Assembly: GCA_017506865.1 (NCBI GenBank)
Contig: JAFCMP010000069.1
Span: 248,001-312,000 of the forward strand
Reading direction: 5' to 3'
Origin: Tribonema minus
Lineage: Eukaryota; Sar; Xanthophyceae; Tribonematales; Tribonemataceae
DNA length: 64,000 bases
Shown here: piece by piece, positions 1 through 64,000 of the stretch
Layout: every line of letters starts with the position of its first letter
How positions within the stretch are numbered: position 1 is the stretch's first letter
The notes under the pieces: generated by a model
Told to the model about the DNA's origin: nothing
The model's database searches: none
What the model saw: only the letters and a program-made list of their open reading frames with translations
Made by a program: the position numbers and the translations under genes

Positions 1-3000
1 AATCAGGTGAGGATGCACAGCACGACCAAGGAGCTGCCGGGCTTGCCAGTGAAAGAAGCCTAGCTTCGCTGCGTACGGCGGTTCGCTGCGTAAGTGTGCA
101 TGTGAAAGGCCCTACTCAGTAGGCCATGTAGTGCCGGCTGTGGAAGGCATCCATGCAGCAGAAGTGCAAACAAGGCACCATGGATCAACTCGTGACCAAG
201 TTCGCAAGCACTCCCAAAGCTGGACAGCTTCGCCTCTGTGCACACGTGCTCAAACACACGCGACGACGCAGAGGCCAAGAGACGTCACATCCTCCCGCAC
301 CGTGCTCGTGTCCTAAGGCTATGCAGGTGCAGCGTTTGCAGATCCACCAAGACCATTCCACAAAGTTGTTCCTCAGAAGTACAGAGCCAACAAGTGCGCG
401 GCTGCCAGGCGCACTCCACAATCCAGGGGCGAATCATGCTTGATCTTGCTCTCTGTGCTGGTCCTCTTTAATGCATTCGCGCCTGCTGCAATGCTGTGTC
501 GTTCTGTGCGCAGCTGAAAGCGCTGGAAGCGCGACCGTGCACAGCACGGCAGCAGCTGTCCACCGTGTGAGCGCTGCTTCGAATCCCTCGCCGCCCTGCT
601 TGCCGTTAAGGCGCGTGCAAGGTGCAGCAGCAGCAGCACTCAGCTCGTTGCCAACGGCGCTCGCTCGTCTGAGCCATGCTCACTGGGATGTGAGCAGCGC
701 TCCGCTGGGCAAGCAGCTCCCTGTGCTGTCAGCATTGCTCAGCGCACGTGCCACATCAGATGGCAGTGCTCAAACGCGGGACTCGCTGAGCGCGCACGCG
801 CTGCTTGCGATAACGTCTCAACCTTTTGTTGCCGAGCCGGGGGGGGGTGTCAAAATGCCATGGTGGCGCTGCTGCAACGCCTTCCACGGGGGCTCCGATT
901 ATCAGTGGCTTAGTCCTCGAATTGAGCCTGCAAGCTCCCACAGCTTGAAGGACCGTGGACCCAAACTCCTGCAACAGCCGCCAAAGCTATCACATATTCT
1001 GCATCACTAGTGCTGAGAGCTCCTAGGCGTACTTGAGGGTCTAAGCGGGAGCGAGAGAGGGTTTCCTCCTCCTGTGCAGAGTGTTTTTGCAAAAGGTGCA
1101 CTAGGGTGCACGGGGGAAATCGGAACAGTTGCGTGACGCGATCACGAAGTCGAAACACCGCCAAGCGCATGGCCACACCAGCTGCGACGTGTCTCCTTAA
1201 TGCCAGTGGCAACTCTTCAGCACATGGCCTGAGAAGCCACACGGATCGACCTCCAGTCTTGTGGCGTGGTGCGTTGGATGTGATTGGCGCAACTCAACCG
1301 GCCAACATCACAGCCTCATGTCCACTGCTGGCCAAGTTGAACTTCACACCCTAGTGCTGTACAGTGAGCGAGATCCAAGTTGCAGACGGCAGCTGACTAG
1401 CGCATGCGCAGACTTGGCAGCAATCCTTGGCTGCTGCCAGTGAGCGTTGCATGCAGGCGCCGCTCAATCAGGGACAGTGCTGAATAGGAAAGGCCTTCCC
1501 AACACACTCTACAGTCCAGCCAAGGCCGTTAATGATGCACGTGGGCCTCATCCTTCCGTCCAAGACTTCACATCCGCAGCAATAGGATACTGTCCCAGGA
1601 GCCAAAATTCCATGGCACAGTCAACAACCATCTCAGATACTGCTGCCGTTGAAGTTTTTGTGTGAGTGCGATGCCATGATGTGTGCTGCACTTCATGTCA
1701 TGCATGTTTCCGTTCTCGTCGCCTTGTGTGATGACTCGTATCCAATGGCGTACACACGCGAGCGCTAATGCTGGGGCGTTGCAGCACTAGTCTTTTCAAA
1801 AGCTCTGAGGGCGCAGTGCAGACCACTAGCAGGCTGCGTACAGTGTATAATTTTTGGTGTGGCAGATGTATTGGTATACTTTGAAGTATGTCAAGTAAGA
1901 GATGTCCCGCTGCAAGTGGCGGTGAGCAGGTGCAGCCTCACCACAACAAGCATCAGTGAGAAGCCAGAATGTCTCATGTTGCCGTGGTTGCCAAGGGATG
2001 CAACGAAGTCGTCGCTAACATTTCCCTGGGCGTTGTGTCAGCGAGGTGGTGTCCAGCCCTACTAGTACGCTTAGGGTTGGGGACCTGACGCCCAATGGCA
2101 ACGAGCCCCTGCAGGCATGGCCAAGTGCGCGAGTATCACTGCACCGTAAGTTAAAACACCTGTATCGGTGGCACTCACCAACAGTCTGGCAGCAATGGAT
2201 GAATCACGACAGCGCCAACAGCAACTACTTCTGTATTATTATACTGTAGTGACCGTGATGACAAATTCAAGTTGGCTGCCATGCATGCAGTCAAGGTCAC
2301 AGTGGAGCTGCCAGTAACAGCAGTAACCGTTATTAGAGTACTAGTATTAATATAGCATATGATATCACTGCTGTTGTCAAGCGAAACCATCATGATGACC
2401 TGATCAGAATCTGTTAGCAATTGCATTTGCTGAAGCGGACCCGGTCACTCAGTCAGGCTGCAGCCAAGTGCACAGTGCCACTGTGTGACAGTGATTTCGA
2501 GTCAGTGAACCTCAGGCTGAAATACGTTTAAACTAATTAGCAGTGATGGAGTCACGGTGTGGCGCCGTTGCAGCCGCCGTGGCACAAGTCCCATGCGTGG
2601 CAACTCTGAGCCACTGGCAGCCTGGGTGTCATGCGGTGGCAAGTGCAGAAATCCTGCAGCTGCAGGAATTGGGCTGCTTGCTGCAGCCTGAGCTGAGCCT
2701 CTCGTGTGCTCATGCGCTCTGCGTGGCACTGTAGGACAAAGGCTAGGCATTGACTTGCTGCGTCTGTTTGCAGGCGCACAATGACGTGCCAGTTCTGATA
2801 TGCACGTGCCAGCCTGAGGAGCGCTGGCATTCAATGGTCGAGCTCACCTCGTGCCTTGGGTTGGAACAAAATGTTGATGTGACCATACATGGCGTATATA
2901 TACTACATCTGTACAATATCCGTACAGTGTATGTACGGCATGTAAACATTGACGCACTTCCGTACAGGACTTGTGGCGTATGGGGGTGGTGCATGCCTGC

Positions 3001-3080
3001 ATACATGCCGCTACCGCTGCTAGCTTATGGGTATGGCATTCACTCCCCGTCATGGCGTACACACACTTCAACAAGGGGGT
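1..3080. other. no supported gene
   Basis: I see no recognisable protein domain, RNA gene or splice-consistent gene model here. The longest open frame is at 471-1010 on the plus strand (about 180 codons). It is rich in Ala, Ser and His, resembles no family I know, and has no convincing start context. Short open frames on both strands are what a GC-rich non-coding stretch gives by chance. It could hold the end of a gene lying to the left, or UTR sequence. Confidence 0.4.
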
Positions 3081-3083
3081 TTT

Positions 3084-3345
3084 CGGCGGGCGGCAACGGT
3101 CCGCGAGCGAGCGCAAGCGAGCGCGCGCCGTGCGCACGCCATCTACTTCGTGCGTGAGACCAAGGGATGGTTTAAAGTTCAAGTCGTGTCGTGTGTGCGT
3201 CAGATTTTTCGCATGTGCTTTGTCGGCGGGCGTCAACGGTCCGCGAGCGAGCGCAAGCGAGCGCGCGCCGTGCGCACGCCTTCTACTTCGTGTGCGAGGA
3301 CTACTAAGGGATGGTGTTTGAAGTTCAAGTCTGACTGTCATCAAA
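3084..3345. repeat. 150-bp tandem duplication
   Basis: A GC-rich block beginning with CGGCGGGCGGCAACGGTCCG at 3084 recurs at 3234, a period of 150 bp. The copies share the GAGCGAGCGCAAGCGAGCGC core and a tail containing AAGGGATGG and AAGTTCAAGT. The second copy has a few substitutions and small indels. Downstream, to about 3425, lies a run of short CCGAAAC-type repeats. Confidence 0.85.
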
Positions 3346-3396
3346 ACGTGAACTTCGAAACCGAAACGAAAACCGAAACCAACCACAGAACCAAAG

Positions 3397-4380
3397 TTGA
3401 ACTTCGAAACCGAAATCGAACCGAAGCAGCGCAGAAGCAGTGAGGCGCAGCGGCAGCAGCAGGAACAGCAGCCGCAGCGAGCAGCAGTAGCAGTTCATCG
3501 GCCGTCGCATCAGAGCAGCAAGGTCGCAAGCGAAGAGGTGCAAAGAGTGGCTAGTCGTGTCCACCGCGATAGAGCAGCGTGAGCAACGGCCTGTTGACCG
3601 TGCCAGGCGGCCTATGCGAGAGACAACAGCGCAACGGGAGCAACGGTCTGCTGTTGACCGTGGTGGGCCGTCTGTGCGAGAATTATCAGAGCAACGTGAG
3701 CAACGTCTGCGTCGTGCTAGTCTGGTGCTCGTGCGCGAGAGACGCCACAGCAACGTGAGCAGCGAGTTGTTGCAGATGGTGCCAGGGTGGCTGCTCGTAG
3801 AGTGAACGATAGTTTTTTTTACCAACGCGCAAAATTGACATGAACTCATCGGTGAATGTCTCACCCGAGGACGCATTCAGTCCTGGTGATTTATCACGTG
3901 CGGACCCTCAAATTGCACATGCATGTGCAGTTGCTACACGGGCAACCAGCTACAGTAGGATCACCGGATCATCCATGTTGGGCTTCCACCACATGCAGAT
4001 TTGCTCGAAAGGCCTCATGTTTTAGGGTTGGCAAAGGAGTTCTATGACCGTTTGTATTCGTGCGATTCGTTTCAATTGAACTGAAGTCTTGCCACGTGTG
4101 CCGTGGAGCTTGGCCACAGGAGACCTATGATGGGTGCCAGCAAGCTATGCACAACCATGCTCCTTTCGTCCGTCCTGCAGTTTTCATCTGTAGCAAATGC
4201 ATAGGTCCATACAAAGCCTACCGACAGCGCACATCGAGTGCTGTTATGCCACCAGTAGTCAGCGTTCAGCATCATATGGTCCTTGAATCATGTCCAGGGG
4301 CCCCTGAACTGTCCGAGCTCACATACTTGGAACAGCTGCTACATAGATGCATATATGCTTACATTTGCCCATGGTAAATG
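3397..4380 (+). mobile_element. decayed Helitron-like coding fragment
   Basis: The plus strand carries pieces resembling the N-terminal part of Helitron replicase/helicase proteins. At 3557-3805 there is a run of REQR-type basic repeats (about four units of some 20 residues), as often precedes the conserved core. Near 4040-4080 a frame reads EFYDRLYSCDSFQ, then after a frame change LKSCHVCRGAW, and from 4090 to 4377 a zinc-ribbon-like region with paired CxxC motifs (CHVC and CSKC) ahead of a PGAPELSELTYLEQLL segment. That CxxC/CxxC then PG..P.L..LT order recalls the DUF6570-like region of Helitron proteins. At least one frameshift and several stops show that it is dead. No Rep or helicase core is seen, so it is partial. 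The family call is from motif memory only. Confidence 0.42.
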
Positions 4381-4823
4381 TCGCAGTGTATCGCCTTCCA
4401 GGCTCAGCCTGGTGGACAAGAAGGTTATGCAGGGCATGTCACAACGCTGGACAATCATTCTAATGCAGTGCAACAGATGGCTCAGTCTCTGCCCCACCAT
4501 TTTGCATACATGAATGTGTGCCTTGTGATGCTTTGCATTGTGCCGCCAAACCACAATGCTGCACTGCCTGTGCTTGACTGCAATGTCTTGGGTGTTGCAT
4601 GCTGCTGAGTTGGCGCTGGTGATGCATGACCTACATCAATTTCTGCTTGATTGACCGTAGGTTATGACCTACTGACCTACACGCCTAATACCATCGCCGC
4701 ATTCACCATAGCTTGCCCTACTTTTGGATTAGGGTTTCATGGTATGACGCCGACGTCGAAGATTCATTCCCTTGTCTAACCCTTGCTTCAACCGGAACGC
4801 GCGGAATGACTGTTTGAGTGCAA
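4381..4823. other. no gene seen
   Basis: This stretch between the Helitron-like fragment and the inverted-repeat element has short open frames only. It contains a small direct repeat of GACCTAC-type words near 4620-4685. No domain or RNA is recognised. Confidence 0.5.
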
Positions 4824-4866
4824 TTGTTGGTTTCATTCAATCAAAATCAGCGCGAACTTTTCGCGC
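4824..4866 (+). repeat. left terminal inverted repeat
   Basis: 43 bp identical to the reverse complement of 6725-6767. It holds a nested palindrome, GCGCGAA-CTTTTCGCGC, which could form a hairpin at the element end. Confidence 0.85.
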
Positions 4867-6724
4867 AGCGTAAAAAAAGGGCGGGGAGAACAGGCCACGC
4901 CGTGCCGCTGGAGGGCATCAAAGCGGCGTGAGTGATGGCCAAAGAGTTTAGCTAGGTGTCCCAGGCCACAGCACCGCCGTTAGTGGCGTTGTGCGCCTCT
5001 ACGCTTCGGCTATCTGCAGGCTGCCATGTTCAGCACGCCATAAGCTGCGAAGCGTAAAAAGCAGCTCAAACATAGCAACTGAGATGGCGTCAAGCGGTGC
5101 TGCTGGCGCAACTGATACCTGACTTGCTATGATGGCAGCCCCGGGCGGCGTCAGGTCGAGCTGAGCAAGCGAGAGCTGTTTTCCACACAGCTTTTTTCGC
5201 TTGAGTGGAACGCATTTCATTCTCAATTGGTACGCCACGGAGTGCGCGTAGAGGTTGCTGCAAGCGCAGGCTCTGATTCAAAGCCTGCGAATGAGACGTT
5301 GTGCTTCTGCTGCAACGTCCTTATCAGCTCGTGCAACATCAAAGTCCTCAGTGTAACCGAACATGTCTGCTGCCAACAGAATATGCTTTGCATGTGTTTT
5401 TTTCCATCACCAAACAGCAGAACCCCACTGTCCAACGCCGACGACCTCACGCATTACTGTGGCAGTGCTTTGCATTCATTTTGCATGGTTACTTGTGCAT
5501 AATTAATTGTGTTGAACTGAAGCATGATTCACGAGCATATGTACATGGTAAACAACATTAATTGGCATGGACTGAGCACATAAATGCAGGGCACGAGACG
5601 CCTGGAAGGACGAAAAAAAACGTGATCAGGTCCAAGTGCAATCATTTATTTATAAATATTGACGCTAGGCGCCATACTAATTAGTAGTAATTATCACCAG
5701 AACCTAACCCTAAGTGAAGTCAAGTCACTATAACACAACCTGAAGGTCTGTACTCAATGCGCGCGTATGCCACCTGTGAGACGCCAGTGTCCTGAGTACG
5801 TACTGTAATCAGCTTTGCCAAAACAAGCACAAATGCGTTGACATCGGGGTGAAGAGGGGGAAGTACTCCAACATCAGACAGCTCCCCATGTGGGGCCCCT
5901 CCAAGAGCTCAGTGTCATTGCAACGCATGGTCGCGTTGTCCTCACGAGAAAGTTTACAGCGCGCGAATATACAACAGCAAGCTTTTTCTGGTAGAACCCA
6001 ATATGTCTGCAATCAAGCAGTGCGCAGCAGACAGAGCTGCAAGTCTGTGCCGAAAGCTTTTGAGCGCAGCGACTGAGTACTGGTGGGGCTGCTGGCTTGC
6101 ATATGTAGCATCTGCAGGAGTACTGCTAGAGCTCTGACGCATTGAGATTGCTGGGATACAGGCTGTCTTGTCAGCAAGCTTGCTGCCACACCTGTTGCTC
6201 CAGTTTGGCATGGTGTGCAGCCGCAGGGAGCGCACAGCACCACATCCTGCAGCAGTTTCGCCAGTAGCCCATCCAGCGCAACGCTGTGGGCCGTAATCCT
6301 TGTCTTGCGCAGCCAATCCTCACGGCATAGCTGCGTGGGCGCCTTCCGTTCGCGGCTTCTCCTTGCCTCCTGGCCCTCAGGACATCGTCGCCGTAATGCA
6401 CCATAAACAGCAGCTTTTGGCCAACCTCGGCTCAGTGCTGGCCACGCATGCTTGACTGTCCGCTCCATCGTCACATCATGACCACTGCGCCCTGCTGTTG
6501 CGCTTGTCTCGTGGTGCAAAGCTGCTGTGCACGATGCATCAGCAGGATCGGCTTGTGCGGGCTCATGCTACACACGCACATCACTAGCTGCAGCGACCAC
6601 CTCTAGCACGGTAGCGAAGGTGATGATCTATCGTTCTCACCGCTAGGACCAGCCCGCCAGCGCCTGTGTGGCCCGTGCGCACCCTGTGTGCTAAGTGCCA
6701 CTTTAAGGGCACTTTTTTAAGCCC

Positions 6725-6767
6725 GCGCGAAAAGTTCGCGCTGATTTTGATTGAATGAAACCAACAA
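6725..6767 (-). repeat. right terminal inverted repeat
   Basis: Inverted partner of 4824-4866. Inward of the match the two ends continue with similar but gapped A-rich runs. Confidence 0.85.
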
Positions 6768-7175
6768 AAATTTCTCTTCATGCAGTTTTTTGTGCAGTTG
6801 TTTGGTCGCAGCAGTTTGCGTGCATGTGTTGCCCACAACATCCTGAATTTGCCTCAGCTTGTAAATCTACAGTAGTGTCTCAAGGCATCTACTCTGAGGC
6901 ATACACTTTCCTAGGTGGTGACACCGCGGACTGTTGAGCGCTGGTGCGTTCTCTTCAACCTTGTCATCGTGACTAACGGGCGGCGCGCTGTTCTCTTCCC
7001 AAGCCTGTCAGTGGATGAACAGGCGCGCCTCAAAAGTTGCGTGCAGTTGGCGTGTGTTCGCAGTGCAGTGTGTTGCAGCTGCCACAGCACCTTGGACTCT
7101 AGCATGCACTCCCGTTCAGAGTTTCTCGCCTATGACTATTTTCAACGCTTTGATGCTCAAAAAGTGGTACACCTC

Positions 7176-7184
7176 TATATATAT
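7176..7184 (+). promoter_or_regulatory. possible TATA box of the PAS kinase gene
   Basis: TATATATATG lies about 110 bp before the ATG at 7294, at a plausible distance for a core promoter with a short 5' leader. AT-rich words of this kind also occur in introns of this window, so the call is weak. Confidence 0.25.
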
Positions 7185-7293
7185 GGGGATGACTGTGTAA
7201 CATGCCCTGTTGGCGCTCGAGGGCTCGCCAAGCGGTACTACACCTCCAGCGGCACTGCACCGCTCTTTGTTTCACATATACCCCAGCCAGGCC

Positions 7294-9927
7294 ATGTGGA
7301 CGCACGACACGTTGCCCGTGTTCCGAACCCACGCCGTGCTGAAAGCCGTTGAGACTAGCGCCATTGGCTGCTGGGAATGCAACAAAGACACCGGTGTGCT
7401 GTCGTGGAATCCTCATATGTACACGCTATTCGACAAAGATTGGCGCTCTGGGCCTGTGGACTTCGAGGCCGACTTCATGGCGCGGCTGCACCGAGAGGAC
7501 CAGCCTACCGTCCGACGACTGCTGGACGACGCGGTCAAAGCAGGACGTGGTTACGAGGCGTGCTATCGCGTTGTTCGGAAGGACGAGTTCGTCGTCAGAG
7601 TTCGGGCTTGCGCCGACTTCGTCCCCAATTCAGATGGCACCATGTCTCTTGTACTAGTAGGCACATGCCTTAACGTCACAGGTGTGATGAGCCTGCAGGA
7701 AGAAGTGGAGGAGCCGGAGCTGCTGCAGTTTGACCAGGCTGCCGTGACGGACCAAGAAGACGCAGTTCGCGACAGCCGCAGTAGCAGCTCCAGCAGCACC
7801 AGCACCACCACCAGCAGCAGCAGCACCGTCACCAGGAATCAATATGTTCAGCCGGGGAAGTGGAAACTAGGCCCATGCATTGGGCGGGGTGCCTTCGGCC
7901 AGGTGCACATGGGCCTCGACCAGATGACAGGAGAGCTCATTGCGGTAAGCACGGCTATCGAGCTTTCGAGCACTGCGCCCCCTTTATCGCGCTTGGATTT
8001 GAGTGCCTGAGATACATCGTGTCATGTGCCCTTTTGACCTGAGCCATATGGTGCACCTGTCAGCTGCTGCATAATGCAGTACGATGCATCTGCGCATGCA
8101 TATGTCTACGTCAGCCTGAGTCTTGGGTATTAAATTGATACTGCTGGAAATTTACTGTGGCCACAGTGGGCAGCGCTGCCCGGCCACTGCTGCTGCAGTA
8201 GAGAGTGCTACTGCTGTACGGCGCTTCTGCTGCATGCCTCATCCTGCCTTGACATTTTGGTGCATGCTCGTCTGTAGGCTGCTGCTGCAACATAGCTGAC
8301 CAGCTCACTGCTGCTGCCGCACCGCCACCGCACACCTCAGGTCAAAGCTTGTTCAACGTCATTTGGGAATCACAACACGGCCAACCAGCTCACCAACGAG
8401 GTCCTTCTCATGCAACGCTGCCGTCACCCAAACATTGTAGGCTATCTGGGTGCAGAGCTGCACGGATCCTGGGGCTGCATCTTGCAGGAGTGGGTCCCTG
8501 GTGGCAGCATTTGCAGCATCCTTCAGAACTTTGGCCCATTCACGGAGCGCATCACCCGCTGCTACGCACACCAGATACTACAAGGCATCATGTACCTTCA
8601 CAGCTGCGGGATCGTCCACCATGACCTGAAAGGTGTGATCCTTGCAGTCATTTTATAGGGACTACATAACCGGTGACACTAGTGCAATTCACCATTGACC
8701 CTGCTGCAGATACACTGGGGCATACACTTACGCCAAGGTGAATTGCAAGATGGCTGGCACATCAGATTCTGCGGCTAGTAGTGCGTGCGTGCCACAGTGA
8801 GTGGGTGGGGGCAAAGCGAGGCTGGTGGAAGACGGAGGCCTGTGAGTTGCAGTTCTGGGGCGGAGCGCATGCCAGCCCCACATGCTAGTACAGGACCTAC
8901 ATGTGCACGTAGAAACCCCAACTGCACCTGGGCAAGCTTGCGAGCAGGCTCATGTTATAGCCACTGTTGCGCATACCTGGTGGCAGGCAACACATTCCTC
9001 CATTGAAGTCACATCAGTGGGCGCGTGCAATCTCACGGCTGTATGCCGACGCGTGTAAAACTGTCACAATGGTGCGTGCATGCATCGCAACTTTGCTCTG
9101 TCACTGCGGCACAGCTATGATCTTCGCCTTTGGCACACACAACAACACTTGGTCTACATGGACTTCTTTGACAATTATATAGTCGTGCATTTGATAAACT
9201 AAATCATCAAATTCGCGATCCTACTAGTCCTCACCAACTCACAATTTAGAGTCAAAGTCTCTCAGCAGCAAGCTCAGTCATAGAATCCAACTGCATTCGC
9301 ACAACTCCACGAACATCGTTGCATATTTACATTCGAGTTGTGTATGCGTCCCACACAGGCGACAACGTGCTTGTCAGCACCAGCGGCGTCGTGAAGATCG
9401 CCGACTTCGGCACCAGCGAGCAGGCCTTTGACTTGCAGGACCGCCAGACCAAGCTGATGGGAACGCCGTACTTCATGGCGCCAGAGGTGCTGCAGCGCCA
9501 GCGCCACAACATGGCTGTCGATGTGTTGGCCTTTGCCTGCGTCATCCTTCAGATGCTCACTGGCGACGCGCCTTGGAGGTCGCTGCTGGGCACGAACAAG
9601 GTGGTGTCGGCACTGCTCCAGACAATGCAGACCCACCGCACACCTCCGTTGCCGCCGGACATCAGCCCCTCCATGCGCGCCCTCCTCGTCGAATGCTTCA
9701 GCTGAGATCCTGCTGGCCGCCCCTCCGCCAAGGACCTCCTTCGGTCCAGCTACTTCAGCGATGGTGACGGCGACGCAGAGCTGGCCTGCAGCAGCGGCAG
9801 CGACCAGTGTGACGTCACCGACAGCAGCGATGCCCCTCAATGTGTGACTGACAAAACCGGACGCCGCGATATGGTCGCCACGAGTCAGCGAGCAGTCCCA
9901 CGCCTGGACGCGCCAGTTCCTGCGTAG
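7294..9927 (+). CDS. PAS-domain serine/threonine protein kinase (MAPKKK-like), 3 exons, in-frame TGA
   Basis: Exons 7294-7944, 8341-8632 and 9359-9927 join in phase with GT-AG borders (GTAAGC donor first). The ATG at 7294 (MWTHDTLPVF) is the first in frame. Upstream the frame stays open back to a stop at 7198. Residues about 10-130 form a PAS sensor fold (GCWECNKDTGVLSWNPHMY) and a Ser/Thr-rich linker follows. The kinase starts at residue 190 with the Gly loop GRGAFGQV. Lys219 (AVKA) crosses the first exon junction. The catalytic loop HHDLKGDN has His for the usual Arg of HRD. DFG, GTPYFMAPEV and DVLAFACV complete the domain. The style is that of STE11/MEKK or PAS-coupled kinases, which phosphorylate Ser/Thr of downstream kinases. 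A TGA at 9703-9705 interrupts the last subdomain between CFS and DPAGRPSAKDLL; the frame then stays open 73 codons to TAG at 9925. This is either a recent nonsense change (CGA to TGA is the simplest) or readthrough. Intron 2 holds nothing else recognised. Confidence 0.88.
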
Positions 9928-10670
9928 ACTCCGGGGCGGCAAGTATACGACAACTCAGGACTTGTTGGCATCCATCAACAATGACAGCACTTGCGCTCCT
10001 GCCGGCGGCAGCGGCGCTGCGCTCAGTACACGCAGGCAGCAGGAACCTCACTCCCCGCAGGTGCCCCTCGCGTCTAGACGGAATCCGTTTGCGCAGCGCC
10101 GCCTGCCAGCTCGCTCCCCTTCTGGGCGCCAGTGCCCATAACGGCAGCGGTGAGGCTCAGCCTGACTTCATCAGTGCCGTGCAACACACAGCATCGCCCT
10201 GCCTCCGTGCCCGCCATGTTTCGAGAGCCCCTCCACCATTGCATTTGCGACCCATACATTGGGGGGGGCGTGCGCGTGTATGAGCTCTACAAGTGTATGA
10301 ACAAATACGCAAGATCGATGCATGCAGCAGCAGATAGCTCTTGGCTCAGTGGTTTGGTATGGTGCTCCCGAGGTGCCCATTGTCTTGTTGCTACATGCAG
10401 TGAGTAAGTGCAGTGTTGAGCTGCTCCTTCACCAGATTCTGTGTGCTTTGAGTTGCAGCTGTCGTTTTTCTCTGGCACATTACAAACGACGATGTTGCTG
10501 TGAGCTGTCTCTTAGCCTGCACCTACCTCCAGCGCATCTTTGTGCCATACATTTTGGACCTACAAAGGCACTTTCGTGACTTTCCTTTGTACGTATGGAC
10601 TTGTATTTATAAAGGCCCAAGGGAGGCCGGGTTGCCTATGCAATCGAAAAGCTTGCGTCAACGCAGCAGC
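9928..10670. other. gene-free interval
   Basis: Between the kinase gene and the 3' end of the LINE there are only short unrelated frames on both strands. The 3' UTR of the kinase and the untranslated tail of the LINE should lie here. No poly(A) run or target duplication is evident to mark the LINE end. Confidence 0.45.
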
Positions 10671-11894
10671 CTAGTCTGCGCTGTGCCCTAGGAGCTTGGA
10701 TACCGGCGCCGCAACACAGCCCAGCATTCGCGCTCCACGTGTGTACGCCATGACGCGCTCCGCCAACTCCCGCGCCAGCGATATGCTCAGCTCAATGAGG
10801 ATCTGACGCTTAGCTAACCCGGCCTTGCGTAACGCATCTGCCTTCCCCCCCCCTGAGCACAGTGCTGAGTGCATTGCCAACTCCTTAACAAAAAGGCTTG
10901 TCTGCTTGCCCAGCCGTCCGTACGACTCCTGCACGAATGGCACAAAAGCCCAAGATGACGTCAAGGTGCCGGTGTGGTGCTTGACCTTCGCGTCCTCCCC
11001 CACCCCAGCAGCCTAGCCGTCCGTGTTCGAGGCATTTGTTTTGCCTGTCAGGTACGAGCTCGCTGTGGGCGCGCGCACACTTGTGTCTAGCACTTTTCCC
11101 TTGTTACGGTATGCACTGCTAAAGTGCAGACACCCTGGGTCAATGACTGTGTCCGCCCGATACCCCGGTACCTTGAAGACGCTAGCGTCCTCATTGCGGA
11201 CAATAGAGACATGGTGCTGTCTCAAGATGCGCTGCAGGCACCGCTTTTGGGCAGTGTGTGTCGCGTTGTGCCCCCGTATGTGCTGGCTGGGGCAGCTGAT
11301 CGCATGCGTGGAGGTGGGGCTCACATCACTGCACCGCCATGGGCACACCTCGCCCTGTATGCCCCACCCGTCTATGAAGATCGCAATCAGAATCATTGTG
11401 GCTGCTGCCATACTGGACATGGGCGCCGCACCCGGGCGGTCATTGGCAGTGGGTGGCACGCTCATCCACGCCATTGCCCCGGACGCACGCTGGCTGCGCA
11501 GCTGCGCCAGGACCCGTGCGCTAGCCTGTTGGCGGCGGCGGCTGGTGTCGCGCGAGTCACCAATAGGTGCAGCCTGCGTCGGCTTGCCCACGGCACCAGC
11601 CGAGGCAGCCTCTAGGTCCTCCACCAGGCAATCCTCGTATTGACGTCGAAGAACATTTGAAGGGCCGGCTTGTAGTCCGTGCGTGAAGTGACCGCGCCGG
11701 CGGCGGGGCCCTACCTTCCTGCAGATCTCGTCAGCATAGGCCTCCCAGTCGTCGTCGTCGTCCTCCTGCCCGCCGCTGCAGCTGCTTTCTTCCGCGCTAG
11801 TTTGTGTTTTAGCGGGCGTGGAAGGGGCAGCCGCGGCAGCGGCTTGAGGGCCAGGTACGGTCGCCGCCGCAGCGGCCGCCTCGGCGCCAGGCAC
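10671..11894 (-). pseudogene. LINE C-terminal CCHC and restriction-like endonuclease region
   Basis: The frame reads SQRASGAMAWMSVPPTANDR, a conserved stretch ahead of the nuclease in RLE-type LINEs, then CPWRC, HAISC and RGHN (the CCHC part), then YRADTVIDP and LDTSVRAPTASSYL, corresponding to the RPD...D..V core of the nuclease. The usual Pro of RPD is Ala here. A TAG at 11013-11015 interrupts the frame, which then reopens without shift as WAFVPFVQESYGRLGK, a conserved C-terminal block, ending with TAG at 10671. The nuclease would cut target DNA to prime reverse transcription, but in this copy it is separated from the RT by frameshifts. Confidence 0.75.
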
Positions 11895-12510
11895 AATGCC
11901 GTGGGTGTGTGGGCTGGCTCAGTGGTCACTGTCTCCGTGACGGCAGTTGCGGCGTAGATCGCTTGCACCGCAGTGGGGAGCGTCGACGCTGCGGCCGTCG
12001 TATCTGCTGCCCACCGTAGCAACGATGCTGGGAGCTGCTCGGCCACAGCTGTGCGTGATTTTTCGCCGCCATCAGCTGTCAGCGCTCGCGTAGAGCGTCG
12101 CACGGCCTCGATGATTGGCGGCAGTCCCTGGTCCTCGCGTATTGCGCATGAGTGCTGCGCGAACCAGGTGACTGCGCCGTGTTCGTCAGTGCCGAGCCTC
12201 AGGGCCCCTGCTGCCACAGTGGCATGAATTATTGCCGGCCTCAGTGTTGTGCATGCCTGGGCCGTGTATGCGGCTGGTGCCAGTAGCCCCAAAAGCGGCA
12301 TGCCCAGACCGCCTCGTCGCTCCGGCAACCGTGACGCCCGCAAAGGCACTGCGATGTCCGTGAGTTCAGGCGGGCCCAAGCACGGCAATACCAGCACGCT
12401 GCCACTGATGGCTTCCTCATTGTCACCAGCACTGCAGGCGGCCAGCAGGTGTGACTTCATGGCTGCCGCGGTAGAGCAGCCGTGCAGATGCAGCATGCGT
12501 TCGAGCGTCC
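11711..12510 (-). pseudogene. LINE post-RT (thumb) region, frameshifted
   Basis: After the main frame is lost near 12500, the expected downstream sequence resumes in another frame: TLERMLHLHG, then LPERRGGLGMPLLGLLAPAAY at residues about 60-80 of this piece. The RRGGLG..L...APAAY signature follows the RT in this LINE group. It runs to about 11900, where the frame is lost again in a Pro/Arg-rich stretch. This is not a separate gene but a piece of the same element. Confidence 0.7.
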
Positions 12511-15500
12511 ATGCACATAGGCTGGGTGCCCTACCGGTACCCCGACCGACGTAAAGCCCTGACTGGATTCTGGCATGGTGGTGTCCACAAACGGTATGTC
12601 AAGGGCGCTCAGGCGTGCTCTGGCCGCTTCATCAAACACTGTGCCGCGCATGGCGATGGCCAGCGACTTGTCTGGTCGAACGCGTAGGCCCCCTGCCGCC
12701 AGCCGGCGGATCACCTCTGCCACCCCAGCGGCCGCTGCATCGTCGAAGTAGGCAGCTTGCAGCACGTTGAGGTCATCCAGGAAAGCGCAGTGCGGGGCTG
12801 GCGGTTCCGCTGTGCTGTGGCCGTAGGCCGGCATACTGCCGGGCGTCGCATTCACTCCATCAGGGTAGAAGAGTAGGAAGGCCGCTGCCACTGCAAAGTA
12901 CAGCGGCCCTAGAGGGTCCCCTTGCTGGCACCCTAGGTGGGAGCAGATAATGCGAGCTTCACCGTTCACCTCCACCCGCATCTCTGGGGCAGTGTCACCA
13001 CAGTATACGGACTCAAAGTGCGGGAGCAGCTCCGGACAGAAGAGCATAAGCCCCCGCACAATGGCGGCGCAATCCACACTGTTAAATGCGTTCTCACAGT
13101 CCAGTTGGATAGTGGTGCCATACAGCTCGTGCCACACGCGCGCGCGCGCTGCCACATGCTCGACGCCAGACCGGTATCCTACGCCAAACTGCGACATGGA
13201 GGCCAGCAGCCCCGATATCTTGCCCTTGACACTCCGTGCCGCTGTGGACCCGAGGAGTCTGCGCCAGACACTGGAGCAGGCGATCGGACGCCGCTTCTGT
13301 CCTATGCCTGAGAGGGCCGCGGCGCGGAGAAGCCGTTGCGATTGCTCCGGCAGCAGTTCGGGCTCAACAAGCAGCGTCGTGAACACCTTGGCCAGGTGAT
13401 GGGCGAATGCCGGTTCCATCACATCTGATTCTGAATCACCAGCTAGTCCTGGCGAGGCACTGCTCACGGGGCGGGTGGCTGCTTTCACTGGTGCACTAGG
13501 CCCAGCGGCCATCAAGAGGTGTTCATAGCGTAGGCCGTCCAGCCCTCCTGCCTTCCCCGCCCCTGCTGCGGACAAGGTCGACAGTATGTCTGCCGCCTCC
13601 ACCTCGAGGCGCCGTCCGGCTGCGCTGGCAGCATCCTCAGGCCTATCGCTGTGATCATGTGCCTGACCCGATTCGAAGACGGGACTGCCGCTGCCAGCTG
13701 GCCCGGTGGTCGTTGCCACCCCTGCGCTGTGTAAGCAGTGCCGCCGGGCGTCGCGTACCAGGCCGCGCACTTGCTCCATTGGCGTATCGACTACCCCCGG
13801 CCGGGTGCCAGTTTCAGGGTGCTTTGCTGCCAGCACCTGTGCCGTGACCTCGTCTGCTGGGGCGCATGCTTCACGCGCCTCTAGTCGTGCGGCAGCCAGG
13901 CCTACCCCCCGTCGCTTGCCTGAGAGGGCAGCGCATGCTGTTTGCTGCCTGGAGTCAGCCTCCGTCCAGTCGGCATCGAAGTTCGTTTGTGCCGACGCCA
14001 TAGCTGCGTTGTTTGGTTTGGGGGCCCGCAGCGCCGCTGCTGCCGACAGCGTCTTTCTCAGTAGCTCCGCGAAGTCGCCAGACAGCAACGCTGCCAGCCG
14101 GGCCGCAGGCGGCATACCGGTTCCCTCCGGTTGCCTACCAAAGGCCATCGCTGCTAGCAGGTGCAGCAGCCTGTAGCCGCGCTGCACTAGAGTCTGAGAA
14201 ACCTGATGAGCAAACGCCCCGGCACCATGGTGGAGGCGCACCCGTGCCGCCTCACGTGCACTGTCTGTGGCGTCCGCCAGTAGTCGTGTGGCGTGCTCCA
14301 CTAGCCGTGCCCACTGGGTGCACTGCAGCTGAGTGCGGAAGGGGTTGGCAGTCGTGGTGAACCGCAGCAGCAGTAGATCCGCCTCATTGGTCTGGTCAAG
14401 TGCGTGGACGACCGAGGGCGTCGAGAGGTCCCAAGCCAGGGATGCTCGTGCCTGGGGCTTTGAGGGCCTGCCACTGGTGGTGGTGGTCGGGGGGGGCGGT
14501 GACGCGGCATCGTCCGGCGGGTCCACGTCCATGTCCGCCCATCCCACGGCCGTCCCGTGGGGGGGGCTGCTGTCCTGCAGCCTCAGGCTGTCAGACTGAG
14601 TGCGGCTGCCGGCGCTGCTAGGCGGTGCCGCAGCAGCTGCCGTTCGGCGCCGGCGTTGCGCGCCGGTTGCCGTGGCCGCCGGGCGTTTCTTGCTAGACTT
14701 TGAGTTGGCAGCGCCACAAGCCGGCACCGCCGGTAGTTTTGGAGGTGTCGCTGCGGCAGCCCCCGCCGCCGCGGCCGCGCCGTCGCTACCCGCACCCCCG
14801 CCCTCGGACTGGCCCGGGGGTACTGCCGCGCGTGCGCGCGTGGGGGCGCTTCCACTCCGTCGACACGTGTGGCATGGCGAGGTCAGCGCGCATTGCCTCT
14901 GCCCCGCGCTGGCTGACATATGGACCAGGCCGCAGGCACCTGTGCATGCACTCAGCTTCCTTACCGCCCGTAGGAAGTCTTCTGCCGTGCAACCATACAT
15001 GGTGCTCATCTCCTGCACATGCTTGGCATGGTGTGCCCCAGTGCTGCAGGTACTGCTGCCTGAAGGGGCACGGTCACCGGATGGGTCGCGATCAACCTGC
15101 TGCCGGATGCCCTTGGCGTATGCTGCCGCCGGATTTTGCTGACAGTGTGATGTGCTCGCCTCAGGGTTCAGCATCGACCTCGTGCAGCTACCACCGTTGA
15201 AGTGGGCCACTACCGGTGCCATGCGGCTCGCAGCTGACAGTTTGCCTCGCTGTTTGCTGTCCTCTTTCTGACCAAGCTGCCAAAATGCCAGTGTGCATAG
15301 TGGACACCTCAGTGGCTCAGGCTGCTGTGGCAACTGCAGCGCAGTACGGGGCTGTGTCCGACTCGGAGCCGTGATGTGGGTGCTGTCAGCTTGAGTGGTC
15401 GCCGACGCTGTCATAGTGGTTGGCAAGGGCGGAGCTGCCGCAGGGGCGACAAGCAGTTCAAAGTGTCCCACATTTGTATATAGCCCAGGCGGCGTCCACA

Positions 15501-18441
15501 GCACATCCAGATGGCAGTCAGGCTGAGCTGGAGTCGCCGGTGCGAATACCGCTGGCAGCCCCATCAGTTGTGCCAGCACCAGCCCTGTTGATTTTTGCGT
15601 GCTGCCAGTGGCCTGAGGCTTGGCCTGCCTCACCGTCACCGAGACCGCGTAGACCGCTGCAACAATGGCCCACACAGACAAACCGAGGGGCCGTCCCCAC
15701 ACGCCCTCTTCCTGTAGGCGTTGCAGCAGGAGCGTGTGCCCGCTGTCCTTGCTATCCGTTTCATTTGTGCCGTACTCGATTGCGAGGCAGCGAGCGCGTG
15801 TCCCGTACGTGTCGAATTGTTCACGTGTACACGCAGGTTGGGCTGCGGCATGCGCGGTCAGTTGACGCATCGATGACATGCTGGCCCCTTGTTTGCCCGC
15901 CCCCTGCGTGACGTATGCCGCCATCCCGTCCAGCAGTGCCTCTCGCATGGCAATCACCAGCGCTGGGGCCGGCAGTCCGTGCTCAACTGCGACGCTGCCT
16001 ATGCCGTGTAGAGCTGTATGAATCAGGCAGTTGCCGTTGCCCACGTTGCTCACGGGGCGAAGCTCCCCACCACGTGCTAGCGTCGCTGTGTTTTCCCCAA
16101 GCGCCTGTTTGTGGAGTGCCTGCAGGCCCGTGTGCCAAGTGGAAAAACCATAGTTGGTGGCTTTTGCCAGCGCGTCTTGCTGCTCCTCCACGGTGACTGT
16201 ATGGCACACGGTTGAGGGTATCCGGGTCGCCACCGTCACGGTGGTGACCTTCGCCGGCCCGGATATTGGTGCTGAGGGGGCAGAGGCACCGCCCCTTGGC
16301 GGTGTGGTGGCTGGTGCCAGCTGCCCTAGGGGTGCAGGAGAATTGTCGCACTGGGCCTGTCGCTCCTGCGTCCGCCGTCTGTGTTTACCTCTGCGTCGAC
16401 TGCGCTTTCCACTGGCAACCATAGCCGTGACAGATGCTGTCTCGGTCATTGTTGCGTGGGTGCTGTTATCACCGGCCTGCGTTACGTCTGACTCGCCATG
16501 TTTCCCGGCTGGCTGGCGAGGCGACCTGGCAACGACCGGTTCCCTAAGGGAGAGTTGGTCAAACACCGCTGCCAGGTCGTTACCCTCTTCTCGGAGGGAG
16601 AGCAAGCTGAATGTGACCGTCAGGTCATGCATCTGATTCACCAGCGGTGCGCAGGGAGTCCGGCCCAGCAGGGTCTGTGTTGCTGGCGCGTGCAGTCGGC
16701 GTGACGTGCGGCAGGGTTCAAGCTTGGTACCCGTCGGCCAAGCGCAAAGCACCGTGACGCGTGCCCGATTGGGGGCAAGGGCCAGTGCACGTACCCTGCG
16801 CGCGAGTGCGCCAGCCGCCCCCAGCAAGCCTTGCCAGTGAGATCCCGTCGGGTCCCTGGGGCATTCGCTAGACTGAGCGCCCGCTGCGACAGCAGCTGCT
16901 GCACTGCCAGGTGTGCTGGGCACACGATCGTTGCTTGACATCGTTGCGCCGCTATCGCTAGCACGACTTTCGCCAGGCAGCACACCCATTGTGCTGCTCC
17001 GGGTCAGTCTCGGCAGCGGCGCAACTGCCACACCGTCCAACGTAGATGCATGGGCTTGCCTGGGGTCCACCCCCAGGTGCTCGCATCCGAGGATTTTGCG
17101 TATGGGACCACATTTGCTAGCGGCGGCGAGCAGCGCGGCTGTTGGCTTCAGGCTATTCCCCCCACCAACAGCTGCACCACCCGCTGCCGCCGCGCATGTC
17201 GTTGGTCGGGTGTGTATGTCAGCAATGTGATCATGGCCTGATGCACGGTCACAGCCTGACAGTGTGCATGCTGTCGCGGCGACCGGGCCTGCGAGGCAGT
17301 CGGCGCAGCGCCACACGTCGCACTGGTCCAGGGCCCCTAGATCACCAGATGGTGTCGTGGCGCTTGCTGCTGTGCGTCTGATGAAGAGGTTGCCGCACCC
17401 ATCGCAGACCTGCTCCAGGCCGCCGCATATTGGTCGGTGGTCTAGGAAAAGCTGAACATGCAGTTCTGCAAATTGCTTCCCTTTCCCTGTGTGGCGCGTG
17501 CGCTGGTGTGCACATGCGTGTGCCACTGGGCAATTCTTGTCCAGGGCGCGAGGATTTGCTCGCACTATGAACTTGTCGCACATGCGGCAGTCCAGCCCCG
17601 GGATATTGACCTTCCGGTTGGCAGCGTGTATCTTGGCGGGCGCCAGATCTGTCCTAGCGGTGATGCCGGATATTGGGTGCCCGTTGCGACTGTTACCGTC
17701 AGAGGTGACGCTGCCGCCTGACAGAGAGGCGCCGCTGCCAGCTGGCTGCAAAGACCGGGACGTGATTTGTCTCTGGTGAGCCGCCGGCCCAGGTTCGCCA
17801 ACTTCCATCGGTACAGGCATGGTCACGGTGACCGGCTTTGCCAGCGCACCGCCAGACTGTGGCTCTGGGCGGGTGACGCTGCCAGTGCTTTGGGCGCTGG
17901 CGCGGCGCCGACCCCGCCGGGTTGCAGCCGCCCCACGTTCGCCGCCCGGTGCAGCAGCGGCCGCTGGTGCTGTTGTCACCATGTCTGCAGCACATGGGGT
18001 TGCCGCTGCGGTGACCTCCATCGGCTGAGGACCGGGATGCCACTGGGGAGAGGCGCCGCTGCTAGCTGGCTGCGAAGGCCGCGACGTGATCCGTCTCTGG
18101 TGACCCGCTGGCCCACTGGTAGGTTCGCCAACTTCCATCGGTACGGGCACGGTCATGGTGACCGCCTTTGCCAGCGCACTCAGTTTGCCACACGGCGACT
18201 CTGGGCGGTTGATGCTGCCAATGCTTCCGAGGCGGCCCAGGGGCGGCCCAGCATTGGCGCCGCGGCGCCGACCCCGCCGGGATGCAGCTGCCCCGCGTTG
18301 GCCATCTGATGCGGCAGCGGCTGCCGGTGGTTTTGGCACCATGTCTGCCGCACGTGGCGTTGCCGCCGCCGTTAAGTCGGAGGTAACCTTGCGACCGCAT
18401 GCAGCGGCGGCTGTGACAGTCGTCCGTGGCTGTGCAACCAC
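12457..18441 (-). CDS. LINE polyprotein: zinc fingers, OTU-like protease and reverse transcriptase
   Basis: About 1,994 codons are open. The first ATG in frame is at 18342; the codon at 18441 is GTG. Residues 1-250 carry two copies of a Pro/Ala-rich module. Residues about 285-420 hold clustered CxxC pairs (CRMC, CDGC, CADC) suggesting nucleic-acid binding. An OTU-like protease runs from VGNGNCLIHTALHG, with the presumed nucleophile Cys805, to NVGHFELL, with the partner His993. A C2HC-like finger (CPLC) follows near residue 1040. The reverse transcriptase has motif A LDCENAFNSVD (about residue 1779), motif B QQGDPLGPLYF (about 1840) and motif C FLDDLN (about 1889, in place of YADD). QGDPLGP is typical of non-LTR enzymes. 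The frame ends soon after GVPVGHPAYV, where homologues continue, and the continuation is found in another frame just downstream. GC-rich third positions match the neighbouring host exons. Confidence 0.88.
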   Translation of the reverse strand: MVAQPRTTVTAAAACGRKVTSDLTAAATPRAADMVPKPPAAAAASDGQRGAAASRRGRRRGANAGPPLGRLGSIGSINRPESPCGKLSALAKAVTMTVPVPMEVGEPTSGPAGHQRRITSRPSQPASSGASPQWHPGPQPMEVTAAATPCAADMVTTAPAAAAAPGGERGAAATRRGRRRASAQSTGSVTRPEPQSGGALAKPVTVTMPVPMEVGEPGPAAHQRQITSRSLQPAGSGASLSGGSVTSDGNSRNGHPISGITARTDLAPAKIHAANRKVNIPGLDCRMCDKFIVRANPRALDKNCPVAHACAHQRTRHTGKGKQFAELHVQLFLDHRPICGGLEQVCDGCGNLFIRRTAASATTPSGDLGALDQCDVWRCADCLAGPVAATACTLSGCDRASGHDHIADIHTRPTTCAAAAGGAAVGGGNSLKPTAALLAAASKCGPIRKILGCEHLGVDPRQAHASTLDGVAVAPLPRLTRSSTMGVLPGESRASDSGATMSSNDRVPSTPGSAAAAVAAGAQSSECPRDPTGSHWQGLLGAAGALARRVRALALAPNRARVTVLCAWPTGTKLEPCRTSRRLHAPATQTLLGRTPCAPLVNQMHDLTVTFSLLSLREEGNDLAAVFDQLSLREPVVARSPRQPAGKHGESDVTQAGDNSTHATMTETASVTAMVASGKRSRRRGKHRRRTQERQAQCDNSPAPLGQLAPATTPPRGGASAPSAPISGPAKVTTVTVATRIPSTVCHTVTVEEQQDALAKATNYGFSTWHTGLQALHKQALGENTATLARGGELRPVSNVGNGNCLIHTALHGIGSVAVEHGLPAPALVIAMREALLDGMAAYVTQGAGKQGASMSSMRQLTAHAAAQPACTREQFDTYGTRARCLAIEYGTNETDSKDSGHTLLLQRLQEEGVWGRPLGLSVWAIVAAVYAVSVTVRQAKPQATGSTQKSTGLVLAQLMGLPAVFAPATPAQPDCHLDVLWTPPGLYTNVGHFELLVAPAAAPPLPTTMTASATTQADSTHITAPSRTQPRTALQLPQQPEPLRCPLCTLAFWQLGQKEDSKQRGKLSAASRMAPVVAHFNGGSCTRSMLNPEASTSHCQQNPAAAYAKGIRQQVDRDPSGDRAPSGSSTCSTGAHHAKHVQEMSTMYGCTAEDFLRAVRKLSACTGACGLVHMSASAGQRQCALTSPCHTCRRSGSAPTRARAAVPPGQSEGGGAGSDGAAAAAGAAAATPPKLPAVPACGAANSKSSKKRPAATATGAQRRRRTAAAAAPPSSAGSRTQSDSLRLQDSSPPHGTAVGWADMDVDPPDDAASPPPPTTTTSGRPSKPQARASLAWDLSTPSVVHALDQTNEADLLLLRFTTTANPFRTQLQCTQWARLVEHATRLLADATDSAREAARVRLHHGAGAFAHQVSQTLVQRGYRLLHLLAAMAFGRQPEGTGMPPAARLAALLSGDFAELLRKTLSAAAALRAPKPNNAAMASAQTNFDADWTEADSRQQTACAALSGKRRGVGLAAARLEAREACAPADEVTAQVLAAKHPETGTRPGVVDTPMEQVRGLVRDARRHCLHSAGVATTTGPAGSGSPVFESGQAHDHSDRPEDAASAAGRRLEVEAADILSTLSAAGAGKAGGLDGLRYEHLLMAAGPSAPVKAATRPVSSASPGLAGDSESDVMEPAFAHHLAKVFTTLLVEPELLPEQSQRLLRAAALSGIGQKRRPIACSSVWRRLLGSTAARSVKGKISGLLASMSQFGVGYRSGVEHVAARARVWHELYGTTIQLDCENAFNSVDCAAIVRGLMLFCPELLPHFESVYCGDTAPEMRVEVNGEARIICSHLGCQQGDPLGPLYFAVAAAFLLFYPDGVNATPGSMPAYGHSTAEPPAPHCAFLDDLNVLQAAYFDDAAAAGVAEVIRRLAAGGLRVRPDKSLAIAMRGTVFDEAARARLSALDIPFVDTTMPESSQGFTSVGVPVGHPAYVHGRSNACCICTAALPRQP
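17720..18420 (-). repeat. two tandem copies of an N-terminal LINE module
   Basis: The protein starts with two copies of a module of about 110-120 residues. Each runs from VTAAATP.AADMV through RRGRR, RPE, ALAK..T.TVPVPMEVGEP and HQR.ITSR to SGAS. At DNA level the copies lie at about 18060-18400 and 17720-18055. They are similar but not identical, with small in-frame indels, so selection probably kept the frame after duplication. Confidence 0.8.
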
Positions 18442-18459
18442 CGGTACTGTAAAGCACTA

Positions 18460-19233
18460 TAGTACTATAATGGTTCTAGTGCACTGTACATCACATGCCT
18501 TGCTCTTCAATTGCTTCACAAAACTGTGTGCTAGCAGCTGCATTTTGCTGCTCCTGCCCCTGATGATCTGCTCTATCTCCTCCATGTATGTGTAGCCGCC
18601 AATGCCAGCATGCCATTTTGCTACAGTGGTGCTTGAGCGATCCTCGTACGTCAAGAATAAATGCACATAGCCATTGATTGCGTGATTTAGGTAGATCGCA
18701 GGCACATGAAAATGCAGACAGTATACATGCACACGTCACAATTGCCAACGGCCGAAGCACGCATGTCAGTGGACAAGCGTGAGTGCAGGATGCTGTTGAG
18801 GTTGCCTGTGCAATGCCACATGCATGGCAACAGCTCACTAGATAAATCAGGACCCGGGAGGAGGCCAGTTGCTGGCTGCGCTGCACCATGCAGCTTGCAT
18901 GCTCCTCGCACATACACTCACATAGCACCAGCATTTGCATTCTGAGCTTTGGCATTTCTTTCAAGAAGGACGGGTGCGGGAAAGAGCTTGCGCAGTAAGC
19001 GCTCCCCGAAGCACTGCACTGCAGCAGAAATAGTGATTCATCAGCGTCGAATGTTGCAAACCTTTGAACTGCAGTGTGGTTGGATATGTAAAAGTATACC
19101 CTGTGGGTCATAACTGTGCATGTACTTTTTATTAATTCTCGCTCAGGTCGCGAAAAAGCCCAGATGATTGGCATCTAGCTGTAAGGAATCTACATGTCGT
19201 ATGACAGTCTGAAAGTGTCGCAACGACAACCAC
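18460..19233. other. gene-free interval upstream of the LINE
   Basis: No domain is seen on either strand. The 5' untranslated part and promoter of the LINE should lie at its left edge; an ACTATAGTACTATAATGG stretch at 18455-18474 is the only distinctive sequence there. Frames on the minus strand up to 19174 look like chance. Confidence 0.45.
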
Positions 19234-19560
19234 TCAAACGCCGCCGCCGCCAAATGGCATCTCGGGGTCCTCCCCTACGTCCTCCTCCATGTGCCCCCCC
19301 CCCCTGGATTCTGGCATGTGTGGCATGACACGGCCAGAGTACGCCATGTGGAGCGCTGCCGACAGTGCCGAGCGTAAGCGCGCCAGGGCGATGCCCTTGA
19401 GAGCTTTAGGGCGCGCTCCTCCGGGCACTGACATCCTGCTGGCATACTCCGTCGCCACAGCCTCCAGCAGCTTCCGCCCCTGCTCCCCGATGCTGCCAAA
19501 TGACCCTATTGCCAAAGTGGCAAGTTTGTAGCAATTCTGATCATATGACCAGAATAGATG
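19234..19560 (-). pseudogene. 3' tail of a second RLE-type LINE
   Basis: The frame YKLATLAIGSFGSIGEQGRKLL...PGGARPKALKGIALARLRSALSAAL..RVM lines up in pattern with the C-terminal block of the large LINE (ESYGRLGKQ...GGGKADALRKAGLAKRQILIELSISLA...RVM). Similarity is in spacing and residue type rather than identity, so this is another subfamily. Nothing upstream (higher coordinates) extends it, as expected of a 5'-truncated copy. It stops after a Gly-rich end at 19234. The call rests on my comparison within the window. Confidence 0.45.
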
Positions 19561-20280
19561 TACTCGTGGTCTGTATCAACAAGCACTGGCATTGTCTAGA
19601 AACGCGCCAGAAACCTAATGTCATGGTTTCATTCAAAGATTGCAGAGCACCTCGTTTGAACGACACACCATTGCAGTTCAATAGGTTTATGCCACATGTG
19701 CCACTGCAGCCTTCATTCAGTGAAGAATCATAGGCACCGACAACAGAGCACTGATTGCTACAGTCATGCACGCAGCGCGCATCAGACTCATGAGTTTGCA
19801 ACGTGCATTCACGGCTGCATTAATGTATTTCTACTGCCTGCGCTAAGCAAGCCCCGCCAACTGGTGCCTGTCAGGCCATATGCGCGGCCAGAATGTGGGG
19901 CCGCAGCCCAAACAAACGCGGTGCTGCACGCCTTGCCTGATCCTGGTGCTCCGTTTCCGTGCTGCGGTACAGCATGCGCACACAAAGACAGACACGGACT
20001 TCCCAGACACGTACTGTACAGCTACACTATAACGGCAAGCTCTATAGAGGTGTCCTTCTGAGCAGGGCGGGGCGGGACGGGGGAGAGGGGGGGCGACTGT
20101 CTTGTTGGGTAGTAGTTGCGCCACGTCCGTTGCACGACGTCACATTTGCGATCCGCTGGCGTCAAAAGGATGCAGCAGCGCACGCGACCGACAACGCAGA
20201 AGTGGAGCTCAACTTCACGCGGGCTGCACAGAGAGACAGTATGCCTGCTTGCCGAGGCCTGAGCTCTGCAAAGCTATGTC
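19561..20280. other. gene-free interval, 3' flank of the histidine kinase gene
   Basis: No protein domain is recognised. The 3' UTR of the minus-strand histidine kinase gene should occupy the right-hand part. A G-rich stretch with GGGGCGGGAC-type sequence lies near 20060-20090. Confidence 0.45.
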
Positions 20281-23200
20281 TCATGGCGCTGTGGAAGCCG
20301 GGTTGATGTTTGGTACCGAGATCTGCTGCTGCTGCTGCTGCTGCGGTCCCTGCCCTTGCTCGCTTCCTTCGGCCTTCTCTTTGTCCGCCAGCGCGCGCAG
20401 CAGCGACGACAGCGCGCCCATGTCCACCTGCCGCGTGCAGTGGACGAAGCAGACCAAGCAGAAGCACACCCAGTCAGCAGAGCGATATTTGGCATTCATG
20501 CAGCCCACAAGGCAACATGAAGTGCAGCATGTGGAAGCACGTGAGTAAGGAGCGATTGCAAGTCAAGACACAGGGTCTGTGCGCATATCTCCAATATATA
20601 GACCGCGCGGTCATAAGACCACTGCAGGGGTGCGGCAAAGGCACACGAGATCGGTGCAGAAGCCAGGGTGTAACATAACACCACAAGCACATCAACGCAA
20701 TGGTTTGCAGCTCCGTCCCACTGCGTTCCACAACGATAAAAAAAAACCATAAATGTCATGTGTACTTCTATATTACAATGACGGCACAGCTCCTGCCTGC
20801 GGAAGGGCTTGAGCATGCTTTCCTTGCTGCAGTGCCGCCGCTCGCATGCAAACTGCAGAACATGAGGAACCATGCGTGATGCGTCTAGTCTCTGCGGACT
20901 CCAGCTTCGGGCTGCAGTGAGAGTGAAAGTGCACCTGACCCTACTGGCTCCATAGCTGGGGCTAACTCAATCGAAGTCCCAAAAACACCAGAAGTCATGT
21001 AGACCCTGATTTAAGCCTGACCCAAGCTTTTAACTCAGCTCACTACATCAGTGCTCACCGGCTTTGGCAGGTAGGCATCGCAGCCCCAGCGCGCGGCGTC
21101 GATCGCCGAGTCCTCCGCGTCAGCGCTCATGCTGATGATGAACTGACGGCGCGGGGGCGCGTCTGGCGGGAGGCCGCCCTCCCACTCGCGCAGCAGCCGA
21201 ACCTGCGGCGCGTCGCAGGGAAAACGATGCGTGCGCGCAAGCAGTGAGCGCTGGTGATCGCTGCAGCAAGCGCCAACAGCATCAGCAACCCCCGCAAAAG
21301 TGGGCGTAGGCAGGCGACCTCAGCGCTGCCCGCAAAGTGAGAGCTGCCTGCGGCCTGGCTCTGTTGACTGCAGGAAATTGTGCACACGTGCGCGGACGCG
21401 ATGCCACTGTGATGTGGCACACACATCACCTGTGCCCTCGCGTAATGCAGACATGCTGCTCAGCATCGTAAAAAGCATTCACACAAGTGGCGCACACGTT
21501 CGTGAACCGACAGCAGTCGGTGTCAGCTGCATGAAAGGCACAGCACGCCACCATCGACCACGCGAATGTGTCAACTGTAAACAATCCGGCTCTGCTGCGC
21601 GTGGATGCTTCAGCAGGAATGGCGGCAGAGGCCACTCGTCGCTTAGCGAACTCGTCGCTTTCACAGCAGATGTGCGAGGGCAGCACAGCCACATGCGTGC
21701 TGCAGGGTGCCTCCGAATACGGGGATGAGCTCTTGCAATCACACACAAGGCTTGAGGCTGTCAGCATGCACTCCAACTGCTAGTATAGTATGAGTCCGAT
21801 GCTGAGTCACGGCCTCTCTGGTGCCACGAAAGTGATCCTTCCACAGGCCCTGACACCAGCAGCCTGATTCGCGCTTCTTCAGGAGCACCGGTGCACCTCA
21901 GGGGCCATGCTCACAGATGTGAAACCACATGTGAAACGCAGGGGGGCACGCATGAGTGAGCCAACATCAAGACGATGGGGGTTGCACAGGGGGACGCACA
22001 GATGCAATACATACATACCTGCTCGTAGCCGCCCATGACGGGCATGTGCGTGTCGGTGAGCACAGCCAGGAAGCGCTGCGCCCGCATCGCCTCCAGGCCC
22101 TGCGCGCGCGATTCACGGTCAGCAGCAGCAGCAGCAGCAGCAGCAGTGCTCACCGGTCAACAGCAGCAGCAGTGCTTGGCGTTCAACAACAGCAGCAGTG
22201 CTCAGCGGTCAGCAGCAGCAGTAGCAGCGCTCGGCGGTCAACAGCAGCAGCAACGCTCAGCGGTCAGCAGCAGCAGCAGTATTCAGCAGTCCGCAGCAGT
22301 AGCGCTCGACAGGCACCTGTGCACGTGTGCATTGCCCCTCGCAATCCCAACAAGGCAACACTGCGCGCTGCTTGCTGGCGAAACAATGAAGAGGTCCATG
22401 GCAGTCCAAAGTTGAACTTGCAGCCACCCATGCCGCACGCTTCTGCGTATCAGACCACTTTACGTATACACGCTGCACAAGTAATTCGTGCAAGAGGTGA
22501 ATGAATTTACGCAGCTTATGCACGAGTCCATGCAGCACCCCAAACAATTGTCTGCCTGTGCTAGCTAGCACTTTTGTTTTGCGAGTAGCATATGCGCCTG
22601 AACCTTCACGCGCATCACTCCCTGTTGCCGTCACCAATGTGGAACGGTTAATCAGCAGATGTATCTGACACTGGCGACAGCACGCACATTGACACAAAGG
22701 GGTACAAACCTCATACTGAAGTACAAACCTCATGCTTGAAGTCCATACGTACCTGGTGACCGTTGCCAGCAAGCTGGACGTGATAGCCCTGCCTGTTGAG
22801 CATCACCTGCAGGGGAGCGTCACAAGGGCGCAGCGCTCAGCAAACGAGGACTTTGGAACTGTCGCAACAAGCAACAGTATAGGTAAAGGCGCATGCATTG
22901 ATGTCCACAAATGCGACAGACCACACCATTAGCCACCTTGGGTACATGCGTGATGTGACAGTCTACGACCGTTTCGACGTACTTGGTCTGATGATTGCAA
23001 CACGATTGGCCAGACGATGCCAAGGCGTTATCCAACGCCCACCCGGTGCACGATGCATTCAAGTCGCGGGCCACATTCCACGTACACATGCCCTAGCGCA
23101 CATGGAAATAGAATCTCAAGCAATATGCAGCCGAAATGCCCACAGCTCTATATACATAAATGCCTCTGAGTCACCACATTGCCCGTTAACTGTTCTCTCC

Positions 23201-23810
23201 CCCCCCCCCTCAGTGTGTACGCCACGTGCGGCAAACATCTCTTTCAATCTCCACGCAAATCGGTTGCCTGCACGACTGCCACGAGCGCGCCTTCATAAAT
23301 ACTTGGACGCAACCTGCCTGCCATAACCTTCCAGAACCTTCCAGAAGCTTCCACTCACCGCCAGGAATTTGCTCATGGTCGCGTCGTCCTCCACCACCAG
23401 CACCTCCTGCGGCGGTCCCACCGCACCCCCCATATCCCCCCCGTGCTCGTAGCGCATGGAGCGAAACGTGGTCCCCCTGTTCACCGCCCCCTTCCCCCCA
23501 ATCGGGCGCAGCAGCCGCGAGTCGCTGTTGCTGCCGCTGGCGCCGCCGCTGCGCGCGCCCCCGCCGCGGGAGCTGCGCCGCTGCCGCTGCTGCTGCTGCT
23601 GCTGCTGCGCACAATCGCCCTCTGCCGCCTGTATTGAGAGCCCAATGGAGGGGCCGGCGCTGCTGACTTCGGCAAAGTCCCCCTTCTGGGGGCTGGCGGT
23701 TGAGGCGTGTGGCGACTGTGGCGCATCAGCACTCGGCGCTTCTGCGCTGCCGGTGCGGCGGCGGCGGCTGCGCTCGCCGTGCCTGCCGCTGTTGTTGTTG
23801 GACTCGCTGC
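20281..23810 (-). other. receiver (REC) domain and tail of the histidine kinase
   Basis: Five short exons make the receiver: VLVVEDDATMSKFLA (acidic pair) in 23810-23359, VMLNRQGYHVQLAGNGHQ in 22806-22753, FLAVLTDTHMPVMGGYEQ with the phospho-accepting Asp in 22099-22019, FIISMSADAED with the conserved Ser/Thr and YLPK with the conserved Lys in 21202-21060, then VDMGALSSLLRAL and a Q-rich tail ending at TGA 20281. At 21060 the codon after the Lys starts CG where the family has Pro (CC), and the phase is off by one, so a lost C in that codon would explain both. The linker before the receiver (24614-24396 and the start of 23810-23359) is Ser- and Gln-rich. Confidence 0.85.
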
Positions 23811-26800
23811 CTGCAGTGCGCGACGACGTAGTATTAGGGTTTGGGGAGCAAGGGTTGGTGATGGGAACGGGATACGTGTGTGTGGGTGATTGATAGTTCT
23901 TCAGGTACAACGTGTAAAGGAGGGTTGGAGGAGTTGGGGGCGATGATTCCCAGAGTGAGCGATTTGGAGAGTGCTGCCTCACACTGTTGCAGCAGCTCTC
24001 ACGTACATACAGTACATGCATACATGTATAAAAAACTACACCTGCATGAAGCAGCGGCGCCTCCTCCCCAGCCTCCGCGACCCATTGCTGCATGCAAAAT
24101 GCATACCCTACATGCATACACATAGTCTTTCCACGCCCTCAGCGAAAACTCACCAGAAGTACAAGTAGAAACGCGTGTACTTCGACAACAGGAAGAGATG
24201 GCACACCCGTACACACATACATCACAAACTGCACTGTGCAGCACAAAACTGACTTCTCACAAACATCAAAATCCTCAAACTCCTTCTACAATATCTACAT
24301 ACCTGCATGCAGCAGCGGCGCCTCCTCCCCAGCGCTCAGCGACGCATTCAGCGCACATACAATACCTACCTACACTGCATACAATACCTACATACCTGTG
24401 TGCAGCAGCGGCGCCTCCTCCCCAGCGCTCAGCGACCCCCTGAGCTTCCCCCCTCCCCCCAGCTCCGGCGTGACGGTGCCCGAACGGTGGCGTCGCGCGC
24501 TGAGACTCGCGCTTGAGCGCTGCTGCGAGCTGGCAGTTTGCTGAGCACTGTCCTCTCGTAAAGAGGCCGCTGCCGTAGAGCCCGTGCCTTCGAGCTTCGC
24601 GTGAGGGGATCGGTCTGGGGGACGGAGGGTAGGCAGGTAGAGTTTGAGGGTATGTAGGTATGTAGCGAATATATATGTATGTATATACCTCAAGTGAAGT
24701 ATATACTTCAAGTGAAGTATATATATATACTTTTAGGTATGCAGGTATGCGCGTCAGCGGCGCGCGCAACGGAGGGGGGCGTTGGCTGGCATGGGATGTG
24801 AGGGAGGAAGTCACTCAAGTGCTGTTCGAGCAATACGGTCCTGTGTCACAGTCGGTGGGACAAAATGTGGTGTAGATGTGTGGCCGTGAGCACGACGTGG
24901 TGTACCAGCGCTGCGTCATTGTCGTTGGCAGCGTAGCAGCATCCAATGAATGCGCGGTCTGAACACGTACCCATGCAATGTGCCTGCGAATACCTTTCGT
25001 ATGTGCAACTCTACTGTTGCTTAATATGTTCAGGTAGTGCAGGCATGCCTCAACGCTCCACAAAAATTAATCTCTCAAGCTACAGGCACAGATAAGTGCA
25101 ACTTAACCAGTGCGTCACCGCTCTTATTCTGATACACACAGCAGTGCGCCCTCCGCCACCCTGGCTTGAAAGACACACGTAGCGCTCTTGAACATTTGCA
25201 ACGAACAAGACAATGCCTGCCCCGCTGCTCACTGTCAAGACCCGACAGCACGTGCTGCAGCGTTGCGCATCCCTGGCTGAGCCATGTTAGCCCAGCAGCG
25301 CTCAGCACTTGCAGTTTATATTATTGAAGTGCGCGGCAATGTAGCAGTGCTCAGCAATCAAGCATCACTGATTCCCTGACTCTGACGCTGGAGATCGACA
25401 GCAGCACCCACACCATTCACCGCAACGCAGGGGAAAACACCGATGGTGCATCCCATTGTTGTCATCGCACATATGCACATGTGTACATACTGTACAGTGA
25501 TGTTTTGCTTCCTTTGGAAACTGCATTGTTTCCAGAATGTGAAGCCAACATGGAGGTGCCAACCTCAACACCAATTCACAAAGTTCAAGTTTAGCAGGGG
25601 TTGGCGCAAGAAAATAAGCTGTTACGCACCACATACGCTGCTTTTTTTAAATTATTGCTGACGGACAACCCGAGACGGAGCGAAAACTGGGTAGATGGAA
25701 CTAGAGGTTTGCACCTCTAGCGTGGCGAAGCTAGGGGACCAGACAAGGCTCCTGACACGCGCTCCACTGCTACGCTACTGCTCGCAGGTGAGGAAAGGAG
25801 AACGCTACGGATAGCTCGTGCTAAACAACCTGGAGCCTTCCATGTCGCCGCATGGATTGGTTCGAAACCCGCGTCATCACCTTCTACACTACGCGCATTC
25901 AAGAGCGCTGTCACTAGCTGCTGACCTCTGTGTTGGGCTGCCGGCTGGAGCTGGCCTACCGAACACGTGAGACCTTTCCAATACTGAACACCCATGCCTC
26001 GAACGCTTAAAGCTTGCACACAAAAGTCATTTTGACTGGTGGATACGGTGGTATTGTTTGACCCGTGGCCAATTGCTGAGCAGCGGCGACCACGGTTACT
26101 GGTGGAAGGCACTTGCGGCTAACCATCCCTTGTCACCTAGAGCTCTACGATCTTTTGATTTGTTTTCATTCATTGCTGCGTACGCATCAGCTATGTACGT
26201 ATCAGCCTACCCGAGCCGACGAGGAGGTGCCAACCTCAATACCATTTCACAAAGTTCAAGTTCATTTCACAAAGTTCAAGATTAGCATGAGCCGGCTCAT
26301 TCATTATGTATATATTAGCCTACCAGTGTCTGGCAGCGCATCCAAGTCCACGGACGCCGCCATCCCGGCGCTGGTGCTGCTGACGTCGCTGCCGTCCACA
26401 CTGCCAGGACCGCTGCCGCCGACGCCATTAGCACCGCTCAGGTGGTGGCCAGGCGGCGCATGCACCACGACATGTCGAACAGCGTCGCGCTGCCGATCGC
26501 CCTCGTTGTGGTAGTACATGGCGCCAAAGTTGAGGGACCTGCGCACACGGTGAGGATAAATTTGATGTAGGTAGGTTTGTGTGTGTGTTCTGAGAGATTG
26601 TCATCATCGGAGGCTGAATGGGCTGAAGAAAGCGTAGACCAGGCATTCGGGTGGGAGATGTTGAAGTGCAGGAGGCGTACGCTCAAAACGCTGGGGGGGG
26701 GGAGGGGGATACTTCGAACGGAGGCTGCAAGAGTTGAAGTTCAACTTCACCTACAATGTGATCACCATCGATGATGGCGTGCACCAATCCGTCAGTAGCA

Positions 26801-29800
26801 CTTGACGGCCGTTTGCGTGCGTCCGATGTCTTGAAAGCGCGCAGTTGTCGGCTGCGTGCTGCGCACTGCCGAGATGTCGTATGGCAAATGACATGATCGG
26901 TACGTGTCAGTGCAAAGCAGAGGCCAGCTTTCTACAAACAGACCTGTGTCCTGCTTTGTCGACAAGTGCCACTGACGATTGATGGAAGCATACACATAGC
27001 ATGCGCATTTGCCGCACAGGCAACCAACCTTGCACACACAAGGATAACGCACATGCTCCACACTCGACCCCCTTGGATAGCTCTGATCTGTGCACCTGAT
27101 TTGTTGGGGTCACTCTCAACCCTGTGTTCACGCTGACTGAACATACTTTATCGGCTGTTTCTCATCACCGAGCTGTAGAGTAACCATGTAGCCCCTTGCC
27201 GATGGGGGCCTTTTTCAGCTTCAAACCGCGTGTACTCCAATGCGGCAAGCAAACTGCAATAGCAGAAGTTGAAGGTGTTGAGGGTGTCACGCAATCACTG
27301 AGCCAGCCGTCAGAGGATGCGAAGACTGAGTTCATGACTCACGTGTCTGGCCGATAGGGTATGGTGAAGAAGAACACACATCCGCGCCGCTGCGCCACAC
27401 GAGGCAGGGTGCAGTGCAACAAAAGAAGGAGGGAATGGAGGCAAGGCACCAAAAATGAGCGCAGACATTTGGTGAGGTGCTGAACACCGAATTCGACTCA
27501 AGCAATTATACTCACAACGCCTTGCGCAAATGCGTGCCCCCCACAGAAGGGGGGAACAGGGCGAAGGTCCAAAAACAGCATTTGCCAGCACCTCCTGCAC
27601 TTCCTCATCGCTGCGCATACTTCAAGCTGGCCAACATTGGTTGCACGGACGCTAGCGAGCCTGCAGCGGTGAGGGTTAGAGCTAAGGGTTAGGGTTTGTG
27701 CCATGCACAGGAGGCGACATGCTGCTGCCCCTGTGCCGCATTCACAATTGTTCCACTACATGTTTATTTATTATAAGCAAGCGGGATGAGAGAGTTCAGC
27801 ATTTCATGATTAAGGTCAGAAGGTACCGTGGCAATGTGTGACAACAAGCGCCGGCGCACGGACAACACAACCTTGTGTGCTGCACACCAAGTATATACAC
27901 TTCGAAGTATATATATATGAACATCATACGGCGACCATTAGTATTGGTGGAAGGCACTGGCGTCTCACCACACCTTGTCACCTAGAGCTCTACAATCTTT
28001 TGAATCGTTTCTATGAGTGTACAGGAGGTGTCTAGGCATGTATGTACATGCGTATATATTTACATACCTCGGGGTTGTCTTCTAGTCCCACGGTGCCGCC
28101 CAGCACCTGTACCTTCTTCTTGACGCTGTACAAGCCCAGACCAGTGCCGCCGCCCCCCTTTTTCAGCTGGCTGAAGGGCTTGAACAGGACCCCCTGACAA
28201 GCATGAAAGCGGTGATTTGATGAGCACTGAGTTCCCTGACACGCATAACTTCAAAGTGTTAGATGTGAAAACATGAGTGAATGAGCTGCGTGTACAGGGG
28301 AAAGCAGATTTTTTTTCTTCTTCTGAGCGTTCCCACGCACTTGGCGGTTGTGTGGACATGGCAGATGTGTCAAAAGTGGTGTGCTGCAGGGAACTCAGCT
28401 GGCACAACTGCAAGGACAGCACACTGTCAGCAAGATGAGCAGGAAATGTTGACCAGCATGCCACTGCTTCCATGCCAATATGCGAAGGACGACGCGTATC
28501 GACTATTTGCGTACACGCAACCCTATACTTCAAGTACATGCTGCATCTGTGGTCGCGAAGTGCAGCAAGCCATCAGCATCACAGCGCGTTTTCTTCTGAT
28601 GTACACCGATTTGCATGCGTTGATTGGCGAAAAAACGCCCTGCAAAACACAAAACATGTTGTTCAACCATATTCAGCCATGGAGACGTCAACCCCTTGCC
28701 CGGAATCACGTGCCCCTGAGCCTTGTGATGGGGGTGGGGTGTGCACCAACTTCAGGTCGCAGCAACGCAACACATTAGCTGAAACGCACTGACGCACACC
28801 CAGCGTCAGCAATGCATACCTTCTTACATCCATAATACATGCCAAACACACCACACAAATGAAAAAATTAAACACTGTCACATAGGTTCAACTTGAAGTA
28901 CCTTTTTGTCGTCGGGCACGCCCGGCCCGGTGTCTCGGACCTCAAAGCGGAGGTGCTCTGGCGTCTGGCCGGGAACTGGTGCCGGCACCAGAGTCACAGA
29001 CATCTGAATGGAGCCCTGCGTTGTGCATGCGTACGTGCATACGGGGGCAAGGGTTAGGATGAGGGCTAGTTGTGGCACCAGAGTCACAGACATCTGTATG
29101 GAGCACTGTGTTGTTCGTGCGCGCATGCATACGTGGACAAGGGGGTTAGGGTTAGGGTTAGGGTCACTTCTGCCGTGCAGCCGAGGTAGGGTTAGGGTTA
29201 GGGTTGGCTGTCTCATGGCGTCAAAGCATGGCACTGAAGCAGTGGCCCCGCATCACCTGGCCGTCACCGTTGTCATGTCACGGTTGGAGCATTTTAAAAA
29301 AGCAAGAAATTAAAAGGTATATGATAAGTTTATGATGTTCCGAAGTAGGAGTATTAGACATGTGCACGGAGCCCTGTGATACTGAAGGATGCGTACACGC
29401 CGTGCACAACTCTGCAACCTGCTACATACCGTATAATTGCGCAATGACAGCTGGCCATGAGGTGGCATCGCATGATGCCCATCGGTATCGCTTGATGTGC
29501 GCGGGCGTGTGCGCAAACAAAGCAATTTCAACCGGGTCACACAACTTCAACTAACGCACCAACACAATGTGGCAATTAAATGTGAGACAGTGTGTGTCAC
29601 TTGGACGAAGGCAAGGGGGATGGGTACTGATGATCAAGGAGCGTAGGTACAAACCACAGCCTACCCCCTAACCCAAACACTAATGTGACCGTAACCCTAA
29701 AACCCTGTTCCATCTAGAAGGAGTGGCACTGCCTGGCCGGAATGCAGCAGTTTGGCAGAGACCGGCATGTAGTCTAATCATTCTGTAATATCACTTTTCC

Positions 29801-32800
29801 GCACAGCACAGGGGGCTTGCGGTCTCATGGCGGTTGTTGTGGACCACTTCAAAAGAAGTGCTTGAATACTTCCAGTCTACCAGTCATGGCTTCCAGCCCA
29901 AGTCATGTTCCTACCTCAAGTAACCGAAGTATTGAGCTGCATTACATCGAGCTGGCGAGGGTGTTCTTACTACACAACACTTTTCGGAGTCTACTTCGAA
30001 GTATAGTGCACACCAACCAGTAGCGTTCGTGCATAAGTGCAGCAGCGCGTCACCGCTTGAATTTACATCTTTGGTGAGCTTCTGAGCGTTGCTGAGGTAG
30101 TTGATGGAGCACTCCCACACCCAGTCCCGGTCCGTCAGCACAAAGCGGGACACCTGAGCGGGGACAGGGGCACGTATCAGTATAGGAGGGGGGGGGGGGG
30201 GGGGGGGGTATGCATCTCGAAAGAAGCAGGCATACTGTCTGTCAAATGCGATTGCAAGCGTCGCTGCACCTTGAGCAAGCGACACTAACAAAAACGTCTT
30301 ATCTGATATAATGGACACTGTCCGACATTTGCGATGCTCTTGACTGCGTGACCAAAATTGCAGGCCAGCCCCCAACTGGCGAATACGTAATGTTGGTGTG
30401 GCCATCGTTTGCATCACTGCAAGCATCAAATTCGGGAGCAGCAGCGTCTCCACCGCAGTGCCAAAAGTGAGAAGGCTCTGACTGAGCGATTTCTGAGTAC
30501 GATAGGTGTTCTGGCAGTCAGCCGAGCCCTAACCCTAACCCTAACCCTAACCCTAACCCTGCGTGGACCACAATCCTACACAAACGCCTATGCCCTGTGA
30601 CTGCTTGTGAGTGCGTTTCGTAATTGTCAGCCACCCATGCAACTGGCTGTCCCAAATGCGCGGTCACCCCCCCCTTTACTGCCGTGCCGCAAATGCTGGA
30701 CAGTGTCCATTATACTTCGGACACGACGGTATCACACAATTGCAAAGCCCTGCCGGCAGCAACTGACGAGATTATGAATGAGCTGGCGACACTCTTGCGC
30801 TCTCACATGAGCACGCAAGCGCCTTAGGTCCAGAACATAGGTAAAGCCCTGCCGGCATCAGGACAGAGGCTTGCAGATGGTGTCGCAGCAACGCGCATGC
30901 TGCTGCTGTCCATGGCACAGTGCTCAAATGGCAGAACCCTGGCAAAACCGGTGGAACCTTCGCAGACCTGGCAAAACGTTGGCAAATCGCTGCATTTTTT
31001 ACTGTTGCCACTTGAATAATGATGTATTGCCTCACTCGACTTGGCATCAACAATATATACCGACTTACGGCCCATGGCCCTCGGCGTGAAGCCGCAAGCA
31101 TCTGCGTCAGTGCCAGTGCAAGGCCGACACAGCTGAGACTTTGCAATCCTCACCCTTGGGTCGATGTAGAACTGAAACGGCACTTGAGAGGCCCCCGTGT
31201 ATCCAGTCATGATGCGCCGGCACTTCTCTAACACCAGGTCGTGAATGTCGGTGCTGGCTATGTTGGGCACCAGAGCAATGCCTGCGGCGGAGATGGCACG
31301 CGCAGTGGGTAGGTAAGTACGGCTGACATTGCATGGCTCAGCAATGTTCAAGTTGTTCCTGCAGGGCGCTGATGTGCCCTTTGAAGTTCATGCAGGTTTG
31401 GCACGCTGGTTCTCAGTGATGATGTCTAGCAGCACGTGCGTCAACCTAGCCCCAACTTCAACCCTAGTTGAAGCATCACTCACATGGTTGAAACTTAACT
31501 TCAACCCTGATTGCACCATCCCTCACCAGCTCGATGCCAGAAATAGTCCATGGCCTTCTCGCGCCTAAGCGTCATCATGTTGTGCTCTGTTTCCTACGCT
31601 GCAACATTTACCCTATCCCTTATCCTATACCTGACCCTTACTTACCCTTATCCTTAATGCTAACTGTTACTCATGTTTGCCGCAGCATCGCTCACCAGCT
31701 TGATGGCGAAAGTAGTCCATGGCCTTCTTGCGCGTGAGCGTCATCATGCGAACGTCAACAACTGTCACCCTTACACCTGACCCATTATCTAGCTTCAACT
31801 CGATCGCTCACCACAAACCCTAACTTCAACCCTAATCGCTCACCAGCTTGATGTCGGAAGTAGTCCATGGCCTTTTTGCGCTCGAGTGGCATCATGTCTC
31901 GTGCTGTCTCCTACACTGCCACAATTTAACCTAACCCTTGTACTATAGGCAATCCTATTTATCCTTGCCGCAGCACTGCTCACCAGCTTGATGTCGGAAG
32001 TAGTCCATGGCCTTCTTACGCGTTAGCGTCATCATGTCTCTTGCCGTCTTCATAGTCTCCAGCACGTCCCGGTAGTCATTTGACACCACCAGCGGGCTGC
32101 TGAACAGGAGGTCCAGCCCGAGGCTGAAGAAGCACGGGGGAACAGGGGCAGCAGCGCTCAGCAATGTGTGCATCCAGCGCGCGCTTGTCTTTGTTGCATG
32201 CGCACGCAACGCCAGCGCACCCGCACTCAGCCCCTCGCCGCCAATGATCAGTCGCAAGCGGGCAGCCTTGGGTTAGCGTTAAATATGCCGCATCCATAAG
32301 CCACATTACATGCAGGCACCTGCTCAGCACAATTGTTCATGTTGGTGGATGAATGAGGCAGCGATACGGATGATGCTGATGCCTCCAATCACTTTGCAAG
32401 TACAAACTCTGAAGACCAGACCAGACCAGTGAAGAGGGTGCCGGTGTTGCCCTGCTCTAACCCTAACTCACCCTGAGCCGACACGATTTTCAAGCAGCGC
32501 ACGCTCGGAAGGACGAGTGGCTGCAGCGAGCAGCACACCAAGGCATTGCTCAGCACTTTGCCAGCTGAAACAAGATTCTTGGGCATGCATAAGGAGGAAC
32601 GGACAACACTGCAGCAGAGGTATCTGGTAAATGGCGCATGTCTTGCACGCAGTGTGCCACACATGTGGCAATTCTCTGCATCACTCCTGCAGCAGGAACT
32701 GGTACTGAGGACACCATCACACAGCCAAGCAGTTCAAAAACAGACCAGCACGACATGGCGGCGTGATCAGGGTTCATCACAAGGCATGTGGAGCGTCGGG

Positions 32801-35800
32801 ATCACACCACAGGCGGCAGTACATTGCAGCTATGTTTGTTGGTATTGTTGCTGTTAGCACTCATGCCGTGCCCCTGCCCTGGTGATGCCCACACAGCAAT
32901 GCAAGGTACTTCATGAAGGCTTCTCACTCTTGAAAGCTGACCCCAACTCAAACCTCATCCCTAACCCTGCAGCCGTGCCACGACCAAGTGCAAGTGTGAC
33001 GCACCTGAAGGTGGCGAGCGGCGTGCCAATGTCGTGCAGCGTCTGCGCGACGTACTCCCTTCGCACCTCCTCCCCCGTCATGACCACGCGGTAGCGTGCA
33101 GCGTCGGCGTCGCCGCTGCCGCCATGCGCACCCGCCCCATAGTCCGCCTCCACCAGGCCCCACACCCACCCCGCCGCCGCGCGCATGATGCCGCAGAGCG
33201 CGAGCCATTCCAGCACCCACCATGCGCACACCAGCGCCCCCACCTGTCTCCCCCTGTAGCACCGTATGTGCATAGGTATGTGCATACATTAACTCTGGTG
33301 GTGTATATACTTGTACAATCGTAGATGCATGCGTGGGTGGCAGCGCTCAAATCTCGTATGGGGGTCATTGCGCGCTCAGGAATTGTGTCTGTGCCGTAAT
33401 AAACAAGCACAACGCCACGGCTCTTGCCGTTGCCATCTCGACAGTGAGTGACCACAACAATGCTGGTGGGAGCCTTTTCTTATTGCGCCGTCAGCACCAG
33501 GTGCACGTTTGTACCCACAGTTTACATCATAGCTGACGTGTGGCGCTCGTAGAAGATGAGGCGTGCAGACCTTCGCATACATGGTAACGCTAAGGGGGCT
33601 GACCCAACAAAATAGCAGAATTTAAAAATAAAAAAAAAAGTCAGGCAGCACTCTTCTCAGCCAACTTCCAAGAATGGTGAAGGAAGCTGTGCAGATTTAG
33701 TGTTGACGACCATGCACAGTGGCAGAAGTTCCCAGGCGATAGCACAGTTCATGGTTTTGGATATGGATCAAATCGGTTCAGGGGGCCACAACTGCCTTCC
33801 GGTTCGGTTCGGTTCACAGCTCAGCCCCCAGGTTCACAGTTCGGTCCCAATTCAACTCAGAGGGAATTACGGTTCAAATCAACTAGTCTAACAAGATGGT
33901 GCACGGTTCGGTTCAAGTACGGTTCAACTCAAGGTTTCTGGTCAATAACCACTGATGCCAAATACCAACAGTGCTTGCATCTTTGGTAGCAAGTCTTCAA
34001 AAATCGTACATATTTGCGCTCTGTATACGGCCTTGAAGTTGAAGTAATGTATGACAAGCTGATTAATCACACGTAAGTGCTTTAAACATCAGAGTTGAAG
34101 TTAGGACACGAAAAATTAGCCCCGGGGATCAAATTGCCAGAAGAACCGCCAGGCTGGCGACCGCTCCTGCGACTTGCCTTTGCGCGCAGGCGCCGCCTGC
34201 TTTAATTGCAGTGTGCCAGCGCTTTGCGTGTCTAAGCCGCCACTATTGATCATAGGAGCTGACTCATCATCTGAGACACATAAAGGAGCTTTCCCTAGCT
34301 CAGCCGTCGCGGCAGCTACAGCACCAGCCCTTGTGTCAGCCACCTCTGCAGTGTAAGGATTCACCGACTTGTTCGCAAACAAACACACACTACATACATG
34401 CCCCTATAAAGTAACGGTTCTCTGTGCCTCACGGATCAACACGACTCAGCTTGACGGAACAGAGAGACGAACACGGATCAGATCAACTCACACTGTGTAT
34501 GACGACGATTCGGTTCAAATCGGATCACGCAGACAACGGATCAGTTCGCTTCGGTTCTGATTCTGAACCGTGAACTGCTCTTGATCTGTCGTGGCCGTGA
34601 ACTGTGCCTTCCCCTGGGCAGAACAAGCTGCGCTGCGCAGTGATCTGCTCTTTTTTACAAAACATGTCATCCATTCAATTGTCAAGACAATAAAGTCACA
34701 AAGCAATGGTGCGGTTGATCAATCAAACTTAAACTTATAAGTTGAACTTTAAGGTGAAAGTTCAACCAGTGACTCTCACCGTCCTTCCCCAGCATGAGTG
34801 CTCCCCCCCTGCCACTCCTCCACCAGCAGCTTGCCAAACTGCCACAGAACCAGACGAGGCATCGCGTTGATGATTGTGAGCGAGCACCCCTTCCGCAGGA
34901 TCCTGAATGGGCATTAGTGCTCCTGTACTATATGTACTTCAAAGTTTTAGATACATGAGCCATAGCCTATCGCTGCGCCTGCTTCTTGTTGGCATCAGAA
35001 ATGCGCTCACCGCAGCTGCTAGCAAGCATTAATGATGATGCTCAGCGCAGGATGCGCCAAGTGCTGCTGCTCGCAAGCGTTGTGACAATGACGCTCTGCG
35101 CTGAGCACTGGTTGCAAAACGCAATGAGCGCTGCTGCTCTTGACACATGCTGCTCATGAAGTGGTGACGCTCCCAGCGATCTGAGCACTGCTGCTCACAG
35201 GCGATGATGATGATGATGATGCTCAGTGCATGTAGTTGAGCGCTGCTGCTCACCAGTGATCATGATGATGCTCAGCGCAAAATGCACAAAGCAGCAGTTG
35301 AGCGCTGCTCACAAGTGATCATGCTGATGCTCAGCGCAAAAACGCAACAGTGTGCGGTCGAGCGCTGCTGCTGATCAAACACGAGTACGGCGGCGCTGCC
35401 GCCTTGTGATCATGGCGATGCTCAGCGCGCAACACGCAGTTGAGCGCTGCTGCTCATCAGGTAGAAGTACGGCGCCGCCTTGTGATCACGGTGACGCTCA
35501 ACACACAACATGCAGTTGAGCGCTGCTGCTCACCAGGTAGAAGTATGGCGCCGCCGCCGCGTGCACCGCGGTGACGTCTATGAGCGGCACCAGCGCCAGC
35601 GCGCCCACCAAGTACTGGCAGACCACGAGGCTGCAGATGTAGGCAATGTCGTACGCGCCTGACTGGTATGCGCTGGGAGAAAGCGCACCTGCTGATGCCT
35701 CCGCCGCGCCCCTGACAGAGGCGTTGGCAACGACAGTTTGGTGATTGAATGTGCGCCGCTGCCGCTGCTGCTGCTGCTGGTAGTGGTGGTGGTGGTGTGA

Positions 35801-38800
35801 TGTTCACTGACTATGAACATCAGGACCAGCAGCAGCGCTGATGAGAACGTAAATCATTGTCCGTACCCTTGGCGACAGTGGTAACAGAGTATCTCACTAT
35901 TATGATGCAAAGGAACGTTTGCGCTTGACGCCACTGCCAAGCACTAGGTATCAAATCAAAAATGCAAATACAAATGGCGAGAGGTGGCGGTGTTTGAAGT
36001 TGTCATCATGTCACCGCACTCACTTCAACTTCAAGGTAAGCCGACCTCCATGACTCTACATATATGAGCACTGATTTGGCCCTGCTCCCCAGCCACCAAC
36101 GTCAATGGGTCACTGCCGACGTTCGATGGGTCAGCTGTATGTTTAAGGTATGCATGTATGCAGAAAGCGTTGCACTGTTTGAGCACTGATGCCACCAGCT
36201 TCATGGGGCTACGCACTGCCAACAGAAATGGCAGCCACATCCGGCACCACTACCACAAACACCTGGCAACAACGCATTGGTGACGACCGTGCGCGCGAGT
36301 TCAGCCAACATCTGCGTTGCGACAATGAGCGCTGCTGCCTGAGGAGTGGCAGCGCTCGACTCCTGCGTTTTGGCGCCAGCGCAGCGGCACCACGACCACT
36401 CACGACGACATCCACCACTGCCGCTACCAGACACACTCAACTGAGCTTTCAGGTGCCTGAACACCTTCACAGGCACTTGGGAGACCCTCCCCATCGCACC
36501 GGTAGTTGCTGTTGAATGGCAAGTCACCTTTAACCCCCCTCCATGCAGCGCCCCCCCACAGCCCCTGCTGAGCCCCCCAGGTCACTGCAGCGCAAGACAC
36601 CGCATCTACTTGCTTTTCAACACCTTGTGCAGCAGTACAACGTCACTGCAGAGCAAGACACCGCATCTACCTGCTTTTCTTTACCTTGTGCAGCAGTACA
36701 ACTCCTCTTCGCGACACTGCTAGAAAGAACCACAGAGCAGTCATGATGCACGCTCACACACACACACGCACACACACACACACCTGTGCTGCAGCGCGCT
36801 GCTCAACGCCGCCCCCCCCGCCGCCCCCCCCCCCTCCAACCTCCTCCGCCCCCCCCCGCCCCCAGCGCCCCATCCCCGCTGCTCCACCCCAGATACAGCA
36901 CCAGCAGCAGCAGCCCGCTCTGCAGCAGGTACAGCGCCCTCACCAGCGTCCGCGGCGTGTGAAACCGAAACAACCCCTGCAGATCGCTGCCGCCGCCGCC
37001 GCCGAGCGCTGCTGCTGCCCCCCCCGCAGTCCCCCCGGGGTCCGGCGTGCTGATGCTGCATACGTCGCTGGCGGCGGCAGTGGCGCCGTGAGGTTGAGCG
37101 CTGCTGCTGCTGCTGTCCGCTGAGCGCGACGACGCGTCTCTGAGCAGTGCCACCGCCAGGGAGAGGGCGGCCAGGGCCAGCGGCGCTGCCACCAGCGCAA
37201 TCTGTCATGGGGGGCAGGTGGGTATATGTGAGTTTGAGTGCGGTGCAGGGGTACGCTTGAGGCGTCACTGCTGTGAGAGCGAGAAGCGAACATCAGCCCT
37301 GATCGCAACCCTAGGAAGCGGTAGAGCTGGCCCTGGACTGCAAACCTGCAGGTGCGGCGCTGCGTTCTGCTGCAACACACGAGTGGTACGAGTGGTAGCA
37401 ATGCTGATGCAGACCTATGGACATGATGCGTGCTAGAGTACGCACTCGACTACACGCTCGAGTACACGCATGGACGCCAGCTGGATTGTCCTGTCCATAC
37501 AGCGCGGGAGGGGGGGGGGGGGGGGGAACAGGGCTGTAATTTGGATTGCCGACCCATCATGGCTCATGGGCCCAATGATGTGGTGGAGACAGAACAAACT
37601 GGGTGCAGCGCACTCTGCTGAACTGTCTCGGCGAGCGCATTTGAGGCACAGATGCATGGTGTGGCCTGCACCGCGACCCGTTGCAGCTAAACTTCAAGTG
37701 CACCTCGACGCGGTCAGAAGCACAGTCCATCCGAAATGCAACGCGCTTCCCCAGCGACCAGTCACCCGCATGAATGCACCCAAACGATCACATGCGACGC
37801 CATGGTGCCGCCGGTGCGTTGAATGACTTCAAGAAACCAAACGGCGGAGGGTCGACTCTAACTTCAACGGGGGGGGGGCGCACTTTGGCTGCTTGGTTGC
37901 AGCACGTCCTCTGGCACGAAATCAAACAGGGGAGCGAAACATCAAACGTGGAGTTTCAGATCTAATTTCGACAGGCGGAGGCCGCACCTTGGCTATCTGA
38001 TTGCGGCACGTCTGCTCGCAAGAAATCAAACACTGGAGGTTGAATCTAATCTAACTTCAACAACGGGTGAACGCACCTTGGCTGCCTGATTGCGGCACGT
38101 CCTCTCGCTCACAGCCTCCGCCGCCAGCGCCAGACCGCACAGCGCGCACACCACCGGCACCACCGCATAGGCCACTGCGAAAAACAGCACGCGCAGCGAG
38201 AAAGAAGTTGGAGTTGGGATATCGGGAAGTCAACTTCGATATCAAAACTGACGCTGGCGAGTCTCTGGCCCTGACCAGCAATGAGCGCAGCTCATGCGCG
38301 GGTATACATACATACTCCCAGCTCTCCTGGCAGTGCTCCCTGCTCTCCTGAGCAGTGCTGCGAGACTGATCACTTACCCTGATCAAGCGCGAGTGTTGCT
38401 GCCCTCCAGTGTAGCAGTGAAGTTGGCACACGGTTGCAGTGTCTACACGTGGTGTAGAGGTGTGCGGAAGCGCTGCTTCTGATCCTAACCCTAACCCCAA
38501 CCCTGCCCGCAGCTGGTGAACTTCAAATGCCCGCACTTGGAAATGGTGAACACGAGCCATACTGCACTGCAAACAGGGCGTACTGCGCCAGACGAGCAGA
38601 GACTGCAGCTTCTGCCTGAGTCTGCCCTTCCTGCTGCTTCTTGTTGTGCTAGCGGAATGCAGTTTTACACGGCTGCCCCAAATCTACAGAGCTACATGAT
38701 ACCTTTAAGGGGGTGGTGCATGATGGACACCCTGGCAATCCATGCTGGGCCAGCCTTGAGCAGGCAGTACTGGGCATGCTGCATGCCCTTTCAAGATCGC

Positions 38801-38981
38801 GCACTGCAAGAGGTGATGCTATGCATGCATGACGCAGCGGCAGCAGAGCAACAGCTGCACACACAAAGCCACCTAGCAGCTAACTTCACCTGTTCTTCTG
38901 GGGCCTGCCAACGCGTCCCTCCAGACCTCCCGCAGCTCCTTATCGCCTGGCTCCAGCGACGCCAGCGCTATCATCCCAGAC
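20281..38981 (-). CDS. membrane-anchored hybrid histidine kinase, about 18 exons
   Basis: Exons read on the minus strand: 38981-38890, 38174-38077, 37201-36888, 35672-35534, 34902-34780, 33247-33005, 32123-31984, 31281-31154, 30153-30067, 29015-28902, 28193-28068, 26538-26324, 24614-24396, 23810-23359, 22806-22753, 22099-22019, 21202-21060, 20427-20281, about 970 residues in all. The product is a two-component sensor: several hydrophobic helices, then HisKA, HATPase, a Ser-rich linker and a receiver domain with a Gln-rich tail. It would autophosphorylate on His and pass phosphate to its own Asp. Most junctions close in phase. Three do not with simple borders (35534 to 34902, 28068 to 26538, 21060 to 20427), so micro-exons, other donors or single-base errors are likely. 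The N-terminus before 38981 was not found. Borders of 36888 and 33247 use weak sites and are tentative. Confidence 0.82.
22121..22320. repeat. CAG-rich minisatellite beside a receiver exon
   Basis: Six or seven imperfect units of about 25-35 bp, each a run of CAG/CAA plus TGCTCAGCGGTCA, lie just upstream (minus sense) of the acceptor of the 22099-22019 exon. Read on the minus strand the array is CTG-rich and could act as an extended pyrimidine-rich tract. Confidence 0.8.
24040..24445 (-). repeat. donor-side exon-end duplication, 3 copies
   Basis: The end of the 24614-24396 exon (GEEAPLLH, then GTATGT) recurs at about 24301 and 24040. The nearest copy keeps about 45 bp almost unchanged, including the GTATGT donor. 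Confidence 0.85.
25549..26280. repeat. direct repeats flanking a 630-bp segment
   Basis: GGAGGTGCCAACCTCAA followed by a TTCACAAAGTTCAAG tail occurs at about 25549-25590 and again at 26222-26260, where the tail is doubled. The 630 bp between includes a hairpin, CTAGAGGT-TTGC-ACCTCTAG, at 25699-25718. The arrangement suggests an insertion or a segmental duplication in the histidine kinase intron. No coding domain is recognised inside. Confidence 0.55.
26095..26163. repeat. dispersed repeat, copy 1
   Basis: About 65 bp containing GGTGGAAGGCACT and TTGTCACCTAGAGCTCTAC, followed by ATCTTTTGA. It matches 27944-28009 with a handful of changes. Confidence 0.7.
27944..28009. repeat. dispersed repeat, copy 2
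   Basis: Second copy of the 26095-26163 sequence, same orientation, 1.85 kb away, ending about 60 bp before the donor of the 28193-28068 exon. It may be the end of an undefined mobile element. Confidence 0.7.
28981..29130 (-). repeat. acceptor-side exon-start duplication, 2 copies
   Basis: The acceptor and first 30 bp of the G1-box exon (starting at 29015) recur upstream at about 29072-29125, offset about 88 bp, with the ATGTCTGTGACTCTGG exon sequence kept. A weaker third copy may lie near 29352-29380. Confidence 0.72.
29141..29206 (+). repeat. interstitial telomere-type repeats (TTAGGG)
   Basis: Two short runs of GGGTTA repeats (three or more units each) lie in a histidine kinase intron. 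They imply TTAGGG as the telomere unit of this organism or of its ancestors. Confidence 0.85.
30188..30208. repeat. poly-G tract (about 21 G)
   Basis: A homopolymer of about 21 G just upstream of the N-box exon acceptor. Its true length is uncertain by most sequencing methods. Confidence 0.85.
30525..30561 (+). repeat. interstitial telomere-type repeats (CCCTAA)
   Basis: Five to six perfect CCCTAA units in the intron between the N-box exon and the exon at 31281. Opposite strand sense to the 29.1 kb array. Confidence 0.9.
31523..32060 (-). repeat. donor-side exon-end duplication, 4 copies
   Basis: The last 60-70 bp of the exon ending at 31984 (MTLTRKKAMDYFRHQAG) with its GTGAGC donor recur at about 31844, 31696 and 31526, spaced 140-170 bp. 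Each copy retains the CCATGGACTACTTCCG-like exon sequence and a donor-like GTGAG. Pyrimidine-rich CCCTAA-like sequence fills the spaces. Confidence 0.88.
33733..34616 (+). mobile_element. non-autonomous hAT-like transposon, copy 1
   Basis: The element begins CAGGCGATAGCACAGTTCATG and ends with the inverted form CGTGAACTGTGCCTTCCCCTG, so its termini share a CAGG...GCACAGTTCA TIR of about 21 bp. The flanks share GGCAGAA (33721-33727 and 34617-34623), a likely eroded 8-bp target duplication, although on the left it lies four bases outside the TIR. Subterminal stretches are packed with GGTTCA/CGGTTC words, as hAT transposase-binding regions often are. There is no transposase. It lies in a histidine kinase intron and matches copy 2 at 53754-54597 in reverse orientation. 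Confidence 0.72.
35240..35560 (-). repeat. donor-side exon-end duplication, about 5 copies
   Basis: The exon end TACTTCTACCTG plus GTGAGCAGCAGCGCTC at 35534 recurs downstream near 35454, 35372, 35309 and 35250. The two nearest copies retain most of the exon part; the far ones retain mainly the intron start and GCTGAGCATCATCATG-type sequence. Confidence 0.75.
37878..38110 (-). repeat. donor-side exon-end duplication, 3 copies
   Basis: The end of the 38174-38077 exon with its donor (CAGGCAGCCAAG then GTGCGT) recurs in the downstream intron near 37985 and 37881, spaced about 89 and 104 bp. Copies keep the exon end and the start of the intron and are progressively diverged. Confidence 0.75.
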
Positions 38982-41900
38982 CTGGGCGCAGAGGCAGTGG
39001 CAGGGACGGCGCAAGTGTGGATGGAGGGAGCCTTGCAAGCAGAACTCTTGGCGGTCGAACATGTGTGTGCCGCAATGCGAAGGCATGCGCTGCTGACCGA
39101 AACCGTAACTGCGGAACACCGCCCATACCTACAGCTTGACGAAAACGCCAAGATGCCATTCACGGAGAGCTCTTGCTCAGTCGCCGCAAGATTCACAGGC
39201 GATGGTGACAAGTTCGAGAGGATTTTGCGCTTACTGCTGTTGCTGGTGCTCATCCTCCAGATCCACAACGCCCTCCATATTCAGCTATGCTGAGGTCGGT
39301 ATCGCAGGAATCCGGCAGCTTCGTTGCTTGTGCATAGCTGCGCGAAAAGACGTGCGCGACAGCAGGGAAACGACAGCTGAGTGAGGGAGGACAGCTGCTG
39401 CCTATATGATAGACACATCAAAGGTATATGCACCAAGTCACTTGCAAAGGCCCTCGACGCGTCCAGCACATCTTCAGCAGCGGCAGCAGCGCATAATGCC
39501 AGGCATGCTGCATGGTGGCAATGCAACATGCTGATCAATCGCCACCGACTGCAACATAAGCGCCCTCACCTGTCTGTCAGCTGCGCAAGCGAACTGAGCC
39601 TCGCCTCCTGCCTGGTGCAGAAGAGGGGTGATCCCTGATCTGCTTGCCGCGCAAGCCTCGCCAGCGCGCCTGAGCCTGCTCCCTTCTTCACAACTGTTTT
39701 TTGAAAGTCGTGCCTCTTGCAGTTCGAAGACCGCAATCACGGTTTGAGAGAAGCGTCGCAGCAGCAGCACATCAGCGAGGCAGTCTGGCGCGCGAAACCC
39801 TATGAACCACCCCACTACTCACCAAGAAACCATTCAAAGGCTTGGTGTCGAGGGGTCAAGAACTCGGCGGAAGTTGGGCAACCTCGGAAGTTGCTGGACG
39901 CTACACATAGTGCTAAAACGGTGCCGTGATAGAGTTCTGGTGGAGTTCTGGCTGAGCTCCAACGAACGAGGCTGCATAGGTATTGTGATGGCTACGGTGT
40001 ATTGCGGCTTGTCGCTCGGAGAAGCTGTTGGGGGTGAACACGCTGTTGGGTGACACGCTCATAGGGCACGGTAGGCTGCGGTGTGTGTGCCGAGCGTGGG
40101 GCTGGCTCGGCTTCAACAGGGGATTGCACGGTCAGCAAGTGCAGCAGTCACCACTTGTCTCACAGCCCAGTTGACCACAGTGCGGACAGCAGCATCAGCA
40201 GAAGCAGCGGCAGCTGCAGCGGGGCAGCGGGCGAAGTGGAACGGCTTAGCGCTGTTTTTTACATGCACACAGGTGAGGTGGCCGCCGAAACCTTTTTGCT
40301 AGTGCCGCCATCACTATAACCTCTGATCTGAAGTATTTTGAGTATTGAAGTAATTACGCTTGCTCCATGCAACCGGATTGTTTGCAGCAGCTGTGCCCCT
40401 TCTGTGGTGGTGCCCTCAGCAACATGGTGGATGCAATTCTCTGCCTGAAGTCATCATAGCGATGCACGTATGCTCCTCTCAAGCCGTACCGTACGTCAGC
40501 CCACGCAAAAGCTAATGAGCTGCGCCGAGTCCGTGACGCCTTTGCAACTGACAAGGTCGGCCCAGGCGCTGGCGTGTGTATATTACGAAAGCCTCCCTCG
40601 TTTGAGAACCCTCGCATCGCTGTTGGTAGACGGTGGGTCACCCCCGCACAAAAGCACAGAGTGCAAGAGGGACTTGGCCGACATGCGCCTCTGACCATAG
40701 CTGTTTATTTGTCCTCAGCACAGACAGTCATGCTGGTGCAGCATTGTTTGCATACTTCTGAATATGCTGGAAGGTGCTGGGCACGCGGAATTTCAGTTCG
40801 CCCCCAATGGCATGCAACATCAATGTTGCTTCTTGTCGCTGGCGTGCTGCTCGGTCCTGGTGTGATTGTGACCGGGTCAGTCATGTCCCGGGCCCACTGT
40901 CCTTTTCCGGGGCGTTGAAGCGTCAGCATGCCGCCACACACGTAGTACTTCGAACTATCAGCATCTTGCAGCTGTACTTGAGATAGGCAGCTGCAGCCTG
41001 AATGCAATGTTGCAAAAGCAAATGACATTTCCAACACTTGCTTGTATCAATGCCACACGGACTTTATCAGCACACCATACAAGCACCGGTGCTGCCGTGT
41101 GCTTCGGACAGATCTGTTGGCTATAAGGTAGACGTTCAGATTTGTACCAACGATATACTTCGGGCGGTATTGGTGTGGCCTCCGCTTTGAGTCCAACATG
41201 TGTTGTGGCGTTGCGTCATTTCGCCACCACAAATGCCACCCAGTTTCACCTTGCTTCCATGTGCGCAATGCGTTAGGTCTGCCGAAGCAGCAGCCCTGCA
41301 CTAGCAGCGGTCAACACCCATTTTCTGTGTGTGCGCAGCTAATGTGGCCACAGCAGATGCCATATCAACTGACATTCCTTTGAAGTATATGCCGCAGCAA
41401 CGCCAGCTGCTGCAGCCCTCTGGAGCCGCTCTGCAACATACTACATTTGAACTCCCCGCAATTGCCCCCGCGAGTGCAACGGTTCGTGGCCTCTATGTCA
41501 CGTGCTCGCGAGCCAGCTCGAGTCCCCTAGCAAGCTCAAGTCTGTACACTATATGGTGGTGAAAAAAGCTGTCATCGGCCTCACACCTTAGGATGCAAGG
41601 GCGATGAGCATTGCCTGGTTGTTGAAGTTGAAGTCAACAAGCTTGTCAGGCCGTCGATGTTGATGAGCATGCCAGGCCATTCGTACTCCAGCAATGTCAT
41701 TAATTGATCAAAATCTGAGGACCAGCGCAGATTCTCCCGCCTTTATGCACATCTGTCGCAGAGTGTGGTTGCCGCTGTGACAGGGGCCTTCAACTTGAAT
41801 TTGGCAAATTCGCCTGCTTGTACAAACAATACACGACCACCTATTACCTCTTCAGGTTGCTGCCACAAAGTCTTGGACTCATATTTTTTGCACCATGGTT

Positions 41901-43116
41901 TGCGCGCTGACATTGTTCATGAGTGTGAAATGAGACATTGCTCGATGTTGCTGGCTATAACATGACAACTGCACTGCAGTAGCCTAAGAACCGCATGCGC
42001 CGGTTGCACATGCGAATGAGATGATGAGTGTGCATTCCACATGCTCACAGTCGCATGTATGCATGTATGCTGAGCCAAGACATCACTGCACGCCTGCACC
42101 GTTTTTGCGGCCACATTTGATGACAGCAAAGCATCCCATGCACTGACTGCAGTGGCAGGTGAGAGATGATTGCGCGCCGCTCATTGCACTGATATGGTGC
42201 AGCGCAGTAAAGCACTGCCATAATGAGAGGCGTACCTGGCATGACCTCCCAGACTCAGCCAAGGCCTGCAGCAAAGCTATTGTCATTCGTGTACAGCATT
42301 CACATCGGTTGCGTTAGTTGACATCTTCTTACGCTAGAGCTTGTGTTGTTACACATGGACCCTCAGTAGAAGGCGGAAGATGGTGTGATGCGTCAGTGCC
42401 ACACCGATTTAAATGGTAGCCACACCGATTTAACGGTAGCCATTGCCAAATGCAGGCCACCCAGTCAAGCACACAAGACACTGGGTAGAAGAAGCATCGT
42501 AATCGCAGTTTCAGCCATGCAGGCAAATGAAAAGCAGCGGGCGGGAGCTTGGATGCAGCCTGTACCATCAGAAGCTGTTACTGTGGAAGCACATGCTGCA
42601 TTACACAATCTCAACGCGAGAACAAATGCCCAGAGGCACGGCCAAGGCGCGCCACACCAGCATTGCTCAGGCGAATGGAAGCTGATTCAACAAACCCAGA
42701 AAAGCGGGACAAACCGCGCAAGGCAGCGCGCGTTCGTCCTGCTCACAATGGACACACACGACAGGCGCGAGCGGACAGCTCGGAGACAGCTTCTGCAGCG
42801 GTTGGAACCCTCTGAAACATGAGTGCTTCTAGCATAGAGCGCAGCAGCAGACATTATGCCGCATGCCTGAATTCACACGTGATGCAACGCTCATGCAGCT
42901 ACGGCTCGGGAGGCGCCACGGCGGCGCTGCCGTGCTGACGGCACGCATGGGCATCAAGGTCGCTTACATAGTGCGTCCCCCGTCGGTCGCTCAGGCGCAG
43001 AGCGAAGCCACGTCTTGCACTCTGCAACCCGACGCAGAGATGCAAGTCGTGCTCTCTGAAACTCCTCGTAACCGCAACGGACGCGCCCAGAACAGCAAAG
43101 GGCGTGCAGTCGCCCC
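38982..43116. other. interval between the two large genes; no confirmed gene
   Basis: This should contain the first exons and promoter of the histidine kinase gene and the 3' flank of the INPP4 gene, both minus strand. I could not extend the histidine kinase model upstream of 38981. Plus-strand frames at 41329-41562 (with GLYVTCSRASSSPL) weakly recall the end of a PIF1/Helitron helicase but are too short to call. Frames at 38997-39293 and 42385-42822 (+) are open but unrecognised. Confidence 0.4.
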
Positions 43117-46100
43117 CTACGAGTCCCTCTTCTGGAAGGACGTGAGAACGTCCTGTATGGTCTGTACGGGGGCGCGGTACAGTTCAGGAATGAACTGCCG
43201 CTGTATCGCGTTGAAGGAGTACAGGGGGCTGCCAATGTTCTTCTCGGCGACAGCGATGCGCGTGCCGTGGGCGCGAAGGACGTTGGCCACGCGCAGCGCT
43301 CGGGCTTCGCCGCCGACGCCGTCCTGCGTTGAAGTTGAAGATGGCAGAGAAAGTGAAGTTGAAGTTGGCACATGCGTGTGCATCGGCGGTGAGCTGTGAG
43401 GAATCGGCTGTTGCATGGTGCACCGTGTGTGGTGCCGCGCGTGTGTCAGGGCACGCCGAGGCGGCTGTCCATGCATTGCTTTGCCTGACCGCTGCAGAGG
43501 ATGCGGTTGACACATGCCGTACACTTGAAGATCTACAACACGGCAGCAGTTTGCAGCCGAAGATGCAGCATGTCACCAGTAAGACAGACTTTCTGCTTGA
43601 GAGTATACCGCTGAACCATGTGCTGATGGCACAACAGAAATTCGCCAATGTTATTCTGACTCAGTACAAGACATGAGCATGCGCGCACTTTCATGAAGAG
43701 TCTTGTCTCAAGGCACAAAGGACTGGCAAGTAAGTAGAGCCTGAAGCACACTCCCAGCAAGCAAGCAGTGCCGTTGCACCCCCTTGGGGCTAATTTGTTT
43801 CAGATGCATGCAGCGGTTCGCAAGCAGCGTTGGCTCTTACCAGGTGCTTGTCGAGCAGCATGAAGCTCTCCTCCAATGTCACGCTCATGGCCGTCCTGCA
43901 GTAACACCAGGAGGCACACACACTTCAACTTTGAACTTCTGGAAGAGACGGTCCGATGCACTGCTCAGCGCGTCCGCAGCGTAATCCCCTTGGTCAGTGA
44001 TGAACTTCATAATGAGGCATGTGAAGGTGATACTTCGAAGTATCACACAAACATGGGCGCTGCCCTATGTATCCACTTGACTGCTGGCAGCAAGCCCCTT
44101 GTTTGCTCCTTGCAAATCACAGAATGCCAGCGGCAGCGTGCCCGCACCACCACAGCGCTGCACGCATCGCGCTGAGGCTACATGAACATATGGTGGCGTC
44201 ATACCTCAACGTGCTGCTTTGAGCACTCAAAGCCAACGAGTGGCAGCTTTGCACGCCATGCTTTGACGAGCTAAACCTTGTTAAAAGTTGCAAGTGCCTG
44301 AACTTCATAAACATGCAGTTTGCTGCAGCACAGGTGCGCACAGTGCGTGTGTGGCGCAAGGCAGCTATTTGAAGTTGAAGTTACGGTTGATGTTGATCGG
44401 CGTACCTGTCTTTGCCGCTCTTGCAGAAGGTGACGCGCCCACCGCCCAGCAGCTGCACTGCGCGCTCAGACTCCAAGAGCACCGCCGTGTTCTGCACCGA
44501 AAAGCAGTGACAGGGGGGGGGAGAGAGTCGACTCACGTGCTCCATGCAGCACGCACATGCAGTGCCACGTAAAATCAGGTGTAGTGCCCTCAAGCTCAAA
44601 CGCTGACAACAGAGAGTGTGAGGAACGTGCCTCGGAAAGTTCTGTAGGAATGTTCTGTGGAGGCTAATTTGAAAGCCCTTGACACGGACACATGAGCAAG
44701 CGAGGCCGCTTACAATAAGCTCCGCGACCGAAAGCTTTCTTTTGGCCACTGCTGTACACCAGCGCGCCATGCTGCTGACTACTTTCAAGCATGCTGTTTA
44801 ATTCTACCCGCTGCATACTCGTATGCTTGCTCCCGATTGCGACAACGTGCTTGCAGCAAACCATTTTCGAATCTTCATACTGTCATGTACTTTGTCATGT
44901 TGTCACACCCCCCTGCGAGAATGCTGCCAAAGCCATGAACTGTGTCTCGCATGCCGTTGGCCATAAGAACACGCCGCACACAACTGTCCGTACTTCATCA
45001 GTACCTACCGTATGCACCTCGTCACTCAAACACTTGGGTAGTGCTGCCGATCTATGACCTGTGTCTTGCACGCTTGTGGCCATTCACAGTGTGCCTTCAC
45101 ACCGTGTCACCAATACCACCTGAGAGCAGTCTCCTGTGCCACGACCGCGGCGTCCAGTCCGAGTAGGCGCAGGGCACGTCACCACTCAACTAATACTTCA
45201 AGTACATGAACAGGGAGAGTCGCCGCCTCACCTTCTGGTTGTGCTGCTGAGCCATGACCGCGGCCTCCAGCCTCAGCAGGTGCATGTGCGTAACCAGCGG
45301 CCGCGGGTCCGCTGGATTGGCGGTGTCCGCCTCCGAGTAGAACTTGGTGCAGTACTGGTTGAGCTTGTGGAAGCTGCTGGCGTTGATGTCAGCCTGGAAG
45401 CTGCCCCTGGTCTTGGCGCTGGTCTGATTGGACACTGTGGTCGGCAGGCAGCATTTCAAAACACAGAGGAGTTTGAGTCTACACTGCGTCGGACTCCAGC
45501 ATGTGAAAGCCAGCACCAATCCTTGCTGTAATGTCCACTTCAGCGTCTCCAGAAAAAACTTCACAGTTAATGATTCTTGTGACAATCTGTGATGAAGGGT
45601 GCACCTGAGACTACACGCAGACAAGTAGCGGTGCGCACAAAGAGCACACGCCCCAGACAAAATAGAGCATGGAAGCTCTGTGCTCTGCGATCAAATGCAC
45701 GCATGACCGAATGTGCGCGCCCGCCTTCACGACTCCGACTCGTGACTCACTTGACTGCGCAATGTCGATGCCCTGCGTGAAGAACACGGGCACGATGGGC
45801 GCCCTGTAGCACCCCGCAGCGCTGCTCAGCGCCGCCCTGATCGCCTCAGGCAGGCGCGCCATGATCTTGGCCCCGACCTGAGCAGTGAGCACATGTGCCT
45901 CCGTGTCTAGCGTCACTTCCAGGCCGGAAGGCTGGTCACTGGCCTTGACGTGAACGGCGTATGTCTGCAGTATGGACATGGCGGCCACGGTGTCTTCCAC
46001 CATGCCGTGTTCCTGCCAGGCACGAGGTGAGGGGGAGAACGGGGGCACTTGAGGTGACAAGTCAGGGCATGCATTACCATATTTCTCGCACCATGTGAGG

Positions 46101-49100
46101 CGTCGAACGCTGGCCCTGGGATAGGAGGGCGCAGGCGGCATTCGTCATGGCGCCAGTTTGGCACTCGCTGAGTTGCTGAATTTGAGCCCAGATGCAGCAC
46201 TAGCAGACATCGTTATGTCAAATAGGTACTTTGATGATGCACGGGAATCAGCGATACGATTGCAGCCGATGACTGCGTCCGGCGGCAGGCCTGTGTCGAT
46301 GTCAGGCAGCGTGGGTGGGGTTCGTCTTAGAACTGTCATTGTCCGGTTTGGCACATCAGCTTTCGATGCGTACTTGGTCAGCATCCAGAGGCGGCACTTC
46401 AGCAGCTCGGCTCTTTCATACGTCCATGTTGACAATGATTGCGCGGCAGCGATGCATCACCCCCGCATGCCACAGTTACGACTTATCCCAGGTGTGTGTG
46501 CAGCTGTCAGTGGCCTTCTCCTGCTCAGGGTTAGGTAGCGTTGGGTGGAGCTGCAGAGCTTGGCACAAATGATATGTCACGTGATAGTCACCCTACACAC
46601 CCACTGTTTAAGGTGCCATGAAATAAGTTGTCTACGCTCTGAGAGCAATACAATAATCTGTGCACTGCGCACCAGCCGTTGCCGTGCACCTCAACACAAC
46701 TTCAAATTCATCATTCAGTGCACTTGCAACTGTAACTGCTAACTGCAACTGTGACTCTGACCCAGTTGTCCTACACGCTGAGAAATGCAGGTGTGACTCT
46801 TTGTGCCCTGCACGCTGAGCTGCCCCTCAAAGCTGATGAGTCAGCCAGTGGCGGCCCACTTGCTCGCCAAATTATCAAGTTCAAGTTGTGCCGTGTTTAA
46901 CTGCAAGTGTGTGACTCACCTTGCCCTGCACACTGAGCAGCCCCTCAAAGCTGATGAGGTAGCTGGAGGCCCACTTGCGCGCCAAACTATCAAGTGTAAG
47001 TGTCAAGTATGTAACTGCAAGTGTGCCTCACCTTGCCCTGCACGCTGAGCAGTCCCTCAAAGCTGATGAGGTACCCGGTTGCGGCCCACTTGCGCGCCAG
47101 TTCCTCCCCCCTAGACTGCAGCGCAGACACACAAGGGACGCAGCAGCACACCCCAGTGGAGTTGAGAGGGTTGGATGCACAACGGCGTTGTGAGCACCGT
47201 GCACAGACATGCTGCCGTTTGTGATCTGCAAACAGATAAGGTGCTTATATCTAAAAGTTTTTGGTGTTGGTCGTGACGTAAACAATGTTTTTGGGGAACC
47301 TGCAGGTGCCCAGGCATGCAGTAGGATACCAGCGTTTTTGGCACCAGCGAAATACTTCAATAATTGCGAGTGCTACTATGCAGCACGAAGCTGCTGCTGC
47401 TGCTGCTGCCATGTTGTGCGTTGGTGGATCAGTCACCACAGCAGCTGGCACAGAGCAGCGCATTCCACTACAGGCAATGCTGCACTGGAATAGCAGCATG
47501 TCTACGTACATGTGCGCGTGTGTACAAATTGTGCCAGACAAAGCGACAGCGGCATGTCGACGCGAACTTTGCTGCTCAGAGCAAACTTGCAGCAGATCAG
47601 CCACATGCAGACATTACAAAGGAAGATGGTTGTATGCACGTGGAGTGAATAACGCATGCGTTCATCATTACGCAATACCATGCCTGCGTGCAGTGCCAGT
47701 CACAAAAGGCCCGGTGGACTCAGAGACAGGAGCGGCGTACCGCTGCTGCTGCACGATCACTTAAAGATACACTACCGTACACAAGGCTAGCTAGCAACCA
47801 CAGCAAACCTCGCTGAGTCTGCCGTGGCAGCAAGGGTGACTGTGCTATGGCTACTACTTTACAATGGCCCCTTGCAGCAGCAACACCATCCGCGCACTCT
47901 AGCAACGATGTTGATGAATAAGGCCAAATAGCGAGGTCTCAGGGTGATCGCGGCCGCTTGGTGCCCTGTTGGAGCCTCTCTCCGATTATGCGCAGCACAT
48001 CCTGATGCAAAGCTTCACGGTCCTCCCTCTCGCGAATGCCCTCCTGCAGCTGTGCCTGCGCCTGTGCCTGCGCCTGTGCGTGCGCCTGCGAGCTGAAGTT
48101 CCCACACCCGCCGCAGGTCCCTGCCCAGCAGCGCGTACAGATCCTCGTCTGCACCCATCGCCGCCCTGTTGCTCTCGGTCTCCGCCAAGCTTCTGATGAG
48201 CAGCACAGCCCACTCAACAGTGTCTTCGGTAGTAGGCGGCTCCCTCGCAAACTTGATGGCGATGCCGAAGGCGCTCAGATGTCCATCCTTGTCGCTCTTG
48301 GCTTCGGCGTGCTTCTTGCTGTTGGATGGGAGCGCTGCCAGGTTGACCATTGCCTCAAACGACCGATGCTTTGCGCTCGCCGACGACTCTGCACTGTTTG
48401 CCGTCTGCAGGGCCATGCGACACACGCCCGCCGTCCCCAGCGCCCGCTGGTTGCTGGCGCTGTCATCCGCAAGTGCGCCTATCGCCAGCCATGCGTCTTC
48501 ATCGTGGGGGTGCTTGGGCAGGTTGCGCACAAGGCACGGGATTGCTCCGCTCAGCTTGCAGTGGTTCGCCTTGCAGCCTGTAGCAAGTGCTTCGATGGCG
48601 AGGCAGGCCTGAATGCGGACATCATCGTCGCCGCCGTCTGCACCGGCTTTGTGGGCATCTAACACCAGCTCGCAGGCGCCGCTATTGCCGAGCTGTTGCT
48701 TGTTTGCTAGGTTGTTTTGAGCAAGGGCCTGCACAGCCATGCAGCCGTATGCCCTGACACCGTCACAGCCGTCTCCGCTGCTGAGGTGGCGCATTACTGC
48801 AGGGACATCTCCACACACACCCATCAGAATCCTCTGAAAGGCAACGTCCGCCTGCGCCAGGCGCGCTATTGCGTGGAACGCTGCCTCCACACAAGACTTG
48901 TATTCGCCATGTCGGCGCAAGGCTTGCGAGACTAGCTCAGGTGCATCTGCCAATGCTTCGTTGTTGCTGATGGGCTCTATGTGGTTGGCTAAGTCAGCAA
49001 TTTGCGCAACCGCGTAGCAGCCCCATTCCACCACATGCTTGTCGTGCGCATGAGCACGTAGTGCTGCGAGCACGTGTGGGATTGCCATTCGCCCCACCTT

Positions 49101-52100
49101 TTGTTCGTGATTCAGGGCGAGTTGATCGCCGACCACTTGGCAGAGCTGTGACGAATCCTCAGCAGGCGCAGCTACGATGGGCCCACCCAGTATCTTTGAT
49201 ACCCACTTTGGTAGTGGGGCACCCTTGTGCTAATTGGAGCACTTCATCGTATACACGGCAGGCCTCGACACACCCACAGCGATGATGAGGCTACTGCTGT
49301 TGCTCTGTAGAGATAAGGGCTGCTATGCTATTCTGCTCTTGTTTTCTGCTGCGCTGCTGCTGCTGCTCTGTTTTGAGAGTCGCAACTGCAAGTTGAAGCT
49401 AGTGAAAGACAAATCACTCTAGCGCGACGAACAAGCCAGATGGAGGGGGGCAGCTACCCGGAAAGAGAGGCTTTTTTGGAAGTTGCGCTGAAAGCGGCCA
49501 GACGCTCAGCCCACCAACCCCCACCCCGGGTGCGCGCACAAAGACCTTGAGGCCTCAGCTCCTGCGGAAAGACTCCCCGTAACCTTTTAACCCTAAACCC
49601 AGCGGCCCCCCGTGGTCACCAAGGGTGTCTAGACAGCCTTTCCACTCCGTGGGGGGCCCTCATTTATAATTCTCTGGAATCAGTGGTGTTTTAACATAAG
49701 TAGGGGGAAGGTAGGGCTTTCCCACCAATTCCAATTTTTGAGTAATATATTATGAGCACACTTTCACGCCCACCCTAGCCCTTACCGTCACAACTAGGGT
49801 TTGTCAACCCTAACCCTAGCCCTAGGGCTGCTGGCTCACTCCACTTACACTTCAAGGCAACGCGCCCAATTTGGGCTTAAACAGGTGTGTGGACTACTGC
49901 AACAGGTTCATGGTCCTTAACAGATGTGCTGTGACGTTTGCGAGCGTTTTTGAGTTCCGGAGTTTCCGGCCCAGCCGTCGGCCCTGAAACTACATACTTC
50001 TAGTAATTTAAACCTCTTTCCGAAACTCCTGAGCCGGAACTCGGAGGTTTGTGCGTGTACCCTGCCCACCCACCTCAACGCTACTTTTTGCTCAACTGTC
50101 GCACGTTTTACAAAAGTACGTGCATCACCTCATCTTTTCTGTTGAGATCATGTTTCGCGCATGCTGCGGAAGAGCATCTGCCTTGCCACTACTACTATCA
50201 CACTGTGCTGCCACCACGCCAATCACACCAACAGCGCCACGCGATGCACGACAACTTCAAGGCGGTGTGAGTGAAACGGATTACTGCAACGCAACCTTTC
50301 CAAAGGAGAGAGTGAGAGCCGCAGGCCGCAAGGATTGGCGGCAGGCTAGAGACTGCAGTACGATGCGCGTCGAACGCCAATAGGCGGCATGCAATGAAAG
50401 CTACTTGTGCAGCAACACCGCACGCGCGGAGAGCCAGCGCCAGAAGAAGCTCGCAGCTTGCTGGGTTTTTTCCGATGGAACAGGAACAAGGCAACTAAAT
50501 ACCTGCACGCTGAGTGGTAAACACGGTCGTGTCGCGATGCCTGAGGAACAATGCACCTGCGCCGATTGAAGGCCATGCGTAACATTCCGCAAAATCAGCA
50601 CTCGACTTCGCAAAAATCAGCAAGTAAGGCATCACCCCGGTGCATCGGTAGTGCGGCGCATCGCACGCGCTACGTAATGTAGGAAGGCTCGCGCCCTGAA
50701 GGTCCCTCGCCTATAACTTGAAGGGGTTCTGGCGGTGAATCTCAACCTGACAACACTCCCCCGGAAATGAGCCCCCTAAGTCACCCAGATGAGCAGTCAT
50801 CGCCAGTCTCGGTTACATCGTTTCCCCCCCGTTTTAACTGACTGAATGAATTCGGGCTTACAGGGCCTTGCGGAGGCATTTCGCACAACAAATGGAAACA
50901 CTCACCAGTGTGCCCAGAGCCATCATCTCCAGTTTCGTGGCAAAGTTGCAGGCAGTGATGGAGAGGACTTGGGAGGTGACCACAGCCCGCCGTATGGACA
51001 CTGCCAGGCTCTTCATCTGCAGCCACAGCAAGTTCAACAGCAATTTCAACAGCGAATTCAATGGCAAGTTGAGCATCATCATCACCCTGACAGAGCGACA
51101 AACGCGCATCTGCTCGTTGCCCACGAGCACGCAGGCTGCGGACAATTTTACGCACAAGGGTCATTACATTACTATCCATACGTACATACCCAGCACCACC
51201 CCTCCCCTCGTACTCCATGAGCAGGCACGAACGCTTGCTGCTCCCGCTCCCCATACAGTAGGTAGGCGCATACGTCCATACATACTTACATCCCCAGCAC
51301 CCCCCTCACCTCATACTCCATGAGCAGGCGCCCAAACATCTCCAACGCCTGTTCCGCATGCGCCCCATACAGTAGGTACGCGCATACATCGATACATACT
51401 TAAATCCCCAGCACCACCTCACCTCGTACTCCAGAAGCAGACGCGTGAACGCCTCCTGCTCCAGCGCCGCATGCGCCCCATACAGTAAGTACGAGCGCAT
51501 ACGTCCATACCTACATATCCAGCACCACCCTCCTCACCTCGTACTCCATGAGCAGACGCGCGAATGCCTCCTGCTCCTGCTCCGTGCGCGCACCCGAGGG
51601 AGCGCCACCTGGCGCGGCGGGGCCTGCAGCAGTGCTCGACCACGCGGCCATGACGCGGCGTTTGAGCGCTGACAGCGCGCCCTCAAGGCTCACCAGGCCG
51701 CCGTGCTTGAACCCCAGCGCGTGTGCTGTTGCGGGGCGGGCAGGGTAGGCAGGCATGGTTGTTTGAAGGTTGCATGATGATGCTCAGATGGGGGTTGAAC
51801 CCCAGCGTGAGGGCTGGTGAGGCAGGCAGGGTACGCAGGAAGGGGCTCACACGATGACGATGAAGTGTTGATGGTCATGGTTGATCAGGGGGGTGGGATC
51901 CCAGCATGCGGCTGTTGAGGCTGGCACGTAGGTATGTATCAGCAGTGTGTAGAGGTTCAGGTTTGATTGCGATGAGGCTGAGCTGGGGTGTTCTAAATGT
52001 GAACACCATAAGCACATTGCAGCATGATGTTCAAGGTTTGCGCAACACTTCACTTGCAGAAGTAGTTTTGATCTACAAGTGGATGTCTACACACAAGAGG

Positions 52101-55100
52101 CGCTGCACTCGGTGGGTGCAAAAAGTCACAGTGGAGATGACATCGTTGAATTGGTAGCGTGTGCTGTCACAGCCGTGCCAGTGGCGCGTGCAATGCTGTA
52201 GATTCAATCGCGCGCCCAGCATGCTTGACACCATTCTGTGCACGCTCCTCTCATGTCTGATTATTGGAATACGATCAACGACGAATACGATCAACAACAA
52301 TGAAATCCCTGTGAAGATCACCAAAGTGCACGTGCGTTGTGAATCCAACCTGTGATAGGGTTGTGGCGCGCATTCAACTGACAGCTTCTCATGCTTTGAG
52401 CATTTGTTCCTTCACTGTGGTTGCACCAAGTTTGTGTTGGCTACAGTTGGTTGTCAAAACCTGAGCGTGGGTATGGCATGTAAGACAGACAGCAATCACG
52501 TGACAATTAACAGAGCCTGCAGTGCTCAGCACGGCGTACATACATACCTGATGGGGCGCCGGTGGTGGTCATGTCAAAGTGCACTACGGTGCTGCCGGGT
52601 GCAGGCAACGTGCTCCAGATTTGCGCGTGCAAGTTGGTGGCGATGAATTGCAGGTCCTGTGAGTGCACAAGTTCAAGAGATCAAAAGCATATCAGCTTCT
52701 CATGCTGCTGTGAAGAACATGGCAACGCATCATTACCACTACAACACGCTTGCGATGTTGGTACAGCCAAGAGTCTGCCGCTGCGAGTGTGTGTTTTAGC
52801 TTAATGAGCACTGACACCCCTGTATATACTTCAACATATATTTGCAGCGCTTCACGGTGTACATATCGGAAGACATACAATGCGATTTGACCTTGAAACG
52901 AGGAGTCCTGAACCTCATAGTCCGGTGAACATCCTATAAAGTGACCGCAATTGGACAAGCACGCCGCGTTGACCTCCAGCTGGACGCAATGTCACAGCTG
53001 TAAGGGAATGAGTGCGCCAACGCAAAGGCGCACACGAACAGCGGTGTGTGCTTCGTGTCCAGCTACTTCCAGCACAGCACAATGGCCACTGTGTTGTGGC
53101 GTGGGCGTTGCCCTCACTGACGAGAGGAGGGTGGCTCTCCGTGCACTACACAACTTCAACATAGGGCAGGCTCCGGTGAACTGGCCAAACGCCAGCACGC
53201 GCTTGATGCGAGACACGATGGACGGCTGTGTGGCACACCTCAACCAGGTGAAGGGCCATCTAAAGTGGCAGGTACGAGGCTCTGCGCGTGCTGCCTAACA
53301 GCTGGTGTATTCGTCCCCTTACAGCCATCACAAAACCATTTGGAGAAACAGATGATAGCGTCACACAAATGCTTCTTCTTCACGTCCAACCCGCGCGACC
53401 ACGCGACAGGCTGCTGCGCCATCGAACTTCGACCACGCTGCACAAAATTAAAACATGAAATTGTTGACACGTCAGCGTCACCGCGTTCTTCACCTCCTGG
53501 CTGCCCCTGGAGGTGCACATCTGAGCCGCATCAAGCGAAGTTCAAATGTACCTCACCGTAGTTCAACACGCAGGTCATTTTCGTAGTACCAGCAAGTCAG
53601 TCAACTTGTTCTTCTTCTCCCGGCTGCATCTGAAGTTGAACACCTGAGTTACATCAACCGACAGTTGACGTTCACATGTACCTCACATCAACAAGCGAGT
53701 CATTCTGTAGCGTCAGCAAGTCAAGTCTGTTCCCTTGTTCTTCTTCTCCTGGCCAGGGGAAGGCACGGTTCACGTCCAGGACGGATCAAGAACATTTCAC
53801 GGTTCAGAATCAGAACCGAACTGAACTGATCCGTTGTCTGCGTGATCCGATCTGAACCGAACCGTCGTCGAACACGGTGTGAGTTGATCTGATCCGTGTT
53901 CGTCTCTCTGCTCCGTCAAGCTGAGCCAAGTTGAGTTGATCCGTGAGGGCGGGGGGATCCGCTACTTTTCAGGGTTTTATGTGCATATTTGATTGCGCAC
54001 AGAGCCATTGCATCACTACACTGCCCGCAGATGGTTGACACAGAGGCAGGTGTAGATCCCGCGGGCGGGCGACTGAGCTTCTCAAGTGTCCAATGATGAG
54101 TCAGCTCCTATGATCAATAGTGGCGGCTCAGAGCACGCAAAGCGCTGCCACGCTGCAATCACAGGAGGCAGTGCCTGCTCGAAAAGGCAAGCCGTAGGAG
54201 CGGCCGCGCGCGCCAGGCTTTCTCCAGATTGACAACTTCTGTCCCAACTTTAACTTTGATGTTCTACCCAACTTCAACTTTGGTCATCCAAAACCAATTT
54301 AAAGGCCGTATACAGTGCGCGAATATGTACTTCCTGAAGACTTGGTACGACAAGTGCATGCAGTGGTGGAAGTATTGCAAAAGTGGTTGATGAAGGGACA
54401 CTTGAGCTGACCCGTCCTTGAACCGAACCGTGAACCATCTTGGTGAGTTATTTTGAACCGTTGTGCCGCCTGAGTTGAATTAGAACCGAACCGTGAATCT
54501 GGGGGCTGAGCTGTGAACCGAACCGATCCAAAAGGCGGTCTTGGCCCCATGAACCGATTTGATCCACATCCAAAATCATGAACTGTGCTGTCCCCCGCTC
54601 CTGGCTGCCCCTGAAGGGGCACATGAGCAGATTGACGCAAACCTTGGACGTGATCCAAAGTCATTGACACGTGAGTCACTCTGACTCATTCATAACATCA
54701 GAAAGTCAAGTCACCTTGTTCTTCTTCTCCTGGCTGCCCCTGAAGGTGCGCTGGTCCTGCATCATCTGCGTGTACAGCTTGCCCACGCGCGCTATCATGG
54801 CCGCCTGCTGACCAACCGCACGCGCGTGCGCCTCGCACCACGCCAGGGGATACTCCGTCTCCTGCAGCGGCGCGAGCGTTAGGGTTAGGGTTAGGTTTAG
54901 GGTTACGGCTTAGGGTTAAACCCTAAGCGCGGCGAAGATCAGCGCGTGCGCCTCGCACCACGCCAGCGGATACTCCGTCTCCTGCTGCGCAAAGGTTAGG
55001 GTTAGGGTTTAGGGTTAAACCCTAAGTGCGGCAAAGATCAGCCGGAAGCTCTGAAGTGCGCACCCCGTAGCAGTGGTTTGTGACTGCGTTTCGGGCGCGC

Positions 55101-58100
55101 ACTTCACACAAGCGAGTAGTGCGCTACACGAGCCATCGCAGTGATCTAAAAAAGTAGTTGAGAAGTGGTATTGCGGTGGCACCCTGCGTGCACAGCAGCG
55201 CTCTGCACCCCTGCCGCCTGCCTCGCGCTGCGCCGCTGCCACGTGGCGCCCCCACGCGCCAGCACGCAACAGCATGCATCAGCGCTCAGCACGATGCCGT
55301 CGCGGCAGCGCCCACCTCATACATGTGAGCGAGCATTATGTTTGTGCTTTGTACCGGTGCCCTCGCCACTCCACTAAGCGGACCGCACCGCAATGGTTGC
55401 GCGCATAGCGCACACGCCAAATGCGAGCTTCTCCAACCACTGCCGCGGACACACAAAACTGACCAGCTACCGCCAGTTTGTGACGAAGGAGACACGTGGA
55501 TGTGCAACACAGTGTGCCCCTCAGATCAATGTGATGCTGATCACATTGCTGTCCGCCACTCTATTCCCAACCCTAACCCTAACCCTCACCCTAATCCTAA
55601 CCCTAACCCTAACCCCTAACCCAATCCTAACCCTGGCTCACCTCGTACATGTGCGCGAGCGTCTGTATGTCGATCATGTCGCCGCCCTTCCCGATGTGTC
55701 GCATCCACTCGTAGCAGTCGCCCACCTTCCAGCGCGACAGCACCGCGTGCGCGAGCGCGGGGCGCGCAGGGGACACCGAGGGGCTGGGACTGTGCCCCCC
55801 CCCTCCCCCCCCCCCCGCCCCCCTCTCCCCCCTCTTGTCCCCCCCATCGTCGGCGTCGCTGTCTTCGCTGTCGTCGCCATCGTCAGAGTCGTCACCATCG
55901 TAGTAGACGACTGCGGCATCCATGGTGCTGCCGCCCCCGGAAGATGCGTTGCGCTGGTGGCCCGGGGGGGTCTGGTTCTGAGGCGTGGTGTCGGAGGCGT
56001 TGTTCATGGCCTTGTCCTGAATGCACAGGCCGACCAGCACTGCGGGGGTGCTGAGCGTTGAGGAGGCTGCAATGCGGGGGGGGGGGGGGGGGGGGGGGGG
56101 GCAAGCGCAAGGGGGAGCATGGGGGGGGCAAGCGCAAGGGGGAGCGGGGGGGAACGGGGGCGTTCACACATGAACTTGAAGTTCAAGTGCTTCACAACAG
56201 GCGATGTGCTCAGTAGCACTGGTGGCGCCGCAGAATCAGAGGGCGCATACGAGAAGAGGTGAACAGGCATGCTGTGGTGGTGTGCATGCAGTGGGCATAC
56301 ATGAAGTGTGACACTCTATAAGAAGTTCAGCACTGTCCGCAGCATGACTGCTGGACATTGCGCATGCATGACGCTTGTGCCTGCACCAAACACGCACTGC
56401 ACAGGTCAATAACTGCACAACGAGCACCGCTGGCATGGCAAGAGTGGCTAAGGTGCGATGAAGAGGCAGCTGCGGTACTGGAAGTAAGTACTTGAAGTAC
56501 ACTGGAGACACATGGACACATACACATCGCATCATCAATTGTAGGATCACTCTGACAACGGGCGAGATGTGTCTCATGTCGTATTTCAATTCCTAACTCC
56601 AGAACAACCAACACGCAGACTCGTACGCAGTGCAGGGCGGCATGTGGCAACCGCGGTTCAGCACTGCGCACTTCAGATATCATGGGATGCCAATGGCAGA
56701 TCGTGTGCACATGAGTCTCAAAAGTGAACGAAAGGCAAAGTGATAGCAGGCACAAGTACTTGAAGTATCGCTAATAGAAGTATACATCTCAACTCACGTG
56801 TATAGTTGCCCACCGGGTACCACTGCACATTAGTGTGACACGGGCCATCATCGGGGCTGATGGACACGGCAGACAGGGGTATGTTGACCTCCCCTATGGG
56901 GGTATCCACGACCCCCCCACGCATGCTGTACGTCTCCTGGTAGAGGGTGATGCACAGGTGACCTGGCAACATGAGAGCCATCGCAGGCAGTAATACGCAC
57001 AGTTGACCATCAGCAAACGCACAATGGAAGGGGGTGCAAACATGCCTCACGGGAGCGATCGAGGGGGAGGTGAGCGAGTGCGCCAAAAGCTGAGCACTGG
57101 GCACTACACGCAGCAGGATGCCAGTCAGATGCACCCTGACTTCTGTAGTTGTCGACAGTGGTCTGGCGGTATGCGCAACGAGCAGAAGGCATGCATGGAA
57201 CCCACAGGAAGGTGCACAACCAGTGTACTTCAAGTTTGAGCCGCATTTGCTCATCACGCATTATAAGCTTATGACTCATATTGCAGGCATGCACAATATG
57301 CACGACATCACTGTTGAAGTGCAGGTTTTGTGCGGCCAAACTGTGCGGACCGTAATGCAGTTTGAGCCCCCATCCCAATACATGAGCCTATCAACGTCAT
57401 GTACTGTAGGACGCAGCCTCTCAATAGGTCAGACTTCATTAAACTGACAGATATCGAGGCGGTATCATGACTCTAAACCTAATTGCAGCCGACGCGCGCA
57501 TGACACAGTCAGGGTTAGGGTTGGAAAACGCACCTTTGAGTAGGTCGGACTGCTTGAGGTAGAAGCAGAGATCAAGACCCTGTACAGGACCATCTTCCTC
57601 TCCAACTTCAACTCCCTCGCTGGCCGCATTAACTTCAACACGCGCGGACCCTGCCACCATGTGCTGCGTGCGGGGCTGCAGCGGCAGTTACACAGTGTCA
57701 TAGTTACACAGGGGGGGGGGGGGCAGCTGAGGGCTAGAAAGAGGCAACCCTTAAACATGGGTAGGGGGATGGGCCTGACCCTACACTAGCTCGTCAACAC
57801 GCTTTGCGCATAGCTGTTTTTACTACCATCCACAGCAACGTGCCTGAACCGTAATGTACACATGTACATGGGGACCATAATCATCCCTCCATAACCTTAC
57901 TAATCTGCACCATTGGACAGCCAGCAAAAACACCACCCATCGCTGCAAACATTCGCGCACACCAGCAACGCAGCCCCCCTTCCCCCCAAGCAACCCGCAC
58001 AAACTTCAACAATCACGGTGCACAATCTTCAACAGTCAAGTTCACACCTGGTTGTGCTGGCACGCGGCCCTGTTCCTGTTGCTGTTCCACACGGGCGCGC

Positions 58101-61100
58101 ACGTGGCGTACTCCGTGTTTGTCTTGCCGATGACGCGCGTGCGGTCGCGGCGCTGAGCAATGCCACCGGGCGCATCCGCGGCAGCGCTCACGTGCACCAC
58201 CTTGGCGTAGAAGTTGCAGTTCTTGAGGGCCTTGTCCGCGGGGGAGGCGGAGACGCCCAGCTGTGCCACCTGGCGCCCGACGTTGGCCTGCATGCAGGGC
58301 AGTGATGTAAACTTCAAGTTAAAGTGTACTTCGAAGTACAATGTAGTAACTGCTGTACTGATTGATACTGGTGAAGTATATGTGTTCAGTTCGAAACGCG
58401 GCTGCTGAGCCATGCCATGAATGTACGTTTTACTACAGTAGTTCTCGCTCAGGGGGCTCAAATAGACGCCTGAAACACACAAACACTGAACAAACTTCAC
58501 CTGTGCAGCGTTCTTAGCGAGGGCCATGGCCTTCCCCCCCAGCCGCTTCATGTTGCTCAGCTTAAACCCCCCCTGCGCCCCCGCCCCCCCCGCGCTCCCC
58601 CCTGCAGGGGGCGACAGGGCATTCCCCCCCCCAAACTCGGGGGACATCTCGGGCACAGGGGTAGACGGCTGGGTACCCGTGGGGGAAGTTGAAGTAGCCG
58701 CGGCGGCGGCCATGGCGGCAGTGGTGACGCTCCCCATGGAGGCGGCGCCTGCGCTGTAGAGGGCGATGCCGTCGAGCGCTGCTGCCTCTGAGATGTTGAC
58801 CTTGACCAGCACGCGACCCTCCGCAAAGGCCTCCGCGTTGCTGCTGAAGTAACCCTGCGTTAGCGTGGAAGGGAAGGGGGAAGGGGGAAGGGGGGGGGGG
58901 GGGGGCAGGCAGCAGCGTTGAGCGACTGGGAAGGAGGTCTGAGCACTGCTGTTGATGTACTTGTGCAGCAAAGTGCGCAGGGGTGTGGCGAGGGGGGGAG
59001 AGGGGGGGGGGTCTGTGAGGGCACGGCTCAGTAGCAAACCGGTTGGGGGAGCCTATCAATAAATCTGCTTTCAACTTGATGACGCAAGGATGAGTCTTGT
59101 CCCTGTGGATACCACTGGCATTATGGCATTGTTGTGGCATGGCGGACTTGGGCTGGCATGCGCGCGCTCGGTACCGGTCAGCCACAATGCAGCAGCGCGC
59201 AAGTCCTACTGAGTGAGGCACTGAGTACACTGCGGTCCAACAACTGAGAGAAAACACTCAAAGTGGGCCTCTTGAAGTTTGACAAGTGCACATCGTGCCC
59301 TCAAGTACAAGTTGTACTGTACAACATCTAACATGCACAACACGGCTCAGTATTGTGCTCACACCTGCATCAAGTATCCCGTATGCAAAAGAGCACAGAT
59401 GCTGGCGGTGACCACATTCTCTTCTTTTTTAGAAGTATCCTTCAGATACTATGCATACATACCTGCCGTATGCGTTCCATTTCCACACGGCCCTGCCACG
59501 CCTGGCTGGCGACCTTGAGCATGCTGTACAGCGGCCTCAAAAGTTCCAGCTGCAACAGCGCACATATGTTACAGCGCAGGTATGGGAGAGGGAGGGGCAC
59601 AATGAGGTACATGGTTACTGAGCAGTGAGACGCTTCGTTGCAAGGCATATGTGTTCCAGCTGCAACAGAAAGAGGAAGGCACAACATGCATGTGTCAACA
59701 TGGGAGAGGGGGGTGCATGACAAGGTACACGTTGATGAGCATTGAGACGCTTCGTTGCAAGGCAAATGCACAATAAGGTAGCAACTGTATACTAGACTGG
59801 GCATTTTGCGCCCGAAGCGAGCATTATGTGAAGTGTTTTCAAAGATTCTGACAAGTCTTGTGTGTCGCCGATATCACCACACCGGTTGCAGCTTAAAGGT
59901 GCCTGCCAGGCAACTGTAGTCGTGCTGCTGAGCAAGTTCAATTTACTGACTTCAAACCTGACATAGCTCCCAGCACGCGCACGAGACTACTGCGATTCAA
60001 TGCCTGCCATCGCGTTCAAATGTACACGCACTGAAGGTGGTCACCCATATACTGCTGCTACTGCTGTGCGACAAGGGCCATGGCGCTCACAGCAGAGTTG
60101 CCCAGTGCCCACAACATCGCACAGGCTGTGCACATGGGTATCGTAAAGAGACCCAAAGCGGGCTCGCGGTCGTCACCTGCGCCATCACAGTGCTCAGCAC
60201 AACATCGCACAGGCTGCGCATAAGGGTAAGGCGGTCGTCACCTGCGCCATCACAACGCTCAGCACAACATCGCATAGGCTGCGCATATCGGTAAGGAGAC
60301 GCAAAGGCGGCGCACTCAGGTGGTCTCCCGCGCCGTGGCAATGCTCAGCATGAGCTACCGAGCGCTGTAGCACAGGCCTCCAACGCTCCTACCAGCGCCA
60401 ACGCTACACACTTGCACTATTTGTTACAATACAAGCTATCAGATACGCTGCCCAAACATACATACCGGCAGGCTGACGGAGAACTTGGGCTCCACGGTCA
60501 TCTCCTGCACTGTCACAATGCTCGGCGGAGCCTGCGTAGCCGGCTGCGACTGATACTGCCACGGAGAGGCGGGCGGTTGTGATGGGGTTGGAGCAAGTGC
60601 CGCAGCAGGCGCAGGCGGCAGCGCAACAGCTGACAGCAGGGGGTCTTCGGGCGGCGGCGTGGGAAGCGCGGTGAGGGGCGGCGTCATGGGCAGTCCTGTC
60701 AGCAGGTCAATCTGAGCAAATGGAGAAGGGGGGGGGGGGCGGGGAAGAGGGGGGGGGGGGGCGGGGGGCAGAGGGTCAACAAGACTTCAAACCACACGAG
60801 GTCTGAGGCTAGGGGGGGGAGAGGCGGCAGATGGCTAGCAATTGGTATGACAATGCGCAGCGAAAAACACTTGTGGCACTTTGAAATAATGGCAGGATTA
60901 GATAGGCGTTGCTGATGCTCAGCGTTGCGTAGTGATGGCGATTGCTCCGCCATTGTGAAGCTATTGTGTGTCCAGGCCGACTGGCGTTATGTGGCACCGC
61001 TCAGCAAGCGCGCGACGTTCGCTCTCTTGCCGCCGGCACTTTCATATTGGCAGCAGCAGTCTGGGAACTGTGGGATGTGACAGCGCAGCATCATCAGCAT

Positions 61101-63373
61101 CATCATCACCGGTTATTAGAGCTCTGCGGCAGCACTTGCTGATGCATGCCGACGCTGCGGTTGAGTGTGTATCCGGGTCCAAGTGAGCTGCTGCATAGGA
61201 CAGGATATATCACCTGCGTGTTCTCATGGTCGTCCCGCTTTGGGATACGGGAGTGCCCTTCGCGGCCAACCGATAGGGCGAGCTAGTGCGCATGCTGCAC
61301 TCTGCCACTGTGGTTCGTAAACGCCTTTTGCACAGCGCACCGAGTTTAGGTACCTTGCAAAGCTGCGGAGCGTTCGGATGAGTGCTACGCCTAAGATGCA
61401 TTTACTCCAAAACTATACTTGAAGCATCATATTCAACTGCTTACAGCTTTGCAAACTTGTGTGTGCGACTTCAACTGCTACTTAGATGCTACCCACAAGC
61501 ACCAGAATCATACGCACTGTCCCTTGCTGTTTGCAGCACAAACTGCAAAGCACTCCATCAAAGCAAGCAAGGGCATCAAAGTATCTGCAACAAAGACCGT
61601 GTCTGCTGTTCTTCAAATGTGTAAAGGTCAAGTGGTGACTTGCCTGCGGTGCCAATGCCGGTGCTGCTGCCGCCGCGACTGCTGACCCTATGGTAGGCTG
61701 CTGAGCCATGACGGAAGCCACAGCTGCCGAAGTAGGAGACAGGGCCTGTGGAGTAGGGTACTGCAACAGACCACAAGCATTGAAGCATCGCTGAGCAGTA
61801 TAAATACTGATGGCAATGTTCATGTTTCTCATTGAATCAGGCAGATCAGGGCTTCAGTCTTGCGCAAGGTGTCCACATGGACTGCACTTTCAAGTACGTT
61901 ACTGTACTCACAATAGTCCGTGTGCAGCATGCACCTGCCCGCAGTCAATGTGTAGTTACCATGTGTAAGGATGCCTTCATGTATGTGCAGCACTCAGCAT
62001 GTCGTGCTACACTGTTGGCACAGTTGGTGGTGCGCACAAGCCTGCATGCATGCACAGAGCAACTTCCTTCCACCGCAGTGTACATCAAGTGGATACAGAG
62101 TATATCTGCATGGCGTACAGTGAGTGTGCCAGATTGTGTACTACATTACGGACCTGAGATATCATGTCCAACAGTTAAGTACATTTGTGACCTGCCATCA
62201 AATACGAGACGCCCACCTCGCGCCTCCCACACACACTGAAGTGCTTCACCCCAACCGATGTTCACGTTGGTGCATGAAGTAAATGCAGCAGCTTCATGTC
62301 TGTGAAAATAATTCACAAATGCAGCAGCTTCTTGTCTGCACTAAGTAGCTCAACCGCTGAGGTTTTAATGTTGCGTATGTCACGCTGGCCATTCCGCAAG
62401 GGCTGAGCTGAGGCTCAAGAACATACGCGCAGTCGTTTGAAGTTCATGAATTCACCTTGATGAAAGTGAACCGCTCGATCATAGGGTTGAACTTTGCAGG
62501 CGCCACGCTGGCCATTCCGCCGGGGGCCAGGCTAATGGCGTGGAGGTTGGCATCCGGCGTGGACCATATGAGGACCTGTATCGGAACAGACACAGACAGC
62601 AGCACAGGTCAAGTTCTGTTGCGGCAGAGCAACTGATGTTGTGCGGTTAACTACGAATAGGCATCTGTCTGGCTAGCCACGTGACACTATCACAGCCCAG
62701 AGGCAAGACATCGTCTCAGATAATTAACCTACTTCTGCATGGCAGTGAAGAATTAGACGGCATCATTGCTTGCTGAGATATACTTCCACACAGCATATAA
62801 CAGCAGCTGCACAAAGTAAACCTTAATTAACGCTGCACAAGGTAAATCTTAATTCGCAGAGCGCATTCAATGAGGGAACTCCATATGATAGAAGAGCACA
62901 CTCTGCGGTGAGGACCTTGTCGTGACAAATACAGCGAGACACCACACATGCTCCGTAAGTGCACCCCGAAGCTCGCTGGCCATACATAGTGACTCCTGTC
63001 ATGTTCCTGTCATGTTCAAGTGAGGCATATGTACAAAAATCGTGACGCCCATCTGCCACCAACTGAAAAGCGGCCAAATACATATGGTGCTCTCTTACGT
63101 CTGCTCGCTTCGGCAATGCATGTACTGGCAGATGCCACGGGGAAAAATCCACGCACCTCAGCGCCCGGAAACTTCTCGCTGTGCAGCCGGCGCGTGTAGG
63201 GGTTGAGCCCCTTGAGCTTCAGGGGCTGCAGCTCCCCCAGGGTGAGGCTCACTTCCCCCAGAGGTGTCCTCTTCGTGGTGGTCATGCCTGTAGCGGCCTT
63301 GGTACTGGCCCACAGCACCAGTCGGAGGTACTCTACGTCGGGCATGGTGCCCGGGGACGGCAGGTGGGCCACT
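43117..63373 (-). CDS. INPP4-like: inositol polyphosphate 4-phosphatase (INPP4-type), at least 20 exons, 5' end not in window
   Basis: Minus-strand exons: 63373-63157, 62575-62456, 61760-61644, 60711-60466, 59549-59463, 58854-58501, 58287-58048, 57663-57534, 56962-56798, 56039-55642, 54861-54715, 52656-52548, 51725-51538, 51016-50906 (tentative), 47115-47032, 46012-45751, 45434-45232, 44491-44406, 43895-43841, 43323-43117, about 1,175 residues. All these junctions close in phase. INPP4 enzymes remove the 4-phosphate of PI(3,4)P2 at membranes. Two C2-like regions (EYLRLVLWAS...PLGEVSLTL; NFYAKVVHV...RVIGKTNTEYATCAPVWN...IGEVNIPLS) precede LQFIATNLHAQ, TTTGAPSAHALGFKHGGL, YLISFEGLLS, VEDTVAAMSIL, VFFTQGIDIA, the CX5R site CKSGKDRTAMS, and EKNIGSPLYSFNAIQRQF, in the order of the animal INPP4 proteins. 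The stop is TAG at 43117. The coding sequence looks intact and GC3-rich. Loops at 60.5-61.7 and 55.7-56.0 kb are Pro/Ala- and Asp-rich. Confidence 0.9.
43841..44491 (-). other. INPP4 catalytic site, split between two exons
   Basis: Exon 44491-44406 ends in the sequence for CKSGKDR, with the last Arg codon split AG/G across the intron. Exon 43895-43841 continues TAMSVTLEESFMLLDKHL. The Cys and Arg of the CX5R phosphatase loop are both present, and the downstream TAMSVTLE matches the vertebrate enzymes as I remember them. Confidence 0.9.
45130..45295 (-). repeat. donor-side exon copy, 2 copies
   Basis: Sequence of the 45434-45232 exon around CCATGACCGCGGCCTCCAG recurs in the downstream intron at 45136-45175 in diverged form, offset about 113 bp. 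Confidence 0.6.
46795..47115 (-). repeat. donor-side exon-end duplication, 3 copies
   Basis: The exon 47115-47032 (ARKWAATGYLISFEGLLSVQGK, then GTGAGG) recurs at about 46990-46917 and 46870-46798, spaced 112-118 bp. The nearest copy keeps an almost whole exon and donor (GTGAGT); the farthest has lost the donor and carries an in-frame stop. Confidence 0.88.
48015..49229 (-). CDS. armadillo-repeat protein, uninterrupted frame inside an INPP4 intron
   Basis: An open frame runs from 49229 to a stop at 48015; the first ATG is at 49088. It encodes tandem helical repeats of about 42 residues of armadillo type (VEWGCYAVAQIADLA, YGCMAVQALAQNNLANK, IQACLAIEALATGC, DAWLAIGALADDSASNQRAL, VEWAVLLIRSLAETESNR), a protein-binding solenoid. 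Residues before the ATG (GAPLPKWVSKILGGP) also look coding, so an upstream exon or a non-ATG border is possible. Near the end the frame enters a GCCTGTGCCTGC repeat; one frame gives a short Gly/Thr tail, another gives AQAQAQLQEGIREREDREAL down to 47939, so one base may be missing. It lies on the same strand within the intron between 50906 and 47115. It could be a nested gene, a retroposed copy, or an in-frame extra exon of the phosphatase: the border phases would allow it. Confidence 0.75.
   Translation of the reverse strand, partial: HKGAPLPKWVSKILGGPIVAAPAEDSSQLCQVVGDQLALNHEQKVGRMAIPHVLAALRAHAHDKHVVEWGCYAVAQIADLANHIEPISNNEALADAPELVSQALRRHGEYKSCVEAAFHAIARLAQADVAFQRILMGVCGDVPAVMRHLSSGDGCDGVRAYGCMAVQALAQNNLANKQQLGNSGACELVLDAHKAGADGGDDDVRIQACLAIEALATGCKANHCKLSGAIPCLVRNLPKHPHDEDAWLAIGALADDSASNQRALGTAGVCRMALQTANSAESSASAKHRSFEAMVNLAALPSNSKKHAEAKSDKDGHLSAFGIAIKFAREPPTTEDTVEWAVLLIRSLAETESNRAAMGADEDLYALLGRDLRRVWELQLAGARTGAGTGAGTAAGGHSREGGP
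49230..50905. other. intron sequence without recognised gene
   Basis: INPP4 intron between the tentative 51016-50906 exon and the armadillo frame. It holds CTG-rich sequence near 49300-49375, a CCCTAA-like patch at 49790-49830 and a few short frames. The sequence from 49550 to 49740 is lower in CpG words and unlike its surroundings but carries no domain. Confidence 0.45.
51195..51600 (-). repeat. donor-side exon-end duplication, 4 copies
   Basis: The end of the 51725-51538 exon (EAFARLLMEYE, then GTGAGG) recurs at about 51420, 51308 and 51207. Spacing is about 118, 112 and 101 bp, and each copy is followed by TATGTA-rich intron start and GTATGGA words. Confidence 0.88.
53480..54756 (-). repeat. 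donor-side exon-end duplication, 4 copies, one split by hAT copy 2
   Basis: The end of the 54861-54715 exon (FRGSQEKKNK) and following intron start recur at about 54598-54640 together with 53715-53753 (one copy split by the transposon), at 53590-53650, and at 53475-53520. Unit length is about 120-130 bp once the transposon is excluded. Confidence 0.85.
53754..54597 (-). mobile_element. non-autonomous hAT-like transposon, copy 2 with 8-bp target duplication
   Basis: 844 bp, flanked by perfect 8-bp direct repeats CTCCTGGC (53746-53753 and 54598-54605). Termini start CAGGGGAAGGCACGG on one side and CGGGGGACAGCACAG, inverted, on the other. An 8-bp duplication and a CAGGG-type end are hallmarks of the hAT superfamily. 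It is the reverse complement of copy 1 over its length. The insertion site lies inside one of the repeated exon-end copies of the INPP4 gene, so it postdates that duplication. No transposase is encoded. Confidence 0.8.
54826..54990 (-). repeat. acceptor-side exon-start duplication, 2 copies
   Basis: The start of the 54861-54715 exon with its acceptor (GCAG then GAGACGGAGTATCC) recurs upstream at 54937-54985, offset about 110 bp. TTAGGG-type repeats fill the space. This exon therefore has duplicated ends on both sides. Confidence 0.85.
54880..55025 (+). repeat. interstitial TTAGGG repeats, two patches
   Basis: GTTAGGGTTAGGG-type sequence ending in TTAAACCCTAA lies at about 54885-54930 and again at 54995-55024. 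The two patches belong to the duplicated unit around the exon start, and each ends in a small TTAGGG/CCCTAA head-to-head palindrome. Confidence 0.8.
55310..55672 (-). repeat. donor-side exon-end duplication, 2 copies
   Basis: The exon end CTCGCGCACATGTACGAG with its donor at 55642 recurs at 55312-55336 as CTCACATGTATGAG then GTGGGC. The longer spacing (about 325 bp) includes CCCTAA repeats. Confidence 0.65.
55560..55638 (+). repeat. interstitial telomere-type repeats (CCCTAA)
   Basis: About ten CCCTAA-like units, some degenerate (CCCTCA, CCTAAT), directly against the donor of the 56039-55642 exon. Confidence 0.9.
56076..56101. repeat. poly-G tract (about 26 G)
   Basis: A homopolymer about 35 bp upstream (minus sense) of the 56039 acceptor, read as poly-C on the coding strand, where it may serve as the pyrimidine tract. 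Confidence 0.85.
59543..59770 (-). repeat. acceptor-side exon-start duplication, 2 copies
   Basis: Acceptor and exon start (CTGTTGCAG then CTGGAAC) at 59549 recur at 59653-59668, offset 110 bp. The upstream intron sequence GAGACGCTTCGTTGCAAGGCA is also repeated (near 59628 and 59747), so a whole 110-120 bp block is duplicated. Confidence 0.85.
60085..60350 (-). repeat. tandem array of exon-like units in an INPP4 intron
   Basis: Units of about 65 bp (TCACCTGCGCCATCACA, GCTCAGCACAACATCGCA) occur two to three times. On the minus strand they resemble the exon segment at 60499-60530 coding for PSIVTVQEMTVEP. The array is therefore probably derived from the exon end, although the donor itself is less clear than in the other cases. 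Confidence 0.6.
61638..61643 (-). other. GC-type splice donor (GC-AG intron)
   Basis: The exon 61760-61644 encodes exactly 39 codons and must end at CAG followed by GCAAGT to stay in frame with the next exon at 60711. CAG|GCAAGT is the usual consensus of GC-AG introns. All other donors I placed begin GT. Confidence 0.7.
62378..62535 (-). repeat. donor-side exon copy, 2 copies
   Basis: CACGCTGGCCATTCCGC from within the 62575-62456 exon recurs at 62380-62400 in the downstream intron, offset about 122 bp. Only about 20 bp are well conserved. Confidence 0.6.
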
Positions 63374-64000
63374 CTGACAGGCGCGAGTCACCGAGTAGGG
63401 AGTCTGAGTCATTGAACGATGCGGGGCCCTTGAAGAAGCAGGCATTGAAGTTGAAGTTTCTTAAGGCAGCGACCATTGAAGTCGCTCGCAGTGGTGGCTT
63501 CACAATGGGCATTGGGGAAAATGCGGGTTGGCCTGCGCGTCGGAGAACGCGCGCGACTCACAAGTGGGCGAGGCTGAGTCATCAAGTCAAGTCATGCATC
63601 ACTGCAGTGGTGATTTGCAGCCTCGACGCTTGAACAGGGCGCCAGCCTGAGGTGCTTTACGTGGGGTACGCTGCAGCTGCAACAACCTGATTGCACAGCG
63701 ACCAGTCAAGTAAGCGGGTATGCTGCGTCATGCATGATGTCTGGGCACACTGACAGCAAAGGCAATGGCCAGCAAAATTTACATACTTCGAAGTAGTCGA
63801 TATCATGCACGCATACAGGTGCTTTCTGGTGTTTGTGTGCATAGCGCATCAAGGGTCTACATCTTTGGTAATATGGACACCTCAGATTGGAGCCCTGCCC
63901 TTGATGATTTTGTCAATGGCGCTGCAACGCAAGGCTTTGATGATGGTGTGCGTAGCAAAAAAAACGGTGCAACGCGCGCTGGATGCAGAGTTGCACTACA
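63374..64000. other. upstream intron of the INPP4 gene; no exon identified
   Basis: The exon at 63373 starts with an acceptor, so the gene must continue toward higher coordinates. No further exon is recognised before the window ends. A TACTTCGAAGTA-type palindrome lies at 63785. Confidence 0.5.

Follow-up and report, generated by a model that had tools for sequence, protein, structure and literature searches.

In genes of Tribonema minus, exon ends and their splice sites lie repeatedly as tandem copies in the adjoining introns, and we consider the probable explanation to be recurrent local tandem duplication, tolerated as the exon-side splice site stays intact. The event is of a known kind and its density is striking; what appears to be new here is that a single genome combines such density with a neutral decay series of copies and, possibly, a border bias. 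The analysis started from the window, a 64-kb stretch that forms part of a genome of 158 Mb in 554 contigs. An FtsZ encoded in this genome matches a T. minus (Xanthophyceae) protein at 100% identity across 82% of the query, in agreement with that source. Exon models come from our own two-strand gene-finding HMM, trained on ~340 kb made up of the window, 20 coordinate-chosen loci (L009-L028), 20 loci from a tubulin search (L029-L048) and eight loci chosen via a double-donor pattern (L001-L008); L049 and L050 are absent from the gene models. The HMM arrived at a sensible splice consensus (AG/GTGAG at the donor, GCAG/G at the acceptor, the slash marking the junction) and gave long multi-exon genes on the minus strand of the window. 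A variant with laxer splice penalties drifted toward micro-exons and was discarded.

The eight pattern-picked loci are left out of the junction-copy frequencies, the codon-position mismatch between exon and copy, GT and AG retention, the 93-pair set, the tubulin and window pair counts, the intron-only coverage, and all array counts and simulations (the sets of 93 and 64 arrays, the whole-locus and the exon-only counts). They are included in the border 50-mers, junction coverage, 98-pair set, pairs of >=90% identity, spacing, bootstrap over loci, indels, copy order, copy-copy mismatch, KS tests, intron lengths and the direct comparison of acceptor with donor copies. The tubulin-hit loci are left out of the whole-locus and exon-only array counts, introns with short exons or of short length were dropped from some counts, and pairs classed as "other" (18/111) were dropped.

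With self-BLAST of the window limited to E<=1e-4 and offsets <3 kb, 30 alignments between local direct repeats appear; 27 fall within 24-61 kb, and 24 of those 27 lie at borders listed in the initial annotation. The features are as follows.

19242..38174, minus strand: hybrid histidine kinase gene with membrane part, kinase core and receiver domain; many exons, ends uncertain; five border arrays
24002..24438, minus strand: donor-side array, end of exon 24396-24614 plus GTATGT, with intron copies 24287-24343 and 24002-24083 (self-BLAST, alignment)
28984..29161, minus strand: acceptor-side array, intron 3' end plus start of exon 28902-29015, with one upstream copy 29074-29161 at offset 90
31496..32049, minus strand: donor-side array, four copies of ...KAMDYFRHQAG/GTGAG (self-BLAST, alignment, P0121 junction)
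35398..35555, minus strand: donor-side array, unit 76, end of exon 35534-35614 plus GTGAGC
37830..38108, minus strand: donor-side array, end of exon 38077-38174 plus GTGCGT, two intron copies
45131..45171, minus strand: exon-end copy (exon 45232-45434) that breaks off 12 nt before the donor
46783..47099, minus strand: donor-side array, end of exon 47032-47115 plus GTGAG, two intron copies, unit ~115
51174..51589, minus strand: donor-side head-to-tail array, four units of ~105-113 bp, end of exon 51538-51725 plus GTGAGG
53477..54749, minus strand: donor of exon 54715-54861 (...GSQEKKNK/GTGAC), with three copies at 53477-53753, ~1 kb into the intron
54822..55042, minus strand: acceptor-side array of exon 54715-54861, offset 120, with CCCTAA repeats in the copies
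55310..55334, minus strand: short copy (25 nt aligned) of the end of exon 55642-56066 plus donor (score 35, 0/340 nulls)
59582..59768, minus strand: repeat of the intron 3' end, upstream of exon 59463-59549, with the acceptor junction copied exactly at 59653-59668
60110..60350, minus strand: intron array (unit 65) whose weak similarity to the last part of exon 60466-60711 breaks off 21 nt before the donor

The exon-edge copies are real at 13 of the 14 listed borders, as judged by self-BLAST, HMM exon ends and alignments against nulls. The claim that each of some fourteen borders carries exon end and splice site together stands for 11 of them: copies span the junction on the donor side at 37.9, 35.3, 31.5, 24.0, 46.8, 51.2, 53.5 and 55.3 kb and on the acceptor side at 29.0, 54.9 and 59.6 kb, the support at 59.6 kb being a 16-nt exact match. 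Two more end short of the junction, namely the copy at 45.1 kb, 12 nt before the splice site (score 37, 0/312 foreign-intron nulls as high), and that at 60.1 kb, 21 nt before it (score 31, 0/252 nulls as high). The border at 62.4 kb is unsupported; its sole match is 13 nt long and lies 48-61 nt inside the exon, and 1/322 nulls scored as high. Two arrays stand out as the clearest, that at 51.2 kb with four head-to-tail units and that at 31.5 kb with four copies. Both include copies with strong-looking donors, in line with the earlier remark that some copies keep a working-looking one. Fillers of shared intron sequence suggest that copies 1 and 2 at 31.5 kb were re-duplicated as a two-unit block to give copies 3 and 4. 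The acceptor-side array at 28984..29161 scores 69, with 0/226 nulls as high. Three repeat clusters within 24-61 kb lie away from borders (25.5/26.2, 26.1/27.9 and 36.6 kb), a point against the explanation preferred here. The dispersed direct repeats 25543-25591 / 26214-26262 (90%) and 26084-26165 / 27929-28010 (84%) are not tandem, lie off predicted borders, and are possibly small mobile elements. Telomere-like CCCTAA/TTAGGG runs occur in predicted introns at 30527-30560, 54878-54918 and 55557-55634, some of them inside an acceptor-side array; the CTAAC within them resembles a branch point motif.

The copies lie within predicted existing introns, both in the HMM models and in the alignment with P0121. 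This ortholog, on a 3,067-bp contig, shows 73% identity to the kinase-core query along 82% of its length; in tblastn it matches eight exons of the histidine-kinase gene and, more weakly, the intron copies 31910-31833 and 31747-31691. The HATPase_c match in this gene falls below cut-off, and a Pfam scan of stop-masked frames over 23.7-38.7 kb found no family in 2/3 minus-strand frames scanned. A CAG-rich minisatellite occupies 22120-22303, in a predicted intron of the same gene. The second gene (43-63 kb, minus strand) is less certain; its joined version, made without six short HMM exons, is out of frame below ~50 kb. The exon 48018-49229 has armadillo-type Pfam matches below cut-off and no homologues at E<=0.001 among 7995 candidates scored.

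Among the sampled loci, 34/211 donor borders (61 copies) and 19/212 acceptor borders (42 copies) have a junction copy in the adjacent intron; the coordinate-picked loci alone give 23/129 donors and 14/129 acceptors. Local repeat clusters range from 0 to 10 per 10 kb in 20 coordinate-picked stretches (six of which adjoin the window), and 12 of these exceed the 2.3 of the window. Arrays hold 2-6 copies at offsets of roughly 60-450 bp. The spacing had been put at 95-125 bp in many cases, and the range is broader, 73-455 bp in 34 donor-spanning pairs. Acceptor copies are rarer than donor copies (21/223 vs 36/222, p=0.034, pattern-picked loci included). A second occurrence of the border 50-mer was found in the adjacent end of the intron for 21/89 donors and 16/90 acceptors, compared with 6/59 for mid-intron 50-mers recurring nearby; in the far end of the intron, border 50-mers hardly recur (1/61 donor, 0/62 acceptor), and the copying is therefore local. 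Of the comparisons with foreign introns, the fraction scoring 44 or more is 0.0000. The median length is 764 bp for introns that contain arrays (n=82) and 552 bp for the others (n=101; p=0.0005), a difference to be read with the greater room that longer introns offer. The proposal of a genome-wide mode of intron growth thus keeps two of its elements, recurrence across the sampled loci and greater length of array introns, the latter with the qualification that longer introns hold more. The tandem-copy share of measured intron ends and middles is 0.31-0.38 in introns with border copies and 0.03-0.05 in others.

The copies had been described as anchored at splice borders. This stands insofar as border-crossing arrays exceed the number predicted by uniform placement, though several tests give no excess, and fails insofar as the endpoints of the duplications lie off the splice site. 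Border pairs number 58/98, against 28 by naive uniform placement. In a single-event simulation with exon constraint, the null fraction of pairs at borders is 0.40-0.43; the observed values are 58/98, or 54/93 without pattern-picked loci (p=0.0025 against 0.43), and a bootstrap over loci gives 0.59 with a 95% interval of 0.49-0.69. Counted as arrays, 68/93 touch a border, compared with 34.2 expected from uniform placement and with a share of 0.26-0.32 in a recurrent-event simulation scaled to intron length. When arrays were found on intron sequence alone, so that a conserved exon copy could not favour detection, 40/64 were border arrays against a simulated 0.16-0.19 (0.235 in a variant); limiting these arrays to those of >=85% identity gives 17/24, and limiting them instead to those whose two exons both score confidently as coding gives 24/33. 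The simulation matches the observed border share when border-straddling events are weighted roughly 8-12 fold. All the simulations rest on rates, ages and unit sizes of our own choosing (60-300 or 60-400 bp, or offsets as observed) and on home-made exon models. Over whole loci, 80 arrays comprise exon and intron, 24 intron only, 11 exon only, 3 are intergenic and 2 mixed. A border bias of arrays is probable; tolerance and exon conservation alone are insufficient for 68/93 against 0.26-0.32 and for 40/64 against 0.16-0.24.

Chance together with selection offers a simpler account, in which duplications fall uniformly, exonic ones are purged, the others are neutral, and border arrays stay recognisable longer through their conserved exon copy. 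Several results fit it. Pairs of >=90% identity show no border excess (6 border vs 8 intron-internal), and intron-only coverage at the ends differs little from that in the middle (0.142/0.186 vs 0.125, 99 introns, p=0.13). Coverage has no peak at the junction, with 21.7% there, 21.2% at 25-100 bp into the intron and 12.7% beyond 200 bp, and neither the tubulin-hit loci (6/14) nor the window (6/13 pairs) alone exceeds 0.43. The pair and array excesses and the weighting they call for argue the other way, so that this account is already disfavoured and we regard it as unlikely. A splicing- or junction-targeted process, whether copying primed at the splice site or an introner-like insertion, would fit the strong border bias of arrays. 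A process that starts at exon-intron borders had indeed been envisaged, but copy edges do not cluster at the splice site: the position of the junction inside the unit is free to vary (KS test against uniform, p=0.61 with 30 donor pairs and p=0.17 with 24 acceptor pairs), and the exonic share of a spanning copy, with medians of 0.51 at donors and 0.31 at acceptors, is compatible with uniform. The copies are moreover local, and no family is common to the sampled introns, as the far-end and foreign 50-mer counts above attest, so that a targeted process is very unlikely. An introner or mobile-element origin is likewise unsupported in the sampled introns, where 50-mers match their own near end and not far or foreign ends. 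Within introns there is no GC preference, arrays being no GC-richer than the rest of the intron (p=0.49, 0.53).

The copies look dead, as junk DNA decaying without detectable selection. Mismatch between exon and copy at codon positions 1/2/3 is 0.103/0.087/0.190, close to the 1:1:2 expected when the copy drifts freely and the exon only at third positions. Indels in exon-derived copy parts are frameshifting in 40/53 cases and in-frame in 13. The copied GT is retained in 46/59 cases against 46.0 expected from decay of the rest of the copy, and the copied AG in 35/42 against 31.8; copied splice sites are thus neither kept nor purged measurably, and no selection on the copied dinucleotides was measurable. 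A role as decoy splice sites had been envisaged for the copies, and selection might equally have kept them as backup sites or as tandem cassette micro-exons. Consistent with such roles are the strong-looking donors at 51.2 and 31.5 kb, the HMM calling copies 51310-51348 and 51423-51455 as in-phase micro-exons, and the annotated T. minus protein P0122 (JKP88DRAFT_272293), a histidine kinase paralog with three near-duplicate segments. Copies compared with one another (69 pairs) likewise differ most at the third codon position (0.15/0.12/0.22), an excess that needs either exon-made copies of different ages or some use of the copies. Against this stand the neutral retention of GT and AG, the frame-breaking indels, exon-derived copy parts that on our reading diverge no slower per lineage than intron parts, the single occurrence of the 31.5-kb segment in P0121, and the chance that P0122 may be a mis-annotation. 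A selected role is accordingly very unlikely. As to the history of the copies, the nearest copy had been held to be the least diverged; this is true in 13 arrays, false in 12 and tied in 3, so that no order with the youngest copy nearest the exon was found. The idea that every copy came independently from the exon gave a mixed outcome, with 42 shared derived sites among copies against 7.4 expected under a star tree; some copies are therefore copies of copies, or the exon has since changed.

Under recurrent local duplication, the reading that we prefer, short tandem duplications (offsets roughly 60-450 bp) would recur locally in T. minus genes, and one that straddles a border would disturb neither the copy on the exon side nor the splice site belonging to it, and so leave the spliced message unchanged. 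At a donor, exon, first donor and intron start would be unaltered and a second set would lie inside the intron, from which splicing would presumably remove it. An acceptor-crossing duplication would be the mirror case, with the copied branch point and acceptor now possibly lying upstream; the rarity of acceptor copies is as expected if such an upstream pair is more harmful. The extra copy, splice site included, then decays, as the mismatch and retention counts show. Later duplications at one place build the arrays of 2-6 copies and probably lengthen the intron, and the repeats may promote further duplication, which would account for the clustering of arrays (0.31-0.38 vs 0.03-0.05). Duplications internal to exons would be purged, as their rarity suggests. 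That arrays straddling a border are over-represented most likely has a mutational cause. Our guess is that duplication may start more often in exonic than in intronic DNA, with only those events that enter an intron surviving. Recent exon-internal duplications, which would have marked exons as hot, were not seen in the 11 exon-only arrays, most of which look old or like low-complexity coding repeats; the period of the best pair is a multiple of 3 in 8/11. As a more tentative extension, which we hold possible and would not bet on, borders may be hotspots of short tandem duplication, several-fold over intron-internal sequence, and as such contribute in a major way to intron length throughout the genome and steadily supply cryptic splice sites.

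The arrays had been thought to have no standard name, which is incorrect. Tandem genomic duplication, or internal gene duplication, is described in PMC3443670 and PMC4974935, also across the intron-exon border, and as there, a short in-gene tandem duplication here moves splice signals to new places. Both defining traits were found, a local segment in head-to-tail copies and a splice site within that segment. According to PMC3443670, introns can be gained when a gene segment that carries splice signals is duplicated in tandem, and duplication-made introns are attributed to Rogers 1989, Gao and Lynch 2009 and Hellsten 2011, as cited in PMC3443670 and PMC4974935. In these accounts the product is a new or multiplied intron, whereas in T. 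minus it is mostly an existing predicted intron that gains copies, and the copies die; this is seen in many introns. The potato RdRp gene of PMC4974935, in which one duplicated segment straddling an intron 3' end and the start of the next exon made one new intron, resembles the acceptor-side arrays in that the segment straddles the acceptor; it differs as a single event with one new intron, compared with recurrent events and copies in predicted existing introns. Rogers and Bendich, as given in PMC11782384, saw direct repeats of 4-30 bp (mean 11.4) near splice sites and read them as insertion marks. Those repeats share the position at exon-intron borders, but the T. minus copies are mostly tens to hundreds of bp, tandem, and on one side. 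Introners are linked to large-scale intron change in algae and protists (PMC9860276; Amoebophrya, PMC7789003). They are families copied into many genes, whereas a T. minus array copies its own exon edge, and no one family in many genes was found among the sampled introns. Within the literature searched, which held few subscription journals, we found no report of exon-edge copies in Tribonema or of genome-wide border-straddling arrays.

If the reading is right, border-crossing short tandem duplications would be an important source of intron length in T. minus and would leave behind copies whose origin is known and whose series can be dated, the introns filling up with defunct sequences that resemble real splice sites. 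Each copied site would at first match a functional one, and so offer a natural experiment on the rate of splice-site decay and the tolerance of a second site. T. minus gene models may include dead copies as exons, as in P0122. This protein maps to C1:822536-831673 (-) with exon identities up to 98%, and partial matches adjoin its exons at C1:829171-829263, 827867-827950, 827993-828100, 827206-827394 and 826300-826401; copies seem to have been annotated as exons there, rightly or wrongly. Elsewhere in the window, positions 12457-18456 (-) hold a retroelement, an open frame of 1,999 codons in which the reverse transcriptase domain RVT_1 narrowly passes its cut-off (E 6.4e-07), and HMM exons at 7287-9674 (+) resemble a protein kinase gene, as judged by eye.
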